NCBI GenBank assembly: GCA_963971405.1
Contig: OZ020485.1
Location: 2,728,001-2,792,000, forward strand
Source: Psococerastis gibbosa
Lineage: Eukaryota; Arthropoda; Insecta; Psocodea; Psocidae
Reading direction: 5' to 3'
Length of the DNA stretch: 64,000 nucleotides
A program made the translations under genes and the position numbers. Of the stretch, positions 1 to 64,000 are shown one piece after another; position 1 is the first letter of the stretch; each line of letters begins with the position of its first letter. The notes beneath the pieces are model-generated. The model was not told the origin of the DNA. It ran no database searches and saw nothing but the letters and a program-made list of their open reading frames with translations.

Positions 1-162
1 TTGTGGGATCGAGTCCCAAACTTGCTAAGTTTTCTGGCCATGCTTCGGAGGGCATTTACAGCAGGTGATCCCGGGCCTTCCTAGTAAAGTGGAAGAGAGG
101 GCCTTATAGCCCTAACTCCACTAGGCTAGTTCGGTAATAGTACAAAAAGTCAATATTATAAA
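1..162 (+). repeat. tRNA-derived SINE (family S1), head cut by window edge
   Basis: The same sequence is complete at 49224-49430, where box A- and box B-like pol III promoter motifs are visible. Here only the box B part (gatcgagtcc, about 7-16) and the body remain. Related minus-strand copies lie at 17768-17912, 25868-26070 and 29125-29246. The family is recognised from the shared body (cttcggagggcat, tcccgggc, ccctaactcc). Confidence 0.75.
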
Positions 163-1062
163 AAATTAATTTTAAAATAATACCTTCGAATACTGCGATA
201 TTGCAGAAAACGTGTCCGATTTCTGCATCAGGCTTCATCGAGCTTGAGGGCGACGAACATAATGACTGCTCAAATGCTGGTGAAAACGATAGTTCTCCAG
301 GCTGCAATCTGCAAAGAGGATTTGGTGTCAACGTGAAAAGATCGAAAAAAATGTAACGTCCTTGAGCTTCTAGTGCTGTGTTCAGCTAAAGTTAAGTTAA
401 ATCTAGTGTGTTAAACTTTATACATTGAATCTTGGCTTTTCGCTTTCCTATCTATACGAAGGTAGTATAAGGAAAGCTTTGTGATGATTAAATTTTCGAC
501 GGATTTATACGTTTTGAGATCCCAGGTTTTTATGCAATGCCTATTTGTCCGGCGGATAAGAAATAAAGAAAATTGTCTTTACTTTTCATGTGGGCGAATT
601 TAATTTTGGACCTTGGAATTTGACAAAGTTTTGTACGTAGGTTCACAAAAATCATATCTCGGGACCCTTTTTGGTAAAGTCTAGTTAAGCTACTCTGCGG
701 TTCAAAAAGTCAAACAAAAATTGGTATAAAGTGGAAGGCAAAGTTTCCATTGGTAAGGTAATTTATATTTTAAGCATAGATTGTTATATTTGCATCACAT
801 GTTCCTTCTATCAAGTTGGTCATAAGCAATTAGTGCCTATACCTGCAATGCGAACATTAGACATAAAATAGAATGTGAGTAAATAAGTACGCTTCGCCGA
901 CCTTAAATTCTGTGTTGTTGTTGAAACTCAGAAGCGCCGCGCGCTTATTTAGAATCTCCAACTTCAGATTATGGATTGTCTATAGCCTTTGGTGCTGTAT
1001 ACAATACAATACGATAATTATTATATTTCCATAAAAAAGTTAAGTGACATCAACAATAATAT

Positions 1063-1704
1063 CAGGGTTACCAGATGTCCTCCTTTTTCGCCTTATTTAA
1101 TAATGAAAAAAATCCTAGTTTAAATATTATTTGATCAAAATTAGTCCATTTGCTTCACTGACACGCTAGAAAGTCTTTTATACATTCGAAGTAATGGAGG
1201 GTTGGAAATCGATGACAACAAACTGTTTGATCAGTTCCGATGCCTGCAAACCTTTGTGACTTGCCAAGAAGAAGGCTTTTTTGAACAATTGATGCATTTG
1301 CAATGGATGCAATTTTTTGACTGCACCAGTGAATTAGAAAATTTTTCGGAGCTGTTAAAAATTTGTCAGTTCTTCTTCGCTATACTGGGATCCAACTCCA
1401 CTCGAAAGAGTGTTTTCTCTTATAAATACTCAATGGACTGACGAGAGGAATAAACTCTTGGTTGAGTCGGTGAAGGGAATAGTAGCTGTTAAGTACAATT
1501 AATTTTAAACATTTAAATTGTACTGATTTTTACAAATATATTTCTAGCAAACCGAATTTACTGAAAGAAATATCATCAAAAATGAAATACGAATAAAAAT
1601 TATGTTAGTAGATATGTAAGTCTTCAATAAATGGGAATTTTTTGCGTATGTCCTCCTTTTTCATAAAATGTCCTCCTTTCCAAAAATTTGATCTGGTAAC
1701 CCTG
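1063..1704 (+). mobile_element. hAT-type DNA transposon remnant
   Basis: It begins cagggttaccagatgtcctc and ends with the inverted counterpart ggtaaccctg, a hAT-like terminus. It is flanked on both sides by ataatat (7 bp, close to the 8 bp hAT duplication). Inside is the C-terminal end of a hAT transposase. At 642 bp it is too short to be autonomous. The same insertion sits in repeat X copy B (50329-50970), so it predates the X duplication. Confidence 0.7.
1202..1503 (+). pseudogene. hAT transposase C-terminal fragment, frameshifted
   Basis: The reading frame from 1202 has no ATG and encodes residues typical of the hAT C-terminal dimerisation region. About 20 nt before its stop at 1441 a second frame takes over with the hallmark QWTDERNKLLVESVKG. 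A frameshift near 1410-1425 therefore breaks the gene. The N-terminal BED finger and the catalytic RNase H-like domain are absent. It sits inside the 642 bp hAT remnant. An identical relic is at 50468-50769. I infer no function. Confidence 0.6.
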
Positions 1705-2269
1705 ATAATATGCTGCAGGGCTCAGCCCGTGTGCAGCTTAAATTTGGAAAAAGCTTAATCTACGTGAATGTAAGTAAGTCAGTCTTCTTTGTATTCTTAA
1801 AAACGATGCATAACAAAATTATAGGATTTTGTTAGGGGTAGCTTTACTAGACTTTTACTAGCCTATGTTACTTATTTACAGCTACGTACTTAGCTTCTTT
1901 ACGCCGTATATGCCATGTACGGTTACGGTTATACTGTAGGAGCTTGTTTCACAATTTTCCTCTCAAACCTCCAGCTGCCTGAGATCTGTCCGTAACCTGT
2001 TCTCTTACAGTACTCTCTCACTTCAGAGGCTTCGACGCACCTTCTGCCTTTTGTGCTAAAGCCGTCCCAATACTCATTCCACATCACAAAGTCGCAAACC
2101 GACATGATTCTATTCTTCACAGCTTCTGCCACTATGGCATGCATATATATACATTAAATTCAAATATAATTTTATTACAATCCGTGTAAAATATTGAATC
2201 TTTTCTCTCAGTTTTTATTGCCCTTAATAAAATTTGAAAGTCTCAATCACTTAACCAGTTAACCAACAC

Positions 2270-2328
2270 GGGGATTTCTAAACTGCGGATGCGGACTGCG
2301 GACAAGGCCACTGCGGACGAAAGGGTTA
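2270..2328 (+). repeat. Left terminal inverted repeat of the 19.3 kb insertion
   Basis: Its core is gcggacaaggccactgcgg, with the heptamer tgcggac repeated, and it ends cgaaagggtta. About 50 of 59 positions pair with the right terminus; the outer 9 bp are poorly conserved. Confidence 0.9.
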
Positions 2329-2862
2329 TAAAAAGGGTTATCATTAAGTCACAGACAGAACAAAAAATAAATATATTTGTTTTGAGTTTAAAATGTGTTT
2401 TGTGATATTTCATCAATAAAATATTAAAAAATTATGGTTTAAAAACTTATTTTATTCATTGAGTACTGATTTTTTTGTTTATAGTTAGAATAAAATACTA
2501 ATAAAAAATGTGAATGCATGGCTGTCTGCTCAATGACGTCAAACAAAATAATGAATGACTGCTACGTCATTATTGTATCAGTAATTAAATAAAATTAAAA
2601 ATACCTTTTATTTTTATATTTTGAATTTGAAACTTTGAAAGGTTGAAAAACAACTCAATTTAAGCATGCTCTTCGAGCGCTTGCAACTAGCACTCCCCCA
2701 TGCCGTGTGAGCTGCTGCTCAAGGTTACATTTAGAAAACCTCTACGTAGAGTGTTACCAGCGTATTGACCCCATTATTTAATGAGTTGGAATGTGTCTCG
2801 TGATAACAACTAATCTATACGACTGCTGCAGCTGGAAACATCCTGTTCTCTTATCTTTTATT

Positions 2863-2869
2863 ATATATA
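2863..2869 (+). promoter_or_regulatory. Probable TATA box of the densovirus NS promoter
   Basis: An atatata box sits in ttattatatatacgggatca. A start site 25-30 bp downstream would fall at about 2890-2897. That makes the ATG at 2896 nearly cap-proximal and favours 2959 as the working NS1 start. The stretch from 2329 to 2862 is AT-rich, contains a small tgacgtca/acgtcatt palindrome (about 2534-2575) and has no gene I can see. Confidence 0.45.
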
Positions 2870-2895
2870 CGGGATCATAAATACCGACGTTGGTG

Positions 2896-4761
2896 ATGTT
2901 TCCAGTTAGTAGTTGGTCAAGTTCGGAATCGTTAGTTTGTGGTGAAACCGAAAAATTTATGTCAGAAAGTGAACAGTTTGAATTGATTTGTTTTGAGGAC
3001 TTATTGGAATTGTCTAGTGATGACAGATCAACCGCAAATTGGGACATTCTTCAAAAAGAGCAAGAAGAATGTCAAATTTCAGAAAGAGAAAGAAGTCCCA
3101 TTAGACGAAATGGAGATACTACCATCGACCCAGCAAATAGTAATGGAGTTGGAGGAAGAAACAAACTCGAACAGTCTGATGTTTTTCCTGGAGTTAATAT
3201 GGGAGAATATATTGACATTGACCATATTATTAAACAGTTTTTCGAAGATGATAAAACAAGCAGCAGTCGACAAGAGTTTACTAAACAAACGGAAGTGGGT
3301 AAAGATCAGGGATCTAACGGCGTCGGCATTGAAGAAGGAATTGCAGGAGCCCTCGCAGACTATATCATTCGAACATTTCAAACGCGCCCTGCAAGAAGCA
3401 GACTCCTACATGACGTTATCGCAGCAGATGTTGTCAGAGAAGGAGCGTCAAGACTTGATAGAGCTCTTCGGACCAAATACAGCGGAGGCATCTTTATCGT
3501 CGCCACACATGGCGACCACTACCACCTTATCCACGATTGCGCCTATACTTCTTCCACCTGTAGGTGCAGACGCGTCGATGAATTTAGAGGCGATACCAGA
3601 TACACTAGAAGAGTTCTTCGTAGCCTCAACATCCAAAGAGGATACTGGCAGAATCTCCTCATCTATCTCAGCAACGGTGGGAGAGACATTACATACATGG
3701 AAGTCGGAGGACGTGCGCGGATCATCGGTGGTGAAATTAGAGGTATTCCCTTTCAAGAACGTAATCAACAAGGACAAGAAGGACTGGTGGAAAGCGGCGA
3801 CCTTTCGAGCTACGATTCCAGTGTCGCCTTTGAGCCAAGTGCAACTTTTAGTGAACCGAATGATACCAGCCATACTTCAGATAGCGAAACAAGAAGGTGG
3901 CAGATTCGAAAAAAAAGAACTGCACCGTGGCGCCTTTACATTTACGTCAAGAGACACCTAGCTTCACCACCTTCACATTTAGTTAACACGACAACCTTTA
4001 ATGACTCAGAATTCGCCTTATTAAGCCATAATGAAAAAATTATGGCACTTGACTTGTTTGGTAACGATATAGCTGAAAAATCTACCTTAGAAATAATGAA
4101 ATTAGTCGAATCTAGCGAGTTTTGTATTTATAATGCACCTTTTGGAAACGTTGAGGCTTATTACTATAATGTAGAAGAAAGTTTGTTATACATGCGAGAT
4201 TTATTGAAATATCAATTTGGTGAGGAAGAAGTTATTAAAAGTTTCGTTAAAAACTTATTTGCAGTATGCGAAAGGAGCTATCCTAAACGAAATTGTCTAA
4301 TGGTAGTGTCACCACCAAACGGTGGTAAAAACTTTTTTTTTGACGCTATAATACATGCCTTTTTAGTTTTTGGAATGATAGGAAATTTTGGAAAGCACAG
4401 TCAATTCCCTTTGCAGGAATGTTGCCATAAACGTATTTTGCTATGGAATGAACCAAATTGTGAGCCTTCTGCTTTCGATACTCTTAAAATGTTATTTGGA
4501 GGAGATACGATGAGCATTAAAGTCAAATATAAACATGACAGTGTAATTTCGCGTACTCCTATTATTATTCTTACAAATAAGGATATATTTCCTAAAGATT
4601 TAGCTTTTCGAACTCGCATGTTTGTATATTATTGGAAAACTTGTCCTCCTTTAAAAACTTTACGAAAAAAATTACATCCAATGGCTACTTATTATTTGTT
4701 CGAAAATTATCATTGTTTTACCGATAATGTAACTATTGACAGCGGTGAGGAATATGAATAA
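2896..4761 (+). CDS. NS1: Endogenous densovirus NS1 (rolling-circle nickase / SF3 helicase)
   Basis: This is a parvovirus-type replication initiator, which nicks viral telomeres and unwinds DNA in the nucleus. Numbered from the ATG at 2896 (621 residues), an HUH metal-binding motif HYH lies at 208-210 and a candidate catalytic Tyr at 257 (IYLSNGG). The SF3 helicase Walker A (PPNGGKN, Lys 478), Walker B (ILLWNE, Glu 519) and motif C (IILTN, Asn 561) are all present. The frame is open throughout, so it is either young or retained. A second ATG at 2959 (600 residues) is the likelier start given the TATA position. NS2 overlaps in the +1 frame, and the capsid remnant converges 33 bp beyond the stop. 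It resembles NS1 of ambisense insect densoviruses. Being embedded in a TIR-bounded insertion in repeat DNA indicates an endogenous copy, not free virus. Confidence 0.9.
   Translation: MFPVSSWSSSESLVCGETEKFMSESEQFELICFEDLLELSSDDRSTANWDILQKEQEECQISERERSPIRRNGDTTIDPANSNGVGGRNKLEQSDVFPGVNMGEYIDIDHIIKQFFEDDKTSSSRQEFTKQTEVGKDQGSNGVGIEEGIAGALADYIIRTFQTRPARSRLLHDVIAADVVREGASRLDRALRTKYSGGIFIVATHGDHYHLIHDCAYTSSTCRCRRVDEFRGDTRYTRRVLRSLNIQRGYWQNLLIYLSNGGRDITYMEVGGRARIIGGEIRGIPFQERNQQGQEGLVESGDLSSYDSSVAFEPSATFSEPNDTSHTSDSETRRWQIRKKRTAPWRLYIYVKRHLASPPSHLVNTTTFNDSEFALLSHNEKIMALDLFGNDIAEKSTLEIMKLVESSEFCIYNAPFGNVEAYYYNVEESLLYMRDLLKYQFGEEEVIKSFVKNLFAVCERSYPKRNCLMVVSPPNGGKNFFFDAIIHAFLVFGMIGNFGKHSQFPLQECCHKRILLWNEPNCEPSAFDTLKMLFGGDTMSIKVKYKHDSVISRTPIIILTNKDIFPKDLAFRTRMFVYYWKTCPPLKTLRKKLHPMATYYLFENYHCFTDNVTIDSGEEYE
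3020..3961 (+). CDS. NS2: Endogenous densovirus NS2 (overlapping frame)
   Basis: A 313-residue frame lies entirely inside the N-terminal half of NS1, in another frame. Densoviruses encode NS2 in exactly this arrangement; its role is accessory to replication. The ATG at 3020 is the first one after the NS1 ATG at 2959, and none lies between. The NS1 ATG has a poor context (T at -3), so leaky scanning from one mRNA is a natural expression route. The product is charged (Lys/Glu-rich from about residue 13 to 50), with no recognisable catalytic motif. That two overlapping frames stay open over 942 nt argues against long neutral decay. Confidence 0.75.
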   Translation: MTDQPQIGTFFKKSKKNVKFQKEKEVPLDEMEILPSTQQIVMELEEETNSNSLMFFLELIWENILTLTILLNSFSKMIKQAAVDKSLLNKRKWVKIRDLTASALKKELQEPSQTISFEHFKRALQEADSYMTLSQQMLSEKERQDLIELFGPNTAEASLSSPHMATTTTLSTIAPILLPPVGADASMNLEAIPDTLEEFFVASTSKEDTGRISSSISATVGETLHTWKSEDVRGSSVVKLEVFPFKNVINKDKKDWWKAATFRATIPVSPLSQVQLLVNRMIPAILQIAKQEGGRFEKKELHRGAFTFTSRDT

Positions 4762-4794
4762 CAATATGTAATCAATATATATATATTTCATAAA

Positions 4795-5325
4795 TTACAG
4801 TTTTAAATTATTTAACCTTTTGGCGGTGCTTGGGTGGACGTTATAGGCATCTGCGTTGTTCTCGCTTTGTTTATGAACAAAGAGTTGTGCGTTACTGCAT
4901 AATCCTGATCGTCTAATGTTACTACTTGCAGTAGCTGCCTTGGTATTTGTAGAGGAATGCGCACTGGTGCTTCTTCTGCGTTTCTCCACACGTTCTCCCA
5001 ATTCTTGGGTTGCCATGTCATCGTCGGATTCGAAGTCGTTGTCCTCCGTGGTTTTGAAACCGCCATTTGGATACAAAGGCAAACCAAGACAAGTTTCACC
5101 GACAGCGTAGTGCTCATTACCATTATAGAAGTAGGTGTTAGTACGTGGCGCGTAGAAGTCAGTTTCACTACTGGCATTAACAAAGATAGAGCCAGGGTTA
5201 GCTTTAATGACAGCACTAGTTTCAACGGCAATGTATAATGCACTATTCTGGAACTTAGATGCTTCAGTTGCAGGATTTAACTGTGGTATAGCCAACATGC
5301 CGATGTGCAGCTGCGGTTGCGCAGT
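4795..5325 (-). pseudogene. VP: Endogenous densovirus capsid (VP), C-terminal remnant
   Basis: A minus-strand frame ending at 4795 carries densovirus structural-protein landmarks: QLHIGMLAIPQLNP near its start and the GETCLGLPLYPNGG stretch. Similarity extends a few codons upstream of the internal ATG (5296-5298) to about 5325, where it stops abruptly against unrelated LINE-like sequence. Only about 175 codons of a gene usually several times longer remain, so the N-terminal unique region and most of the jelly-roll are missing. It converges on NS1 with a 33 bp gap, the ambisense layout of these viruses. It cannot make a capsid. Confidence 0.8.
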
Positions 5326-5353
5326 AACTCAATCAGATTGAAGAAGGAAAAAT

Positions 5354-5805
5354 GTGTCCCGTTTGACCGCTGTGAATTTCGAAAGCAAAGCTGAGATACA
5401 GAATTCAGAAAGGCTCAAGTTTCAGGATTGTGTGTACTTAGACACGATGTCTTTTGTATATAAACTTGAGAAAGGAAACCTCCCGGAGTACATGACTACG
5501 GAAATGGAGAAAAATAGTGACATACATAAGTATGGAACAAGAAGTATGAACAACCTGCACAGAAATTACAGAAGAACGAACTTAGGAATAAATTCAGTGT
5601 ATCATAAAGGCATGGCAGAGTATTATAAAATAGAACCGTCAATAAGAACATCGCAAAATATTTCTATATTTCGAGCTAAATTAAAAACTAAATTGATGGA
5701 AAACATGTGACATAGTGATATAGTAAAAGTGTGTACAATAGTTATTCACAGAAGAACTGAACATTAGCGCAAGCGCTACTTGGGAATACAACAACAACAA
5801 CAACA
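5354..5805 (+). pseudogene. 3' end of a non-LTR retrotransposon with (AAC)n tail
   Basis: The frame to 5710 resembles the extreme C-terminus of LINE reverse transcriptase proteins (motif YLDTMSFVYKLEKGNLPEY, then an HKYGTRS element). A short 3' UTR and a five-unit aac microsatellite tail (about 5790-5805) follow, as expected for a 5'-truncated LINE. It abuts the truncated densovirus capsid gene, so its arrival or a later deletion may have removed the rest of VP. Confidence 0.6.
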
Positions 5806-6241
5806 TTAGGCATTGGAGTTGTAGATGAAATGATGATTGTACAAGAAAAAATATTTGGCAAATGTTCCGGGTTACAAATCTACCAACTAAGCTATTTGTA
5901 TATGTATCTATCTGTGCATGTGAATAATATTGGATAACCTATTTTCCTGTAAGTAATGAAGGCTGCGTTGTTTCCCTACCATATTAGTTATATTAGTCAT
6001 ATTAGTTATTTGTCTATGAGCGGGGGCTATATGCCTATACCCTGTACCCAAATAAAATTAAAAGAAATACAACTGTTACTAATATGTGTAGACTAAAATA
6101 ATTACATTTGTTTCGCTCCATTTGAGTATCTGTAATAGACATTTGGAGCAGAAATAATAAATTATTCTGCTTTAAATACACCGACTACATGAGAAACCCC
6201 ATGAATGAATGCCATCTTCCATTTCAGTATTTCCACCAGTC
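5806..6241. other. Intergenic, no gene seen
   Basis: AT-rich sequence with short iterations of attagttat (about 5985-6010) and an aataaa run near 6050. I see no coding or RNA feature. Confidence 0.4.
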
Positions 6242-6560
6242 TTAACTAAGCCAGCCGCCTAGGCATGTCGTCTTAGTTGTAGGCATCGTCAAGCGCTTAA
6301 TATTTAGCCCTCTTGAGTCGCAATCTACGGATTGGTTTGCAGCGAATGTTGTATTTTTCTCCTGCACTCTTGTCTGTTTAGTGCGGTCCTTTTCGCACCC
6401 CAGGTCCCTCATGACATCCTGTAGGTACTCCTTCCTCTGTCGTCCTCTTGAGTTGGTGCCTTCAACCATACCCTCAATTATGTTCTTGAGGAGCCTTTCG
6501 TGTCTCAGAATATGTCCCATCCATTTGCCTCTTCTTGTCGAAATCGTGGCCATAATAGCT
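6242..6560 (-). pseudogene. RTE-type LINE, C-terminal fragment
   Basis: The minus-strand translation has RRGKWMGHILRHERLLKNII, then a basic GRQRKEYLQD stretch and a final NQSVDCDSRG. This is the signature order at the C-terminus of RTE-clade ORF2. Reverse transcriptase and endonuclease domains are missing. It is a dead-on-arrival copy inside the 19.3 kb insertion. Confidence 0.65.
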
Positions 6561-8739
6561 CTTTTTTCATATATGTAATGCTGTAATTTGGATTTTATAG
6601 GTCTTCTTCATAGTGACTCTCTATGTGTCCAGCAGTCCTGCCAAATTAGCTAGGATATGAGTCATTTGGTAGGAGTAATGGATCATTCCAACGGAAGAGC
6701 CCAAATGGTCGAAAACCACCAGATTTCATGCACATAATCATCGACGAAAAGGGAGACATGAAGGTCCCAAAGTTGTGCCTGTTATCAAGCCAAACCAAGC
6801 TCATGTGAGTAGCCTAAATTAGTGTAGAATAATAAAAACATCGTGAAATATTACAAGTTGTACCTATATTTTTTAAAGACTGTACAGCATGTAAACTTTC
6901 TACTGCATACTATTTCTCCGTTAGGTACCGTTACAGTATAATATACCGTAACCGTTACAGTATAATGTAGTTGTCTATGTTTCTACAGTGTATTATTACC
7001 ATGCCGTTTACTGTACGTGAAATCATGAAGGTGTTGAGTTTGCATAAGGTTTACCTTATTTCAATCCCTAATGGCTTCAGAGAGCTTGTTAAATATTGGT
7101 AATAAGTAGATTTTTATTTATTCTGTAAATCGAGATGATCTGTGAGCCTGGCCTTATGTGTAACGATTGTCACTGGCACGTGCAGGTGCCATGTTGGGTA
7201 TCTCAGAGACTCGGACCTTGTCTCGGTAAACGCAAATACGCCTTTTATAATTCAATAAAGGGCAATGCCTATTGCGGAGTGAGGGACCAAATGGTCTCGT
7301 TTACGCCATTGTTTCGTAGCATGGAATTCATGTATGCATTACAAGTCACAAAATTTGTGAGGTTAAGTCCAGCCAACTTCAGTTAGAGTCTTCCCACGAG
7401 GAACACTTAGGCGAATGTCCCAGCAAAATAATTAAATATTGTGCCAGGTATGATGCTTGCCTCAGGGCATGAATGAATTCTAGAATGCGGCATGAGACAC
7501 TTTGGATACTCTTTGACTTGGTAGTTTTCTTTGCATTGGCTGCGTTTTTAAACAGCGTACTGAATTTATTTATTTACAAAAAAATAGATAAAAAAAGCGC
7601 TGCAAAACAAAGGGCAGACCACCAAATATTAGTTTAATTGAAGTGATATGCATTATAAAACTATAAATTGTAACATTTTTGACCGCGTTCTTATTAATTT
7701 TGCCATAACTGTATCCTTCAGATCCTTCCCCCGAATTACACAAAAAAAAAATTATATTTACTAATACAATATTAAATTTAAATTTTATTTTCTGAGTTGT
7801 AAGATACCTATGCTATGAATGCTAAATGACCAATTACTTGTCACTTATTGTGTAGGCAACTTCAATTTTTTTAGTGGCTCTTATAAACTCGAAAGTTTGT
7901 AAGTAGTTACTACTTCTTGACCCCTGGTCACCAATGTGATTCTCAGGCGCTACCGCGACATTCACCAGATTCTCGGCACTCACAAGCCACAGCTAAATAC
8001 TGCTTCATTGAATGCCCCTGACACTCCACAAGATCGTCTTCGCCGAGGTGCAGATTATCTTTTAATGATATGAATAATAATTTTAGAATGGGCCTGACTA
8101 CGACCAGGGGACCTACTTTTGATTGAATTGGGCTTAGATGTTATGTTGGGTCATTATTATTTCGCCAATGATTGGTTAGAGTGGAATTTGACCTTTCACA
8201 CCCAATACCAAAGGGTGCGTGTGATGTTCATTCCTCAATTTTTATTTATGTTTATTGTTTTCAGGCTATGTCAATGCTGGTGATACTCAGGAGTGATCTG
8301 TTGAAGCAATCTACAATATTATGCCCTCAGTATTTATCATCGTTAATAGACTTAATTAGCCTTCAAAAGTCAAAACAATAGAAGGCGTCAACCAACCTGG
8401 GCGCCCGAGAAAAGAATATCTGCAGCAAGTTGTGAATATACATATACAATACATACTGTATACATACGCGGACCTGAATTGAAGAAGAAGCCTTCAAATT
8501 GCACAGAAGTCGGGGAAGCATACAGTATTACTCTTTGTACTATTAAGATAATATAATAATACCATTTACTAGACTAATAAATGTATGCAAATGCAATCTA
8601 TAATTTATTATTCATATACCTACTTTATCTTAATTTAAGAGCATCAAGTGCATCATGGTGTAAGCGCCATTTTTTATTTGCTGTAGAAAGTCCTAGTCAT
8701 TCATCATATTAGAGTCTTGAATGTAAACTCCTATGGTTA
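6561..8739. other. Low-complexity intergenic; weakly duplicated at 40.9 and 43.7 kb
   Basis: No convincing gene. Two short stretches recur in the same order further right: gcctaaatta near 6810 (again about 40903) and the tttcagg...ggtgata stretch near 8263-8290 (again about 43660). They suggest that the 6.8-15.4 kb and 40.9-47.2 kb regions are ancient paralogues. A splice-donor-like gtgagt follows a codon-like stretch at about 6803, but coding is not demonstrable. Confidence 0.35.
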
Positions 8740-9209
8740 TATATATATAGTTTAAATGTTTTTAGCCCCTAGCCTAAACCACCTTAGCTCAAGGTTGCGC
8801 TGCCTGATTGATGTCCTTGATAGTTCTTAGCGCTGCAGCATAATTTCCATGCCAGAAAAGATAGCATGAACCTGTATGTTATTAGTGAGATGTTTCTCCC
8901 AGCTAGGCAATCCCAGGACTAAAATAATATAATATACCTAAGCTTAGTTCGTGGTTGATCTAAAAGAAAGTATTAAAGTTAAAGAACAATATAAAATAAT
9001 GTAATGATGTGGCCTACACAGGCCTATAGTTGGCTAAAATTTAGTTATGCAACCTATGCTATTAATGCTCTCGTGTCTTAGGCTATTAAGCTACCTTACT
9101 GCACTTCACAATTAAATTGGTTATGCATAGTCTAATAATGTTATTATTCGTGTCATAAGGCTGATCAAAAAATTTCAAATGTACAAAATATTGAAATAGT
9201 GTGGGTATA
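8740..9209 (+). repeat. Duplicated block D, copy 1 left part
   Basis: Aligns colinearly, with much divergence, to 45775-46160 (shared aattcagttatgcaacct-type and attcgtg stretches). It is interrupted by the Gypsy element after gtata at 9205-9209 and resumes at 13986. Confidence 0.65.
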
Positions 9210-9402
9210 TGTGGTGTCTGTGGTTTTCTAGAACCACGTATTCCGGAAAACCATTAACCATTAGTTGGAGTTGTATGGTCGTAAACAAAAAATAAAGATG
9301 GATGAACGATTTACCGAATTATTAATTTATTACTATATTATTTAATCCTGTACAATAATTAATGGATATAACAGAATAATATAATGGGTAAACTACAGAA
9401 CA
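9210..9402 (+). repeat. Gypsy 5' LTR
   Basis: 193 bp, TG...CA ends, same as the 3' LTR apart from a tandem aaccatt duplication near 9250. Confidence 0.95.
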
Positions 9403-9403
9403 G

Positions 9404-9415
9404 TGGCGCAGTCGG
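9404..9415 (+). promoter_or_regulatory. Gypsy primer binding site, tRNA-Ser type
   Basis: tggcgcagtcgg starts one base after the 5' LTR. It is complementary to a 3' CCA end preceded by an acceptor strand like that of insect serine tRNAs (5' gcagtcg). Confidence 0.7.
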
Positions 9416-9501
9416 TAATTAGCCTACTATATTTACTATTTTGCGATTGTTTTTGCTTATTGCTTACTTACTAGTGCACGTGGTACTTTTACTTTGCCAC
9501 A

Positions 9502-12500
9502 ATGACAGATCTAAAAGACGTTTTGCAAGCCAATTTGAATATGCAGAAGACAATGTCGGATATTTTGAAGGCTTTAACTAGACCCCAAGGGCAAGGTTCA
9601 CCTGCTCAACCTGCTACAGGTGGGGGAAAGAGTTTTCCAAAACTTGATAAATTTATTGCAAGTGACGACATTGCGTTACACATTGAAAAATGTAGTGCAG
9701 CTTTTAAACTTTACAGCATTACTGATGATAGCACGATGCTGCAATTGTTTATGCATAGTTTGCCTACTGATTTATATGGACTTACTAAGGATTTGCTACA
9801 TCCGAAAACGCTTGCAAACTCACAGTATGATGATGTGACTAAACTTTTGCAAGGTCATTTGCGACCAACACCTTTAGTCATACCTTCTCGGCATACACTA
9901 TATAAACGCCGACAGCAAGAGGGAGAATCATTGGCAGCTTATTCGGCATCTTTACGCCACTTAGCTGTTCCTTGCAAGTATGCTTCCAGCGTGTTATCAG
10001 AGGTCCTCAGGGATGTTTTTGTGGCAGGTTTACGAGATCGTCACATTTTAGATCGTGTTCTTGAGGAAGATAACGCTGATTTCGATAAGATTTATGCTCT
10101 GGCGGTGTCTCTTGAATCTGCGTCGTCAGGGACACGGGAATTGCTAGTGCAACCTTCTAGTTCCGTTAATAAAATAAAAAACAAGTCTTTTCAGAAGAAT
10201 AAAGTTACTCAGGGCAAGAAGGAATCTACTTCAAAGCAGTCTACCTCTACTACGAAGGGGAAACAGATTGTGTGCTACAGGTGCGGTATGGTTGACTCGC
10301 ACAAGGCTCCTGATTGCAAGAAAAAGAACTTAAAATGTACAAATTGCGGACGCGGCTCTCATGTGGCAGCCGTCTGCCTTTCAAAGAAAACGGTTCACGC
10401 GGTGGAAGATTCATTACCCATTTATACATTGTATTCCGTGACATCCGTGAGTAATGACTTTTATAAACCTTACATGGTTCCACTGCAAGTAGGGAATAAA
10501 ACAGTATCGTTAGAATTGGATACTGGAAGTGCTCATACTATTTTAAATGAACATTTATACAAAGACTTACAGTTGAATGCTCCGTTGCAACCTACAAAGA
10601 CTCAGTTCCGGGGTTATGGTGGTACGATAATCACACCTAAAGGAGTTGTTACAGTGCCTGTGACTTATAAAGCCTCGACGGCTAACTTGCGACTTTTTGT
10701 AGTGCCAGGTAACCTGCCTCCACTCATGGGACGTGAGTGGTGTCAAAGTCTGCAAATTTCACCTGTTTTTCATGCAACCGCTACAATTACGCCGTCTGCC
10801 GAAGCGAAGCTACAGAAATTGTTAGCGGAGAACAAGGAAATTTTTAGCAGTGGCACAGGTATCGCAAAGAATTTTTGTGCTGAATTACAGTTAAAAACTG
10901 GCGCTAGTCCTAAGTACTTAAAGGCGCGACCAGTACCATTTGCTTTGAAGCCAAAAATTTCGGCCGAGATTGACCGTTTAGTTGCAGAAGGAATTTTACG
11001 CCCTGTCGAAAGGTCGGACTTTGCGACTCCAGTGGTTCCTGTACTTAAGGGAGACGGGTCCATACGTCTTTGTGCTGACTACAGCGTTACATGCAATCAG
11101 CTCATTGAGGTTCCTCAACATCCAATGCCAGATATTGAAGATTTGATGTCTACTTTGGGGCATGGTAAATATTTTGCCAAACTGGACTGTCGTACTGCTT
11201 ACTTGTCGCTACCTGTTACACCAGACACCGGTAAGATTCTAACCTTAAATACACACAAGGGACTTTATCAACCGACACGTCTGATGTTTGGGGTCAATGC
11301 GGCGCCAGCCATTTGGCAACGTTATATTGAAGGTGTTCTACGAGACATCGAAGGAATTTACGTATTTTATGACGATATGTTGGTTCAAGGAGATACAGCT
11401 GAACAGCTACTTAGTCGCCTTGCATTAGTGTTTTCTAGATTGAAAGAAAATGGACAGCGACTAAATTACAGTAAATGTGAATTCCTGAAATCTTCCGTCC
11501 AATACCTGGGTTACAAAATGTCAAAGGACGGCCTGCATAAGACTGATGAAAAAATACAGGCTATACTTAATGCTCCAAAACCTCAAAATGCCAAAGAGGT
11601 AAAATCATTCATGGGAATGGTAACTTTTTATGCACGTTTTATACCAAATTTAGCTACGATAGCCAAGCCTTTATACGAGTTAACAAAGCACGATACAAAA
11701 TTCACATGGACTAAACAGTGCGACCAAAGCTTGAAAGCTTTACAAAAGGAGATAGTTTCAGAGAAGGTTCTTGTGCACTACAGGCCGGACCTTCCAGTAA
11801 TTTTGTCTGTGGATGCTAGCCCGGTCGGAATTGGGGCGGTGATCGCTCATCGTTTCAGTGATGGCTCAGAGAGGCCTATAGCGTTTGCTTCTCGCATACT
11901 TTCACCCAGCGAACGCAACTACGCCCAACTCTGTAAGGAAGCACTGGCGATTAAATGGGGCGTTTCCAAGTTTTACCGTTACCTGTTGGGACGTCGATTC
12001 TGTCTAGTTTCAGATCACAAGCCTTTGTGTCATATTTTTGGGCCTAAGGCGAAGTTACCAGTTATTACTGCTACACGACTTCTACACTACGCGCTGTACT
12101 TGCAACAATTTCAGTTCGACGTGAAATACAGAAAGAGTGATGATAACGGCAATGCAGATATGCTTTCACGCCTACCTGTTACATCGGAGACCTTGTTTGA
12201 CCTGGATGATGTTGAAGAATTCCAAACCCATCATTTACAGGTTGTGCCAATCAAGCCTGTGGATCTGGCGAAGGCCACCAGAGAAGATCCAGACTTGATG
12301 CCTATTCTTGAAAAACTACGTGCTGGTGAGTCATTTCACGATGGCAAATATTCATTGCATGCAGGATGCATATTGCTAGGCATTCGTGCGGTTATACCAG
12401 CAAAATTACAACGCACAATACTCCATGAACTGCATTTGGGTCATATGGGAGTAGTTAAAATGAAAGCGTTAGCACGTTCATACGTGTATTGGAAAAATAT

Positions 12501-13635
12501 TGACCAAGACATAGAGAATTTGTGTCGCAATTGTGTCAACTGCGCTGAATACAAAACGCAGCAAAAAACCCCCAAGGTGCACTACTGGGAGTACCCCGCA
12601 AAACCGTGGGAGAGAATACATATAGATTTTGCTTCGTATGCAGGCAAAATTTTTTTAATAGTGGTTGATTCTTATTCTAAATGGCCTGAGATTTTTCCGA
12701 TGTCTTCAATGACAGCTAATACTACTACTACTGTTTTAAGAACATTGTTTGCTCGATATGGTCACCCGATTTGCTTAGTTTCGGACAATCAGTCGACGTT
12801 TGTGGGAACGGAGTTCCAAGCATTTTTACGTAAACTTGGTATTCGGCATCTTACGTCGCCCCCACACTATCCAGCAAGCAATGGACAGGCTGAACGTTAT
12901 GTTGGAAGTATGAAACAAGCTTTACGCTGTCTCCAGAATCAGAACAATTTATACGACAACTTACAAGAATTTTTATTTGCATATCGCAGAGCTCCTCACG
13001 TGCTTACAGGGCACAGTCCTGCAAGTTTATTTTTGGGGCGAGAGATATCGTCACCTCTTACTATCTTACGCCCGAATATTGGTCGGGCCATCTCAGAGCA
13101 GAGAGACACCCTTTTCCAAGATCCTGTTTTCCAGCCTGGAGAAAAAGTGGCGGTACGTAACTACACTACGCCGTTACGGCGTTGGGTCTTTGGGACCATC
13201 GTCAGCAAGGATGGGGCATTACAATACACGGTGCAGGTGGGAAACGAGCTGTGGCGTCGACACGGAGGTCAAATACGTCCGGTGGGACAGGACATCCCTC
13301 TCCGTGAAGAAAGAGCATACAAGCAGCCTATCGCGAATCCTGGTCCTACTCCAATTCAAGCACCGCCCACTCCTCAGCGAGATTCAAGTATTATGGATAC
13401 TACTTCGGGCGAGCAGCTGACTACAGTAATTCAAGCACCGCTCACTCCTCAGAGAGATTCCATTATTATAAGCTCTACTTCTGGCGAGCAGCAGAGTACA
13501 TCTAGGCAATCGCTCACTCCAAGGCGAACTTCGATGGCTAATATGCAGATGGAGGCACCTTCGCCTGCTGCAGAAACAGTGGCGGCTCGTCGTCCTGTCA
13601 GAAATCGCCGAGCTCCACAGCGCTTGAATATATGA
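9502..13635 (+). CDS. gag-pol: Gypsy Gag-Pol polyprotein
   Basis: A single 1377-residue frame encodes everything needed for retrotransposition. Gag ends in zinc knuckles (CYRCG from residue 258, then CTNCG). The aspartic protease has LELDTGSA (Asp 340). Reverse transcriptase has FYDD (Asp 624) after KLDCRTAYLSLPV. RNase H begins DASPVG (Asp 771). Integrase has an HHCC finger (His 975; CRNCVNC) and a D,D35E triad at Asp 1042, Asp 1095 and Glu 1131. The C-terminal tail holds an imperfect duplication (IQAPPTPQRDS and IQAPLTPQRDS). No frameshift separates gag from pol, unlike many Gypsy elements. The ATG at 9502 lies 99 bp after the LTR. No envelope gene follows. Confidence 0.97.
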   Translation: MTDLKDVLQANLNMQKTMSDILKALTRPQGQGSPAQPATGGGKSFPKLDKFIASDDIALHIEKCSAAFKLYSITDDSTMLQLFMHSLPTDLYGLTKDLLHPKTLANSQYDDVTKLLQGHLRPTPLVIPSRHTLYKRRQQEGESLAAYSASLRHLAVPCKYASSVLSEVLRDVFVAGLRDRHILDRVLEEDNADFDKIYALAVSLESASSGTRELLVQPSSSVNKIKNKSFQKNKVTQGKKESTSKQSTSTTKGKQIVCYRCGMVDSHKAPDCKKKNLKCTNCGRGSHVAAVCLSKKTVHAVEDSLPIYTLYSVTSVSNDFYKPYMVPLQVGNKTVSLELDTGSAHTILNEHLYKDLQLNAPLQPTKTQFRGYGGTIITPKGVVTVPVTYKASTANLRLFVVPGNLPPLMGREWCQSLQISPVFHATATITPSAEAKLQKLLAENKEIFSSGTGIAKNFCAELQLKTGASPKYLKARPVPFALKPKISAEIDRLVAEGILRPVERSDFATPVVPVLKGDGSIRLCADYSVTCNQLIEVPQHPMPDIEDLMSTLGHGKYFAKLDCRTAYLSLPVTPDTGKILTLNTHKGLYQPTRLMFGVNAAPAIWQRYIEGVLRDIEGIYVFYDDMLVQGDTAEQLLSRLALVFSRLKENGQRLNYSKCEFLKSSVQYLGYKMSKDGLHKTDEKIQAILNAPKPQNAKEVKSFMGMVTFYARFIPNLATIAKPLYELTKHDTKFTWTKQCDQSLKALQKEIVSEKVLVHYRPDLPVILSVDASPVGIGAVIAHRFSDGSERPIAFASRILSPSERNYAQLCKEALAIKWGVSKFYRYLLGRRFCLVSDHKPLCHIFGPKAKLPVITATRLLHYALYLQQFQFDVKYRKSDDNGNADMLSRLPVTSETLFDLDDVEEFQTHHLQVVPIKPVDLAKATREDPDLMPILEKLRAGESFHDGKYSLHAGCILLGIRAVIPAKLQRTILHELHLGHMGVVKMKALARSYVYWKNIDQDIENLCRNCVNCAEYKTQQKTPKVHYWEYPAKPWERIHIDFASYAGKIFLIVVDSYSKWPEIFPMSSMTANTTTTVLRTLFARYGHPICLVSDNQSTFVGTEFQAFLRKLGIRHLTSPPHYPASNGQAERYVGSMKQALRCLQNQNNLYDNLQEFLFAYRRAPHVLTGHSPASLFLGREISSPLTILRPNIGRAISEQRDTLFQDPVFQPGEKVAVRNYTTPLRRWVFGTIVSKDGALQYTVQVGNELWRRHGGQIRPVGQDIPLREERAYKQPIANPGPTPIQAPPTPQRDSSIMDTTSGEQLTTVIQAPLTPQRDSIIISSTSGEQQSTSRQSLTPRRTSMANMQMEAPSPAAETVAARRPVRNRRAPQRLNI

Positions 13636-13787
13636 AAGTGCGCGTTACGAGTGCATGGCCTGTCGAGTGCAGTGATTTTTTTTTCTTCTCTTATGGTATG
13701 TTGCTAGTGTACTGTGGCACCCGCAGAGCTCCCCTGTCCTTTGTCTATTACTATGCCTAGGAGGTTTGCAATTATTTTTTTTTCTAC

Positions 13788-13799
13788 AAGGGGGAGGAC
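13788..13799 (+). promoter_or_regulatory. Gypsy polypurine tract
   Basis: aagggggaggac directly abuts the 3' LTR and would prime plus-strand synthesis. Confidence 0.85.
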
Positions 13800-13985
13800 T
13801 GTGGTGTCTGTGGTTTTCTAGAACCACGTATTCCGGAAAACCATTAGTTGGAGTTGTATGGTCGTAAACAAAAAATAAAGATGGATGAACGATTTACCGA
13901 ATTATTAATTTATTACTATATTATTTAATCCTGTACAATAATTAATGGATATAACAGAATAATATAATGGGTAAACTACAGAACA
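13800..13985 (+). repeat. Gypsy 3' LTR
   Basis: 186 bp, followed by the gtata target duplication. Confidence 0.95.
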
Positions 13986-15400
13986 GTATAGTCTCTTCGG
14001 GATTAGTAAGACTAGTTGAGTCTACCAAATATTGAAAAGGAAAACCTTCTAATATCTGAAATATACAAATTCACCACCAAATAAATATATGACTAAGTCT
14101 TCTGTATTACTTCCGGCTACGCTTCTACAAGATAAAATTGTGACTTTCTGCGCTGTATAAGGATATTTAGGGATTTACTAAATTTCACATTTTTAAAATC
14201 AGCCGCCTCCAGCGGTCTATTGACACGAAAAATCACAAAATGGTGGTTCATGACGCGGCGCGCTTCACGACCGAAAAAATCAAGAAAGGTAAGTTCTCAT
14301 ATAGTTTTTTCATCTGTATCTTACTTTAATGTATTGTTTTTGTTGCTAGAGCTTATGTTAAGAGGTGTTTGCAGGTAAATTGGACTGGATTTTTTTGGAA
14401 TTTATTCGTAACTGGGTGATTTGCATTTCGTTGTATTAAAAATTGCTGCTGCCACGTCATTTTTTAAATTATAGCGGGAAAATGTAAACATTGTAAATTT
14501 AAATTGAAAACTAAAAATCCCACAAATCAATCTATGCATATGGAAAGCGGGTATTCCACTATATCATGTTTTTATAATTTGATCAATTTTCTTATAATAT
14601 ATTTTATTTTAATGACGATTGAAATTTTCGACCATTCCATTATCATCATTTTTTAATGCCAATTTCTTTCGCGCCAAAATTCAAAATTATTTGATGTTTG
14701 TGCAGAATAAAATTTTAATTGTATACGGTATTGTATATGTTATTTATGGAAATAATTAATAATAATTTAATGCGATTATTCTAACACACTAAAGAACGAA
14801 TGTTGCAAAACACCCCTAATAAGAGACAGTTTAGCCTTTCTCCAAGATTACTTACTCTATTTTATTTTCATCGCTACCACGTGAAAAATAGATTATGTCA
14901 ACTCTTTGATATGCGGTCATTTTTAATAGACACCGCTTAATAATGAAAACGTCATAGAGTACAACGCAAAAACATTTGAGGTTAAGCAAAAATAATAGTG
15001 GGAAATGGCAAACACTGATCTATTCTGATAGGCCTATCATCCCAGATTCTACTGATTCATCATGTCACTCCGGCCGTGAAAGCTTTTGTAATTATATTAT
15101 CTGAGCATATTTTTATACAACTATTGGTAAAATAATATTATCACCCTGTATTTAAACTAAAGGTTAGTTTACTTGTTTCAAATATTCTAATACCTTCATT
15201 TTCTTTCTGTTTAAGGAAAGAACAGAGCGACTGAGCAGGAGACGTCACGTTAACTCACAATACGTAAAAAAATGGACCTCTTCATAATATAGTAATAATG
15301 CACATCGTATAATCTATAAGCTACTGAGACACAATTTTCGAAATCGGCATAGTGCCACAAAAGATATCAACTGCAGCCATTGAGTAATTATTTAGAAATC
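13986..15400 (+). repeat. Duplicated block D, copy 1 right part
   Basis: Aligns colinearly with about 46156-47240. The best-conserved patches are a splice-donor-like stretch (atcaagaaaggtaagttct, GT at 14289; counterpart 46505) and a pyrimidine-tract acceptor followed by gaaagaa (15216; counterpart 47056). A transcribed ancestor is possible, but no stable reading frame is shared between the copies. Confidence 0.6.
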
Positions 15401-15464
15401 ACAGTCCACTATTCTGGTTTTTTTAGATTCTTCTGTTATTAAATCTTGGTCTATAGTTTCGATG

Positions 15465-15491
<27 letters not shown>
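15465..15491 (+). repeat. Poly-T tract (27)
   Basis: A 27-T run, in effect a minus-strand poly-A tail-like tract. The 340 bp after it hold no feature I recognise. Confidence 0.8.
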
Positions 15492-15495
<4 letters not shown>

Positions 15496-15829
15496 GTGAG
15501 GTCCAGTTTGGGTGGATATGGGACTCTTTTCGAACCTGGAAAATAAAAAAAATTAAATTATAGGCCGGGAACAATATTTTATTTCAGAATTAAGAAACAT
15601 TGCACCTTTGAATATGTAAGACAACTCCAGAACGCAATTAAAAAGTTCAGTTATTTACAGGAGAATTCATTTGAGATTCAGGAAAATTTGGCTTTAAAAA
15701 TTATTTTTTGACTTAAATATCTCCAACACGGTTTACCCTTAAATGCGATTTAAAACGACAAAGAAAATCAGTTGCAGTACGAATTTCCTTTTCCTGAACT
15801 CACATTACTATATGCGCATATCTTTTATG

Positions 15830-16360
15830 CATGTTAATATCTCATCAAACCGTTTCAGTGATAAATGCCATATCCACCGAATATGGGCCGCCTTGCATGA
15901 TATTTTTTTTAGTTTTTAAGAAGCTAAGCAAGTTAGAAGAATGATAAGGAAGTGTTCAAACGTACAAAAGTTCTTGTGGCTTATTCATCCAATGCTAAAA
16001 GAAGTAACTGCAGTCTGCAAGTCAAGATTGTGTTAAATCGTTTGTGGTTTACATTTGGACATCTGACAACTTCATTAGTGGTTATCCCTCAGCGTATATT
16101 CCTGAAACATTCAGAATTGAAATTAACATGTACATAGTCTCCTTATTAACTATGTTAAAGGTACTCAGCCAAAACCGGTCGTGAATTTTATGATAATAAC
16201 CTAAAACTGACATTGAAATTAAATCTGGGCTCAGATAATTGGACCAACGGGTTGTAAGCTTTGCCCCGCCAAAAAGGTTACACTCTGATTGGCTTGCATT
16301 CCAGCTCTTCTATTATTCGTGACCACGGTGTTAAGGTGTAAAGGGAGTAGTTAAACAAAA
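15830..16360 (+). repeat. Dispersed repeat R, copy a
   Basis: Shares caaaccgtttcagtgata, gccatatccaccgaatat, and further on cctgaaaca with 18480-18838. It shares the ccaaaaaggtta and tctagctctt-like end with 17284-17600. Unclassified and non-coding. Confidence 0.65.
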
Positions 16361-16489
16361 CGCGTATTTGAAAGAAGGAAAGAAAAAAAAATTGTCTTTA
16401 TTTTCCATATGAGCGAATTTCGGGCCTTTCGGCCCACTCTTACAATTAACCCATAATGTTAACTTAACTAAACTAAAAGCGACCATTTC

Positions 16490-16745
16490 CACACCATTTA
16501 TACAACATACATACTCATAAAATAATTGTGACACGCCCTCTTAAACTTATTTAAACATTTTTCATTTCTGATTGGATCCGGTAGGGAGTTTCAAAGCCTC
16601 ACCACCTGCACCGAAAAGGAAGAAGGCCTAGGATGTATGGATTGGAAATGGTAACTTATTTTTTTCTCTTGTATTCCGTGCATGGAAAGAGGATAATGGA
16701 CGGAAAAGGGGTGTAAGGTAGGGAGGTGTAAGCGTCTCAAGCACG
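16490..16745 (-). pseudogene. LINE reverse transcriptase C-terminus, stop-interrupted
   Basis: The minus-strand frame contains SVQVVRL-stop-NSLPDPIRN, then LNKFKRACHNYF. This is the common closing motif of insect LINE polymerases, with the expected Trp codon changed to a stop. Degenerate fragment. Confidence 0.6.
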
Positions 16746-16749
16746 GCAC

Positions 16750-17258
16750 ATAATGCAAACTTGCTTACTTAGTTTGGCGCGTCCAGCCCGGGGAACTTTT
16801 GGCCTCTGCCACTGCACCACGCCACCTCGGACGATCATCCGCTGCTAGCAGTTTTGGGTGCCGGTGGCGTGCACATCTACGAGCACTTGGGCCCTTCATC
16901 TTAGTCTTGGCCTACCGGGACGCCTAGGGTGGTTGAAGGTGTCCTCGAAAACCAGCTTCGGCGTCCTCACCGCGTGCATACGGTGTACATGACCCAGCCA
17001 TTGGATTCGACGCCCTTTTAGTTCTAAAATTATATTCGGGTTTATAGTCGAATAGGGCATGTATTTCGGCATTGTGTTTAATCCTCCAGACGCCGTTCTC
17101 CCATCTACCACCGAAGATAATATGAAGCATTTTATTCTCGAAGACTCTTAATCTTTGGGCGTCCCATATGGATAGTGTCCAGGCCTCACATCCGTACATT
17201 AGAACAGGCCGAATTAGGATCTTGTACACGCGAACCTTTGTCGTTCTAGACAGGAGTC
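16750..17258 (-). pseudogene. RTE-type LINE, RT C-terminal fragment
   Basis: Minus-strand translation: LLSRTTKVRVYKILIRPVLM, YGCEAWTL, RLRVFENKMLHIIFGG, then in a shifted frame KGRRIQWLGHVHRM and PRRPGRPRLRW. This is the canonical order of the RTE-clade C-terminus, broken by at least one frameshift (near 17040). It separates two parts of the repeat R area. Confidence 0.8.
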
Positions 17259-17740
17259 GAGATATTTGGACATCCCCGGGCAATTCATTGGTGGTTACCT
17301 CTCAGTGCATATTCCTGAAACAATTGAGAAGTTAAATTAATATTCATAATACTCTCCTTACTAACTTTGTAAAATGTACTGTCAATTATGGTACAAATTA
17401 TGAAATGAAATGCGATGGCGTGAGCCGAAACCTGTCGTGTATTTTATGATTATAACGTAAAACTACCATTGAAATTTAATCTGGTCCCAAATTGGAGCGA
17501 ACAGAATCCATGTGGACGAGATGATTGCCCGACCAAAAAGGTTACGTTCTGACCTGCTCATATTCTAGCTCTTATTTGTCGTGACGAAGGTTCTCACTTT
17601 TCAGCAAGAGTAGGTAATGTGAACACCATATTGACATGGCAGAGTATTGAGCTTGAGTGCTGGAAGTGTTTGGATCGAATCCTTGATCTCCTGCACTTTT
17701 CCTTCCAGTGTGACACCTCGTCATATATTTTAATTAAAAA
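17259..17740 (+). repeat. Dispersed repeat R, copy b
   Basis: Matches 16060-16330 (tcctgaaaca, tcgtg-attttatgat, ccaaaaaggttac) at moderate identity. No coding potential seen. Confidence 0.6.
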
Positions 17741-17767
17741 TGCTACACTAAATGAATAAAATATATT

Positions 17768-17912
17768 GACTTTTTTTCGTTCTATTACTAAGTCAAGATA
17801 GCTGAGTTGGGGCTACAAAGCCCTCACTTACAATAAAAAAGGAACACTCGGGACCGCCTGCTTTACATGCCCTCCGAAGCATGGCCAGAAAATGTAGCAA
17901 GTGTTGAACAGC
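17768..17912 (-). repeat. SINE S1, head-less copy
   Basis: Reverse-strand body of the S1 family (cctccgaagcatggccag, gggaccgcctgctttacatg). The tRNA-like head is not recognisable. Confidence 0.7.
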
Positions 17913-18152
17913 GCAATTACTACCATCCGGTCCTCGTTGCTCCCTCCTAAGTCAGCCAATTAAAGTTGTATTTTGGTGAAATTTTAATATTTTGTGCATA
18001 AAATGTTAAACTTTGTGAATCATTCATTTATTTACAACAAGTGTCTACCTGATAAATTTATTAATATTACAAACATTGAAACAGAACATATGGCGAGACT
18101 ATGTATAAGAGAATTGACATTCAAAACAATTAGAACGAATCCATAAAGTTAA

Positions 18153-18409
18153 ACCTAGCCATTGACTAGGGCTCCAATCGGGCTCGCGCCAAGCCAAATG
18201 GCGCGTCTTGTTCCGTTTGGCGTTAGCGCCATTTAGAGGGGTCATTCACGACTACGCTGAACCAGTCGCTCTAAATCTTTCACATTGTACAGTGTGACGA
18301 TATGGAAGAAGTCGTGAATGACCCCTCTAAATGGCGCTAACGCCAAATGGAAGAGGACGCGCCATTTGGCTTGGCGCGAGTCCGTTTGGAGCCCTCGTGA
18401 ATGGCCAGC
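18153..18409. mobile_element. Foldback MITE with TTAA flanks (family F), copy 1
   Basis: A 257 bp palindrome. Its arms share gccaagccaaatggcgcg, ggcgttagcgccatttagag and gtcattcacgac. TTAA flanks both ends. A second copy is at 62688-62993. TTAA duplication would fit piggyBac- or Kolobok-type mobilisation, but no transposase is present. Confidence 0.7.
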
Positions 18410-18479
18410 TTAACGCTGAGCCACTGCACAGTTAAGTACATACAGTAGTTAATAATAATAATTCATACATTATGCGTAT

Positions 18480-19230
18480 ATCTTTGATTTTTGTTAATAT
18501 ATTATCAAACCGTTTCAGTGATAATTGCCATATCCACCGAATATTTCATGAATTATAGTTTTTTTTTCGTAGTTTTTAAGAAAGTAAGCATGTCAAAAGA
18601 TACGATTGAAAAGGAAGCGTCCAAACGTACAAAAAGTTCTTAGTGTCTTACCCGTCCATTGCTAAAACTGCTAAAAGAAATAGGCTAACTTACTGCAGTC
18701 TGCATGTGTAGTATTAAATCTTATGAAGTTTCTATTTCGACATCTCTGGACAATTGGCTATCCCTCAGTGCATATTCCTGAAACAATTGAAAAGTTAAAT
18801 TAATATACATAATAGTCTCCTTATGTGTAACTGCAAACGAAGAACCAGTAGAATCCGGGCTGATGGGCCGTGGTCGAAATGAAAGTGAACTTCCAAACGT
18901 TTCGAATGAATCTTGCTACGGAGCCACCGAGGTACAACATTCGAAGTCTACGCAGCGCCACTGAAGATGCACCGCAGATGTTGACGAAACGTTTGGAAGT
19001 TCACTTTCATTTCGACCAAGGCCCATCAGTCCGTATTCTACTGGTTCTTCGGTCTCATTATTAACTTTGTAAAATTTACTGCCAATCATGAACGCCATAT
19101 TAACATGGCAGAGGATTGAGTGCTGGAAGGTTTGGATCGAATCCTTGATCTGCACTTTTTCTTCGACTGGGACAGCTCGCAATTGATTTTAATTAAAAAT
19201 GCTGTACTATATACTGTAAAATAAAGTATG
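18480..19230 (+). repeat. Dispersed repeat R, copy c, split by a PLE hairpin
   Basis: Matches copy a up to gtctccttat. It is broken at about 18838 by a Penelope-type hairpin and resumes at 19053 with ttaactttgtaaaat, as seen uninterrupted at 17340-17385 and 47675-47700. Confidence 0.65.
18839..19052. mobile_element. Penelope-like hairpin remnant
   Basis: Two inverted arms of about 65 bp (gaaccagtagaatccgggct...; aacgtttggaagttcacttt) surround a short centre. The arms match the termini of the PLE pairs at 25.0, 25.7, 28.9 and 62.1 kb. No coding part remains. Confidence 0.65.
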
Positions 19231-19384
19231 GGCATGTAGCAGCCGTAAGGTAAAGCATAAAATACCGATTGTCTAAATTCCAGGTCGCCAAAAACAAGTA
19301 ATTCTTAATAGTTTTAGGAAGTGGAAATTCCTAAAAGAAACTCTAAACTGTAAGAATGTATCACTTCACCGACATATTTGTTCA

Positions 19385-19878
19385 TGACATCAACAACACA
19401 TCACACATGGCTCTTCAACGCCTTACTATTATAGAAATATGCAGTGAGAAGAGTATTAACAGCATTTTTACGTGTCAATAAAATTAATGTATTAAACAAA
19501 AGTTCGACTCCTGGTTCAAGGACTTACACAAGATTGTTCAATGTCGCCATATCTACAAAAATCATCCCTTCGAAGAGAATTATATTTGGATGGACCGTCT
19601 TGGAATACGCTCTTCCTTAAAAATTCCGACGTCTGCATCACCAACACACCGTCGCCAACATTTCTAGTAGAATAAGTGTGAATTTCACCAAATGTAGTTA
19701 TTCTTGAGCGTAGGTACTCGGGTAATAACTGGTTCATAATTTTAAAAATGAAAACCATCGTATCAATAAAAACTTGTTCACGTACGGTAAACATTGCAAG
19801 TTCTCGAAGCATCCAATCAACAGACGTCCGATACAATGGAACATTTAATATATTTCTAAGCCCCACATTAATTGCCAC
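19385..19878 (-). pseudogene. LINE RT C-terminal fragment
   Basis: The minus-strand frame includes LRNILNVPLYRTSVDWMLRE, FIDTMVFIFKIMNQLLPEYL and EIHTYSTRN. This is the end region of a non-LTR polymerase, related to but distinct from the one at 5354. The 3' flank (19385-19550) recurs diverged at 20225-20400. Start and upstream domains are missing. Confidence 0.6.
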
Positions 19879-20800
19879 TTACCCGTAAGGAAAAGCATAG
19901 GATGCCATAAAAATTGTCTACACTCGAGGCCGACAAAAACAAGCGATTCTAAATAGTTTCAAGGCGAAGAAATTTCTAAACCCAATCAAAATGTCCTATT
20001 TTGTAAAAATTTAAATAAATCTTGCTTCCTGTCAAAGACCAATGTTTTACAACTGTCTAATTAAGCATCCAACTCACGTTTAAATAAGATACCAATTAAT
20101 GACTGTTTTATCTTAACACATGAACATTCGTCTTCCTCGAGCAGCAGAGTTGTAGAAACTCCTTTCATCTAATTATTTAAATTCTCAAATAACAAAACGT
20201 CCTCGGATTTAATCGCTTCATCGACATTTTACATCATAAAATCAACAACACATGGCTCTTCAACGCCTTACTATCGTAGAGATCTGCAATAAGGAGTATT
20301 TACAGCGTTTTTACCCATCAGTAAGTTTATTCCATGGATGAAGGAACAGCTCGACTCCTGGATCAAGGACTTATACAAGCTGATTAAATGTCACCATATC
20401 TAAAAAAAAACATGACAATTAATAGGAGTCACAAGTAAAGAAAGAAATAAGTGTAAACCAATGTTTTAAAATGCATTCAGTACATCATAAAGCTTCATAA
20501 GCTAAACTATTACCTCCAGTAATAATAGCCAGTCAGGCTGGACAAGGGTAGCATAGAAAGTCAACAATAATACCCAAATATTATATTGAGAGCCTTACAA
20601 CTGAAAAGTTGCAATGAAGTACAGTAGTTTAACATGTAAGCTATTCAAATAGCACGTAATTGAATCATTTCTAGAAAACAACTAGCTGTACGCTACACAC
20701 GTGAGCAAAGATGATGCCGAAAAAAATTTCCCAATCTGTACGTGTGCGTGTGTTGTAGAAAATTAGTAATGCAATGCACTAATAAGTTTTTCAGATTTTC
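19879..20800. other. Repeat-derived, non-coding
   Basis: Contains the second, diverged copy (20225-20400) of the LINE 3' flank at 19385-19550. Otherwise AT-rich with nothing recognisable. Confidence 0.4.
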
Positions 20801-20815
20801 ACTGCTCATTCCATT

Positions 20816-21046
20816 TCACAATCGTTCACTCTTTAGTTCATCTTGAAGCCGTTTCCTGAATGTAGTCACTGATGGTGCTTGTTTAAATACCACCTTCTTG
20901 TGAAGATGGAAGGGCGAAGTGGCGCCAGAACAGATAGGGGACCTACTTTGAGCCGAGATAAGGAAAAAAAACCGTCTTTTCTTGCAGGGCACCCTTTTAT
21001 CTGGGGGTGGGAAACTGGTCCCGAAGGTGGAGGAACTCAATCTCAA
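20816..21046 (-). pseudogene. Possible LINE C-terminal scrap
   Basis: The minus-strand frame ends APSVTTFRKRLQDELKSERL, resembling the closing helix of many LINE polymerases. The rest is unrecognised. Weak call. The following 490 bp up to the right TIR hold no visible gene. Confidence 0.25.
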
Positions 21047-21536
21047 TGAAGAGTGAACGACATAATTTCATAGTTATCATGGCATGTAATGGTACAATCT
21101 TGACTACGATTGCCATGATCATTACCCATTATTAGTTATTTGTCTATGATCATTACCCATCTTCGATAAAAGATGCATTCGAAGAAGGGCTTCCGGCTCA
21201 TGAGCAAAACTATTTTCTTGCTAATATATAAGGGGATTAACAACCAAAAATAATTAGACTAAAACCGATAAATTAGGGCCGAGCCATGCCCCATTACACT
21301 GTTAAGTAGAACCTATCTAATAATAGTGTTAGTCTGCTAATTCAATAATAAGGGAATAAAATATAGAATTGGCTCGGAAATTGTATAAAAAACTACATAC
21401 TTACCAATTTAGTTTATTCATTAATAGAAAATAAAAGCTGAAAAAATATCACACCTGATATTTCAACAAACAAAACACGCCATCTTACTTCCTTCCATCG
21501 ATGACGTAACATAATGTGATGACGTCGACCATAATG

Positions 21537-21597
21537 TAACCCTTTCGTCCGCAGTGGCCTTGTCCGCAGTCCGCAAATCCGCAGTTTAGTGTCGCTC
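21537..21597 (-). repeat. Right terminal inverted repeat of the 19.3 kb insertion
   Basis: Inverted match to 2270-2328 (ccgcagtggccttgtccgc core). It is followed by the 9 bp duplication aaccaacac at 21598-21606. Confidence 0.9.
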
Positions 21598-21606
21598 AAC
21601 CAACAC

Positions 21607-22205
21607 TCATTCAAAATGAAAGGTTTGTTTATGTTTTAGTTGCGGAATTCTAGTGCCATAGACAAAAAACTAATTAGTTAGGCTAGTGCGCTACAACAAT
21701 TAAAATTTACTTAAAATTCATTTTTTCTGTTAGAAATATTAAATCCTTTTAGGAAATTATTGAATTTTCAAATGCAATTTATGTTTTATAGTGAGAATAA
21801 TAATAAAAGTAATAAGATAATTAGGTTTAAATTATCTAATTTAGTTTCTTTTGCCACGAAAATGCCCCCCTGAAGACAGGTGCCTCTTCCAAAACAGGCA
21901 TAAATGAAGTAAAAAATGTGTATTATTTTATACGTAAAAATATACGTTAATAATTCATTAGACAATAGATAATTAATAAATGTCTAGTTTGTATTTCAGA
22001 AATTGTTTTAAACTAATTTTCTAGGGAGAAAATAATGTTTTTATCAAACGATAGTCGAATGGGTCTATTGTAATGCGAACATAACAGGCTTTAAACACAT
22101 TGAACGACCATACTTGATAGCTCCTTTATGCACATACTATATTTTTGCAGATAGAACCTTTTTGCACGTACTTAATGTTTTCAAACTTTTCAAATTGTTA
22201 TTATA
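21607..22205 (+). repeat. Repeat X, copy A, right part
   Basis: Matches 51539-52147 with about five substitutions. It ends in tatagctc after a short iterated tttcaaa tract; both copies diverge immediately after it, marking the 3' boundary of X. Confidence 0.9.
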
Positions 22206-23109
22206 GCTCCCACAAGAGAAACATTAAAATTTAGTGTTCAGCTTGTGGAGACTATTGCGCACTTTAAAAGCTAAGCATAGAATCCTAGTTTTCAAGCATT
22301 CCTGGAGACCTTGACGTGTAAACAAAACATAAAAATAAAATGTCCGCTGTACTGCCAATGCGGGCTTTTTTTTAACGATGTTTCTTTTAAGTAATTTGCT
22401 GCTGAAGCAAATAAAAATGGTATTGAATGTAACTCAGTTGTCAGATAATACTTGTAAGTACCTTATTTTACTGGTATTGGCCCTATAATGCGTCATCGTC
22501 TGTAGTTTCTAAACCTAACCTAACCACTTCACCAATTTATTGTTGTTTTTATTGTAGTAGTGATTTGTAAACATAGTGCAAATATCTATTGGCGTGAAAT
22601 ATCTTCAGCAATCAGCCTACGCATTGCACAACCTTACTGTTTTGTTTAATGCAAACATGCATTACAGTACAATAATAATAATCATTATCAGCCTGATGCG
22701 AAGGCAAACATGAATGAGGGAAATCATAGCTAGCCTATGCTAATTTCATTTCAACATTTCACTTCTACCCGCCACCTGAAGTAACTTACTTATATAATTA
22801 TGCAGTTAAACATTGCTTAACTTGAAACTAGTCTATAATGTTATGAAATGGGGTTTAACATATTTTACTATTTCAATAATTATATCAATGGCAACTCTAC
22901 CAATGCATTTAATTAGGTCTAACGCTGAATCCATAATGGGTTGCTGTCTGCCAGCCTCGGACATAAAGTACCTATACTCTACTTGAATACATTGTTATCA
23001 TAACCTCGTGTAGGTAGGGTATGTACAAGTTAACATCATTTCCATTTATTGAACGTAACATTAATTAATGTTTCAGTTTTTTATTTGAGAAAACTATCTC
23101 GTTCAGAAA
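22206..23109. other. Unique-looking AT-rich DNA
   Basis: No gene, RNA or repeat recognised on either strand. Confidence 0.35.
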
Positions 23110-23870
23110 GAGTCGGTGGAGAACCCAAAAGAACAGCCTCCCCAGGATGGGATATTAGCTCTTATCTACACTAACGATCATCCCACGACAGGGTTCACTG
23201 AACACTTTGTACATGCCGATGACGCAGCTGTTGCAGCACAAGACAAAACGTTCGAGGTGGTTCAGCACGAGTTGGAACTGGCCCTTGGTACCCTAGCTTG
23301 TAAGTATTATAAGAACAACTTACTGAAATCAAATCCATCTATTTTCATCTCCGCAATAAGCAGTCTGACAGAGACAAAAACACTGAGAACCTCTGCACTT
23401 GGGCTTCGCTTCTCAGCGGGATAATACGCAGTTCCTGCGCGCACAACTCGGTTCATGCCGAAAGAGGTGGATGTAAACGAAACGGTGCGAATCATAACGG
23501 GATGTCTCAAACCTACACCGCTGAGCAAGATTTACCCAATAGCTGTAATTGCTCCCCCAACAATCAGACGAGCCACGGCTGCTGCTGCTGTAGAGAGGTT
23601 GAAACAGACGATCTGTATGAAGCAAACGTCAAAGCCGTCCAAGCTGCTCGATTTTGGACAACCCACTTAAATACTCGTTTTCATGGACACGCGAATGTAT
23701 ATAAAGTTCAGGCTATGAAACGCCTAGCCCAAATGCAGGCTGAGTCGGTTGTCGCATCATTAGCAAACTCGGCAATTAGGTACTACAATGCCCTGCCCAT
23801 CAGCCTTACTAATAAAGAGTTTTCAAGGAGAAGGAAGGAATGTCCACTCTACAGTAAGTAATAATCTCAC
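23110..23870 (+). pseudogene. Jockey/BS-like LINE, RT fragment, degenerate
   Basis: The first frame has FVHADDAAVAAQDKTFEVVQ, the RT catalytic YxDD box with His replacing Tyr, then LELALGTLACKYYKNNLLKSN. Later frames continue with VNETVRIITGCLKPTPLSKI and IAPPTIRRA, then a C-terminal YYNALPISLTN. Several frameshifts are required and the endonuclease is missing. Confidence 0.75.
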
Positions 23871-24159
23871 ATATCAAACATTTAACAACAGTTATTTGAG
23901 ACAATCATAGAAATATTAACTATAGCATACTGATAATAGAATTTCGGTTTGCCGACGAGAACTATTCATTTGGTAGTTCCAATAGAATGTTTGGTTATTG
24001 TTTTAGGCGCGCGATGTCCCGCCAAGCCCATTCTGGATGCCAGTCACGCAATTACGTGCGACGAGGTGCATGAAGTCTTTCTCGGCATTTTCTAGCCAGC
24101 CTAACATTGGGATTACGACATTTCAAACGAAGGCAGCATAAGAACAAGACCAGTTTCAA

Positions 24160-24690
24160 CCTTTTAAAACAAGTCAATTTAACAAAGGCAGGTAGCCTTA
24201 CGTTGTCTGTAGTGTTAATAGTCATGAGTATGAGACATGGCTCTCATAGTCATGGAATAATTAGGGTAGAGGCCATTGTCAGCGGGAGGGGGTGACATTT
24301 CGGGAGTGGGTGCTACTCCCAGCATCAGGCTAAGTCCTGATGGTTTCAATTGCTCTTGTATTCTACTATGAATTATTAAGTAAATCCGACCCCCTTGAGG
24401 ATTTTCCTCGCCGAGCGCCGTGGTCGAGTGGTTAGAGAACTTGCATTTCGATTGGAAGAACGGTAGTTTGAATTCTCGAGGGGATGCGATTTACTCAATA
24501 ATTCAGAGGAGAATACAAGAGCAAGGAGTCCGTTGGTCAGAAACCTAACCAGTCCTACTAAGGATGATGATGGGAGTAGCACCCACTTTCAAAACTTCAC
24601 CCCCTTCCTCTGACAATGGGCTCCGCTCTAACTATTCGATGACTATTAACAGACAGGCAATGTAAGTCCAACTAGCCCTTTGTTAAATAG
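24160..24690. repeat. Head-to-head pair of tRNA-derived SINEs (family S3)
   Basis: The right half is a plus-strand copy with a tRNA-like head (ggtcgagtggttagagaac as box A region; gtttgaattct as box B-like, 24420-24480). The left half is an inverted copy sharing ggtgctactccca, attgctcttgtattct and taatagtcat. Together they form a foldback of about 500 bp. Confidence 0.6.
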
Positions 24691-24993
24691 TATTACACCA
24701 TTGCCATCAACCTTTACCAATAGAGAACAAGTCAAGACCCTAACCAGGCTGTAGCGCCACTGAGTAAGGTAAAATAATTTATTATATGATTAATCTCTAA
24801 ACTTTTGACTCTATTATAATACTTTACCCTTTCTCATTATAAATAAATTACTTTGTTAAGTTTTACGTTATATCATAGAAAAAACCCAACCGGTTTCGGC
24901 AATGTCATGTCAATGTAAGAAAAAAACAGTAGGCAAGTAACGAAAACAATTCTCATGGTGTATTAACGAAGGCTTTCACGGCCGGAGTCTAAC

Positions 24994-25480
24994 AAGGGGA
25001 CTGAAGAATCCGGGCTAATAGGCCGTGGTCGAGTTGAAAGTAGGCTTCCAAACGTTCCATCAACAACTGCGGTCGACATCTTCAGTGGCAATACGTGCAC
25101 GTACACTTCTAAGGATGTATCGCGGGGGTACCGTAGCAACTGACAGAAAGACCGGTGCAGGTGTGGTGGGTAGGCGCTTTCGTTTCTGGTTGGCGTCATT
25201 CTCTTTATAGCTGTTTTGTTGAGGGCTGGATACCATATTTACTTTTAATCCTTCTTCCTTCCTGTTAAAAGTTTTGCGGATGTTTATAAATTTCTATGAC
25301 CTCCCTGTGTAGTCGGGGGTAGTACGATCAGAAACGAGAGCACATGCGCACCGAACCAACCATTCCTGCATCAGTCTGTCCGTCAGTCACTACGGCACCT
25401 CCGCGATACAACCGAAACGTTTGGAAGCCTACTTTCAAATCGACTACGGCCTATTAGCCCGGATTCTTCTGTCCCCTTAA
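24994..25480. mobile_element. Penelope-like inverted pair, coding region deleted
   Basis: Left (minus orientation) and right (plus) arms carry the PLE terminus (gaatccgggctaataggc; ggcctattagcccggattc). The left arm also keeps the PLE 3' stretch (tgcggatgtttataaatttc). RT and GIY-YIG parts are gone. Confidence 0.7.
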
Positions 25481-25669
25481 TTTTCATGGTAATATGTAGG
25501 CTAATAAGAATAATTAACACTTCTCGTTGAAGCAAAAATATCGACATGTAAATGCGTAATACAGAAACAGTGGCGACATACTTATAATTTTTAGAACTTA
25601 AACCCCGACAGTGCAAGTTATAGAGAAATCTCATGAAAATTGATGTAACTACAGAGGCTTTCAATACCG

Positions 25670-26260
25670 GAGTCGAATGAAGACCCAGTAGAATCTGGGC
25701 TGATGAATGAAAGTGAACTTACAAACGTTTCGTCAACATCTGCGGTTGACGGCTTAAGGTGAGCAAACTCTGGTATCCGGGCTGAAGAAAACCACAACAA
25801 AAAGGATGACGTCGGCCAAACAAGGTAATGGAAATTCCCCAGAGGAACATGTTAAATAAAATAAATATCGACTTTTGTTGTTCTATTACTAAGCTAACCT
25901 AGCGGAGTTAGGGCTATAAGCCCTCTCTTACACTCACCTAGGAAAGCCCGGGACCGCCTGCTTTACATGCCCTCCGAAGCATGGCCAGAAAATGTAGGAA
26001 GTGTGGGACTCGAACTAACACCTTTCGGGTGAAAGTTGGAGTCCGTTCCACTACTCTACATGTCCTGAGAGCGAGCAAATCCCGCTCTCAACACAACAAC
26101 AACGTCCAGGTATAAAGGTCAGTGCGCAGCCCCCTACCCAGTCACTCGCTACGGAGGCACCGAGCTACAACCTTCGAAGATGTCGACCGCAGATGTTGAC
26201 GAAACGTTTGTAAGTTCACTTTCATTTCGACCACGGCCCATCAGCCCGGATTCTACTGGC
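25670..26260. mobile_element. Penelope-like inverted pair interrupted by a SINE
   Basis: Arms at about 25690-25755 and 26195-26260 (acaaacgtttcgtcaacatc and its inverse) enclose a minus-strand S1 SINE. Confidence 0.65.
25868..26070 (-). repeat. SINE S1, full copy with tRNA-like head
   Basis: On the minus strand, tagagtagtgg (box A-like) and gttcgagtc (box B) lie in the head at 26010-26060. The S1 body and an ataaa-rich tail follow. Confidence 0.75.
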
Positions 26261-26494
26261 GCTTCATAAAAATATAATTTACGTTGCTCCTCCATTGGTT
26301 CATCGGCTCCCTTCGAGTGAGTAGGTCAAAGTGGCATTAATGGCGCCGTCCGACAGCTGCGCGATCTCTTGCTGAAACAATAGATGAAAACTTAAGAGTC
26401 GTTCGGACACCCCCAGAAAAACAGTTTTATACATTCAAAGCCGTATTATATCATAGTGAGATTCTCCAAAGTGATTTCATGGAACTTCATCAAA

Positions 26495-26873
26495 CTTAAA
26501 ATTGTAGAAAGAATGAGACGCAACTGACCCACAATAAAATATATTAACAGTGATCGGTTTCGGTAAGATACTATCATCAGACATAAACAAAAAAATTAAA
26601 CACGCCATTATATACATACCAAGAGGTGGGCGGGGTTGGGAACATAACATGTGGGGAGCAATTAGGGAAAATTGCTCCCCACTCGTAAGGTCATGTTCCC
26701 AACCCCGCCCACCTCCTACCAATTAATATTGTATCCCCCACCCCCTTGGTATGTACATAATGGCGTGTTTCATTTGTTTGTTTATGTCTGATGATGGTAT
26801 CTTACCGAAACCGGTCACTGTTAACATATGTTATTGTGGATCAGTTCCGCCTAATTCTTTCTACAATTTTAAG
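26495..26873. repeat. Long foldback, 379 bp
   Basis: The arms begin cttaaaattgtagaaag and its inverse, and share atcggtttcggtaagata-type, gacataaacaaa and gtgggcggggttgggaac sequence. The centre is a tight hairpin of ggggagcaatt and its inverse. It is unclassified. The right arm has an extra 30 bp or so relative to the left. Confidence 0.75.
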
Positions 26874-27139
26874 CCGTATTATATGCCGTAACCAGCTCAG
26901 ATTTGCACAATTTTTGAGCTCTTTCGACCAGACATTCTCACCGACAGAATTTTTCTTTTTACAATTTTCTAGTTCAATAACTGTGGCTAATCATATTGTA
27001 CACAAAAATTTAGAGTAATATATTTCATAAGATATACAGTACATGCATCTTGTGATCTAGTGTGTGGTTGCTATTGATTCCTGTTTTAAAAGTTAAAATA
27101 TTGCCAGTACCTGAACTTGAACTTTTATCACTTGTGATA

Positions 27140-28870
27140 AAGGGACAGTGGTGAGAATATCTGACAGCGGCGCGGCTGAGCGACCTCAGACTTTTTTTTA
27201 TTTTTTCCTCGCTTTTATCCCTAGGAGGGGTCAGCGAAACGGCATGTTCTTTTCCACTCTGCGATTCTGGGCTTCGACTGCGATTGCTCCTACAGTTCTG
27301 AGGTCTTGGCGGGCTTTCGCTTTTACCGTCAGCCTGGGCCGTCCTCGTCTTCTCTTTCCCTCGGCTTCGATACGTTTTATCCGTCTGATAAGCTTATCTG
27401 GTCGCCTTCTTTCAACGTGGGCCCACCATGATAGTCGCCGTTCCCGCGCTTTATGCGACTATGTTTGCGGTCTTCATTTCAGCTCTTATTTCTTCGTTTT
27501 GGCGTCTATCAGCTAGTGTGAAGCCCACGGACCGTCGCAGCATCCGCATCTCGGCCACATGCGGTCTTTGTTCTTCGGCCTTTCTCAAGGCCCAGCACTC
27601 TGAACCATAAATCAAGGTAGTTTTAACCACTTGCTTGTAGAGTAGCCCTTTTAGTTTTTGGGCATTTTCCTGTCTGTTGGGATACCACTCATGTCTCGCC
27701 ACTTCAGCCAGCCTATCGAGATTCGACTGCAAGCGTCCTTTTCACACCCACCTCCCATTTTTAGGGTGGACCATAAGTATTTAAAATTGTTCATTTTTTC
27801 GAGCGCCTTCTATTTCAACAGTGTGCTCATCAAGTATCCCTCCACTTTCCATGTACTTAGTTTTTTTGCGGTCAATTTTTTTTTTCATGGTCAATGAAGG
27901 CTAGGTGGAGTGGTTCCTTTTTATCCTGCATGGTCCTGAGGTGATCGGTGGTCCCTTGCCCTTCAATGAAGCCAAGTTGGTTTTCTGTTATGTCCTTCTC
28001 CAGTTTGGATCTTACTCGCGCAGTCCACTTCATCGCATGGCTAATCAGTTTTATGGGTCGATATTTTCCGCAGGATTGCAAGTCCTCCTTTCTTTTCTTC
28101 ATTGATCTGGAATTTGTGGGTCGTAGAGGATTTTGTTGATGAATTTGGTCATTATAGTTACTCCTGTTGCCCCAAGTGCCTTGAAAGCTTCAATGGGGTA
28201 GCTGTCAGGCCCGTGGTTTTGCCATTTGCCATGCTTTTTAGTGCTTCTTTCACTTCTGCCTCTGTGGTATTGTTTCATTGTTACGTTCCTCAGCATTTAG
28301 GACCTGGGTTCTTGGGTTTCCAACATTCATAATTCCACTAAAGTACCCCATCCAGTACTAGTTAATGGCCTCCCTTTGGGTAAGGGCTCTTCCTTGTTTG
28401 TCTTTAATGCATATAACTGTCTGGGCAATGTCCTGTTTATCGCTCAGCCTTTTCTTAGCTCTTGAATATTTTTTGATCTCCGTCTCGGGTATTCAGTCAC
28501 TCCTCAGAGGCTGTGTTTCTGGCTTCTGCTCCTGCTCTTTTCGCTCTTCGTCTAGTGACCGTGTAGCACTCATGGCCGGCCCTTGATTTCGACTTTTGCC
28601 ATTCCTTGTATGACTTCTTTTTATCTGTCAGTTTGCTTTGCACATCTTCGTTCCACCATCACGTATCTTTCTGAACAAGCTGGCCACCTTTAGTCTTTCC
28701 CAGCACATCCGACCGTGAGGACAGTAGAGCTGCCTCAATGTTTTGCCATAGCTTCTTGATAGTTAACGCCTCCTATTGGTCGTTCAAAGTTGGCAGTTTC
28801 CTCGTGCCTTCCTGGCTGAAGGGGTCACGTATACCATCTCTGGATAGGTCAAACCACCTTATCTAAGGCT
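27140..28870 (-). pseudogene. RTE-type LINE, degenerate
   Basis: Reading leftward: WWNEDVQSKLTDKKKSYKEW (about 28600-28680), NGKTTGPDSYPIEAF-like RT entry, LQSCGKYRPIKLISHAMK and NQLGFIEGQGTTDHLRTM, and finally LIYGSECWALRKAEEQ and RMLRR. This is the RTE-clade order. Stops and frameshifts break it into at least four frames. The endonuclease is not recognisable. Confidence 0.75.
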
Positions 28871-29124
28871 CAAGGGCTTTTAAATGAACAGAAGGATCCG
28901 GGCTAATAGGCCGTGGTCGATTTGAAAGTAGGCTTCCAAACGTTTCGTCAACAACTGCGGTCGACATCTTCAGTGACACTACGTACACTTATACTGCTAA
29001 AATCGTATCGTGGAGGTACCATAGCAACTGATTGAGTTGGTGTAGGTATGGTTTGTTGAGTAGGCGTTCTCGTTTCTGATTGCTGTGATTGGCCCACTGG
29101 CGTATTCTCTTTGTAAATAAATAA

Positions 29125-29246
29125 TAAGGACTTTTTGTTCTATTACTAAGCCAAACTAGCGGAGTTAGCCCTCTCTTACACTCAACTAGGAAGGCCCGGG
29201 ACCGCCTGCTTTACATGCCCTTCGAAGCATGGCCAGAAAATGTAGT
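29125..29246 (-). repeat. SINE S1, 5'-truncated, inside the PLE
   Basis: S1 body (gcggagttagccctctctta, cgaagcatggccag) lies between PLE sequence attctctttg and gttgttttgtt. Confidence 0.75.
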
Positions 29247-29585
29247 TGTTTTGTTAAGGGCTGGATACCATATTCTATTTACTTTTAATCCTTTTTCCTT
29301 TCTTTTATAGGTTTTCGGATGTTTGTAAATTTCTATAACCTCCCTGTGTAGTCTGGGCTAGTACGAAGCCGTGGTAGAGAGTATTGTAGCCTGCTCAAAA
29401 CTTACAGTACCTATGGCCTGTTTGTGTTAGCACATGCTCTGTAATTGCTGACCTCTCTGGCTGAAGAAGGCGACAGTTACGTTTGTGTTCATCTATCCTT
29501 GTTTTCAAGCTTCTTTTTGTGGTACCTACCTATGTAGAATTCTGTATACGCCTGCTGATGTCAGTGGGTCCCTGGCATCTTTGGC

Positions 29586-30434
29586 CTATCTGAGTAAGCT
29601 GTTTAGTTGTTGTGTAGGTTTGAATATTGTTTTCAAATTGTGACGTCGAAAAAGTTTACCTATGCGATCCGTCACATTTTTATTGAAAGGGAGTTGGACC
29701 AATCCCATCGTGGCTGCTGGTTTCTGCCGATCGGTTGCATTACGCGGTGGCCGTATCGTGCTTTTTATTTCTCCCTCTGAGTACCCATTCGATTGTAGTG
29801 CAATGTCTAAGTGGTTTAGTTCTTCTTTTAGTGCCCGGTGTTCACAGATTCTATTGGCGCGGTGAATAATCGTCTTTATCATGGCGCTTTTGGCTCGGAT
29901 GGTGGTTGGGGTTCTTGTTTAGGTACCTATTAGTATGTGCTGGTTTACGGTATACTGTATGCCCTAGAGTTCCGCCTTCTTTATTACCAACACGTCAAGA
30001 AACGACAACTGACCATTAATCTCTTTTTCTATCGTGAATTGTATTTTCGGGTGAATCAGGTTCACATGATTCAGGAAATTGATTAAGTTTTCTTGGCCAT
30101 GACTCACAAAAGTATCATCCACATATCGAAACCAGCATTTCGGTTGCAGAGGAGCTGAGTTCAATGCCGTTTTTTCGAAGAATTCCATATAGAAATTAGC
30201 CACTACCGGACTTATATTACTACCCATTGCCATTCCGTCCAATTGTTCATATAAGGCCAAATTCCATTGGAAATACGTCTTCGTCAGCACATGGTGGAAC
30301 CATTGGGTGATATCGTCAGTGAATTTTTCTTTTATCAATTCCAATGTTTCCTTGATTGGATCGACAACAATCGAAGGGGTACTCAGAGCGAGAAATAAAA
30401 CACGCAATACGGCCACCATGTAATACAACCGACC
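29586..30434 (-). pseudogene. Penelope-like reverse transcriptase fragment
   Basis: The frame 30428-29964 has EQLDGMAMGSNISPVVANFY, KCWFRYVDDTFV and QLSFLDVLV, the diagnostic PLE RT motifs with an intact YVDD. The frame 29882-29586 continues with the thumb (RANRICEHRALKEELNHL, SNGYSEGEI). A break near 29900-29960 separates them and the N-terminal RT motifs are absent. Penelope RT is related to telomerase RT and works with a GIY-YIG nuclease. Confidence 0.9.
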
Positions 30435-30583
30435 GGCAGGAACCAGCAGCCACGATGGGATTGGTCCAACTTCCTTTCATTAAAATGTGACGGATCCCAT
30501 AGGTAAACTCTTTCGACGTCACAATGTCAAAACAATATTCAAACCTACACAACAACTAAACAGCTTACTCAGATCGACCAAAG

Positions 30584-31042
30584 ATGCCAGGGACCACAAA
30601 AAGAAGCTTGAAAACAAGGATAGATGAACACAAACGTAACTGTCGCCTTCTTCAGCCAGAGAGGTCTGCAATTGCAGAGCATGCGTTAACACAAACAGAC
30701 CATACAGCCTATACTGTACGTTTTGGGCAGGCTACAATACTCTCTACCACGGCTTCGTACTACCCCCAACTATACAGGGAGGCCATAGAAATTTACAAAC
30801 ATCCGCAAAACTTTAACAGAAAGGAAGGATTAAAAGTAAATAGAATATGGTATCCAGCCCTCAACAAAACAACAACAAAGAGAATGACGCCAATGGGCCA
30901 ATTACAGCAATCAGAAACGAGAACGTATGCGCAACAAACCATACCTGCACCAACTCAATCATTTGCTACGGTACCTCCGCGATACAATCTTAGTAGTATA
31001 AGTGTACGTAGTGTCACTGAAGATGTTGACCACAGTTGTTGA
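30584..31042 (+). pseudogene. Penelope-like GIY-YIG endonuclease domain fragment
   Basis: The plus frame has TKRSLKTRIDEHKRNC, SAIAEHALTQTDH, and YREAIEIYKHPQNFNRKEGL. This is the second half of the PLE GIY-YIG nuclease domain and C-terminal tail. The GIY and YIG strands themselves are lost upstream. It belongs to the plus-oriented partner of the inverted pair. Confidence 0.85.
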
Positions 31043-31108
31043 CGAAACGTTTGGAAGCATACTTTCAAATCGATCACTGCCTATTTATAAGCCCGGATTC
31101 TTCTGTCC

Positions 31109-31769
31109 ACTGCTGCGGAAAGACGCAGTTCCCTGGAATCACTTTACAGTTCATGCATGCAGGTCTATCTCTGCGCCTCAGCATCTGCGCCTGGTGCGTT
31201 CCGCTCTTATATGTGATTTAAGTGCTCTTGTCTCTCCTTGAACATGGTGTTACATATATTTAGTTACTGCGTCTCAGCCCATTCCAGGATCCTCTCGCCT
31301 TCCGTGTTTCTCGCTCCGAAACCTTCCCCACCATGTACTGTGGAGTAGCCAGTTCTCTCGTGACCAACATGCCTATTTAAGTCGGCTCTTAAAAAACCAT
31401 TTCAATATCCGGTAGGCATCATAAGCTCATCGAAGTTCAGGTTGACTAGGATTTTCTTCTCGTTGCTACACGTATCCACTTATCACGTTCAGCACTACTG
31501 CTTCGTCAGTAAATAGAAACTTACAATGCATCACCCGGTCGCTCTTCCTGGTCACCTCAACTACTGAATTTTACAGGCTTCCTTCAACAATGACTCCAAC
31601 TCTGCTTGAACTGTTGCCGGCTTGGCCGTAGTAGATTATTTTGTAACCTCTGACTGAAACAAAAAGCAAAGTAAGCAAAAATTCCCCACCTCTAGTTTCA
31701 GAGAATACCGATATGAAAAAGGAAGTACTATATTTATGCTATATAGCATATACGACGACACAGCATTAG
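31109..31769. other. No gene seen
   Basis: Mixed-composition DNA between the PLE pair and the next LINE; nothing recognised. Confidence 0.35.
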
Positions 31770-34180
31770 GGCAGGGCTGGGCACTCGGGTCGATGTTTTG
31801 CGTTCATTTCACCTTTACACAGGGGACAGACGTCCAAAGCAAAGACCCCGATGCGATGCAGGGGGAAGGAAGGTAGTCGTGGCCGGTGGTGGTCCTGAAA
31901 ACAGCAACGCTCAATGCCCTAGGCAGGAACCGGAGTATTGGCAGGTCTATGAGGGTGGCCCAGTTTTTTTCCTGCGCTTGTATGTCTGTGGCGGTTTCTG
32001 ACCCATGCCCTTACAGCTCTGGCTATGGTGGATTTAGCGGAGGTGTATGACAGTGTACTGGCCGGCTACTCCAATTTTGGCCAGCTCGTCTGCCTTTTCG
32101 TTGCCGCCGATTCCTACATGGCTGAGAATCCTCTGCAGAACGATGTGCCATCCACCCTCTAGCAAATTTGATAGCAGCGTGCGGCAGTTTATTGCTATTT
32201 CGCTACTCAGAGCAAGAATCAATCAGGAACACTACTTTATTTTTATTGTCTCTTGTTTCTTACAATTTTTTAGCGGAGTCATGCTGCTGCATTATCTCCG
32301 TCGTAGTTGGTCAGAGCCCAGAGGTGCACCTACAGGCACTGCATCTTGGAAAGCTTCGGACACAAAACCTGCTCTTTTTTTCCAGATAAAGGATGGAGGG
32401 GCCATTGCAGTATATGTGGAGCCATTCTTTTGCTGCGTATCTAGTATGAATGGTCTCTAAAGCAGAGCAACATCAGTGGATACGTGTTTTAGCAGATCGT
32501 GATTGACTAGGTGCAGCTCAGCAGCTGGAAGCGAGGGAAAGGCTTGTTGTTGGCAGGGGGAAGGCGCTGCTTCACCCAGTAGTATGTCGTATTTTTTTTC
32601 TGATGGAGTCTGCCATGATCAGTAACTTGAGCTTCTTTTCAGCCGGGAAGCAGTTTTTGTATACTGGGTCCTTTTTAGGGGCAGTAAGCGTTTTTGTCTT
32701 TCTCAAAAGTTAAGTGCGGCTTTTTCTCTGTGGCATTGCATGGGTTCTATTCCGGTCTGGACTTCCGTGGCAGCTTAGGTGTAGATTTTGGGGCACCAGT
32801 GATAATTCGCATTGACGCATTTTGGGCAACATGCAGTTTTGGCGTAGTATTGGCACTCGCTGCTACAGTGGCTTCACTACCGTACTCGAGTATGGGGCGA
32901 ATATAGGTTTTGTACGTGGATGTCAGCACGTCTTGAGTGGCACCCTATTTTGTAGCTGTTGGACGTTTAAATAGACAGCACCTCTACCCGGCTTTGTCAG
33001 CTATAGATTTCCACGTCATTTTCTTGTCAATCGACAGATATTTCGTTGCATCCTGCTGCTCCAGTTCCGCGTCTTAGAGGGTAAGTTTGACTTCAGGCTG
33101 TTTCGTTGACAGGCTGAGTACCTGGCTGACCGTTTTATCGGAGCTAACGGTGAGACAGAGTCGCTTGTAGCCCCTTTCGCGAGGTTCTCAATGTTTAATT
33201 TAGGACAGATTCCTGGCTTTTCAGGTCGCTGCTGGATGCCCAGATGAGTAAGTCATCAGCATATACCAAAGCTTCAAGTCCTGGCATAGCTCGGATGGTG
33301 TTCAGAACGTCATTTACCATCAAGTTGAAGAGTTGACAACTGATGACAGCCCCTTGGGCTAGTCCTTGCCGCTGCAAGCGGAGCTTTGATGTTTTGCTAT
33401 GGAAAAGTACTCTTCAGTGCCATTAGCCAAGAAAGAATTTATCCAGTAGAAGATTTTACTAGAGATGCCATTTATGGACAAGAACAAGCAGATGCAATGG
33501 TTCGGCCACGTCCAAAGGATGGACGAAAACAGGACCACCCGGAGGTTGGCGGAAGCAAGGCCGCAAGGAAGAAGACCCATCGGCAGACCGAGGACAACTC
33601 TCGAGGAAAGGATTGAACAACTCGCCTGAGCAAGAGGGAAAGCAATGGCCGAGCTCAAGGTGTTAACATCCGACCAGGGCGATTTCAGGAAATGGGTTCG
33701 AGGCGACCCTGCAGCTTTATTTTTCTTGGTTTGAGCAAAGGCTGCTTCTACCTCCAAAAATGTAAAATTTTCTAGACAGATGCACGTCATTTTTCTGTCG
33801 AGGCACTGAGGCAGGGGGCTCTTAACTAGTTCGGCTTTTGCCCTTCTGTCAATTTTGAAATTGCTTGCATAAGGCTTCTGCGATTTGCTTGTGAGACGTT
33901 AATCTTTGTTTCTTCCTCGGAGTGGTAGCTGTTGTTACTTATTATTATTATTCAGACTCGATACAAAACGGGTTGCTTTACTTACGTCTTTTCTAAAATC
34001 AAGTTTTCCCAAGAAGTCTTTGAATGCGTCTCTTTTGTTCGATTTGATGGCTCTGGCAGGCTTGCTCCTTTCGGAGTTCTATGCAGTCCAGCAGAGATTT
34101 GGATGCTTCTGCTTTGCGCCTTGAACGATTTCTCGTCGCCATTTTTAGTAGTTATACACTTAGGAGCAGTAAGTTCTGCA
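31770..34180 (-). pseudogene. LINE with RNase H domain, degenerate (I/Jockey-like)
   Basis: Reading leftward: a pre-RT basic region (34180-33790), the RT palm start (FLEVEAAFAQT), GISSKIFYWINSFLANGT, QGLAQGAVISCQLFNLMVND and YADDLLIWASSS (33377-33195), YIRPILEYGSE (about 32920), RNase H (LSHVGIGGNEKADELAK, about 32100), and a C-terminal Cys-His end near 31800. At least five frame breaks and one nested insertion. The RNase H after RT points to an I-superfamily-type LINE. Confidence 0.75.
33440..33720 (+). pseudogene. RTE-type LINE 3' fragment nested in the RNase H LINE
   Basis: The plus strand reads MQWFGHVQRMDENRTTRRLA, then GRRPIGRPRTTLEERIEQLA, the RTE C-terminus. It splits the host LINE between its FLEVEAAFAQT and INGISSKIF motifs. 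Confidence 0.7.
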
Positions 34181-34848
34181 CAACATACTATACACAGAAA
34201 AACCTCTTGACTCCTTGCTTCTGAAATAAGAGTTGAAGCACGTTATGCTGGTAAAGGTACAAAGTGCAGTAATTTGTTGATAGTCCTACAAGAAAATTGT
34301 TTTGAGGGCGTTTAGGAGTAAGCTTCTACTTAAACTACTAAGTACTGGTTCGGTTTTGAAAATTTTAATTTAGAATATGGACTCTCATGGAAATGGTGAA
34401 CGAAACATGGTGGGTTATTGTAGGACATGATAGGTGTAACTTTAATCGAAGACAATTAGTTTAGCCTGATATTATGCACTTATTTAATTTAATCTACTGG
34501 CATTAACAGCCCAAAATAGCTGTAATACCAATATCAGAACAGTCCACAATGTAGTAGGTACGTACCACTAAATATCGTCGATTTCCTAACTACATTAACT
34601 AATTTGGCTCTACGTGGCGGGAGCATACATAGCTGACTCTCCGTTTTGTTCCCATATTTGAAATCCTGTAGAAAGCAAAGTAAATGTGTAAACATTATAA
34701 CAAATTCATAAACTACAAGCCGACTTGTTACCAATTCCCAGGGACATAAGGCTTAGGTTCCGGTATGTACCAATGCAGTTTTTAATAGTCTTTAATCAGC
34801 AGTAATGTTATTGACGTCAAGGAAAGGAATTTATAACGAGTTAACTTG
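34181..34848. other. No gene seen
   Basis: AT-rich flank of the Copia insertion. The target base run acttg lies at 34844-34848. Confidence 0.4.
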
Positions 34849-35104
34849 TGTTGGGTTATGCCTTGGATCGGTTTTAAATTTATAGATAAAAAAATATCAC
34901 ACTTTGAATTAATATTGTGTATTCGCCATCTTTGTAGCAAGGAAGTAAAAAACATTGTAAACTCTAAACAGTGTCACAGACAATGTCATAGACAAACAAA
35001 AATATTATTAAATTAATATTTATTTTCATTATTATTATTTTTAATTTTATTATTATTTTATTATGAAATAGCAAAAAATTATAATTTAAAAAATTATTTC
35101 AACA
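34849..35104 (-). repeat. Copia 3' LTR
   Basis: Identical to 39225-39480. The polypurine tract (aaggggagga on the minus strand, 35105-35114) abuts it. Confidence 0.95.
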
Positions 35105-35197
35105 TCCTCCCCTTAATTTTTGCATGAATAATTAAATTCCAAACTTTTAGTAAAATAAAATAAAATTCCTTCATTATATAGAAATACAATAAAAAGT

Positions 35198-37486
35198 TTA
35201 ATCAACAAGCATTTTTCTAAACTTTTCAAATGAAGAATTAGGTAGAGCTTTTGTAAAAATATCTGCTGCTTGTTCACTACTTGGAACATGTTTTACTTCT
35301 ACTACCTTGTTCTTTACTAGATCAGTAATAAATTTATATCTTACATCTATGTGCTTTGTTCGTTTTCCACAACCAGTTTTCATTACTTCAATTGTACTAG
35401 TATTATCAACAAATAGTAAGATTTCCAATTTTTCACCAGTTAATTCCTGGATTAAAGATTTCAAAAACAAACACATTTTTAGACATTCTGCAGCTGCTAT
35501 ATATTCAGCTTCAGTAGTGGAAAGTGTTACAATATTTTGTTTCTTTGAACACCAAGCTACAGGTCCGCCACAATAGTAAATCACGAAACCTGTGGTACTT
35601 TTCCGAGATATTTCATCATCTGCGTAACTTGCATCTGAATATGCAATTAGTTTATTACAATTTGAACCATTATAAGTTATTCCTAAATTCTTTGTACCTT
35701 TTAAATATCTTAAAGTTCTTTTTACATCGGAAACATTATCAGTTTTAGGTTCAATACAACGACTTTCATAATTCACACTGAAAGTTATATCTGGTCGTGT
35801 TTTAGTAGAACAATATAAGAGACTACCGACTGCTTCGCGGTATGGAAAGGATATATTTTTACTGTTATCTGACTTTTGATTACATATTGGAGTTTTAACA
35901 GAATTTGCTTCCGACATATTATAAGTTTTAAGCATGTTTTCAACATATTTCTTCTGGCTAATTTTTATACCAGCTTTAATTCTCAAAATTTCAATACCTA
36001 CATATTTCTTTATGTCTTTGTTATAGGTAACTTCGCAAAGTTTGCTTAGCTTTTTTACAAAATCATTCAACATCAATTCATTTTTACTTATTATTAATCC
36101 ATCATCAACATGAATTGAAATTATCAAGCTTTTATCAGTATTACAATAAATACAAGGATCTGATTTTAATCTCTGTAAACCAATCGATAATAAATAATCA
36201 TTCAACTTAGAATTCCACAATGCTGGAGATTGTTTAAGTCCGTACAATGACTTTTTTAATAGACATACTTTGTCTTTGTTTTTAGCGTTTTTAAATCCTT
36301 CCGGAATATGCATAAAAATTTTCTCATTAAGATCGCTATTTAAAAATGCAGATTTTATATCAAATGAAGCAATTAGCATTTTTTTCTTTGCTGCTAAAGC
36401 AAATAACAATCGTAAACTATTTGAATCTACCACTGGACTAAATATATCGGTAAAATCTATGCCATTTTCTTGTTCGAAACCTCTTACAACGAGTCTGGCT
36501 TTAAAAGTATTATTATCTTTTTTGCGAAAAATCCAGCGAGAAGTCAAAATCTTATTATTTTCAGCTTCTGCTTTTGGAATATAAATCCAAGTTTTATTAG
36601 AAATCAACGATTCTTTCTCCTTCTCTACAGCATCTACCCATTCTTTACATTCATTGCCTTTTACGGCTTCTTCAAACGTTAAATATACGCTATCATCAAA
36701 TAGATCAGTTAAATTAGTTTCACAATCATCAAGTGTAGCAGGTTTCCGTAGATTAATTCTACTTCTTAATTTATAAGGGTATTCCTTTGGAGTTTCAGGT
36801 TCTGATTCAGACTCACCGTCAGCATCATTTTCACTGATTATTTCCTCCACAGATTCATTGACTCTACGTGGGCTCACTTGGTGCTTGTCTGATTCAGACT
36901 CTGAATCCTTGAAAAATTCTGAAACATTAAAATCAAGTTTTACCATTTCTTCAGGTTTTAGCTTATTTTTAATTTTAAGTGAATTTTCAGGAAAAATAAC
37001 ATCCCTAGAAATAACAATCTTTTTAATGTTTGGGTCAAACAAACGATAACCATTATGATTATAACCAACGAATATCAATTTTCTTGATCTTTCATCAAGC
37101 TTCTTAACACGAGGTAGAATTTTGGCATAAGCTTCAGAACCAAAAATTTTTAAATTTTTTAAATCTGGTCTTTTTCCAGTCCAATTTTCTATAGGCGTTG
37201 CCTTGCTATTAACTGTTGGACTGCGATTAAGTAAAAAACAACTTGTCTTAGCCGCTTCACTCCATAAATTTTTATTAACATTACTATCAAAGAGTAAACT
37301 TCTTATTTTTTCAGTAATTGTCCGATTTAATCTTTCTGAACGAGGGTTCATTTGAGGACTATAACTAGCAGTTACATCAAAAAATATTCCTCTATTATAA
37401 AACCATTGTTTTAATGGCAGGTATTCACCTCCACCGTCACATTTAAATCTGCATACTTTTAAACCTTTTTCATTTTCGGCTCGCAA
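35198..37486 (-). CDS. pol: Copia Pol, C-terminal part (integrase end, RT, RNase H)
   Basis: The frame runs leftward from the frameshift near 37490. It holds the second integrase Asp (FKCDGGGEY) and the Glu region (NPRSERLNRT), the integrase C-terminal domain (KIFGSEAYAKI), RT with FDIKSAFLNSDL and HVDDG (about 36105; His replaces the usual Tyr), and RNase H with YSDASYADD, TEAEYIAAAE and KRTKHIDVRYKFI. It begins without its own ATG because it is the continuation of the frame at 37470-39095. All RT and RNase H acidic residues I can identify are present. Confidence 0.95.
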   Translation of the reverse strand: MRAENEKGLKVCRFKCDGGGEYLPLKQWFYNRGIFFDVTASYSPQMNPRSERLNRTITEKIRSLLFDSNVNKNLWSEAAKTSCFLLNRSPTVNSKATPIENWTGKRPDLKNLKIFGSEAYAKILPRVKKLDERSRKLIFVGYNHNGYRLFDPNIKKIVISRDVIFPENSLKIKNKLKPEEMVKLDFNVSEFFKDSESESDKHQVSPRRVNESVEEIISENDADGESESEPETPKEYPYKLRSRINLRKPATLDDCETNLTDLFDDSVYLTFEEAVKGNECKEWVDAVEKEKESLISNKTWIYIPKAEAENNKILTSRWIFRKKDNNTFKARLVVRGFEQENGIDFTDIFSPVVDSNSLRLLFALAAKKKMLIASFDIKSAFLNSDLNEKIFMHIPEGFKNAKNKDKVCLLKKSLYGLKQSPALWNSKLNDYLLSIGLQRLKSDPCIYCNTDKSLIISIHVDDGLIISKNELMLNDFVKKLSKLCEVTYNKDIKKYVGIEILRIKAGIKISQKKYVENMLKTYNMSEANSVKTPICNQKSDNSKNISFPYREAVGSLLYCSTKTRPDITFSVNYESRCIEPKTDNVSDVKRTLRYLKGTKNLGITYNGSNCNKLIAYSDASYADDEISRKSTTGFVIYYCGGPVAWCSKKQNIVTLSTTEAEYIAAAECLKMCLFLKSLIQELTGEKLEILLFVDNTSTIEVMKTGCGKRTKHIDVRYKFITDLVKNKVVEVKHVPSSEQAADIFTKALPNSSFEKFRKMLVD

Positions 37487-39095
37487 AATAAAATTTTTTT
37501 ATAACATTTGCTGCGTCTGATTTTGCTTTTATAGGATGTACTTCACTATAACACGTAAAATCATCAATTATTGATACATAATATTTGCATTGATCAATAG
37601 ATTCAATTTCAAAGGGACCTTCGACGTCACTATGAATTATTTCGAGCATTCGAGTAGCACGCTTTAAATTTCCACTAAAGGGATCACGAGCATGTCGAGC
37701 TTTAATACAAATTTCACAATTTTTAATATCTAAAGAATTTTTAGTTATTTTTATTCCATCTGACATTGTTGCAAGTCTTTGCAAATTTTTAAAACTAATA
37801 TGACCTAATTTTCTATGCCATTCATAAATGTCGTCATAATCATTCACAGAAAAAATATTTTCTCTATTTTTTAAATTTTGGTTTTTACCATATTTTAAAT
37901 TAACAACGAACAAACCGTTATTTTCTTTACCTTCCATGACAGTTTCGAATTTTGAATTAATAATTTCTACGTTTCCTTTTGAAAATAATACAAACCCACC
38001 TTTATCGGTGATTTTTTTAACAGAAAGAAGATTTTGAGATAACTCCGGTACGTAAACTACATTGTTTAATGTCACACTCTCACTCTTTAATGTTCCTATG
38101 GCCGTTCCAAATAAGGATTCATTCTTTTTTGCTAAACTGAATTTTGATATTGCAGGATTACTATTCTCAAGACAATTTAAATTATTAACTAAATGTTTAC
38201 TTGCTGCACTATCGACAGCTAAGCTAATACTTTTATTATTATTAAAGTAATTGGAATTTTTAGATACCAAAAAAACTTTATTATTATTGCTGTCACCATT
38301 TTCTCTATTTCTGTTACGGAAAAAACACTCTGAGGATCGGTGCGAATTCCTCTTTTTACAAATTCCGCAATAAAGCGTATTTCTTTCATCTCTAGCTTTT
38401 TTAAAACATTTTTCAATCCTATGATTTCTTAATTTGCAATACGTACAGAAAAGTTCATTTTTATTTTTAAAATTAGAATTAGATAGAGTACTTTTACCTT
38501 GGGCTAGTGTTTTGAATGCTACTGTGTTGTTTCCACATCGTTCGTCCTCTAATTGAAGGCGAGAAAAAAGATTGGCAAGCGTCTTATCTTTTGCAGTGAC
38601 TGACTCCCAAGCACTTCTGAAGGCGTTGAATTTTTCGGGAAGAGAAGATACAATCTTTGTTACAACCATCTCGTCTGTTAACTTTTCTCCCAATGAAGCT
38701 AGTCTATGGATAATTATTTTTATTTCAGCAATTCCCTTGTTGACATCTTCCAATTTAAAGTTGTAAAAATCCGTTAGAAGAGAACATTTTTGTTGATGAG
38801 TGTCCTTATTGTAGAGATCATTTAATGCTTTATACATTCCGGCTGATGTTGTACATGTTAGTAAATGCACAATTTGGCTGCTATCCACTGAGGTTACAAT
38901 TAGTCGTTGAGCTTTTATGTCAGTTTTTATCCACGATGTATCATCTTTTTTATCCTTGGTAAGGATACTTGGTAAAGGTTCCGTTCCGGTTGCAATGTCG
39001 TACGCATATATCGATTTTAAGATGACATCTATTTGAAATTTCCACGTGAGGTAGTTTGGACCATTTAATTTTTCAATTTTTACGTCTTCGTGCAT
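37470..39095 (-). CDS. gag-pol: Copia Gag, protease and integrase N-terminal part
   Basis: It starts at the ATG at 39093-39095. Order: Gag (ubiquitous UBN2-like N-terminus, KLNGPNYLTWKFQIDVIL), a CCHC knuckle (CTYCKLRNHRIEKC), a protease active site reading VDSAASKHL (Asp 295; Ala where DSGA is usual), an HHCC integrase finger (WHRKLGHIS, CEICIKA) and the first catalytic Asp (IIHSDVEGPF). A frameshift in or next to a run of seven to eight A residues (minus strand, about 37490-37500) brings a premature stop at 37470. With identical LTRs this is either a very young mutation or a sequencing/assembly homopolymer error. Confidence 0.93.
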   Translation of the reverse strand: MHEDVKIEKLNGPNYLTWKFQIDVILKSIYAYDIATGTEPLPSILTKDKKDDTSWIKTDIKAQRLIVTSVDSSQIVHLLTCTTSAGMYKALNDLYNKDTHQQKCSLLTDFYNFKLEDVNKGIAEIKIIIHRLASLGEKLTDEMVVTKIVSSLPEKFNAFRSAWESVTAKDKTLANLFSRLQLEDERCGNNTVAFKTLAQGKSTLSNSNFKNKNELFCTYCKLRNHRIEKCFKKARDERNTLYCGICKKRNSHRSSECFFRNRNRENGDSNNNKVFLVSKNSNYFNNNKSISLAVDSAASKHLVNNLNCLENSNPAISKFSLAKKNESLFGTAIGTLKSESVTLNNVVYVPELSQNLLSVKKITDKGGFVLFSKGNVEIINSKFETVMEGKENNGLFVVNLKYGKNQNLKNRENIFSVNDYDDIYEWHRKLGHISFKNLQRLATMSDGIKITKNSLDIKNCEICIKARHARDPFSGNLKRATRMLEIIHSDVEGPFEIESIDQCKYYVSIIDDFTCYSEVHPIKAKSDAANVIKKFYFASRK

Positions 39096-39210
39096 GGTGT
39101 ACTGGTAAGATTAGGTTACACAAGCACTTTGCACACGCGACAATTTTAATTATTATTTTTAATTTTTCTTTTTAATTGATTTTACGGAACATCTTGGTTT
39201 CCCGATTTAT

Positions 39211-39224
39211 CTGGGCCCATAACC
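39211..39224 (-). promoter_or_regulatory. Copia primer binding site, initiator tRNA-Met type
   Basis: The minus strand reads ggttatgggcccag next to the 5' LTR, the sequence used by copia-type elements that prime with initiator methionine tRNA. Confidence 0.75.
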
Positions 39225-39480
39225 TGTTGGGTTATGCCTTGGATCGGTTTTAAATTTATAGATAAAAAAATATCACACTTTGAATTAATATTGTGTATTC
39301 GCCATCTTTGTAGCAAGGAAGTAAAAAACATTGTAAACTCTAAACAGTGTCACAGACAATGTCATAGACAAACAAAAATATTATTAAATTAATATTTATT
39401 TTCATTATTATTATTTTTAATTTTATTATTATTTTATTATGAAATAGCAAAAAATTATAATTTAAAAAATTATTTCAACA
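39225..39480 (-). repeat. Copia 5' LTR
   Basis: 256 bp, identical to the other LTR; target duplication acttg follows. Confidence 0.95.
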
Positions 39481-39485
39481 ACTTG

Positions 39486-40217
39486 CATATACTGTACTTA
39501 ATAAATATCCTACGTCTAGTCAATCCTTTCCGTTCCTTTTTGACCAGTTTTACGTTTATAAGCTGGGCATGGCCTTAACCGTGGTACAATGAGTCAAGCA
39601 TTTGTAAGGGCGGTCTTACTGACACACCTTTGTACAGGCTGATTAAGTTTACCTTCAGGAATTAGGGTAGAGAGAGTTTACAAATCGCGTTATTGTAGCA
39701 GCACCCCTGCAATCTTCTTGGGTGGCTATTTGTATTACTTTGAATCTCACTGCAACTTGTGCAACTGTCGATTCGACTCTGGATGGTCAAGAATCTTCAT
39801 AATTGTACTTTTATAAGAGGTTTCATTAAATCGGTATTAATAACATAAGATATAGTTTAACTGGATACATTAAAAATAAAACCTTTGCGAACATGCTTGG
39901 CCTAACCCTAACAGGTTGGCGCAAAACTGGCAAATTGCATTTTACTTACCGAAAAAAATAAGCATGGCTCGGGCATTTCGTATTTTTACATCCCACATCT
40001 TGCACTCCTTCCACATGGCGGTTATTTAATAAAGAAACTTCAAAGTTAAGACAGAATAATTCAAACAAGAAAAATACTTTAAATAGCCACCGACACAACA
40101 AACGTTGCAGCTGCCATATTGTTGATTTTGATTTTTTTTTTACATCATGGTGTCGCCTATAAGTTACATATGGGTAACGGGCCTCTCCATAATAGACCTT
40201 ACGAGACAGCCCCGGGA
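39486..40217. other. No gene seen
   Basis: A 93-residue minus-strand frame (39946-40227) is open but unrecognised. No repeat match inside the window was noticed. Confidence 0.3.
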
Positions 40218-40320
40218 TGATGCACATACTATATTTTTGCAGATAGAACCTTTTTGCACGTACTTAATGTTTTCAAACTTTTCAAAGTTTTCAAAGTTTT
40301 CAAATTGTTAGTATAGCTCG
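40218..40320 (+). repeat. Repeat X, 3'-end-only copy C
   Basis: Shares gcacatactatatttttgc through tatagctc with the X copies. It has more tttcaaag units before the end than the other two. Confidence 0.8.
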
Positions 40321-40324
40321 GTTT

Positions 40325-40625
40325 ATTCACTGCACTAAAGGGAAATTGGAGGGAAAAGGGAATTTTGAAGAAATAAGAGAGATATTGAGGGAACTTTGAA
40401 AACAGGAAAAGTCAATGATTAAAATAACCTAGCTGAAAATGGAAAATGTTACAATACATAACAAAAACACATAAAACATGATAAATATGAATAAATAACG
40501 GTTTCAAATTTTAGCGCGAATGTTATGAATTCTCAATTCTGATGCCAATACTGATGGCTTGGTGGGAATTTTAAAAACAGGAATACATCAGGGCGTTTTC
40601 TAACATTTTGAAAACTTTGAAACCT
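40325..40625 (+). repeat. Repeat Y, fragment copy 3
   Basis: Matches 53400-53640 (agagatattgaggga, ctgatgccaatactgatggc, aaaaacaggaatacatcag). It lies directly after an X 3' end, as at 52147. Confidence 0.75.
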
Positions 40626-41209
40626 TTGAAATTGCATTAGCGTAGTAAATAATCGTGTTTTGGGATCTCTAGTCGTGGCTTTAGAGTAAGAGACGTATTC
40701 CTGATTCCAAATAATAATATTGTTCTGGATTTTAGCAATCGTGAATCTACCACATTGGCTTTACTACCATTATTATTAATTAAATTAATTATTAATAGAC
40801 CTATATTGAAATATATACGCACTAATCTGAATTGATTAAAGAAATGGATTTGAATGGAAATATAGCAATATGCAACATAGCAAGATACAATCATGTGAGT
40901 TGCCTAAATTAACTTCCAATAATATGTAGCTTCTAGCTTGTAACATTTGTCTGTAGTGCTGTTAGGGACCAATAATGGTTACTGTGTTGGGATCATTTAT
41001 TTCATTCCATTATGGGTTCAAGAATTGAAATTGGAACAGGAAGCTTACCAATTGAATAGGCTTAGGTTCACTGACAGTATTATGCCAATGGACGTAGCTA
41101 TATTAATAGCTCTTTTGCAGAACATGGGTATCTGCGACTTCCATACATTAAAATCAAGTGAAATCAAAAATTTCGACCGTTAATAAGCATTCCATATACT
41201 ACGTATACA
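40626..41209. other. No gene seen
   Basis: Contains a gtgagttgcctaaatta stretch (about 40895) shared with 6803. Otherwise nothing. Confidence 0.35.
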
Positions 41210-41650
41210 TAGGGAAGCAAAAGAAGGTCCTGTTAATGTCAATTCGTCTTGGTTCATTAAAGGTTAAAAGACTTGCTGTTCCCTCCAGATTAGAGCCCCG
41301 AACGCGGAGAGTGATTGTGTGAAGCTGTTGGGCTTAATAGTGGACTCAAGTTAAATTGGACTGCTTACTCATAGCATTTTTGAAATAAAAATGTCAAAAG
41401 TACCAAAAAGTATCTGCTAATGGCATATCATGCTCCTTTCCATAGACACATTAATTACGGCTTACTTCTATGGGGTCATTCTCCAAGGGTGGTTAATTTT
41501 CTTCTATTGCAGAAGAAGGCTGTCAGGATTGTGGTGTCCCCAGCAGTCTTGCTATTAAAAAAAATTCAGGATTCAAGCCCGTTGTCACGAGGAGGATGAA
41601 GGAATGTCCACTCCACAGCATGGATGAGTTCAGGGAACTGGGATACATAA
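41210..41650 (+). pseudogene. Jockey-like LINE, RT C-terminal fragment
   Basis: Plus strand: KLLGLIVDSS, a frame break, YLLMAYHAPFHRHINYGLLL, WGHSPRVVNFLLLQKKAVRI. This is the post-palm region of Jockey/BS-type polymerases. Several stops. Confidence 0.7.
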
Positions 41651-42839
41651 CTCATTAAACATGACAGAGCTTTCAGCAATGCGTACATGAGGGAGCTGCC
41701 GGCCATTTTTTCATATACTGTAAGTTATAATGAGAAAAAGTTTTGAGATAAACTGGAACATTCCAACTACAAACTATAATACCTATTATATATTGACACT
41801 TCACTGATTCACCGCTAATACCAGAGTACTTAAGTTCTTAATGAAGGGCGGTAGGCAGATAATATAGTTTTTTTGACGAACCCTATAAATAGTAAAAGTG
41901 GGTCAACTCGCCACGACGGCCTGATAAGAACGTTTAACTGAGCTGAACCATTTTCTATGTCTGCATCATGTAGTCTTTACATGAATTAGGCTGAGATGCG
42001 AATGCTAACAACTAAAAACCCAGTCAAATAACTTTAGTGGAGTGAGGCATCGGCATGACACAGTCATAATTTTTTATGATTTAAAATTCGGCATGACGTG
42101 GACCTATTCAAATGGAAAATATTTTGAATTGCTACTTTTGTATTAGCAATACTTCCTGAATCACATAACCACCAGTTCCTACCCACAACTCAATTTTGGA
42201 AGCTAAATATGAGATTCAGGAGTAGCAATGTAATGCTAACGAATTTGATTTTAGTTTAGCTTATCTTTTTATTGCGAAAAAAAATAGAATCGAGACAATA
42301 GATATGTTGTTTCCACGAAAACATTAATTTGAAGGCCCAATAGTTTGACAAATTCATCTATGCTGGTTATATAGTATTTCTCTCTCTCTTGGCTTGTAGA
42401 TCACCTTTTATTCAGCCTTACATAATTTGAATTGTTATAGGTCTTAAAAGTTCTAGCAACCGACCACGCATTAGATTCTACTCGCCACTATTCGCAAGGG
42501 GAGAGTCCGAAACTAATACCTGCTAACCTATTCAGCATTGAATTAAACGCTTCAAATCAGCAACATAGTAGTTCATTACTGTGACGTCAGGTTAAATGGA
42601 ATAAGAAGGAGAAGCTCCTTCAATCGTACCTGATTTTCGTAAGTTATTTTAATAATTATTTTATGTTTTACGCAGAAACAAATGTAACCTGACCTAGAAT
42701 GTGTCTTAACATCATGAGTGGGCAACTTACCCAATCTTATTAAGAATGGTAAATTCACATTATATTGTTGTATTAAATGGTGTATATAACACTAACATTA
42801 AATTAACTTTGGTTGAAGAGATAACCCCCACGAAATTAG
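41651..42839. other. No gene seen
   Basis: AT-rich, with no convincing frame. A ctctctctctt run is near 42380. Confidence 0.35.
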
Positions 42840-43000
42840 AGGATATAGAAAAACTGAGCTTGACGGGATTCGAGCCCATGATCTACGCCTAGCCGGAGCG
42901 TCGTCTTAACCGCTGGACCAGAAGCCCCGACAAGAACAGTTGATGTACTTATATGCTCGAATTGACATGATTCGTATTGTCAGTCAGGTTAGCACAGCTA
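42840..43000 (-). repeat. tRNA-like SINE (family S2), minus copy
   Basis: The reverse strand contains tggtccagcggttaagac (box A-like) and gggctcgaatcccgtc (box B-like) spaced as in a tRNA, then the tail tatcctctaattt. Stem pairing is imperfect, so I read it as a SINE head, not a working tRNA gene. Confidence 0.6.
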
Positions 43001-43117
43001 CCGAACTAGTCTGTGAGCTTCCTTAATGCTATAAAGGCAATGCTTTACATATTATATTGAAGTATTATATGGTTTATATAACACTGGTCTTAATTTAACT
43101 TTGTGTTAACCTGGATA

Positions 43118-43285
43118 ACATTACGAATCATGTCAATACGAGGTTATAACTTGAAGGTATACATCAGTTACTGTTCTTGTGCGGTCTTACGTTCTTGTGC
43201 AGTTAAGACGACTCCCTGGTTAGGCGTAGATCATGTGTTCGAATCCCGTCAAGCCCAGTTTTTTTATATCCTCTAATTTTGGTGA
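43118..43285 (+). repeat. tRNA-like SINE (family S2), plus copy
   Basis: An inverted partner of the preceding copy sharing cgaatcatgtcaat, taggcgtagatcatg and tatcctctaattt. The first half of the tRNA-like head is damaged. Confidence 0.6.
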
Positions 43286-43909
43286 ACTTCACATTTTTAA
43301 TCACATGTTAAGACTTTATAAAATTGCCATAGTATGCCCGCAGGTAGCCTATATGCCATAAGTGAGTACCAACGGCCACCAGGTTCCCCACTCTCCCTGT
43401 CGATATCTATAAGAACCCTGCAACGTTTCGGAAAAAGGGAGATAGCAAACTCTTTAACTGGACAAGCATAGCATCTGAATTTGAAACCCCGAGCCGGTCC
43501 AGGAGGCATAATTTGCATTGGATTTGGCTTTATGTTATGTGTCATATTGTCTCGCCAATTAGTGACTGGACGTCATACCATGAAATTTGTCCTTACTACG
43601 TTTACTATACATGCGTACAATGGTTATTATTGCTATATATTTATGTATTATTATAATTTTCAGGATGTTTCAATGTTGGTGATATTTGAGAAGGATCTGT
43701 AGAATCAGGAGGACCCATTACGCCATCCTGCACTTCAGTTTATTCAGGAGAAGCTGCGAGAAAAGTTGTATGTGCTGAAAAGGACTGGCACTTGTTAAAA
43801 TTCAGACCATCATTGTTATATATTTAAAATTAAATAACTAAGTCTGGAATGTAGAAACACACAGTTCATAAATTTTGCAATTGTACGAAGAAACCATCAA
43901 TCGCAATTT
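43286..43909. other. No gene seen
   Basis: Contains ttttcaggatgtttcaatg (about 43659), paralogous to the stretch at 8263. No stable coding. Confidence 0.35.
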
Positions 43910-44033
43910 TGTGCACGGGTTATACATACCTAATTTTATTGCTTTTATAACCAGAAATAAGAAAAGAATTTTGTTTCATTTCTTATTTCTGGGTATAAAA
44001 GCAATAAAATTAGGTATGTATAACCCGTGCACA
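43910..44033. repeat. Near-perfect 124 bp hairpin
   Basis: Arms of about 55 bp (tgtgcacgggttatacatac... and its exact inverse) around a loop of about 14 bp, with only one or two mismatches. No TIR-type ends or target duplication identified. Confidence 0.85.
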
Positions 44034-45774
44034 TTGTTCCTAATTTGCTGTTATATGTAAAAAATGGAAAAATTCCAATAAATGAAAATATATATATAAG
44101 AAGTGGACGTAGAGATAATTTATCTTATATGATTATGATGATTTTTAATATTTTCATCCGTTGATGGAAAAACTCGTAATCATGTCAGTTATCATTCATA
44201 ATTTTCAGCTCTATGGTTTCCAAGAAAATAATGTACTAGGCCTACTGCCTGAAAACATTTCCAGGCTTTTTTCTACTCATTGCTAAGCAACTCCGGGAAA
44301 ATATCACAATCCATAATTTTTAAGACCGCCATTAATTATACGCGAAAGTAAATAATGCTATGTACAAATTCTTATGAGTGTACGACCCGTGGGAAATTGA
44401 CAGTCCAAAATTTAATAGGCCTACTTATCTTTTATTTAATTCATAATAATAACCTTTATTTTCATTATATAAATGTAATGGGATAACTAAGCAAGTTATT
44501 AAAATATTAGTTCATTTAAGTAATTGTAGAAGACTACTTTAAGCATAATATACGATAATAGGGTATTATTAATTTTTTGTTTGTAGTTTTTTCATGTTAT
44601 CTATTTTATGAGAAATTTTAGCCCTCAATAAATTTTATGAAAAAGCTACAGTAGGTACCAATGAAGTAGTCTTCTGCAACTTAAAGAACCGGTCCGAGTT
44701 TACTCGAAAATGCTTTCCAATTTATCAAAATTTGTAGATAGAGAAAATGAGTAATTTCATAGTAAATAATTTTCCTATGGTTAAATTTCCGATGTGCCGG
44801 GGGGGGGGGGGGGGGGGGATTGTCCACCTGACGTCACTGGAGGTGAGGTAAATTCTAGATAGGTCCAACCAACACATTAACACAGAGCAATACTGGCAGG
44901 GCACGCAATGCGTTTGAGCGTGAATTTTCTATAATTTAAAAAAAAAAAAAATGTTTTGTACAAAACCAAATACTTTTCTGGGAAAGCAACCTGTCCGATT
45001 TCTTTACTCAACACCTAAAACATACCTGAAGGTAGAAATCATCGATAGATAGGTTTCGCAGAAAAATTATTTTTTAGTCATTTTTCATTAAAATTTAGTT
45101 TTTTTTTACCCCCAGAAGCAAACTATCAAGGGGCAAGCGACCCCCCGCATTTTATCAATATTAATAGCAACTACAATACATGTGAATTTAATAGAAATCG
45201 TTGGAGCCGTTTTTGGGAGATAATTTTTTTTAGAGGTTTTTTTGGAGTTTTTTGAGAATAAAACCCCCCCAAATTGAGTTAGCCCCAAATAAAAAAAACT
45301 ATCCCGAGGTTTAATAATTTTTGTGAACCTACATGCCGAATTTCATCAAAATCGACCGGGTAGTTTGCCCGGAAATCGACGCACAGACAGACATTTTGTA
45401 AAAAACACTTTTTTGGGTTCCTGGCACCTTAAAACGTGTAAAATTGTTGAAATCTCGGAATCGAAAATTTCGGCCGTCACAAAGCTTTCCTTATACTAGC
45501 CTACGTATAAATTGGAAAGCAATGAACATAATTTTTAATAACTTGAGAGTTAATTAAATAAAAAATTAGGACCGTATTAAATTTCGGGCTGCCAATTTCC
45601 TGCGGGACGTTAGGACGTAGGCTATACTCAGTAAAGCAAATATTTTCGATACGTGATCGCAATTTTTTAAACATACCTACTTGTTTACGTAATTACAATA
45701 TATATAGTATTTCAATGGGTTTCAACTTATTAAAGTTTAGACTAAAACCCTCATAAATAGGTTTCCTGCTTTTA
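44034..45774. other. Non-coding AT-rich region with poly-G and relic repeats
   Basis: Holds a 20-G tract (44799-44818), a 12-A run near 44940, and a stretch at 45480-45510 inversely related to repeat X 465-500 (gtataaggaaagctttgtga). I see no gene. Confidence 0.45.
44799..44818 (+). repeat. Poly-G tract (20)
   Basis: Twenty consecutive G, exceptional in this AT-rich window. Confidence 0.85.
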
Positions 45775-47240
45775 GTATTTAGGCTTTAGCTAGCTTCTTG
45801 GGCCCCTTTGATAGAGATACTTGATACTCCCCTAAGCAGCTGCACTTTTTCCTAGCTGGAAAAGGCAGTATGCACCTATAACTGATTAGTGAGGTAATTA
45901 TAGCTAGGCGATCGACACCAGGCCTACTATAAGTTGGTTCATGGTCTAGCTAATAATAATATAAGTAAAAGAACAATACCTATTATAGCCTCCCAAAATT
46001 CAGTTATGCAACCTAGGCCTTTAATTCTATCATGACTAGGCTACCTACGTAACCTAACTGAATTTACTATAGAATTGGATACGAATATGCACCTAATGTA
46101 ACTATTCGTGCCAAAAGACTCGTTAAAAAAGTTTTAAATGAGTTCAGTTGTGAAATCTAGTGGGTATAGCATCTTCTGATTTAGTAAGACCAGTAAGTCT
46201 GTCGAACATTGAAAAAGGGTAAACTTCCAAGGTCTCATACAAAAAAATTCAGCACCAATTTGATATCCTATGGTAAAAACATTGTATTTGACATCCGTCT
46301 ATTGCTATTTACAATACATGTGCTATTTTTTGGCCTGCTTAATAAGCATACTTTAGTTGTATTAATTTTCACTGTTTTAAAAGACCAACAAAATTGCGCG
46401 GATCTGTTCAAACTTTAATCTGTTGACACGATAGATAAGTAGATATCCTCAAATATAGGTTAACAACCGCGTCGGTCAACAAGGCAGAAGAAAAATCAAG
46501 AAAGGTAAGTTCTAATATAGTTTTGCATACTGTGTACTACTTAAATAGATTGTTTTTGTTGGCAGAGCTTAAATTAAGATATTATGCAGGTTAATTTGAC
46601 AAGATTTGTATGAATTTCTTCAATTAAGGGGGGTTGTATTTCATTGTATTTATTAAAAAGACGTGGCAGTAGCTTTTTTTAAATTAAAGCGGGAAGAATG
46701 TGGAGGGGCCACGTGACAGCTAGAACCACATCTTTTTCAAAATTAAAGCGGGAAGAACAGGTATTTTAGCACTCAGATTGACACTGGATTCCCATGCTCA
46801 CAATACGAACATGCCACCTCGTTTCAATTTTTGTACATAGGCCAATCAATAGCTTAATAATTTACTTGGCAATAATATCATTACTCCCTAGTTTTATATT
46901 AATTAGGCTAGGTCACTTTAATCATTTTAATGTCTTTCAATGAGCGGAAAGCGCATACCTGAAAAATATTTAATGTGCTGGCTTAACAGTACCGCATTAC
47001 TCTTACTATTATCTAACTAAAGGTGTAGCTTACTTCATTGTCTTCTTTGTTTTAGGAAAGAAAAAGGAGACACTGTGGAAGCTTAATATCAACTTACAAT
47101 ATTAAAACATCTTCATAAAATGAATAATAATGCACTAATCCAAATCCAACTTTTTGCTACTGAGATATACATTTTCGAAGTCAACGTGGTGCCACAGAAG
47201 ATGCCAACTGCAGATGGAACAATTTGGAAATCAGCGACGA
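45775..47240 (+). repeat. Duplicated block D, copy 2
   Basis: A colinear, diverged counterpart of 8740-9209 plus 13986-15400. It lacks the Gypsy element and so shows its empty site (gtgggtatagc, about 46153). It retains the donor-like site at 46505 and the acceptor-like site at 47055. Confidence 0.65.
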
Positions 47241-48650
47241 TCCATTAGCCTGGATTCTTCAGGTCCATTAAAATTTTGTCTAGTTTCGAATTTGTCTTTG
47301 TTTTTCATTCAGCCGGCCCTCCTTCCGTAGATATATGCTAATGCTATTCTCGGATAAATGCGTTTCTTTAATTAGTTTACAACACAAATGACTAACGATT
47401 TACCCTGATAATGTAATAGAGGGCTATTTCAAGCATTTTTAATTTTCAGCGTGCGACTTTTCCATGAATTTTACTATGTGTTAAATTTTATGCTCCAGTA
47501 ATTTTCATTAATTAAATTACAGCTCCAAAATTTAGAAATCCCTCATGATATTATGATATTAGGGTGTATGGAAGCCTTCTACACCTTTAGTCTACAATAC
47601 TATACCTAAAACTGACAGAAAAAATAAAGGCAAGTATAGGTAGTGTATGTAGTGTAATACGAATAAACATAATAGTCTCCTTAGCAACTTTGTAAAACTT
47701 GCTGTCATTCATTGTTAAAAATAAGTGTAATACGAGATAATCCATAATGGAAGAACATCCGGGTTCTAATGTTCTATTATTAAAATTATAGCGTTGATGA
47801 TATCTTTCAACTCAAAATAACGTACCAGCATGGAAAATACTACATTTTTACGTCCCAAATAATGCTTTTCTACATTTCCCGTCTGCTACAGTCTTTTTTT
47901 GCAGTTTTTCTCAGCTGGTCGCTCACGTTTACACTTGCTTTAACATAAGTAGCCCTGATTTATGAAATTAGGCGCTACTGACTTATGGCCTTCTTTACAC
48001 CAAGACCTAGATTAATAGCTGCAACGACGTTAGCGACAGTGTTGCTCACCGCCGCAATTACTTTTTCCTCCTGGATGATTCCTGAGGATTCCATGATCTT
48101 CTTTAGACATTTCCACAAGTTTTCAGCTGTATGTGTGATGCATCTATTTCTTTCGTTGCGATGTTAACGCAATGACGACAACCAACTGAAAAGAATTCAA
48201 AATAATTATGAAAACCATTGAAGTGAAAACCATTTCTGAAACGTTGGGCTCTGTGTGCACTAAGAATACAGCAATTTGCAGCCAAAATATATGACTCAAC
48301 ACATTAGGTATAGACCTACATAATACGTATTTCTGTAAAATTATTATAAATCGTTATTTAATCGCCCATTGAAGACAGATATTAAAATAAAGTGTAGGCC
48401 TATACGTTATAGACCTATTATACGTATATTTTGCAGCATAACCTACATAAAAATTTAATTATTTTTTTAAAAAGTTTATTATTCAGAGCTTACAGATCAG
48501 CAATCAGAAAAACGATGTGCACGTTTAATAAACTCTGCTGGAAACCATAGATTCGCTTTTGTAAAAAAAAAACTTTCCATAATGGATTTTACCATTTACC
48601 TAATTTTGAATAATCATGCATTCTTAATTTTTTAGTGCAAACGTTCAACT
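47241..48650. other. No gene seen; short R relic
   Basis: The stretch at 47665-47715 (cataatagtctccttagcaa, tttgtaaaac) matches repeat R. Otherwise non-coding. Confidence 0.4.
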
Positions 48651-48654
48651 AGGC

Positions 48655-48860
48655 GTGGCTTGCTAAAATACTACATTAGGTTACATAAAAAAATTGACTT
48701 TAAAATAATACCTTTAAATGCTGCAATATTGAATGAAACGTGTCTATGTCTAAATTGAGCTTGAGGTTGACTTGACTTGACGCTGGTGAAAACGGTTGTT
48801 CATCAAGTGCAAAGACGATTTGGTGGAAACAGAGTTGTAAAGAATCTATATGGACAACAA
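48655..48860 (+). repeat. Diverged paralogue of part of repeat X
   Basis: Resembles 49425-49600 (actttaaaataatacctt, gctgcaatattg, gagcttgagg, gctggtgaaaac). It sits about 770 bp upstream of that stretch. Confidence 0.6.
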
Positions 48861-49223
48861 TAGAACGCCTATACAGCGCCACATTGCTGTTCTGTGACAC
48901 GTCATCATCCAGCCAATAGATGTCAAACATCCAGTCTTTTTTCTGAAATCATAGAAAATACTACAATACATACTATAATCAACAAGAGCGTGCACTCATA
49001 ACTAGACTAACGCTCTTCCGATTTGGATGTTAATAGATTCGTGGCGGCTCATTCCTGCTTGGCTGATCCATAGGATAAGTGTGAAAAATGTTTTGCTCGT
49101 TTCACTATTGATTCCCAAGTTATTGCATAAGGGGGTTGGAACCCCATCGTAAAAAAAAAACAAGCCTTTTACTCGAGGAAATGTCAATTCTACAAAAATA
49201 TTATAGTAGGCTACATAAAACAC

Positions 49224-49430
49224 AGGACATGTAGAGTAGTGGTACAGACTTCAACAATCAACCGAAAGGTTGTGGGATCGAGTCCCAAACTTGCTAAGTT
49301 TTCTGGCCATGCTTCGGAGGGCATTTACAGCAGGTGATCCCGGGCCTTCCTAGTAAAGTGGAAGAGAGGGCCTTATAGCCCTAACTCCACTAGGCTAGTT
49401 CGGTAATAGTACAAAAAGTCAATATTATAA
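49224..49430 (+). repeat. SINE S1 with tRNA-like head
   Basis: Box A-like tagagtagtgg (49232-49242) and box B gatcgagtcc (49276-49285), about 45 bp apart, then the S1 body. Confidence 0.8.
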
Positions 49431-50328
49431 AAAATTAATTTTAAAATAATACCTTCGAATACTGCGATATTGCAGAAAACGTGTCCGATTTCTGCATCAG
49501 GCTTCATCGAGCTTGAGGGCGACGAACATAATGACTGCTCAAATGCTGGTGAAAACGATAGTTCTCCAGGCTGCAATCTGCAAAGAGGATTTGGTGTCAA
49601 CGTGAAAAGATCGAAAAAAATGTAACGTCCTTGAGCTTCTAGTGCTGTGTTCAGCTAAAGTTAAGTTAAATCTAGTGTGTTAAACTTTATACATTGAATC
49701 TTGGCTTTTCGCTTTCCTATCTATACGAAGGTAGTATAAGGAAAGCTTTGTGATGATTAAATTTTCGACGGATTTATACGTTTTGAGATCCCAGGTTTTT
49801 ATGCAATGCCTATTTGTCCGGCGGATAAGAAAGAAAGAAAATTGTCTTTACTTTTCATGTGGGCGAATTTAATTTTGGACCTTGGAATTTGACAAAGTTT
49901 TGTACGTAGGTTCACAAAAATCATATCTCGGGACCCTTTTTGGTAAAGTCTAGTTAAGCTACTCTGCGGTTCAAAAAGTCAAACAAAAATTGGTATAAAG
50001 TGGAAGGCAAAGTTTCCATTGGTAAGGTAATTTATATTTTAAGCATAGATTGTTATATTTGCATCACATGTTCCTTCTATCAAGTTGGTCATAAGCAATT
50101 AGTGCCTATACCTGCAATGCGAACTTTAGACATAAAATAGAATGTGAGTAAATAAGTACGCTTCGCCGACCTTAAATTCTGTGTTGTTGAAACTCAGAAG
50201 CGCCGCGCGCTTATTTAGAATCTCCAACTTCAGATTATGGATTGTCTATAGCCTTTGGTGCTGTATACAATACAATACGATAATTATTATATTTCCATAA
50301 AAAAGTCAAGTGACATTAACAATAATAT

Positions 50329-50970
50329 CAGGGTTACCAGATGTCCTCCTTTTTCGCCTTATTTAATAATGAAAAAAATCCTAGTTTAAATATTATTTGA
50401 TCAAAATTAGTCCATTTGCTTCACTGACACGCTAGAAAGTCTTTTATACATTCGAAGTAATGGAGGGTTGGAAATCGATGACAACAAACTGTTTGATCAG
50501 TTCCGATGCCTGCAAACCTTTGTGACTTGCCAAGAAGAAGGCTTTTTTGAACAATTGATGCATTTGCAATGGATGCAATTTTTTGACTGCACCAGTGAAT
50601 TAGAAAATTTTTCGGAGCTGTTAAAAATTTGTCAGTTCTTCTTCGCTATACTGGGATCCAACTCCACTCGAAAGAGTGTTTTCTCTTATAAATACTCAAT
50701 GGACTGACGAGAGGAATAAACTCTTGGTTGAGTCGGTGAAGGGAATTGTAGCTGTTAAGTACAATTAATTTTAAACATTTAAATTGTACTGATTTTTACA
50801 AATATATTTCTAGCAAACCGAATTTACTGAAAGAAATATCATCAAAAATGAAATACGAATAAAAATTATGTTAGTAGATATGTAAGTCTTCAATAAATGG
50901 GAATTTTTTGCGTATGTCCTCCTTTTTCATAAAATGTCCTCCTTTCCAAAAATTTGATCTGGTAACCCTG
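50329..50970 (+). mobile_element. hAT remnant, second copy
   Basis: Same 642 bp element and ataatat flanks as 1063-1704. Confidence 0.7.
50468..50769 (+). pseudogene. hAT transposase C-terminal fragment, second copy
   Basis: Same truncated, frameshifted relic as at 1202-1503, including QWTDERNKLL after the break. Confidence 0.6.
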
Positions 50971-52300
50971 ATAATATGCTGCAGGGCTCAGCCCGTGTGC
51001 AGCTTAAATTTGGAAAAAGCTTAATCTACGTGAATGTAAGTAAGTCAGTCTTCTTTGTATTCTTAAAAACGATGCATAACAAAATTATAGGATTTTGTTA
51101 GGGGTAGCTTTACTAGACTTTTACTAGCCTATGTTACTTATTTACAGCTACGTACTTAGCTTCTTTACGCCGTATATGCCATGTACGGTTACGGTTATAC
51201 TGTAGGAGCTTGTTTCACAATTTTCCTCTCAAACCTCCAGATGCCTGAGATCTGTCCGTAACCTGTTCTCTTACAGTACTCTCTCACTTCAGAGGCTTCG
51301 ACGCACCTTCTGCCTTTTGTGCTAAAGCCGTCCCAATACTCATTCCACATCACAAAGTCGCAAACCGACATGATTCTATTCTTCACAGCTTCTGCCACTA
51401 TGGCATGCATATATATACATTAAATTCAAATATAATTTTATTAAAATCCGTGTAAAATATTGAATCTTTTCTCTCAGTTTTTATTGCCCTTAATAAAATT
51501 TGAAAGTCTCAATCACTTAACCAGTTAACCAACACTCATTCAAAATGAAAGGTTTGTTTATGTTTTAGTTGCGGAATGCTAGTGCCATAGACAAAAAACT
51601 AATTCGTTAGGCTAGTGCGCTACAACAATTAAAATTTACTTAAAATTCATTTTTTCTGTTAGAAATATTAAATCCTTTTAGGAAATTATTGAATTTTCAA
51701 ATGCAATTTATGTTTTATAGTGAGAATAATAATAAAAGTAATAAGATAATTAGGTTTAAATTATCTAATTTAGTTTCTTTTGCCACGAAAATGCCCCCCT
51801 GAAGACAGGTGCCTCTTCCAAAACAGGCATAAATGAAGTAAAAAATGTGTATTATTTTATACGTAAAAATATACGTCAATAATTCATTAGACAATAGATA
51901 ATTAATAAATGTCTAGTTTGCATTTCAGAAATTGTTTTAAACTAATTTTCTAGGGAGAAAATAATGTTTTTATCAAACGATAGTCGAATGGGTCTATTGT
52001 AATGCGTACATAACAGGCTTTAAACACATTGAACGACCATACTTGATAGCTCCTTTATGCACATACTATATTTTTGCAGATAGAACCTTTTTGCACGTAC
52101 TTAATGTTTTCAAACTTTTCAAAGTTTTCAAATTGTTAGTATAGCTCATACATCAGTGCTTTGCTTATGATATGATGATTTGACCTGTTGTAGCAGCACA
52201 ACTACACAACACGAGGTAAAGAAAGGCACGGGCACGTGTTTTGGGTCCTCCCCCCGAAATATTTGCAGCGTACACTAGATAGAATGGAGTTTTAAATATA

Positions 52301-52486
52301 CAGTAGAATCCGGTTATAATGACATCGAAGGGAAAATAATTGACAAACATGGATGTCATACAAGACGTATAGTATACAATATAACTAGGTATATATATTG
52401 AAAACCTAACTATCTTCGTAATTCGTCATAATAGGCGGTTGGTCAATGTTCAATATAGACGGATTCTTAATAAACGGAATCTACTG
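52301..52486. mobile_element. pogo/Tigger-like MITE
   Basis: cagtagaatccggttataat at the left and the inverse of cagtagattccgtttattaa at the right, flanked by TA. 186 bp, non-coding. Confidence 0.65.
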
Positions 52487-52828
52487 TATTGAGGTTACAC
52501 CAATTTTAGGAAAACTCGTTGAAAGAGCGAGGGAAAACCATTGGCGTAAATAGGGGGGTCCTCCCCCGGATTTCTGGTGACAAATGGAGGCTAAAGGCGT
52601 AGTATCCACAATAACGAAAGGGAAATTAATTCTTGGTGTGCTTATTTCACCTGAAAGACTTAACAAAAATAAAAATAAACATATTGACCAAGTACTTTCA
52701 CAAAAAAAATATTACTCAAAAAGCTTAAAACCCCAATACTTCAGACCTGTTTTTTCAGACATTTTCTCCGGGCCCCCCGCAGTGATAGGTATATTTGTCG
52801 GTAAAATCTCAACTATACTGCTTGCAAA

Positions 52829-52998
52829 ATGCGTAAAACCTCACGAATTTGGGCCTATTTATAATTTTTTTTCCTCCGGGGGAGACCCCCGGGCCCCCCT
52901 TTCTCTAGGTTATAACATGCGCAAAAACCTTTGGGACCATTTATCAATTTTTTCTCCGGGGAGACCCCCGGGCCCCCCTGCCTCCAGGGTATAAAATG
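52829..52998 (+). repeat. GC-rich minisatellite, two units
   Basis: Units of 88 and 79 bp start at atgcg (52829, 52917). Each has an AT-rich half and a ctccgggggagaccccc-type hairpin core. A degenerate leading core lies near 52765. Confidence 0.75.
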
Positions 52999-53661
52999 TG
53001 TATTGGTTACTTATACCCTACTTGAAAGGTGAATGTATAGGTTCCAATTTTAGGCAAAATTCTCCCGCATCCTCCGAGGAAAATACCAAAATCCGCGTCT
53101 GGTACCACCATTCAAAACAGGTTCAGCAATTTGGCCGTCATGCATATATGTAGTATAATGAGACGACTAGGTCGCTGGGCGTTCCAGAAACAAAAGTTTA
53201 TTTTTTATTTTTTTTGTTTTACTCATTAAAAAACAATAAAATTTAAATAATAAAAAAGTCTTATAATTTGCTAGGCAGACTCCCCCCCCCCCAGAAATTT
53301 TGGAAATTTAGAAAATAGAGGAATATTAGCGAATTGGGCGAGCGAGGGAAAAGAGGGAAATTTTGAGTTGCCGCTGAGGGAAATGTGATGTATCGCAAGT
53401 GGAAACGCTGGTCAAATAAGAGAGATATTGAGGGAAATTTGAGGGAAAACTGGTAATAAGTCAATGATTAAAATAAACTAGCTGAAAATGGAAAAGTTAC
53501 AATAAATAATAAAAACACATAAAATTTGATAAATATGAATAAATTTCAAATTTTAGCTCGGATGTTATGAATTCTCAATTCTGATGCCAATACTGATGGC
53601 TTGGTGGGAATTTTAAAAACAGGAATACATCAGTGCTTTGCTTATGATATGTTGATTTGAC

Positions 53662-54698
53662 TAGAGGTGGGGCGTGACAGATATTTCCAGGAGCAACAGT
53701 GACCGGTGACAGTGACTCGACAGTCACTGATACAAATACTGGTGATTTCTGTCACTGGAGTGACTGCTTTTGATCCTGCTATCTAAGTAATCTTGGTACA
53801 TCTTGGTATGAGTAATCAAAAGTCACTGTCACTTCTCTTACTTGACAGTGATTTATACAAGTTACATAGACTTACTCGTTTCGCTTAACAATTAAAGTCG
53901 GTTATTCTTTTGTTTAGTTATGCTATGAAATGTAAGAAGTAGTAATATAGATAATATATACATACACAGTATATATATATATATAAACTAACAGCTAGCC
54001 AGTTATGGAGCAGTCACGGTGACAGCCTCGGGCATACCTTATGTTTAGCTTACGTGAGACGATCGGAAAGAATTTCGGGGAATTTCGCTTAGGCGCCCAT
54101 TCCATTGACCGGCTAGGGCTATTTCCAACAACGGTGACGTGGTAGCAGACATTCAAGACTTAGGTAGCGTTTCCACCGACCTCGCATTGCAGATTGCAAA
54201 TGACATTGAGGGAAATTAGAATTTTTCTTTTTATAGAAATCTATTAAAATGTTTGTACTTAACATATCCCATGACGCCATTTTTTAATTTTAGTTTGTTT
54301 GTTTGTGATTTTACTGTATGATCATTGATCAATTTTAACCATGGCATAGAGGAAAATAAACATTTCCGTCAATTCTGCAATGCGAGGTCGGTGGAAACAC
54401 CACCTAAGGCTTGAATGTCTGCTACCACGTCACCATTTTTGGAAATAGCCCTAGCCGGTCAATGGAATGGGCACCTTAAGACTGCCCAGTGCATGGGCTA
54501 AACCTGAGCGAGTTACTTGCTCTTGCATGCGACTATCAGAGTATTAATAACAAAGCTATTTAAAATATAGCCTAAATCGGTGACAGTGAGACAGTGACTC
54601 AAATCACCAGTATTTTTTTTGGGTAGGAACGGGTGGTTGTAGTGACCATCGCAGTCACGGTGATAAATCACAGTGACAGAAGTAACGCCCCACCTCTA
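53662..54698. mobile_element. Non-autonomous hAT element
   Basis: TIR tagaggtggggc, 8 bp duplication gatttgac (53654-53661 and 54699-54706). The empty site is in unit 1 (gatttgacc, about 52173). Subterminal cagtgac/gtcactg repeats are dense. No transposase. Confidence 0.9.
54092..54475. mobile_element. Harbinger-like MITE nested in the hAT element
   Basis: 384 bp. The TIRs start ggcgcccattccattgac, flanked by TTA on both sides, as for PIF/Harbinger. Contains ggtagcagacatt. Confidence 0.75.
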
Positions 54699-54726
54699 GA
54701 TTTGACTAGTTGTAGTAGCACAACTA

Positions 54727-55093
54727 GGGCTGAACTGCAGGCTACTAGTGGGGTCACAGGTGGCGGATAGTGAACGGCCATCAGATATGATGGTTAGCTG
54801 CGAATAAGATGAATAAGCAGTCCCCGACCAAGCAGTACCGAGTGGGGTCCGGTTAAAGATCCCCCACCTAGCTCCTTGGAGCTAGGGCATGGGCACCCTT
54901 TTGTCCATGGGAGATAAAAAGCTCCCTAAAGGCGGAAGAATTCAACAGAGGAGTCAACGGCATAAGGATGCAGAAGGCAACGGGAAACCACTGCATTAAA
55001 GGTCCTTCGGGGCATCCCTTGTACAATCATCATGAGCGATAGCTCAAATGATCGCCAATCTTCAACGTTGAAGGGGCACGAGAAGAAGAAGAA
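54727..55093 (+). mobile_element. Short target-primed retroposon with (GAA)n tail
   Basis: 367 bp flanked by the 12 bp duplication gtagcacaacta (54715-54726 and 55094-55105). It ends in gaagaagaagaa. No coding frame; probably a SINE-like or internally deleted LINE. Confidence 0.8.
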
Positions 55094-55200
55094 GTAGCAC
55101 AACTACACAACAACACGAGGTAAAGGCACAGGCACGTGTTTTGGGTCCTCCCCCCGAAATATTTGCAGCGTACACTAGATAGAATGGAGTTTTAAATATA

Positions 55201-55374
55201 CAGTAGAATCCGGTTATAATGACATCGAAGGGAATTGACAAACATGGATGTCATACAAGGCGAATAGTATACAATATACCTAGGTATATGTAATAAAAAC
55301 CAAACTTTCTTCATAATTCGTCATAATAGGCGGTTGGTCAATATAGACGGAGTCTTAATAAACGGATTCTACTG
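55201..55374. mobile_element. pogo/Tigger-like MITE, second copy
   Basis: Counterpart of 52301-52486 in Y unit 2. The right flanking TA has mutated to CA. Confidence 0.6.
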
Positions 55375-55700
55375 CATTGAGGTGACACCAATTTTAGGAA
55401 AACACGTTGAAAGAGCGAGGGAAAATCATTGGCGTAAATAGGGGGCTAAAGGCGTAGTATCCACAATAATGAAAGGGAAATTAATTCTTAATTGGTGTGC
55501 TTATTTCACCTGAAACACATAACAAAAATAAGAATAAACATATTGACCAAGTAATTTCACACAAAAAATATTACTCAAAAAGCTTAAAACCCCAATACTT
55601 CAGACCTATTTTTTCAAACTTTTTCTCCGGGGGAGACCCCCGGACCCCCCGCAGTAATAGGTTTATTTGTCGGTAAAATCTCAACTGTACTGCTTGCAAA

Positions 55701-55965
55701 ATGCGTAAAACCGCACGAATTTGGGCCTATTTATATTTTTTTTTCCTCCGGGGGAGGCCCCGGGCCCCCCTTTCTCCAGGGTACAACATGCGCAAAAACC
55801 TCACTGATTTGGGACCATTTATCAATTTTTTTTTCTCCGGGGAGAGCCCCGAACCCCCTTTCCTCCAGAGTATAATATGCGTAAAACCTCACTAATTTCG
55901 GCCTATTAATTATCAATTTTTTCTCCGGGGGAGACCCCCGTGCCCCCCTGCCTCCAGGGTATACC
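55701..55965 (+). repeat. GC-rich minisatellite, three units
   Basis: Units of 87, 89 and 89 bp start at 55701, 55788 and 55877. Y unit 1 has only two. Confidence 0.8.
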
Positions 55966-56676
55966 ATGTGTATTCGTCACGTATACCCTACTTGAAAGAT
56001 GAATGTATATAGGTTCCAATTTTAGGCAAAATTCTCCCCTAGCCTCCGAGAAAAATACCAAAATCCGCGCCTGGTACCACCATTCAAAACAGGTTCAGCA
56101 ATTTGGCCGTCATGCATATACAGTATATAGTAAAATGAGACGTTAAAATGGGCGTTCCAGAAACACAAGTTTACTTTTTTGTTTTTTTTTGTTTTTGTTT
56201 TACTGAACTTGAATAGTTTAATGTATATAACGTATTTTATACTCATTAAAAAACAATAAAATTTAAATAATAAAAAAGTCATGTAATTTGCTAGGCAGAC
56301 ATCCCCCCCCAGAAATTTTGGAAATTTAGAAAATAGAGGAATATTCCGAATATAGCGAATTGGGCGAGTGAGGGAAAAGAGGGAAATTTTGAGTTGCCGC
56401 TGAGGGAAATGAGATATATCGCAAGTGGAAACGCTGTATATTGCTTAATATATAAATTAAAAGTACTGCAAGCTCTGCGCAACAATATTGTTGGTTACGT
56501 GGCAGGATTTCCCGTTCTAAATAATCTTTAAATAATCAAATAAAAAATAAAATGTTACCATGGTATCAAATGGCAAAAGGCTCAAACTGCACCTATACTA
56601 CGGAAATAGCCGAAGTCAAGCGGCTTCAACCCGAATGTTTACGATGAGTCTATAGTTTTACTATGTCTATGTATAA

Positions 56677-56817
56677 GGCCCCATTCCACATACGTAAAAC
56701 GTCAATGAAAATTATGAAATTGATGGTGGCAGCAGAATTTTTAGTATGTAAAAATGTCTGCTGCCACCATCAATTTCATAATTTTCATTGACGTTGTACG
56801 TATGTGGAATACCCCCC
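56677..56817. mobile_element. Harbinger-like palindromic MITE
   Basis: 141 bp hairpin. The arms include attccacatacgt and ttgatggtggcagcaga. TAA on both sides; starts with GG. Confidence 0.75.
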
Positions 56818-57446
56818 TAAGATAGACTCCCCTGGCCAAGGTCACAGAAGTTCGGAAATTGAACATTTATGCTTAGCTTATGTAGCAAAAGAATTGACGA
56901 GCTGCGTGCTTATGTTGTCCAATCAGATGACTCAATTAAGATATGAAGAAAATAATAAGTTTAAATATTTTAAAAACCTTTTTAATTAATAATAAACAAA
57001 TCATTATGTAAATTAAACCAAAAACAATAAAACATATTTATTTTTTGTGTTATAAATTTTTTATTTTTCTACTGAAACTTGCAGGTTGGACTGGTTGGTA
57101 TTAGTTTTTTGTCTATGGAGTATGGACTAATGGGGTATACAGGTGCGGGAGGAATAATCGTTTTAGAGTTGAAATGCTGTAGATTAGTTGTAAACTAAAG
57201 TTTTTGTGAGCCCAGTTATCTCATTTTTAGTGTAAGTTAAGTTTTATTTTAATTTTAAGTTCGTAATTTCCACTCGGAAACATTCGGACGTCGTGACGTA
57301 GACATTCACACGTGTGCTCGCCAGCTTCGGGAAAGTTCGGGTTTAAGTTAGAAACGCATATTTGTTTACATTTTACAGTGGACGAGTTTAATAAATCTTT
57401 GTTTTAATATTTTATTTGGTGGAAAACTTGAAATATAGTTAGAAAA
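56818..57446. other. Upstream region of the YqaJ gene
   Basis: AT-rich to about 57110, then a less AT-biased stretch leading to the ATG. I could not place a TATA box or transposon terminus with confidence. Confidence 0.35.
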
Positions 57447-60120
57447 ATGGATCGGTATGTGCAAGCAAATTCTACTAATCTGCCACATGTAGACGTCGAC
57501 ATGGTTTTGGCCTATTTAAGTGGCAAATCTGTATATACAGCACCGGAATTGCGAGGCGTCAAAGAAAGCAGGTAAGAATCGCTAAAGATAGTAATGCAGC
57601 TCTTTGCTTTTTACGCTTAGGTCTAGCTAATAATTTGGTGTCTTCCTTGCCCCTAACAATGTAGGATATTTTTTAAAATGACTTCTCGTTTTTATACTAT
57701 TTGTTGTCGGCACTTTTTGTTTGTCAGTGGTTATGTGCAATACATTTGTTTGCGTAGGGTATAGCTGCTATACAGTTCAGTACACAATCTGCTATACTAT
57801 AGCGGATTGTGTACTTCTACTTTGTCCATTACACCAGTAGGTACCCTGCATTGAAAGTATTTACTTTATTAAAAACTAATTCACCTACCAACTAAACATT
57901 TGTAGTGTCAGTGATATGAGGGCACCAATTTTAGCAGCCTCATAACTTTGTTCGGGGGCTATTGCCTATTTGCATGTACGTTAGCTTTTTAACATGCATA
58001 ATAGCCAAACAATTTTTTACAGATCAGGAAGACAGACCTACGGTGATAACGCTGTGGGAAAAGTGGGAGTCCTTCGTTGCAACGAAGAATGTTGGGTGAA
58101 AGGCAGAGTGTGTCCTGAACACCGAGTGACAAGTACACCGTATGAAGTAGTGGTGCATTTGAATGAGCAGGCTGAAGAAATATTGGATGCACAGTGCACT
58201 GGGTGCCAAGCCGCTCTAGGTAAGATGATATCAATTGACTAGGGATAGAATAGAAAGTCTATATTGCACCGATTTTCAATAAAATAGCGTAAATAATAAA
58301 TGTTAACATAATGTACAATGCAGTCAAGAACTTAACAGAATTTATTTGTCATTTATTTACCTACTGTATTATGTCAATGTGAAAGTTTGAAGAGTATCAT
58401 CGGCCCATGGCCATTCCTAACGCATTTCCATTGCGTACTACTTAAAGGTGTTTGTGGTGCCACTAAATTGACTTAACTGTGATCGATGAACAGACCTATT
58501 GGCAAGCATTAGCATAATATGCTACTATCAACAACAACATTTATCTAAACTTTTTTATTTTCATTTTAGGTGGCTGTAAGCATTCGGTTGCATTTCTTCT
58601 GTGGCTGCAGCGGAGGACAGAAGAAACAACTCCTATTTCCACTGTTTGCTACTGGAAGAAGCCTGCGTTGTCTTCTGTTGGAAGAGGAGGCACGCACGTC
58701 ACATTAGCTGACTTTGGGAGGGTACCTATACCGTTGCCGGACAACGTGGACTTTCGTGCACAAGTTCTGTCTGGTGGATCATATAACAGTAGCATGATCC
58801 ACAGACAGTTCCTGGAAAGACCGACCGTGGAGCAGCTCAGTCTGCACTATCTGATAAATAATTCAGAAGATTTTGAGAGTTTAGTGCAGAGGGTTATGAC
58901 GGCTTCAGTTTGCGAGGAAGCAGAAGTCGCCACAAGAGGCCAGGCTGACAATCCTCTTTGGCATGAGCTAAGGTTAGTTACATCTTCATATGTTACATGA
59001 AAGCATGTAAATGGGTTAAGAAATGTTGCAAGTTAAATAAAAAAAGTTTAGAAATGGAAACATCAATTTGTTAAAATCATTGGGGTCGCGCCACTGTCAT
59101 TAATTTACAAACAAACAAAAATGAATGCGCAACCGGGTTTTCACTGAGTTTCTGAGTGCCCAACAAAAACTTACAAGCTTTGGTCCATGACTCAAGGCAA
59201 ATGACAGCTTTCCTGTAATTGGTCGCAAGTAAGTTAACAGTAGACTATTTGAAATGTCATAGTAATGGTGACAGTTGAGGGAAGAAATTAAGAACATTGC
59301 ACTGTGTTCTAAATGGAAACGTCATTATGCGACAGCCAATGTATTGGTGCGTTTCACGACGTTTTGACCATAGTTCATACGACTCACAAATTTGGGGATG
59401 AATTTGTTACAAGTTGCAGGTTCGCTGGAAGAGTAGCCTTTCGGGGCTAAAGCTCGCCTGAAGTAAAGACGATTTTTCATTTCATAATTTAAGTCATGGA
59501 TATATGCCTGCCATTTATATCCGGATTGCTCTGCAATCCTTTAATTGAGATTTAATTTGTTGCAAATCAGTAAATTTGACAATTTTTATTATAGGTACGG
59601 TAGGATCACCGCCTCGAAAATCCATGAAGCCGCCCACTGTAGAACACCCGACGGATCGCTCGTCAATTCAATAATTGGGGTTCTCAAAGTCAGGGACACA
59701 AAAGCTATGGAAAGGGGCCGCATCTTGGAGGAGCCAGTTATCCGATTGTTGGCAAAGACATTCAATTTGAAGTGGCGTAAGACGGGACTGTTCTTTTTGC
59801 CATCCCACCCTTGGCTGGCTGCGTCACCAGATGGTGTGAGCGAAGATTATGTGATTGAAGTGAAGTGTCCCACCAAATACAAAAATATCAGTCATTACGT
59901 CAATTCTCACTCAGAATTAACAGAGAAGGTGAAAGCCCAAATGCAGCTGCAGATGCTAGTGACCAAACGGCGAAGAGGATTATTTTGTTGCGCTTCGCCG
60001 GATTTCGAAAAGTCACAAAAAGCAATCCTCATAATCGTGGACTATGACGAGCCCTACGTGCGTCAACTTCTGCATCAAGCGCATCAGTTTTGGGAATCGT
60101 TCATTAGGCCCAGATTGTAG
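57447..60120 (+). CDS. SWIM zinc finger + YqaJ-type nuclease protein, four exons
   Basis: Exons 57447-57571, 58023-58219, 58570-58972 and 59595-60120 join in frame (introns all GT-AG) to a 416-residue product. Residues 1-42 form a leader. A SWIM-like Cys/His finger (CTGCQAALGGCKHSVAFLLW, about 100-120) spans the exon 2/3 junction. From about 243 comes the YqaJ fold, PD-(D/E)XK-type: YGRITASKIHEAA, RGRILEEPVI, and SPDGV followed by IEVKCPTKY, the catalytic Asp, Glu and Lys. YqaJ relatives are phage-type recombination exonucleases. In animals such genes are spread by ISL2EU-type DNA transposons, where they accompany a DDE transposase. One converges on this gene at 63.5-64 kb. No stop or frameshift was found. 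Confidence 0.88.
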
Positions 60121-60373
60121 TTTGCTTCGGAGGGGAATCAGCGATTGTACCTTCGATTGATAATGGTTAAATGCTTTGTGATCCCAATAGTTGTTTTGTT
60201 TATTTATTTACATTGTTTTGACGTGGTTTTCAAATCCTTATAACTGGGCCGCCATTTTTTTTGTCTACTGCCACCTACACAAATTCACTCAGCCAGTGCT
60301 CTCTCCCATAAGTCAATCGATCTATTCTAATATATATCGTGCGATCAGCTGGAAACTGTGGAGCACATTATAT

Positions 60374-60491
60374 GGCGGGGTTTCCACATGTCAATGGTAA
60401 ATGTGGTATTGACGTTTTAGCAGACATTAAAGACATACTAAAAATGTCTGCTACCACCATATTTAACATTGACGTATGTGGAAACCCCGCC
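60374..60491. mobile_element. Palindromic MITE (Harbinger/ISL2EU-like)
   Basis: 118 bp hairpin with ends ggcggggtttccacat and its exact inverse, TAT on both sides. Shares tagcagacatt and tgtctgctaccacc with the MITEs at 54092 and 56677. Confidence 0.75.
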
Positions 60492-60666
60492 TATGGGATT
60501 GTCCACGCTAAGGCCGGGTTTGTGATTGCCATTGGCCAGAGTCTGGGCATGTGCCTTGCTAACCGGTGCTTGCGGAACCAGTTTTACAACACCTGTTCAA
60601 TGAGAACAAAGAAATAAAGTGTCATTAACTGGAGGAAATAATTCTCCACGCTTTGATGCACAATAT

Positions 60667-60782
60667 GCTGCCGTCACTGACACAGATCGGCCACAGTTTT
60701 GAAACTTCATTTGTAAAAAAAATAATGGTCTCTGGGGGCGTCACGTTGAAGGAGTTTCAAAACTGTGGCCAATTGGTGTGAA
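60667..60782. repeat. Short inverted repeat
   Basis: Arms ggccacagttttgaaact and agtttcaaaactgtggcc, about 65 bp apart, between the convergent YqaJ and transposase genes. The stretch from 60783 to 61052 has no feature. Confidence 0.7.
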
Positions 60783-61052
60783 TCATGGTCACATACTACA
60801 TATCAGAATGAAGAGGAACATTGTTTCTGCTTTATGACGCTTCGTTTATTGTTGCAAGTTAGATATTTCATGAGGAATTGCATATCAAGCAAAAAATGGA
60901 GACCACTTAGTACTAGAAGTAGTTTTTTATTCAGGGGTACAGTATATCACAGTAAATATGCAATAAATGGAAAAAACCATTCTTGTTATAAGCTACAATA
61001 TAAACTAATTTTATAGGCAATGTTCCGTAAGAAAATACGGTGAGGCTGCATA

Positions 61053-62022
61053 TACAGGGTGCCCCAGACCATCCGACCACCTACTTTTTCTCGAAAACAA
61101 ATGACGTCAGAGGTCTGAATTTTTTTTTATCATTACAAAGTGGGGGTTGATGCATTTCTGGAAATTAGTTTGGAATTTTTTGGGGACCTGGAAGGGGGGG
61201 TTTGGGGGGTCCGTATGCTGTTCCTCGGAATAATCAAATGTAAAGGTATGTCAAATTGTACATCAGTTGAAGGCTTATAAAGTGTTCATTCATAATTTGC
61301 AAAAATTTTGATTGTATCCCTACAGGTTCAGGTACAGGAGGTCTTTAAAAGTCAAACATTGGGTACCTGTGGGCTATTAGTGTGCTGAATGCTAAAAGTC
61401 TAAATCAAATTTTCTGGTAAAGAAAAAATAGGAGTACTTGATAATCTTACCTTGGTGTACCTGAGTTTTTCAGTTCAGGTACAGTAAACAGCTAAAGTTT
61501 GAGATTAAATTTCTCTAAAATATCATATGGCATGTTGTACCTTAAATGAAAGCTTATTACAAGAAATGTCAAGTTAACTATACAAATCGTACCTGAACCT
61601 GCGCTTGAACGGGGAGAGGGGCGAAGGGTGGGAATGGGTCACCTAAAGCATGGCAAGTGACACCTCAAATAAAAGCTCATGACTTCAGCTTGACAATGAT
61701 ACACAAATGTTAGTGCCTGAACCTGCGCCTCAATGGGGAGGGGGGGAGGTTGGGAATAGGTCACCCGAAGCATGGCAAGTGACATCTCAAATGAAAGCTC
61801 ATGACTTCAACTTAACAATGACAAACAAAAAATTGTTCTCATTATTTCGAGGAACAGCATACGGACCCCCCAAACCCCCCTTCCAGGTCCCCAAAAAATT
61901 CCAAACTAATTTCCAGAAATGCATCAACCCCCATTTTGTAATGATTTCAAAAAAAATCAGACCTCTGACGTCATTCGTTTTCGAGAAAAAGTAGGTGGAC
62001 GGATGGTCTGGGGCACCCTGTA
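61053..62022. mobile_element. Tc1/mariner-like non-autonomous element
   Basis: 970 bp with inverted ends of about 185 bp starting tacagggtgccccagacc, TA on each side. The interior has a tandem duplication of about 130 bp (gcatggcaagtgaca twice, about 61650 and 61773). No transposase. Confidence 0.8.
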
Positions 62023-62064
62023 TAACAATACTTCTATAGGTAGTGTCATAGTTTTCAGGTGTCC

Positions 62065-62470
62065 CTAAGGAATTGAAGACGTAGGCTACAGTTAGAGGGC
62101 CCACCGAGCAGGTCTGGATTGGTGCGCAGGCGCTCTCGTGTCTGATTGACTCGGTAGTGTTTTAATCCTTCTTCCGTTCTATTAAAGTTTTGCGGATGTT
62201 TATAGATTTCTATGGCTTTCCTATGTAGTCGGGGGTAGGTTAAAAGTAAATAAAACAACAAAACAGAGAATGACGCCAACTAGCCAAGCAGACACGAGAG
62301 CGCTTGCGCGCCGATCCATACCTGCACCAGTCTGTCAGTCAGTTCCTACGGTACCCCCACGATACAATCTTAGAAGTGTAGTACATAGTGCCACTGTTGT
62401 TGTTGACGAAACGTTTGGAAGCATACTTTCAAATCGACCACGGCCTATTAGCCCGGATTCTCCTGCACAG
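62065..62470. mobile_element. Penelope-like inverted pair, short
   Basis: The minus-oriented part 62100-62240 (cgctctcgtgtctgattgac, ttttgcggatgtttatag) faces a plus-oriented part 62265-62465 ending ggcctattagcccggattc. Confidence 0.7.
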
Positions 62471-62687
62471 CAACAGCCAACCGCCATAATTCAAAACAAA
62501 TTGCACTGGACCCAGGGGCGGATAAATAGCAGCTGAACAAAACACCTTTATATTTTCAGCTTAAAGGCAGATTCATGTACCTATTGAGATCTACCATCTA
62601 CCAATGTTCGACTCTCGGAAAATTTCTTCACGACTTTTCATTTCATGACCCCCTGAGCCTAAAACCACCCTCTTTTCAAAATGTTAA

Positions 62688-62993
62688 GCTGGCCATACAC
62701 GAGGGCTCCAATTGGAATCGCGCAAGCCAAATGGCGCGTCATGTTCCATTTTGCGTTAGCGCCATTTAGAGGGGTCATTCATGACTACGCTGAACCAGTA
62801 GCTCCAAATCTTTCAAATTGTATAGTGTTACGATATGGAAGAGGTACTTTTACACTGTACAATTTGAAAGATTTAAAGCGACTGGTTCAGCGTAGTCGTG
62901 AATGACCCCTCTAAATGGCGCTAACGCCAAATGGAACAGGACACGCCATTTGGCTTGGCGCGAGTCCGTTTGGAGGCCTTGTCAATGGCCAGC
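62688..62993. mobile_element. Foldback MITE family F, copy 2
   Basis: 306 bp palindrome. Same arms as 18153-18409 and a longer centre (ctgtacaatttgaaagattt with its inverse). Left flank TTAA, right TTTA. Confidence 0.7.
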
Positions 62994-63451
62994 TTTATAC
63001 ATATATACTGTATATACGTATGTACAGTATGTGTTTATGTATGTATATCGATTTTAGGAAACACTCCAACTTCCGTAAATATTATCCGATTTTGATGAAC
63101 TTCAAAAATGTCTTGATCGAGTTCTTTAACCAGCTAAATCCACTATTTAGTTACAAGATAGCGGCCGATTGAAACCTTATATAATTCATATCTCAGTTAA
63201 TATTGGTCGCAGAGGAATGAATTAAAATATCACTGAAAGCCTGTATTATTATATACGATAATGGTAATCTACACTTTTTACGGCAAATCAACGATTTCAT
63301 GATGATGTCCAGTCAAAGTAAAAATAATTTAATAAGTAAAAGTTCATAGTCGCCATTTTTTGGAACACAAGAGTGTTTCGTGTGTGCCGGTTCTTCCGGC
63401 CTTAACACAGAATTTAGTAAATCTTGTGATAATCAAATCAAAGTCGTAATG
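62994..63451. other. No gene seen
   Basis: A tatata/gtatgta-rich stretch (62998-63050), then AT-rich DNA. Presumably 3' flank of the transposase gene. Confidence 0.4.
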
Positions 63452-64000
63452 TTACTTAATTAATTTTCCCTGTAAATTTACAAGCCCTAATGCACATTCC
63501 ACTGCCATATCCAGCATAGGCAAAAATTTTAAATTCACACACGAATGCATAGACAACAACTTCTCCTCGCGAATGCGCTCTATAACTCGCTCAACGTGTA
63601 TACGGAGGGCAGCTATTTGCTTCGTCTCTATGACTTCTTTCTTAGTCATGACTGTACCACTTGCAAGAAAAACACTTGGCGGTCGCACAAGCCGACAATT
63701 TTTTCTCAAAAGGAATGGTTCAAGTGTTTTGAACCCACGATCAGTCATGACTAAACTGTCCATCGGAAGGTGATGTAGAAAATCAGACTCGGTCACTATG
63801 TGCGTGTCTTCAGTCCGACCTCCATATCCCTTCGAACACCATGAGACTAGTCCATCGGGAGTAACACCCACTATGTACTTAATTGTATTGCATTTTTTAT
63901 ATTGCGACCAAGTGGCTGACTGCAGGATGGGATTGCTTGGCTTTTGGATTTCAATTTCGAATGCGTCCAATATGCACACTACTTCCCGGTAATTGGCCCT
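63452..64000 (-). CDS. DDE transposase (DDE_Tnp_4 / ISL2EU-type), C-terminal part, runs off window
   Basis: The frame is open from the window edge to a stop at 63452-63454, about 181 codons. It begins NYREVVCILDAFEIEIQKP (first catalytic Asp). Next come SQYKKCNTIKYIVGVTPDG and GYGGRTEDTHI, then VMTDRGF (second Asp), and IAALRIHVERVIERIREEKL (catalytic Glu). This is the order of the DDE_Tnp_4 nucleases found in ISL2EU and Harbinger-type transposases. The N-terminal part, usually carrying a zinc finger, lies beyond 64000. It converges on the YqaJ gene; the two together suggest one element longer than 6.5 kb with younger MITEs inside. All three acidic residues are present, so it may be functional. 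Confidence 0.88.
   Translation of the reverse strand, partial: RANYREVVCILDAFEIEIQKPSNPILQSATWSQYKKCNTIKYIVGVTPDGLVSWCSKGYGGRTEDTHIVTESDFLHHLPMDSLVMTDRGFKTLEPFLLRKNCRLVRPPSVFLASGTVMTKKEVIETKQIAALRIHVERVIERIREEKLLSMHSCVNLKFLPMLDMAVECALGLVNLQGKLIK

Follow-up and report, generated by a model that had tools for sequence, protein, structure and literature searches.

A 19.3-kb insertion in Psococerastis gibbosa as a probable copy of a young, giant MULE-like transposon family with a nested densovirus fragment

The window analysed here, 64,000 nucleotides of Psococerastis gibbosa contig OZ020485.1, contains an inserted element of 19,328 bp at positions 2270-21597. We conclude that this insertion very probably belongs to a young family of giant, non-autonomous, MULE-like elements with terminal inverted repeats (TIRs) and a constant cargo of repeat debris; a densovirus fragment and an LTR retrotransposon are private nestings of this copy. 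A transposase supplied in trans would recognise the TIRs and move the block by cut-and-paste, while the densovirus may have been acquired by end-joining of a linear viral genome in the course of a recent infection.

Boundaries of the insertion and its target site

Based on sequence matches, the element is flanked by a 9-bp target site duplication (TSD), AACCAACAC, at 2261-2269 and 21598-21606. TIR comparison and genome searches place the left TIR at 2270-2328 (plus strand, starting GGGGATTTCTAAACTGCGG) and the right TIR at 21537-21597 (minus strand, starting GAGCGACACTAAACTGCGG). The inverted ends are identical at 50 of 50 paired bases with a 2-base gap (2279-2328 vs 21537-21588), and the outermost 8-9 bp are unequal between the two ends (GGGGATTTC vs GAGCGACAC). 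Because each of these forms is seen again in other copies of the family, we take both to be true ends of the element. A 21-base TIR core gave one match in the window versus 0.00 expected from shuffles, the left TIR, with its 2-base gap, being uncounted in that search.

The same target, AACCAACAC, lies uninterrupted at 51527-51535 within a paralogous copy of the flanks (49270-52147, plus strand), which aligns with 1-2269 and 21598-22209 and is one of three segmental-duplication copies. Over its 2,269 bases, the left flank has 7 mismatches to this empty copy plus 3 gap bases, and the right flank has 5 mismatches in 597, a divergence of about 0.42% when only mismatches are counted; beyond the 597-base stretch there is a 9-bp indel, after which the match stops at 22209/52147. 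The third flank copy is inverted, lies ~20 kb upstream in blocks that are mostly 98-99% identical, and is without the 19.3-kb element, with a different 2.3-kb TIR element ~10 bp from the site. Both TSDs, the fully paired TIR bases and the empty site confirm the insertion with ~60-bp inverted termini and a 9-bp duplication that the initial annotation had described; the empty target that it had reported is present and uninterrupted, at a position 3 bases away from the one given (51530-51538).

TIR family and its constant cargo

Genome-wide searches with the TIR and the element ends covered 409 Mb. A 38-base TIR core occurs at 36 sites (35 exact, 1 with one mismatch) and a reversed control pattern at none. 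Thirty of these sites make 15 pairs spaced 8.7-32.9 kb apart, with at most 3 mismatches in both TIRs of the 15 copies, and six are single; no TIR pair shorter than 8.7 kb was found in the 409-Mb search. Together, the TIR and end searches count 21 copies. An exact 9-bp TSD stands beside conserved ends in 10 of the 13 copies examined; one of the other three has a TSD displaced by 8 bp, one has none and one is untestable. The elements fall into subfamilies of about 8.7 kb and about 11.9 kb, and copy sizes differ because of private insertions in individual copies. Other copies with the same cargo and their own 9-bp duplications, which the initial annotation had proposed to look for across the assembly, therefore exist, and its contrary scenario, in which all other TIR copies are short and without cargo, is contradicted by the spacing of at least 8.7 kb in every pair.

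Copy alignment resolves the backbone of the window element into three parts on the plus strand: 2270-2657, which is identical at 388 of 388 positions in each of two sister copies, 5332-9209 and 13986-21597. The second part contains debris that looks LINE-like by eye; the LINE-like fragments in the window gave no Pfam match, and the label "decayed LINEs" reflects the look of short frames. Within the backbone, both sisters share the segment 5415-5803, which has an (AAC)n end; its frame indicates that the C19:14.04 Mb copy has it too, and the 10 remaining fetched copies lack it. The segment 16513-20349 is restricted to the long subfamily. Over 11,890 aligned bases, the nearest sister, on the same chromosome, shows 9 mismatches and 4 gaps to the window backbone, and the sister on C14 shows 12 mismatches over 11,896. 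Both have their own 9-bp duplications, and also private insertions of their own, and the 11.9-kb interior that they share with the window includes diverged internal repeats as well as LINE-like debris. Across the family, ~7.5 kb (with small gaps) is alignable in 13 of 13 copies, with 0.02-3.40% substitution divergence over the compared segments. Because the sisters carry the backbone together with its debris at so few mismatches, a large pre-assembled block moved as a unit, and recently. We conclude that the interior of diverged repeats and LINE-like debris is the constant cargo of the family and travels as one unit. The earlier suggestion that an old, pre-assembled block had moved in this way holds for the 11.9-kb backbone but is not supported for the densovirus segment as a part of the shared block.

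The target duplication of MULEs is 8-11 bp long, typically 9 bp. Here, the exact 9-bp duplications and long TIRs of about 50-60 bp agree with this class; because no transposase partner was found, the MULE label is drawn from TSD length and TIR form only. Pfam was searched with 18 of 36 listed long frames from family copies (14 from a set of 24 with a 130-aa minimum and 4 from a set of 12 with a 110-aa minimum): none matches a transposase, seven have retrotransposon domains (one below cut-off) and 11 have no match. Of the four copies longer than 20 kb, the interior was read in two, in one of them (C2:19.92 Mb) in part. With its several copies, conserved ends and own TSDs, and no transposase among these 18 frames, the family has the features of a non-autonomous one. 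Elsewhere in the genome, there are 15 MULE and 3 IS1595/Merlin-type transposase domain matches, all outside the elements, and the four TIR strings tested are absent from two of the 15 MULE loci (C12 and C13; 4.5 kb each). We note that the C12 and C13 loci share long sequence beyond the domain.

The family resembles Pack-MULEs and other non-autonomous Mutator-like elements in its 9-bp TSD, long TIRs, foreign DNA between them and the lack of a detected internal transposase, but its cargo is repeat debris whereas theirs consists of gene fragments. A review puts all the Pack-MULEs of the first report, from 2004, at no more than 7 kb (PMC6431247); the elements described here, at 8.7-11.9 kb, are larger than those.

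Nested densovirus and Ty3-like insertions

Copy alignment, target duplication and terminal sequence identify 2659-5325 (plus strand) as a truncated, nested densovirus provirus, flanked by AACTCA at 2652-2657 and 5326-5331. Its left end lies within viral terminal hairpin sequence and its right end within the capsid frame. It contains an open NS1-like frame of 626 aa from stop to stop (2881-4761, plus strand), in which the match to Parvo_NS1 (E 9e-17) points to the NS1 with SF3 helicase of densoviruses; a second, overlapping frame of 324 aa in the position of densovirus NS2 (2987-3961, plus strand; no Pfam match); and the C-terminal part of a capsid (VP) frame (4795-5328) on the minus strand, opposite to NS1 in an ambisense arrangement. 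The capsid assignment has a Denso_VP4 match of E 0.001 and 18.9 bits, below the Pfam cut-off of 27; there was no capsid among 15 PDB matches of the VP piece up to E 1, and a PHROGs search gave no match. Three scans of viral_contigs for relatives of NS1 yielded none confirmed, zero and one stretch (L001), respectively.

Parvo_NS1 is found at five places in the genome, and the window place alone is inside a TIR element. Other densovirus copies carry, at each of their two ends, a terminal sequence that belongs to the virus itself; it folds into a hairpin (z -3.35, equalled by 0 of 200 shuffles) and is unrelated to the element TIR; the window copy retains part of the left terminal hairpin only. 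We also considered the densovirus piece as a mobile unit of its own with a shared right boundary at 5326. This was rejected because, in the VP-frame region, two other copies continue past the window breakpoint to the opposite terminal hairpin, and the window piece is thus simply cut at 5326. The piece is absent at its site from 12 of 12 other copies fetched, including both sisters. On the best reading, the densovirus is the accident of one copy and not a trait of the family.

A Ty3-like LTR retrotransposon occupies 9210-13985 (plus strand), as identified by its LTRs, Pfam domains and TSD. It has a 1386-aa gag-pol frame (9475-13635) with RT-RNaseH ahead of integrase, LTRs at 9210-9402 and 13800-13985 that are identical except for one 7-bp indel, and a flanking 5-bp duplication, GTATA, within the 4-6 bp expected of such elements; both sisters and 10 other copies fetched lack it at its site. 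Because both sites are empty in other copies and each piece is flanked by a small target duplication of its own, the densovirus fragment and the retrotransposon, together 7.45 of the 19.3 kb, are private insertions nested inside the TIR element. Nesting, which the initial annotation had set aside, is therefore right for these two pieces, though not for the 11.9-kb backbone.

Viral sequence within a mobile TIR element recalls Teratorn (PMC5601938), in which a piggyBac transposon and a herpesvirus are fused. There, the fusion characterises the whole family, whereas here a truncated virus piece is present in 1 of 21 copies of a transposon that looks non-autonomous; one of the five NS1 places is in a TIR element and the other 12 copies fetched are without it at this site, unlike a virus that is part of a transposing unit in several copies. 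As reported for endogenous densoviruses of tapeworms (PMC6880638), there are several copies, some of them retaining full-length frames as well as viral ITR remnants, but one copy here lies inside a young giant transposon at a site that is empty in the sisters. Densovirus vectors in insect cells are likewise reported to integrate at random without recovery of full constructs (PMC5978394), but those integrations were experimental and heavily rearranged whereas the fragment here is natural and collinear.

Alternative readings and meaning

Were the TIRs the densovirus's own terminal repeats, the entire insertion would be a provirus, or else a mobile element driven by NS1, that nesting filled afterwards, as might be suggested by the GCGGAC repeats in the TIR and by the open NS1 frame, which begins ~600 bp inside the left end. 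However, the other 12 fetched copies have no densovirus at the site and yet have TIR ends in place (both in 11 of 12, the left one displaced in the remaining copy), and the densovirus copies elsewhere lie outside TIR elements with a different hairpin sequence at their ends. Identity of the TIR with the viral ITR is thereby refuted, and we consider this reading as good as impossible. That a small TIR element landed and its whole interior was nested in place afterwards is very improbable: such nesting is true for the two private pieces and fits the size differences caused by private insertions, but the other 11.9 kb, with its debris, is common to sisters at other sites (~99.9%) with their own TSDs, and the family-wide alignable sequence and the lack of short TIR pairs also stand against it.

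A course that we think unlikely, though with a real chance of being correct, is that the donor copy already contained both the densovirus piece and the LTR piece and all 19.3 kb jumped here as a composite. The few mismatches to the nearest sister imply that all events took place within a short time, as this would have it, but genome searches found this densovirus piece nested in no other copy, and the donor would have to have since departed or been lost. We hold it somewhat less probable that the assembly set two alleles, one filled and one empty, in tandem, which would make the insertion a heterozygous polymorphism. The flank divergence falls inside the range of ordinary heterozygosity, which includes ~0.42%, but the third, inverted flank copy fits a real cluster of segmental duplications and there is no N in the window or the adjoining 50 kb fetched; this alternative would change how the empty site is understood but leave the insertion as it is.

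Under the preferred reading of a young non-autonomous family with private nestings, old-looking cargo within a fresh boundary is explained directly, the debris being the constant load of the transposon, and the sister copies give the order of each nested insertion. The family provides an animal example of a non-autonomous TIR element of ~12 kb with recent movement, above the sizes given for the first Pack-MULEs (PMC6431247). With similarly low probability to the tandem alleles, we entertain a bolder formulation: a gene-less giant transposon that is mobile with ~12 kb of dead repeats, one copy of which, having acquired an open replication gene of a densovirus, is a nascent transposon-virus composite at its first step that may already have jumped once as a 19.3-kb whole. 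There are several very recent densovirus integrations in this one genome, and one of them is in an active-looking transposon that could carry the virus further.

Boundaries and target site of the element

The TIR-bounded element spans window positions 2270-21597 and is flanked by a duplication of its target, AACCAACAC, at 2261-2269 and 21598-21606; the uninterrupted target, AACCAACAC, occurs once, at 51527-51535. The inner TIR bases pair identically (50 of 50) with one 2-base gap, and the outermost 8-9 bases are unlike at the two ends, both forms, GGGGATTTC on the left and GAGCGACAC on the right, being seen again in other copies. The flanks are part of a segmental duplication with three copies, of which the one in direct orientation has the empty site (12 mismatches over ~2,860 bases of both flanks), while an inverted copy further upstream, in blocks mostly 98-99% identical, is also without the element. 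In this inverted copy, which lies ~20-23 kb upstream of the window's first base, a different TIR element of 2.3 kb with the ends CAGGGATCTAGAGCT is inserted at a distance of ~10 bp from the element's target site; thus, two unrelated elements struck a near-identical spot in paralogous copies.

Elsewhere in the window, a tRNA match (RF00005, 38.2 bits) lies on the minus strand at 42855-42927, and GC-rich tandem units with CCGGGG-type palindromes and periods of 79-89, possibly satellite-like, occupy 52192-55972. Frames at 58518-60117 have a YqaJ-like match (PF09588, 6.9e-14) and a weak one to Viral_alk_exo (2.5e-4), and may together represent a single nuclease gene carried by a mobile element.

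The interior of the element moved as a unit

Using the element's left end, right end and 38-base TIR core as queries against the 409-Mb assembly (68 contigs, window included), we counted at least 21 family copies, leaving out a 33-base match at 20.74 Mb of contig C20. Twenty of the 21 have both ends in consistent orientation, and the copy at C12:28.23 Mb has the right end only. The TIR core was found at 36 or more sites (35 exact, one with a single mismatch); because the searches score best candidates only, both counts are lower bounds. Of these 36 sites, six stand alone and the other 30 make up 15 pairs with spacings of 8.7 to 32.9 kb. At the stringency of the 38-base core search, the assembly contains no short TIR pair, and the other TIR copies are not all short and cargo-free.

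Besides the window's copy, we retrieved 12 copies, 11 of them over their full length and one, C13:20.87 Mb, lacking the left tip, which is displaced. The initial annotation had asked whether other TIR copies have their own 9-bp duplications, and an exact duplication lies beside both ends in 10 of the 13 copies, the window's included. It is displaced by 8 bp at C3:25.92, lacking at C13:34.30, where the left end is altered, and not assessable at C13:20.87 because LTR sequence displaced the left end.

The copies fall into a short (~8.7 kb) and a long (~11.9 kb) subfamily, the extra sequence of the latter corresponding to window 16513-20349. Measured on eight segments, substitution divergence ranges from 0.03 to 1.67% among short copies, from 0.02 to 1.18% among long ones and from 2.65 to 3.40% between the two subfamilies; 6 of the 104 copy-by-segment cells, in which the alignment covered <80% of the segment, were omitted. 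In a FastTree phylogeny (5,844 columns), the window's copy groups with two sisters, C2:6.17 Mb and C14:45.07 Mb (support 0.999), and pairs with C2:6.17 alone at support 0.838.

Aligned over 11,890 bases, the window's copy and C2:6.17 differ by 9 mismatches and 4 gaps; for C14:45.07, the difference is 12 mismatches over 11,896 bases. The part common to all three includes internal repeats only ~66-83% alike and LINE-like debris that, judged by eye, consists of decayed LINEs; the LINE-like window fragments gave no Pfam match. Because this old debris and these diverged repeats are common to near-identical sisters, the debris is older than the jumps and was carried along with the element. We conclude that the interior moved as a unit. 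Counting mismatches alone (0.076% between window and sister, 0.42% between flank copies), the window/sister split would be about five times more recent than the flank-copy split in relative, uncalibrated terms.

Candidate source of mobility

The family copies contain long frames in two sets of 24 and 12, of which 14 and 4, respectively, were run against Pfam; seven of these 18 have retrotransposon domains (one below cut-off), 11 have no match and none matches a transposase. Many frames outside the Pfam set resemble the same frame of another copy. Genome-wide, there are 15 MULE and three IS1595-type domain matches, none of which falls within an element, and the family's TIR strings are absent at the two MULE loci read. 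We suggest that a MULE-type transposase acting in trans would move the element by cut-and-paste; because the transposase partner was not found, we refer to the family as MULE-like rather than MULE. A review states that none of the Pack-MULEs first reported in 2004 exceeded 7 kb (PMC6431247); other papers treat Pack-TYPE capture (PMC8616336), maize and rice MULEs with nested insertions (PMC3903597) and Teratorn, a piggyBac transposon-herpesvirus fusion (PMC5601938).

Private insertions and the densovirus segment

The initial annotation had proposed that old cargo moved as a pre-assembled block. This holds for the 11.9 kb that the sisters share but is not supported for the densovirus and LTR retrotransposon pieces, at whose sites both sisters are uninterrupted; these two may have entered either before or after the element's last jump. 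The nested retrotransposon is flanked by a 5-bp duplication, GTATA, and the sole difference between its LTRs is a 7-bp indel; on either side of the densovirus segment stands AACTCA, a duplicate of target sequence, and next to its right-hand occurrence there is a small change. Private insertions also occur in the sisters, of 1.3 kb (10 shared bases) and 2.2 kb (9). Reverse-transcriptase frames are present in other family copies, and a Ty3-like gag-pol in the 20-kb copy at C19:14.04. Separately, a Copia-type LTR retrotransposon at 34849-39480 has minus-strand frames of 766 aa (RVT_2 6.6e-64) and 546 aa (Retrotran_gag_2 1.2e-27) bounded by two identical 256-bp repeats and is, therefore, probably young.

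In the densovirus segment, an open NS1 frame of 626 aa (Parvo_NS1 9e-17) overlaps a second frame of 324 aa, and the opposite strand carries the last part of a capsid frame (Denso_VP4, E 0.001, under the curated cut-off). Parvo_NS1 was found at five places in the genome: the window, a relic at ~75% identity and three close copies, whose DNA identity is 98.6-99.4% in the main alignment and, where tested, 98.1-98.5% in the initial 199-257 bases. The relic, which is older, has three stops and lies on contig C19, as does one of the viral copies closely related to that in the window. Two other copies have a common viral terminal sequence at their left end, and two have it at their right end; it folds into a hairpin (DNA, -13.8 kcal/mol, z -3.35) and runs in one direction on one strand at both ends, and thus has opposite orientations with respect to the virus. 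Because the copy in the window begins within the left terminal sequence and ends inside the capsid frame, it is an ordinary truncated integration with no relation to the transposon TIRs. Densoviruses of tapeworms (PMC6880638) and integration of a densovirus in cells (PMC5978394) have been described; titles and abstract openings in the literature surveyed mention no giant TIR element with a densovirus inside it, which is not proof of absence.

Within the NS1 frame, the window differs from the C19 copy at 24 sites (codon positions 1/2/3: 8, 2, 14), from the C14 copy at 8 over the first 1,712 bases (4, 0, 4) and from the C15 copy at 12 over the last 978 bases (2, 0, 10); 3, 2 and 0 of these, respectively, fall where the second frame overlaps (975 bases, 178 of them covered by the C15 copy). 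This codon-position pattern looks like selection in replicating virus, which would point to several separate recent integrations rather than to decay in the genome.
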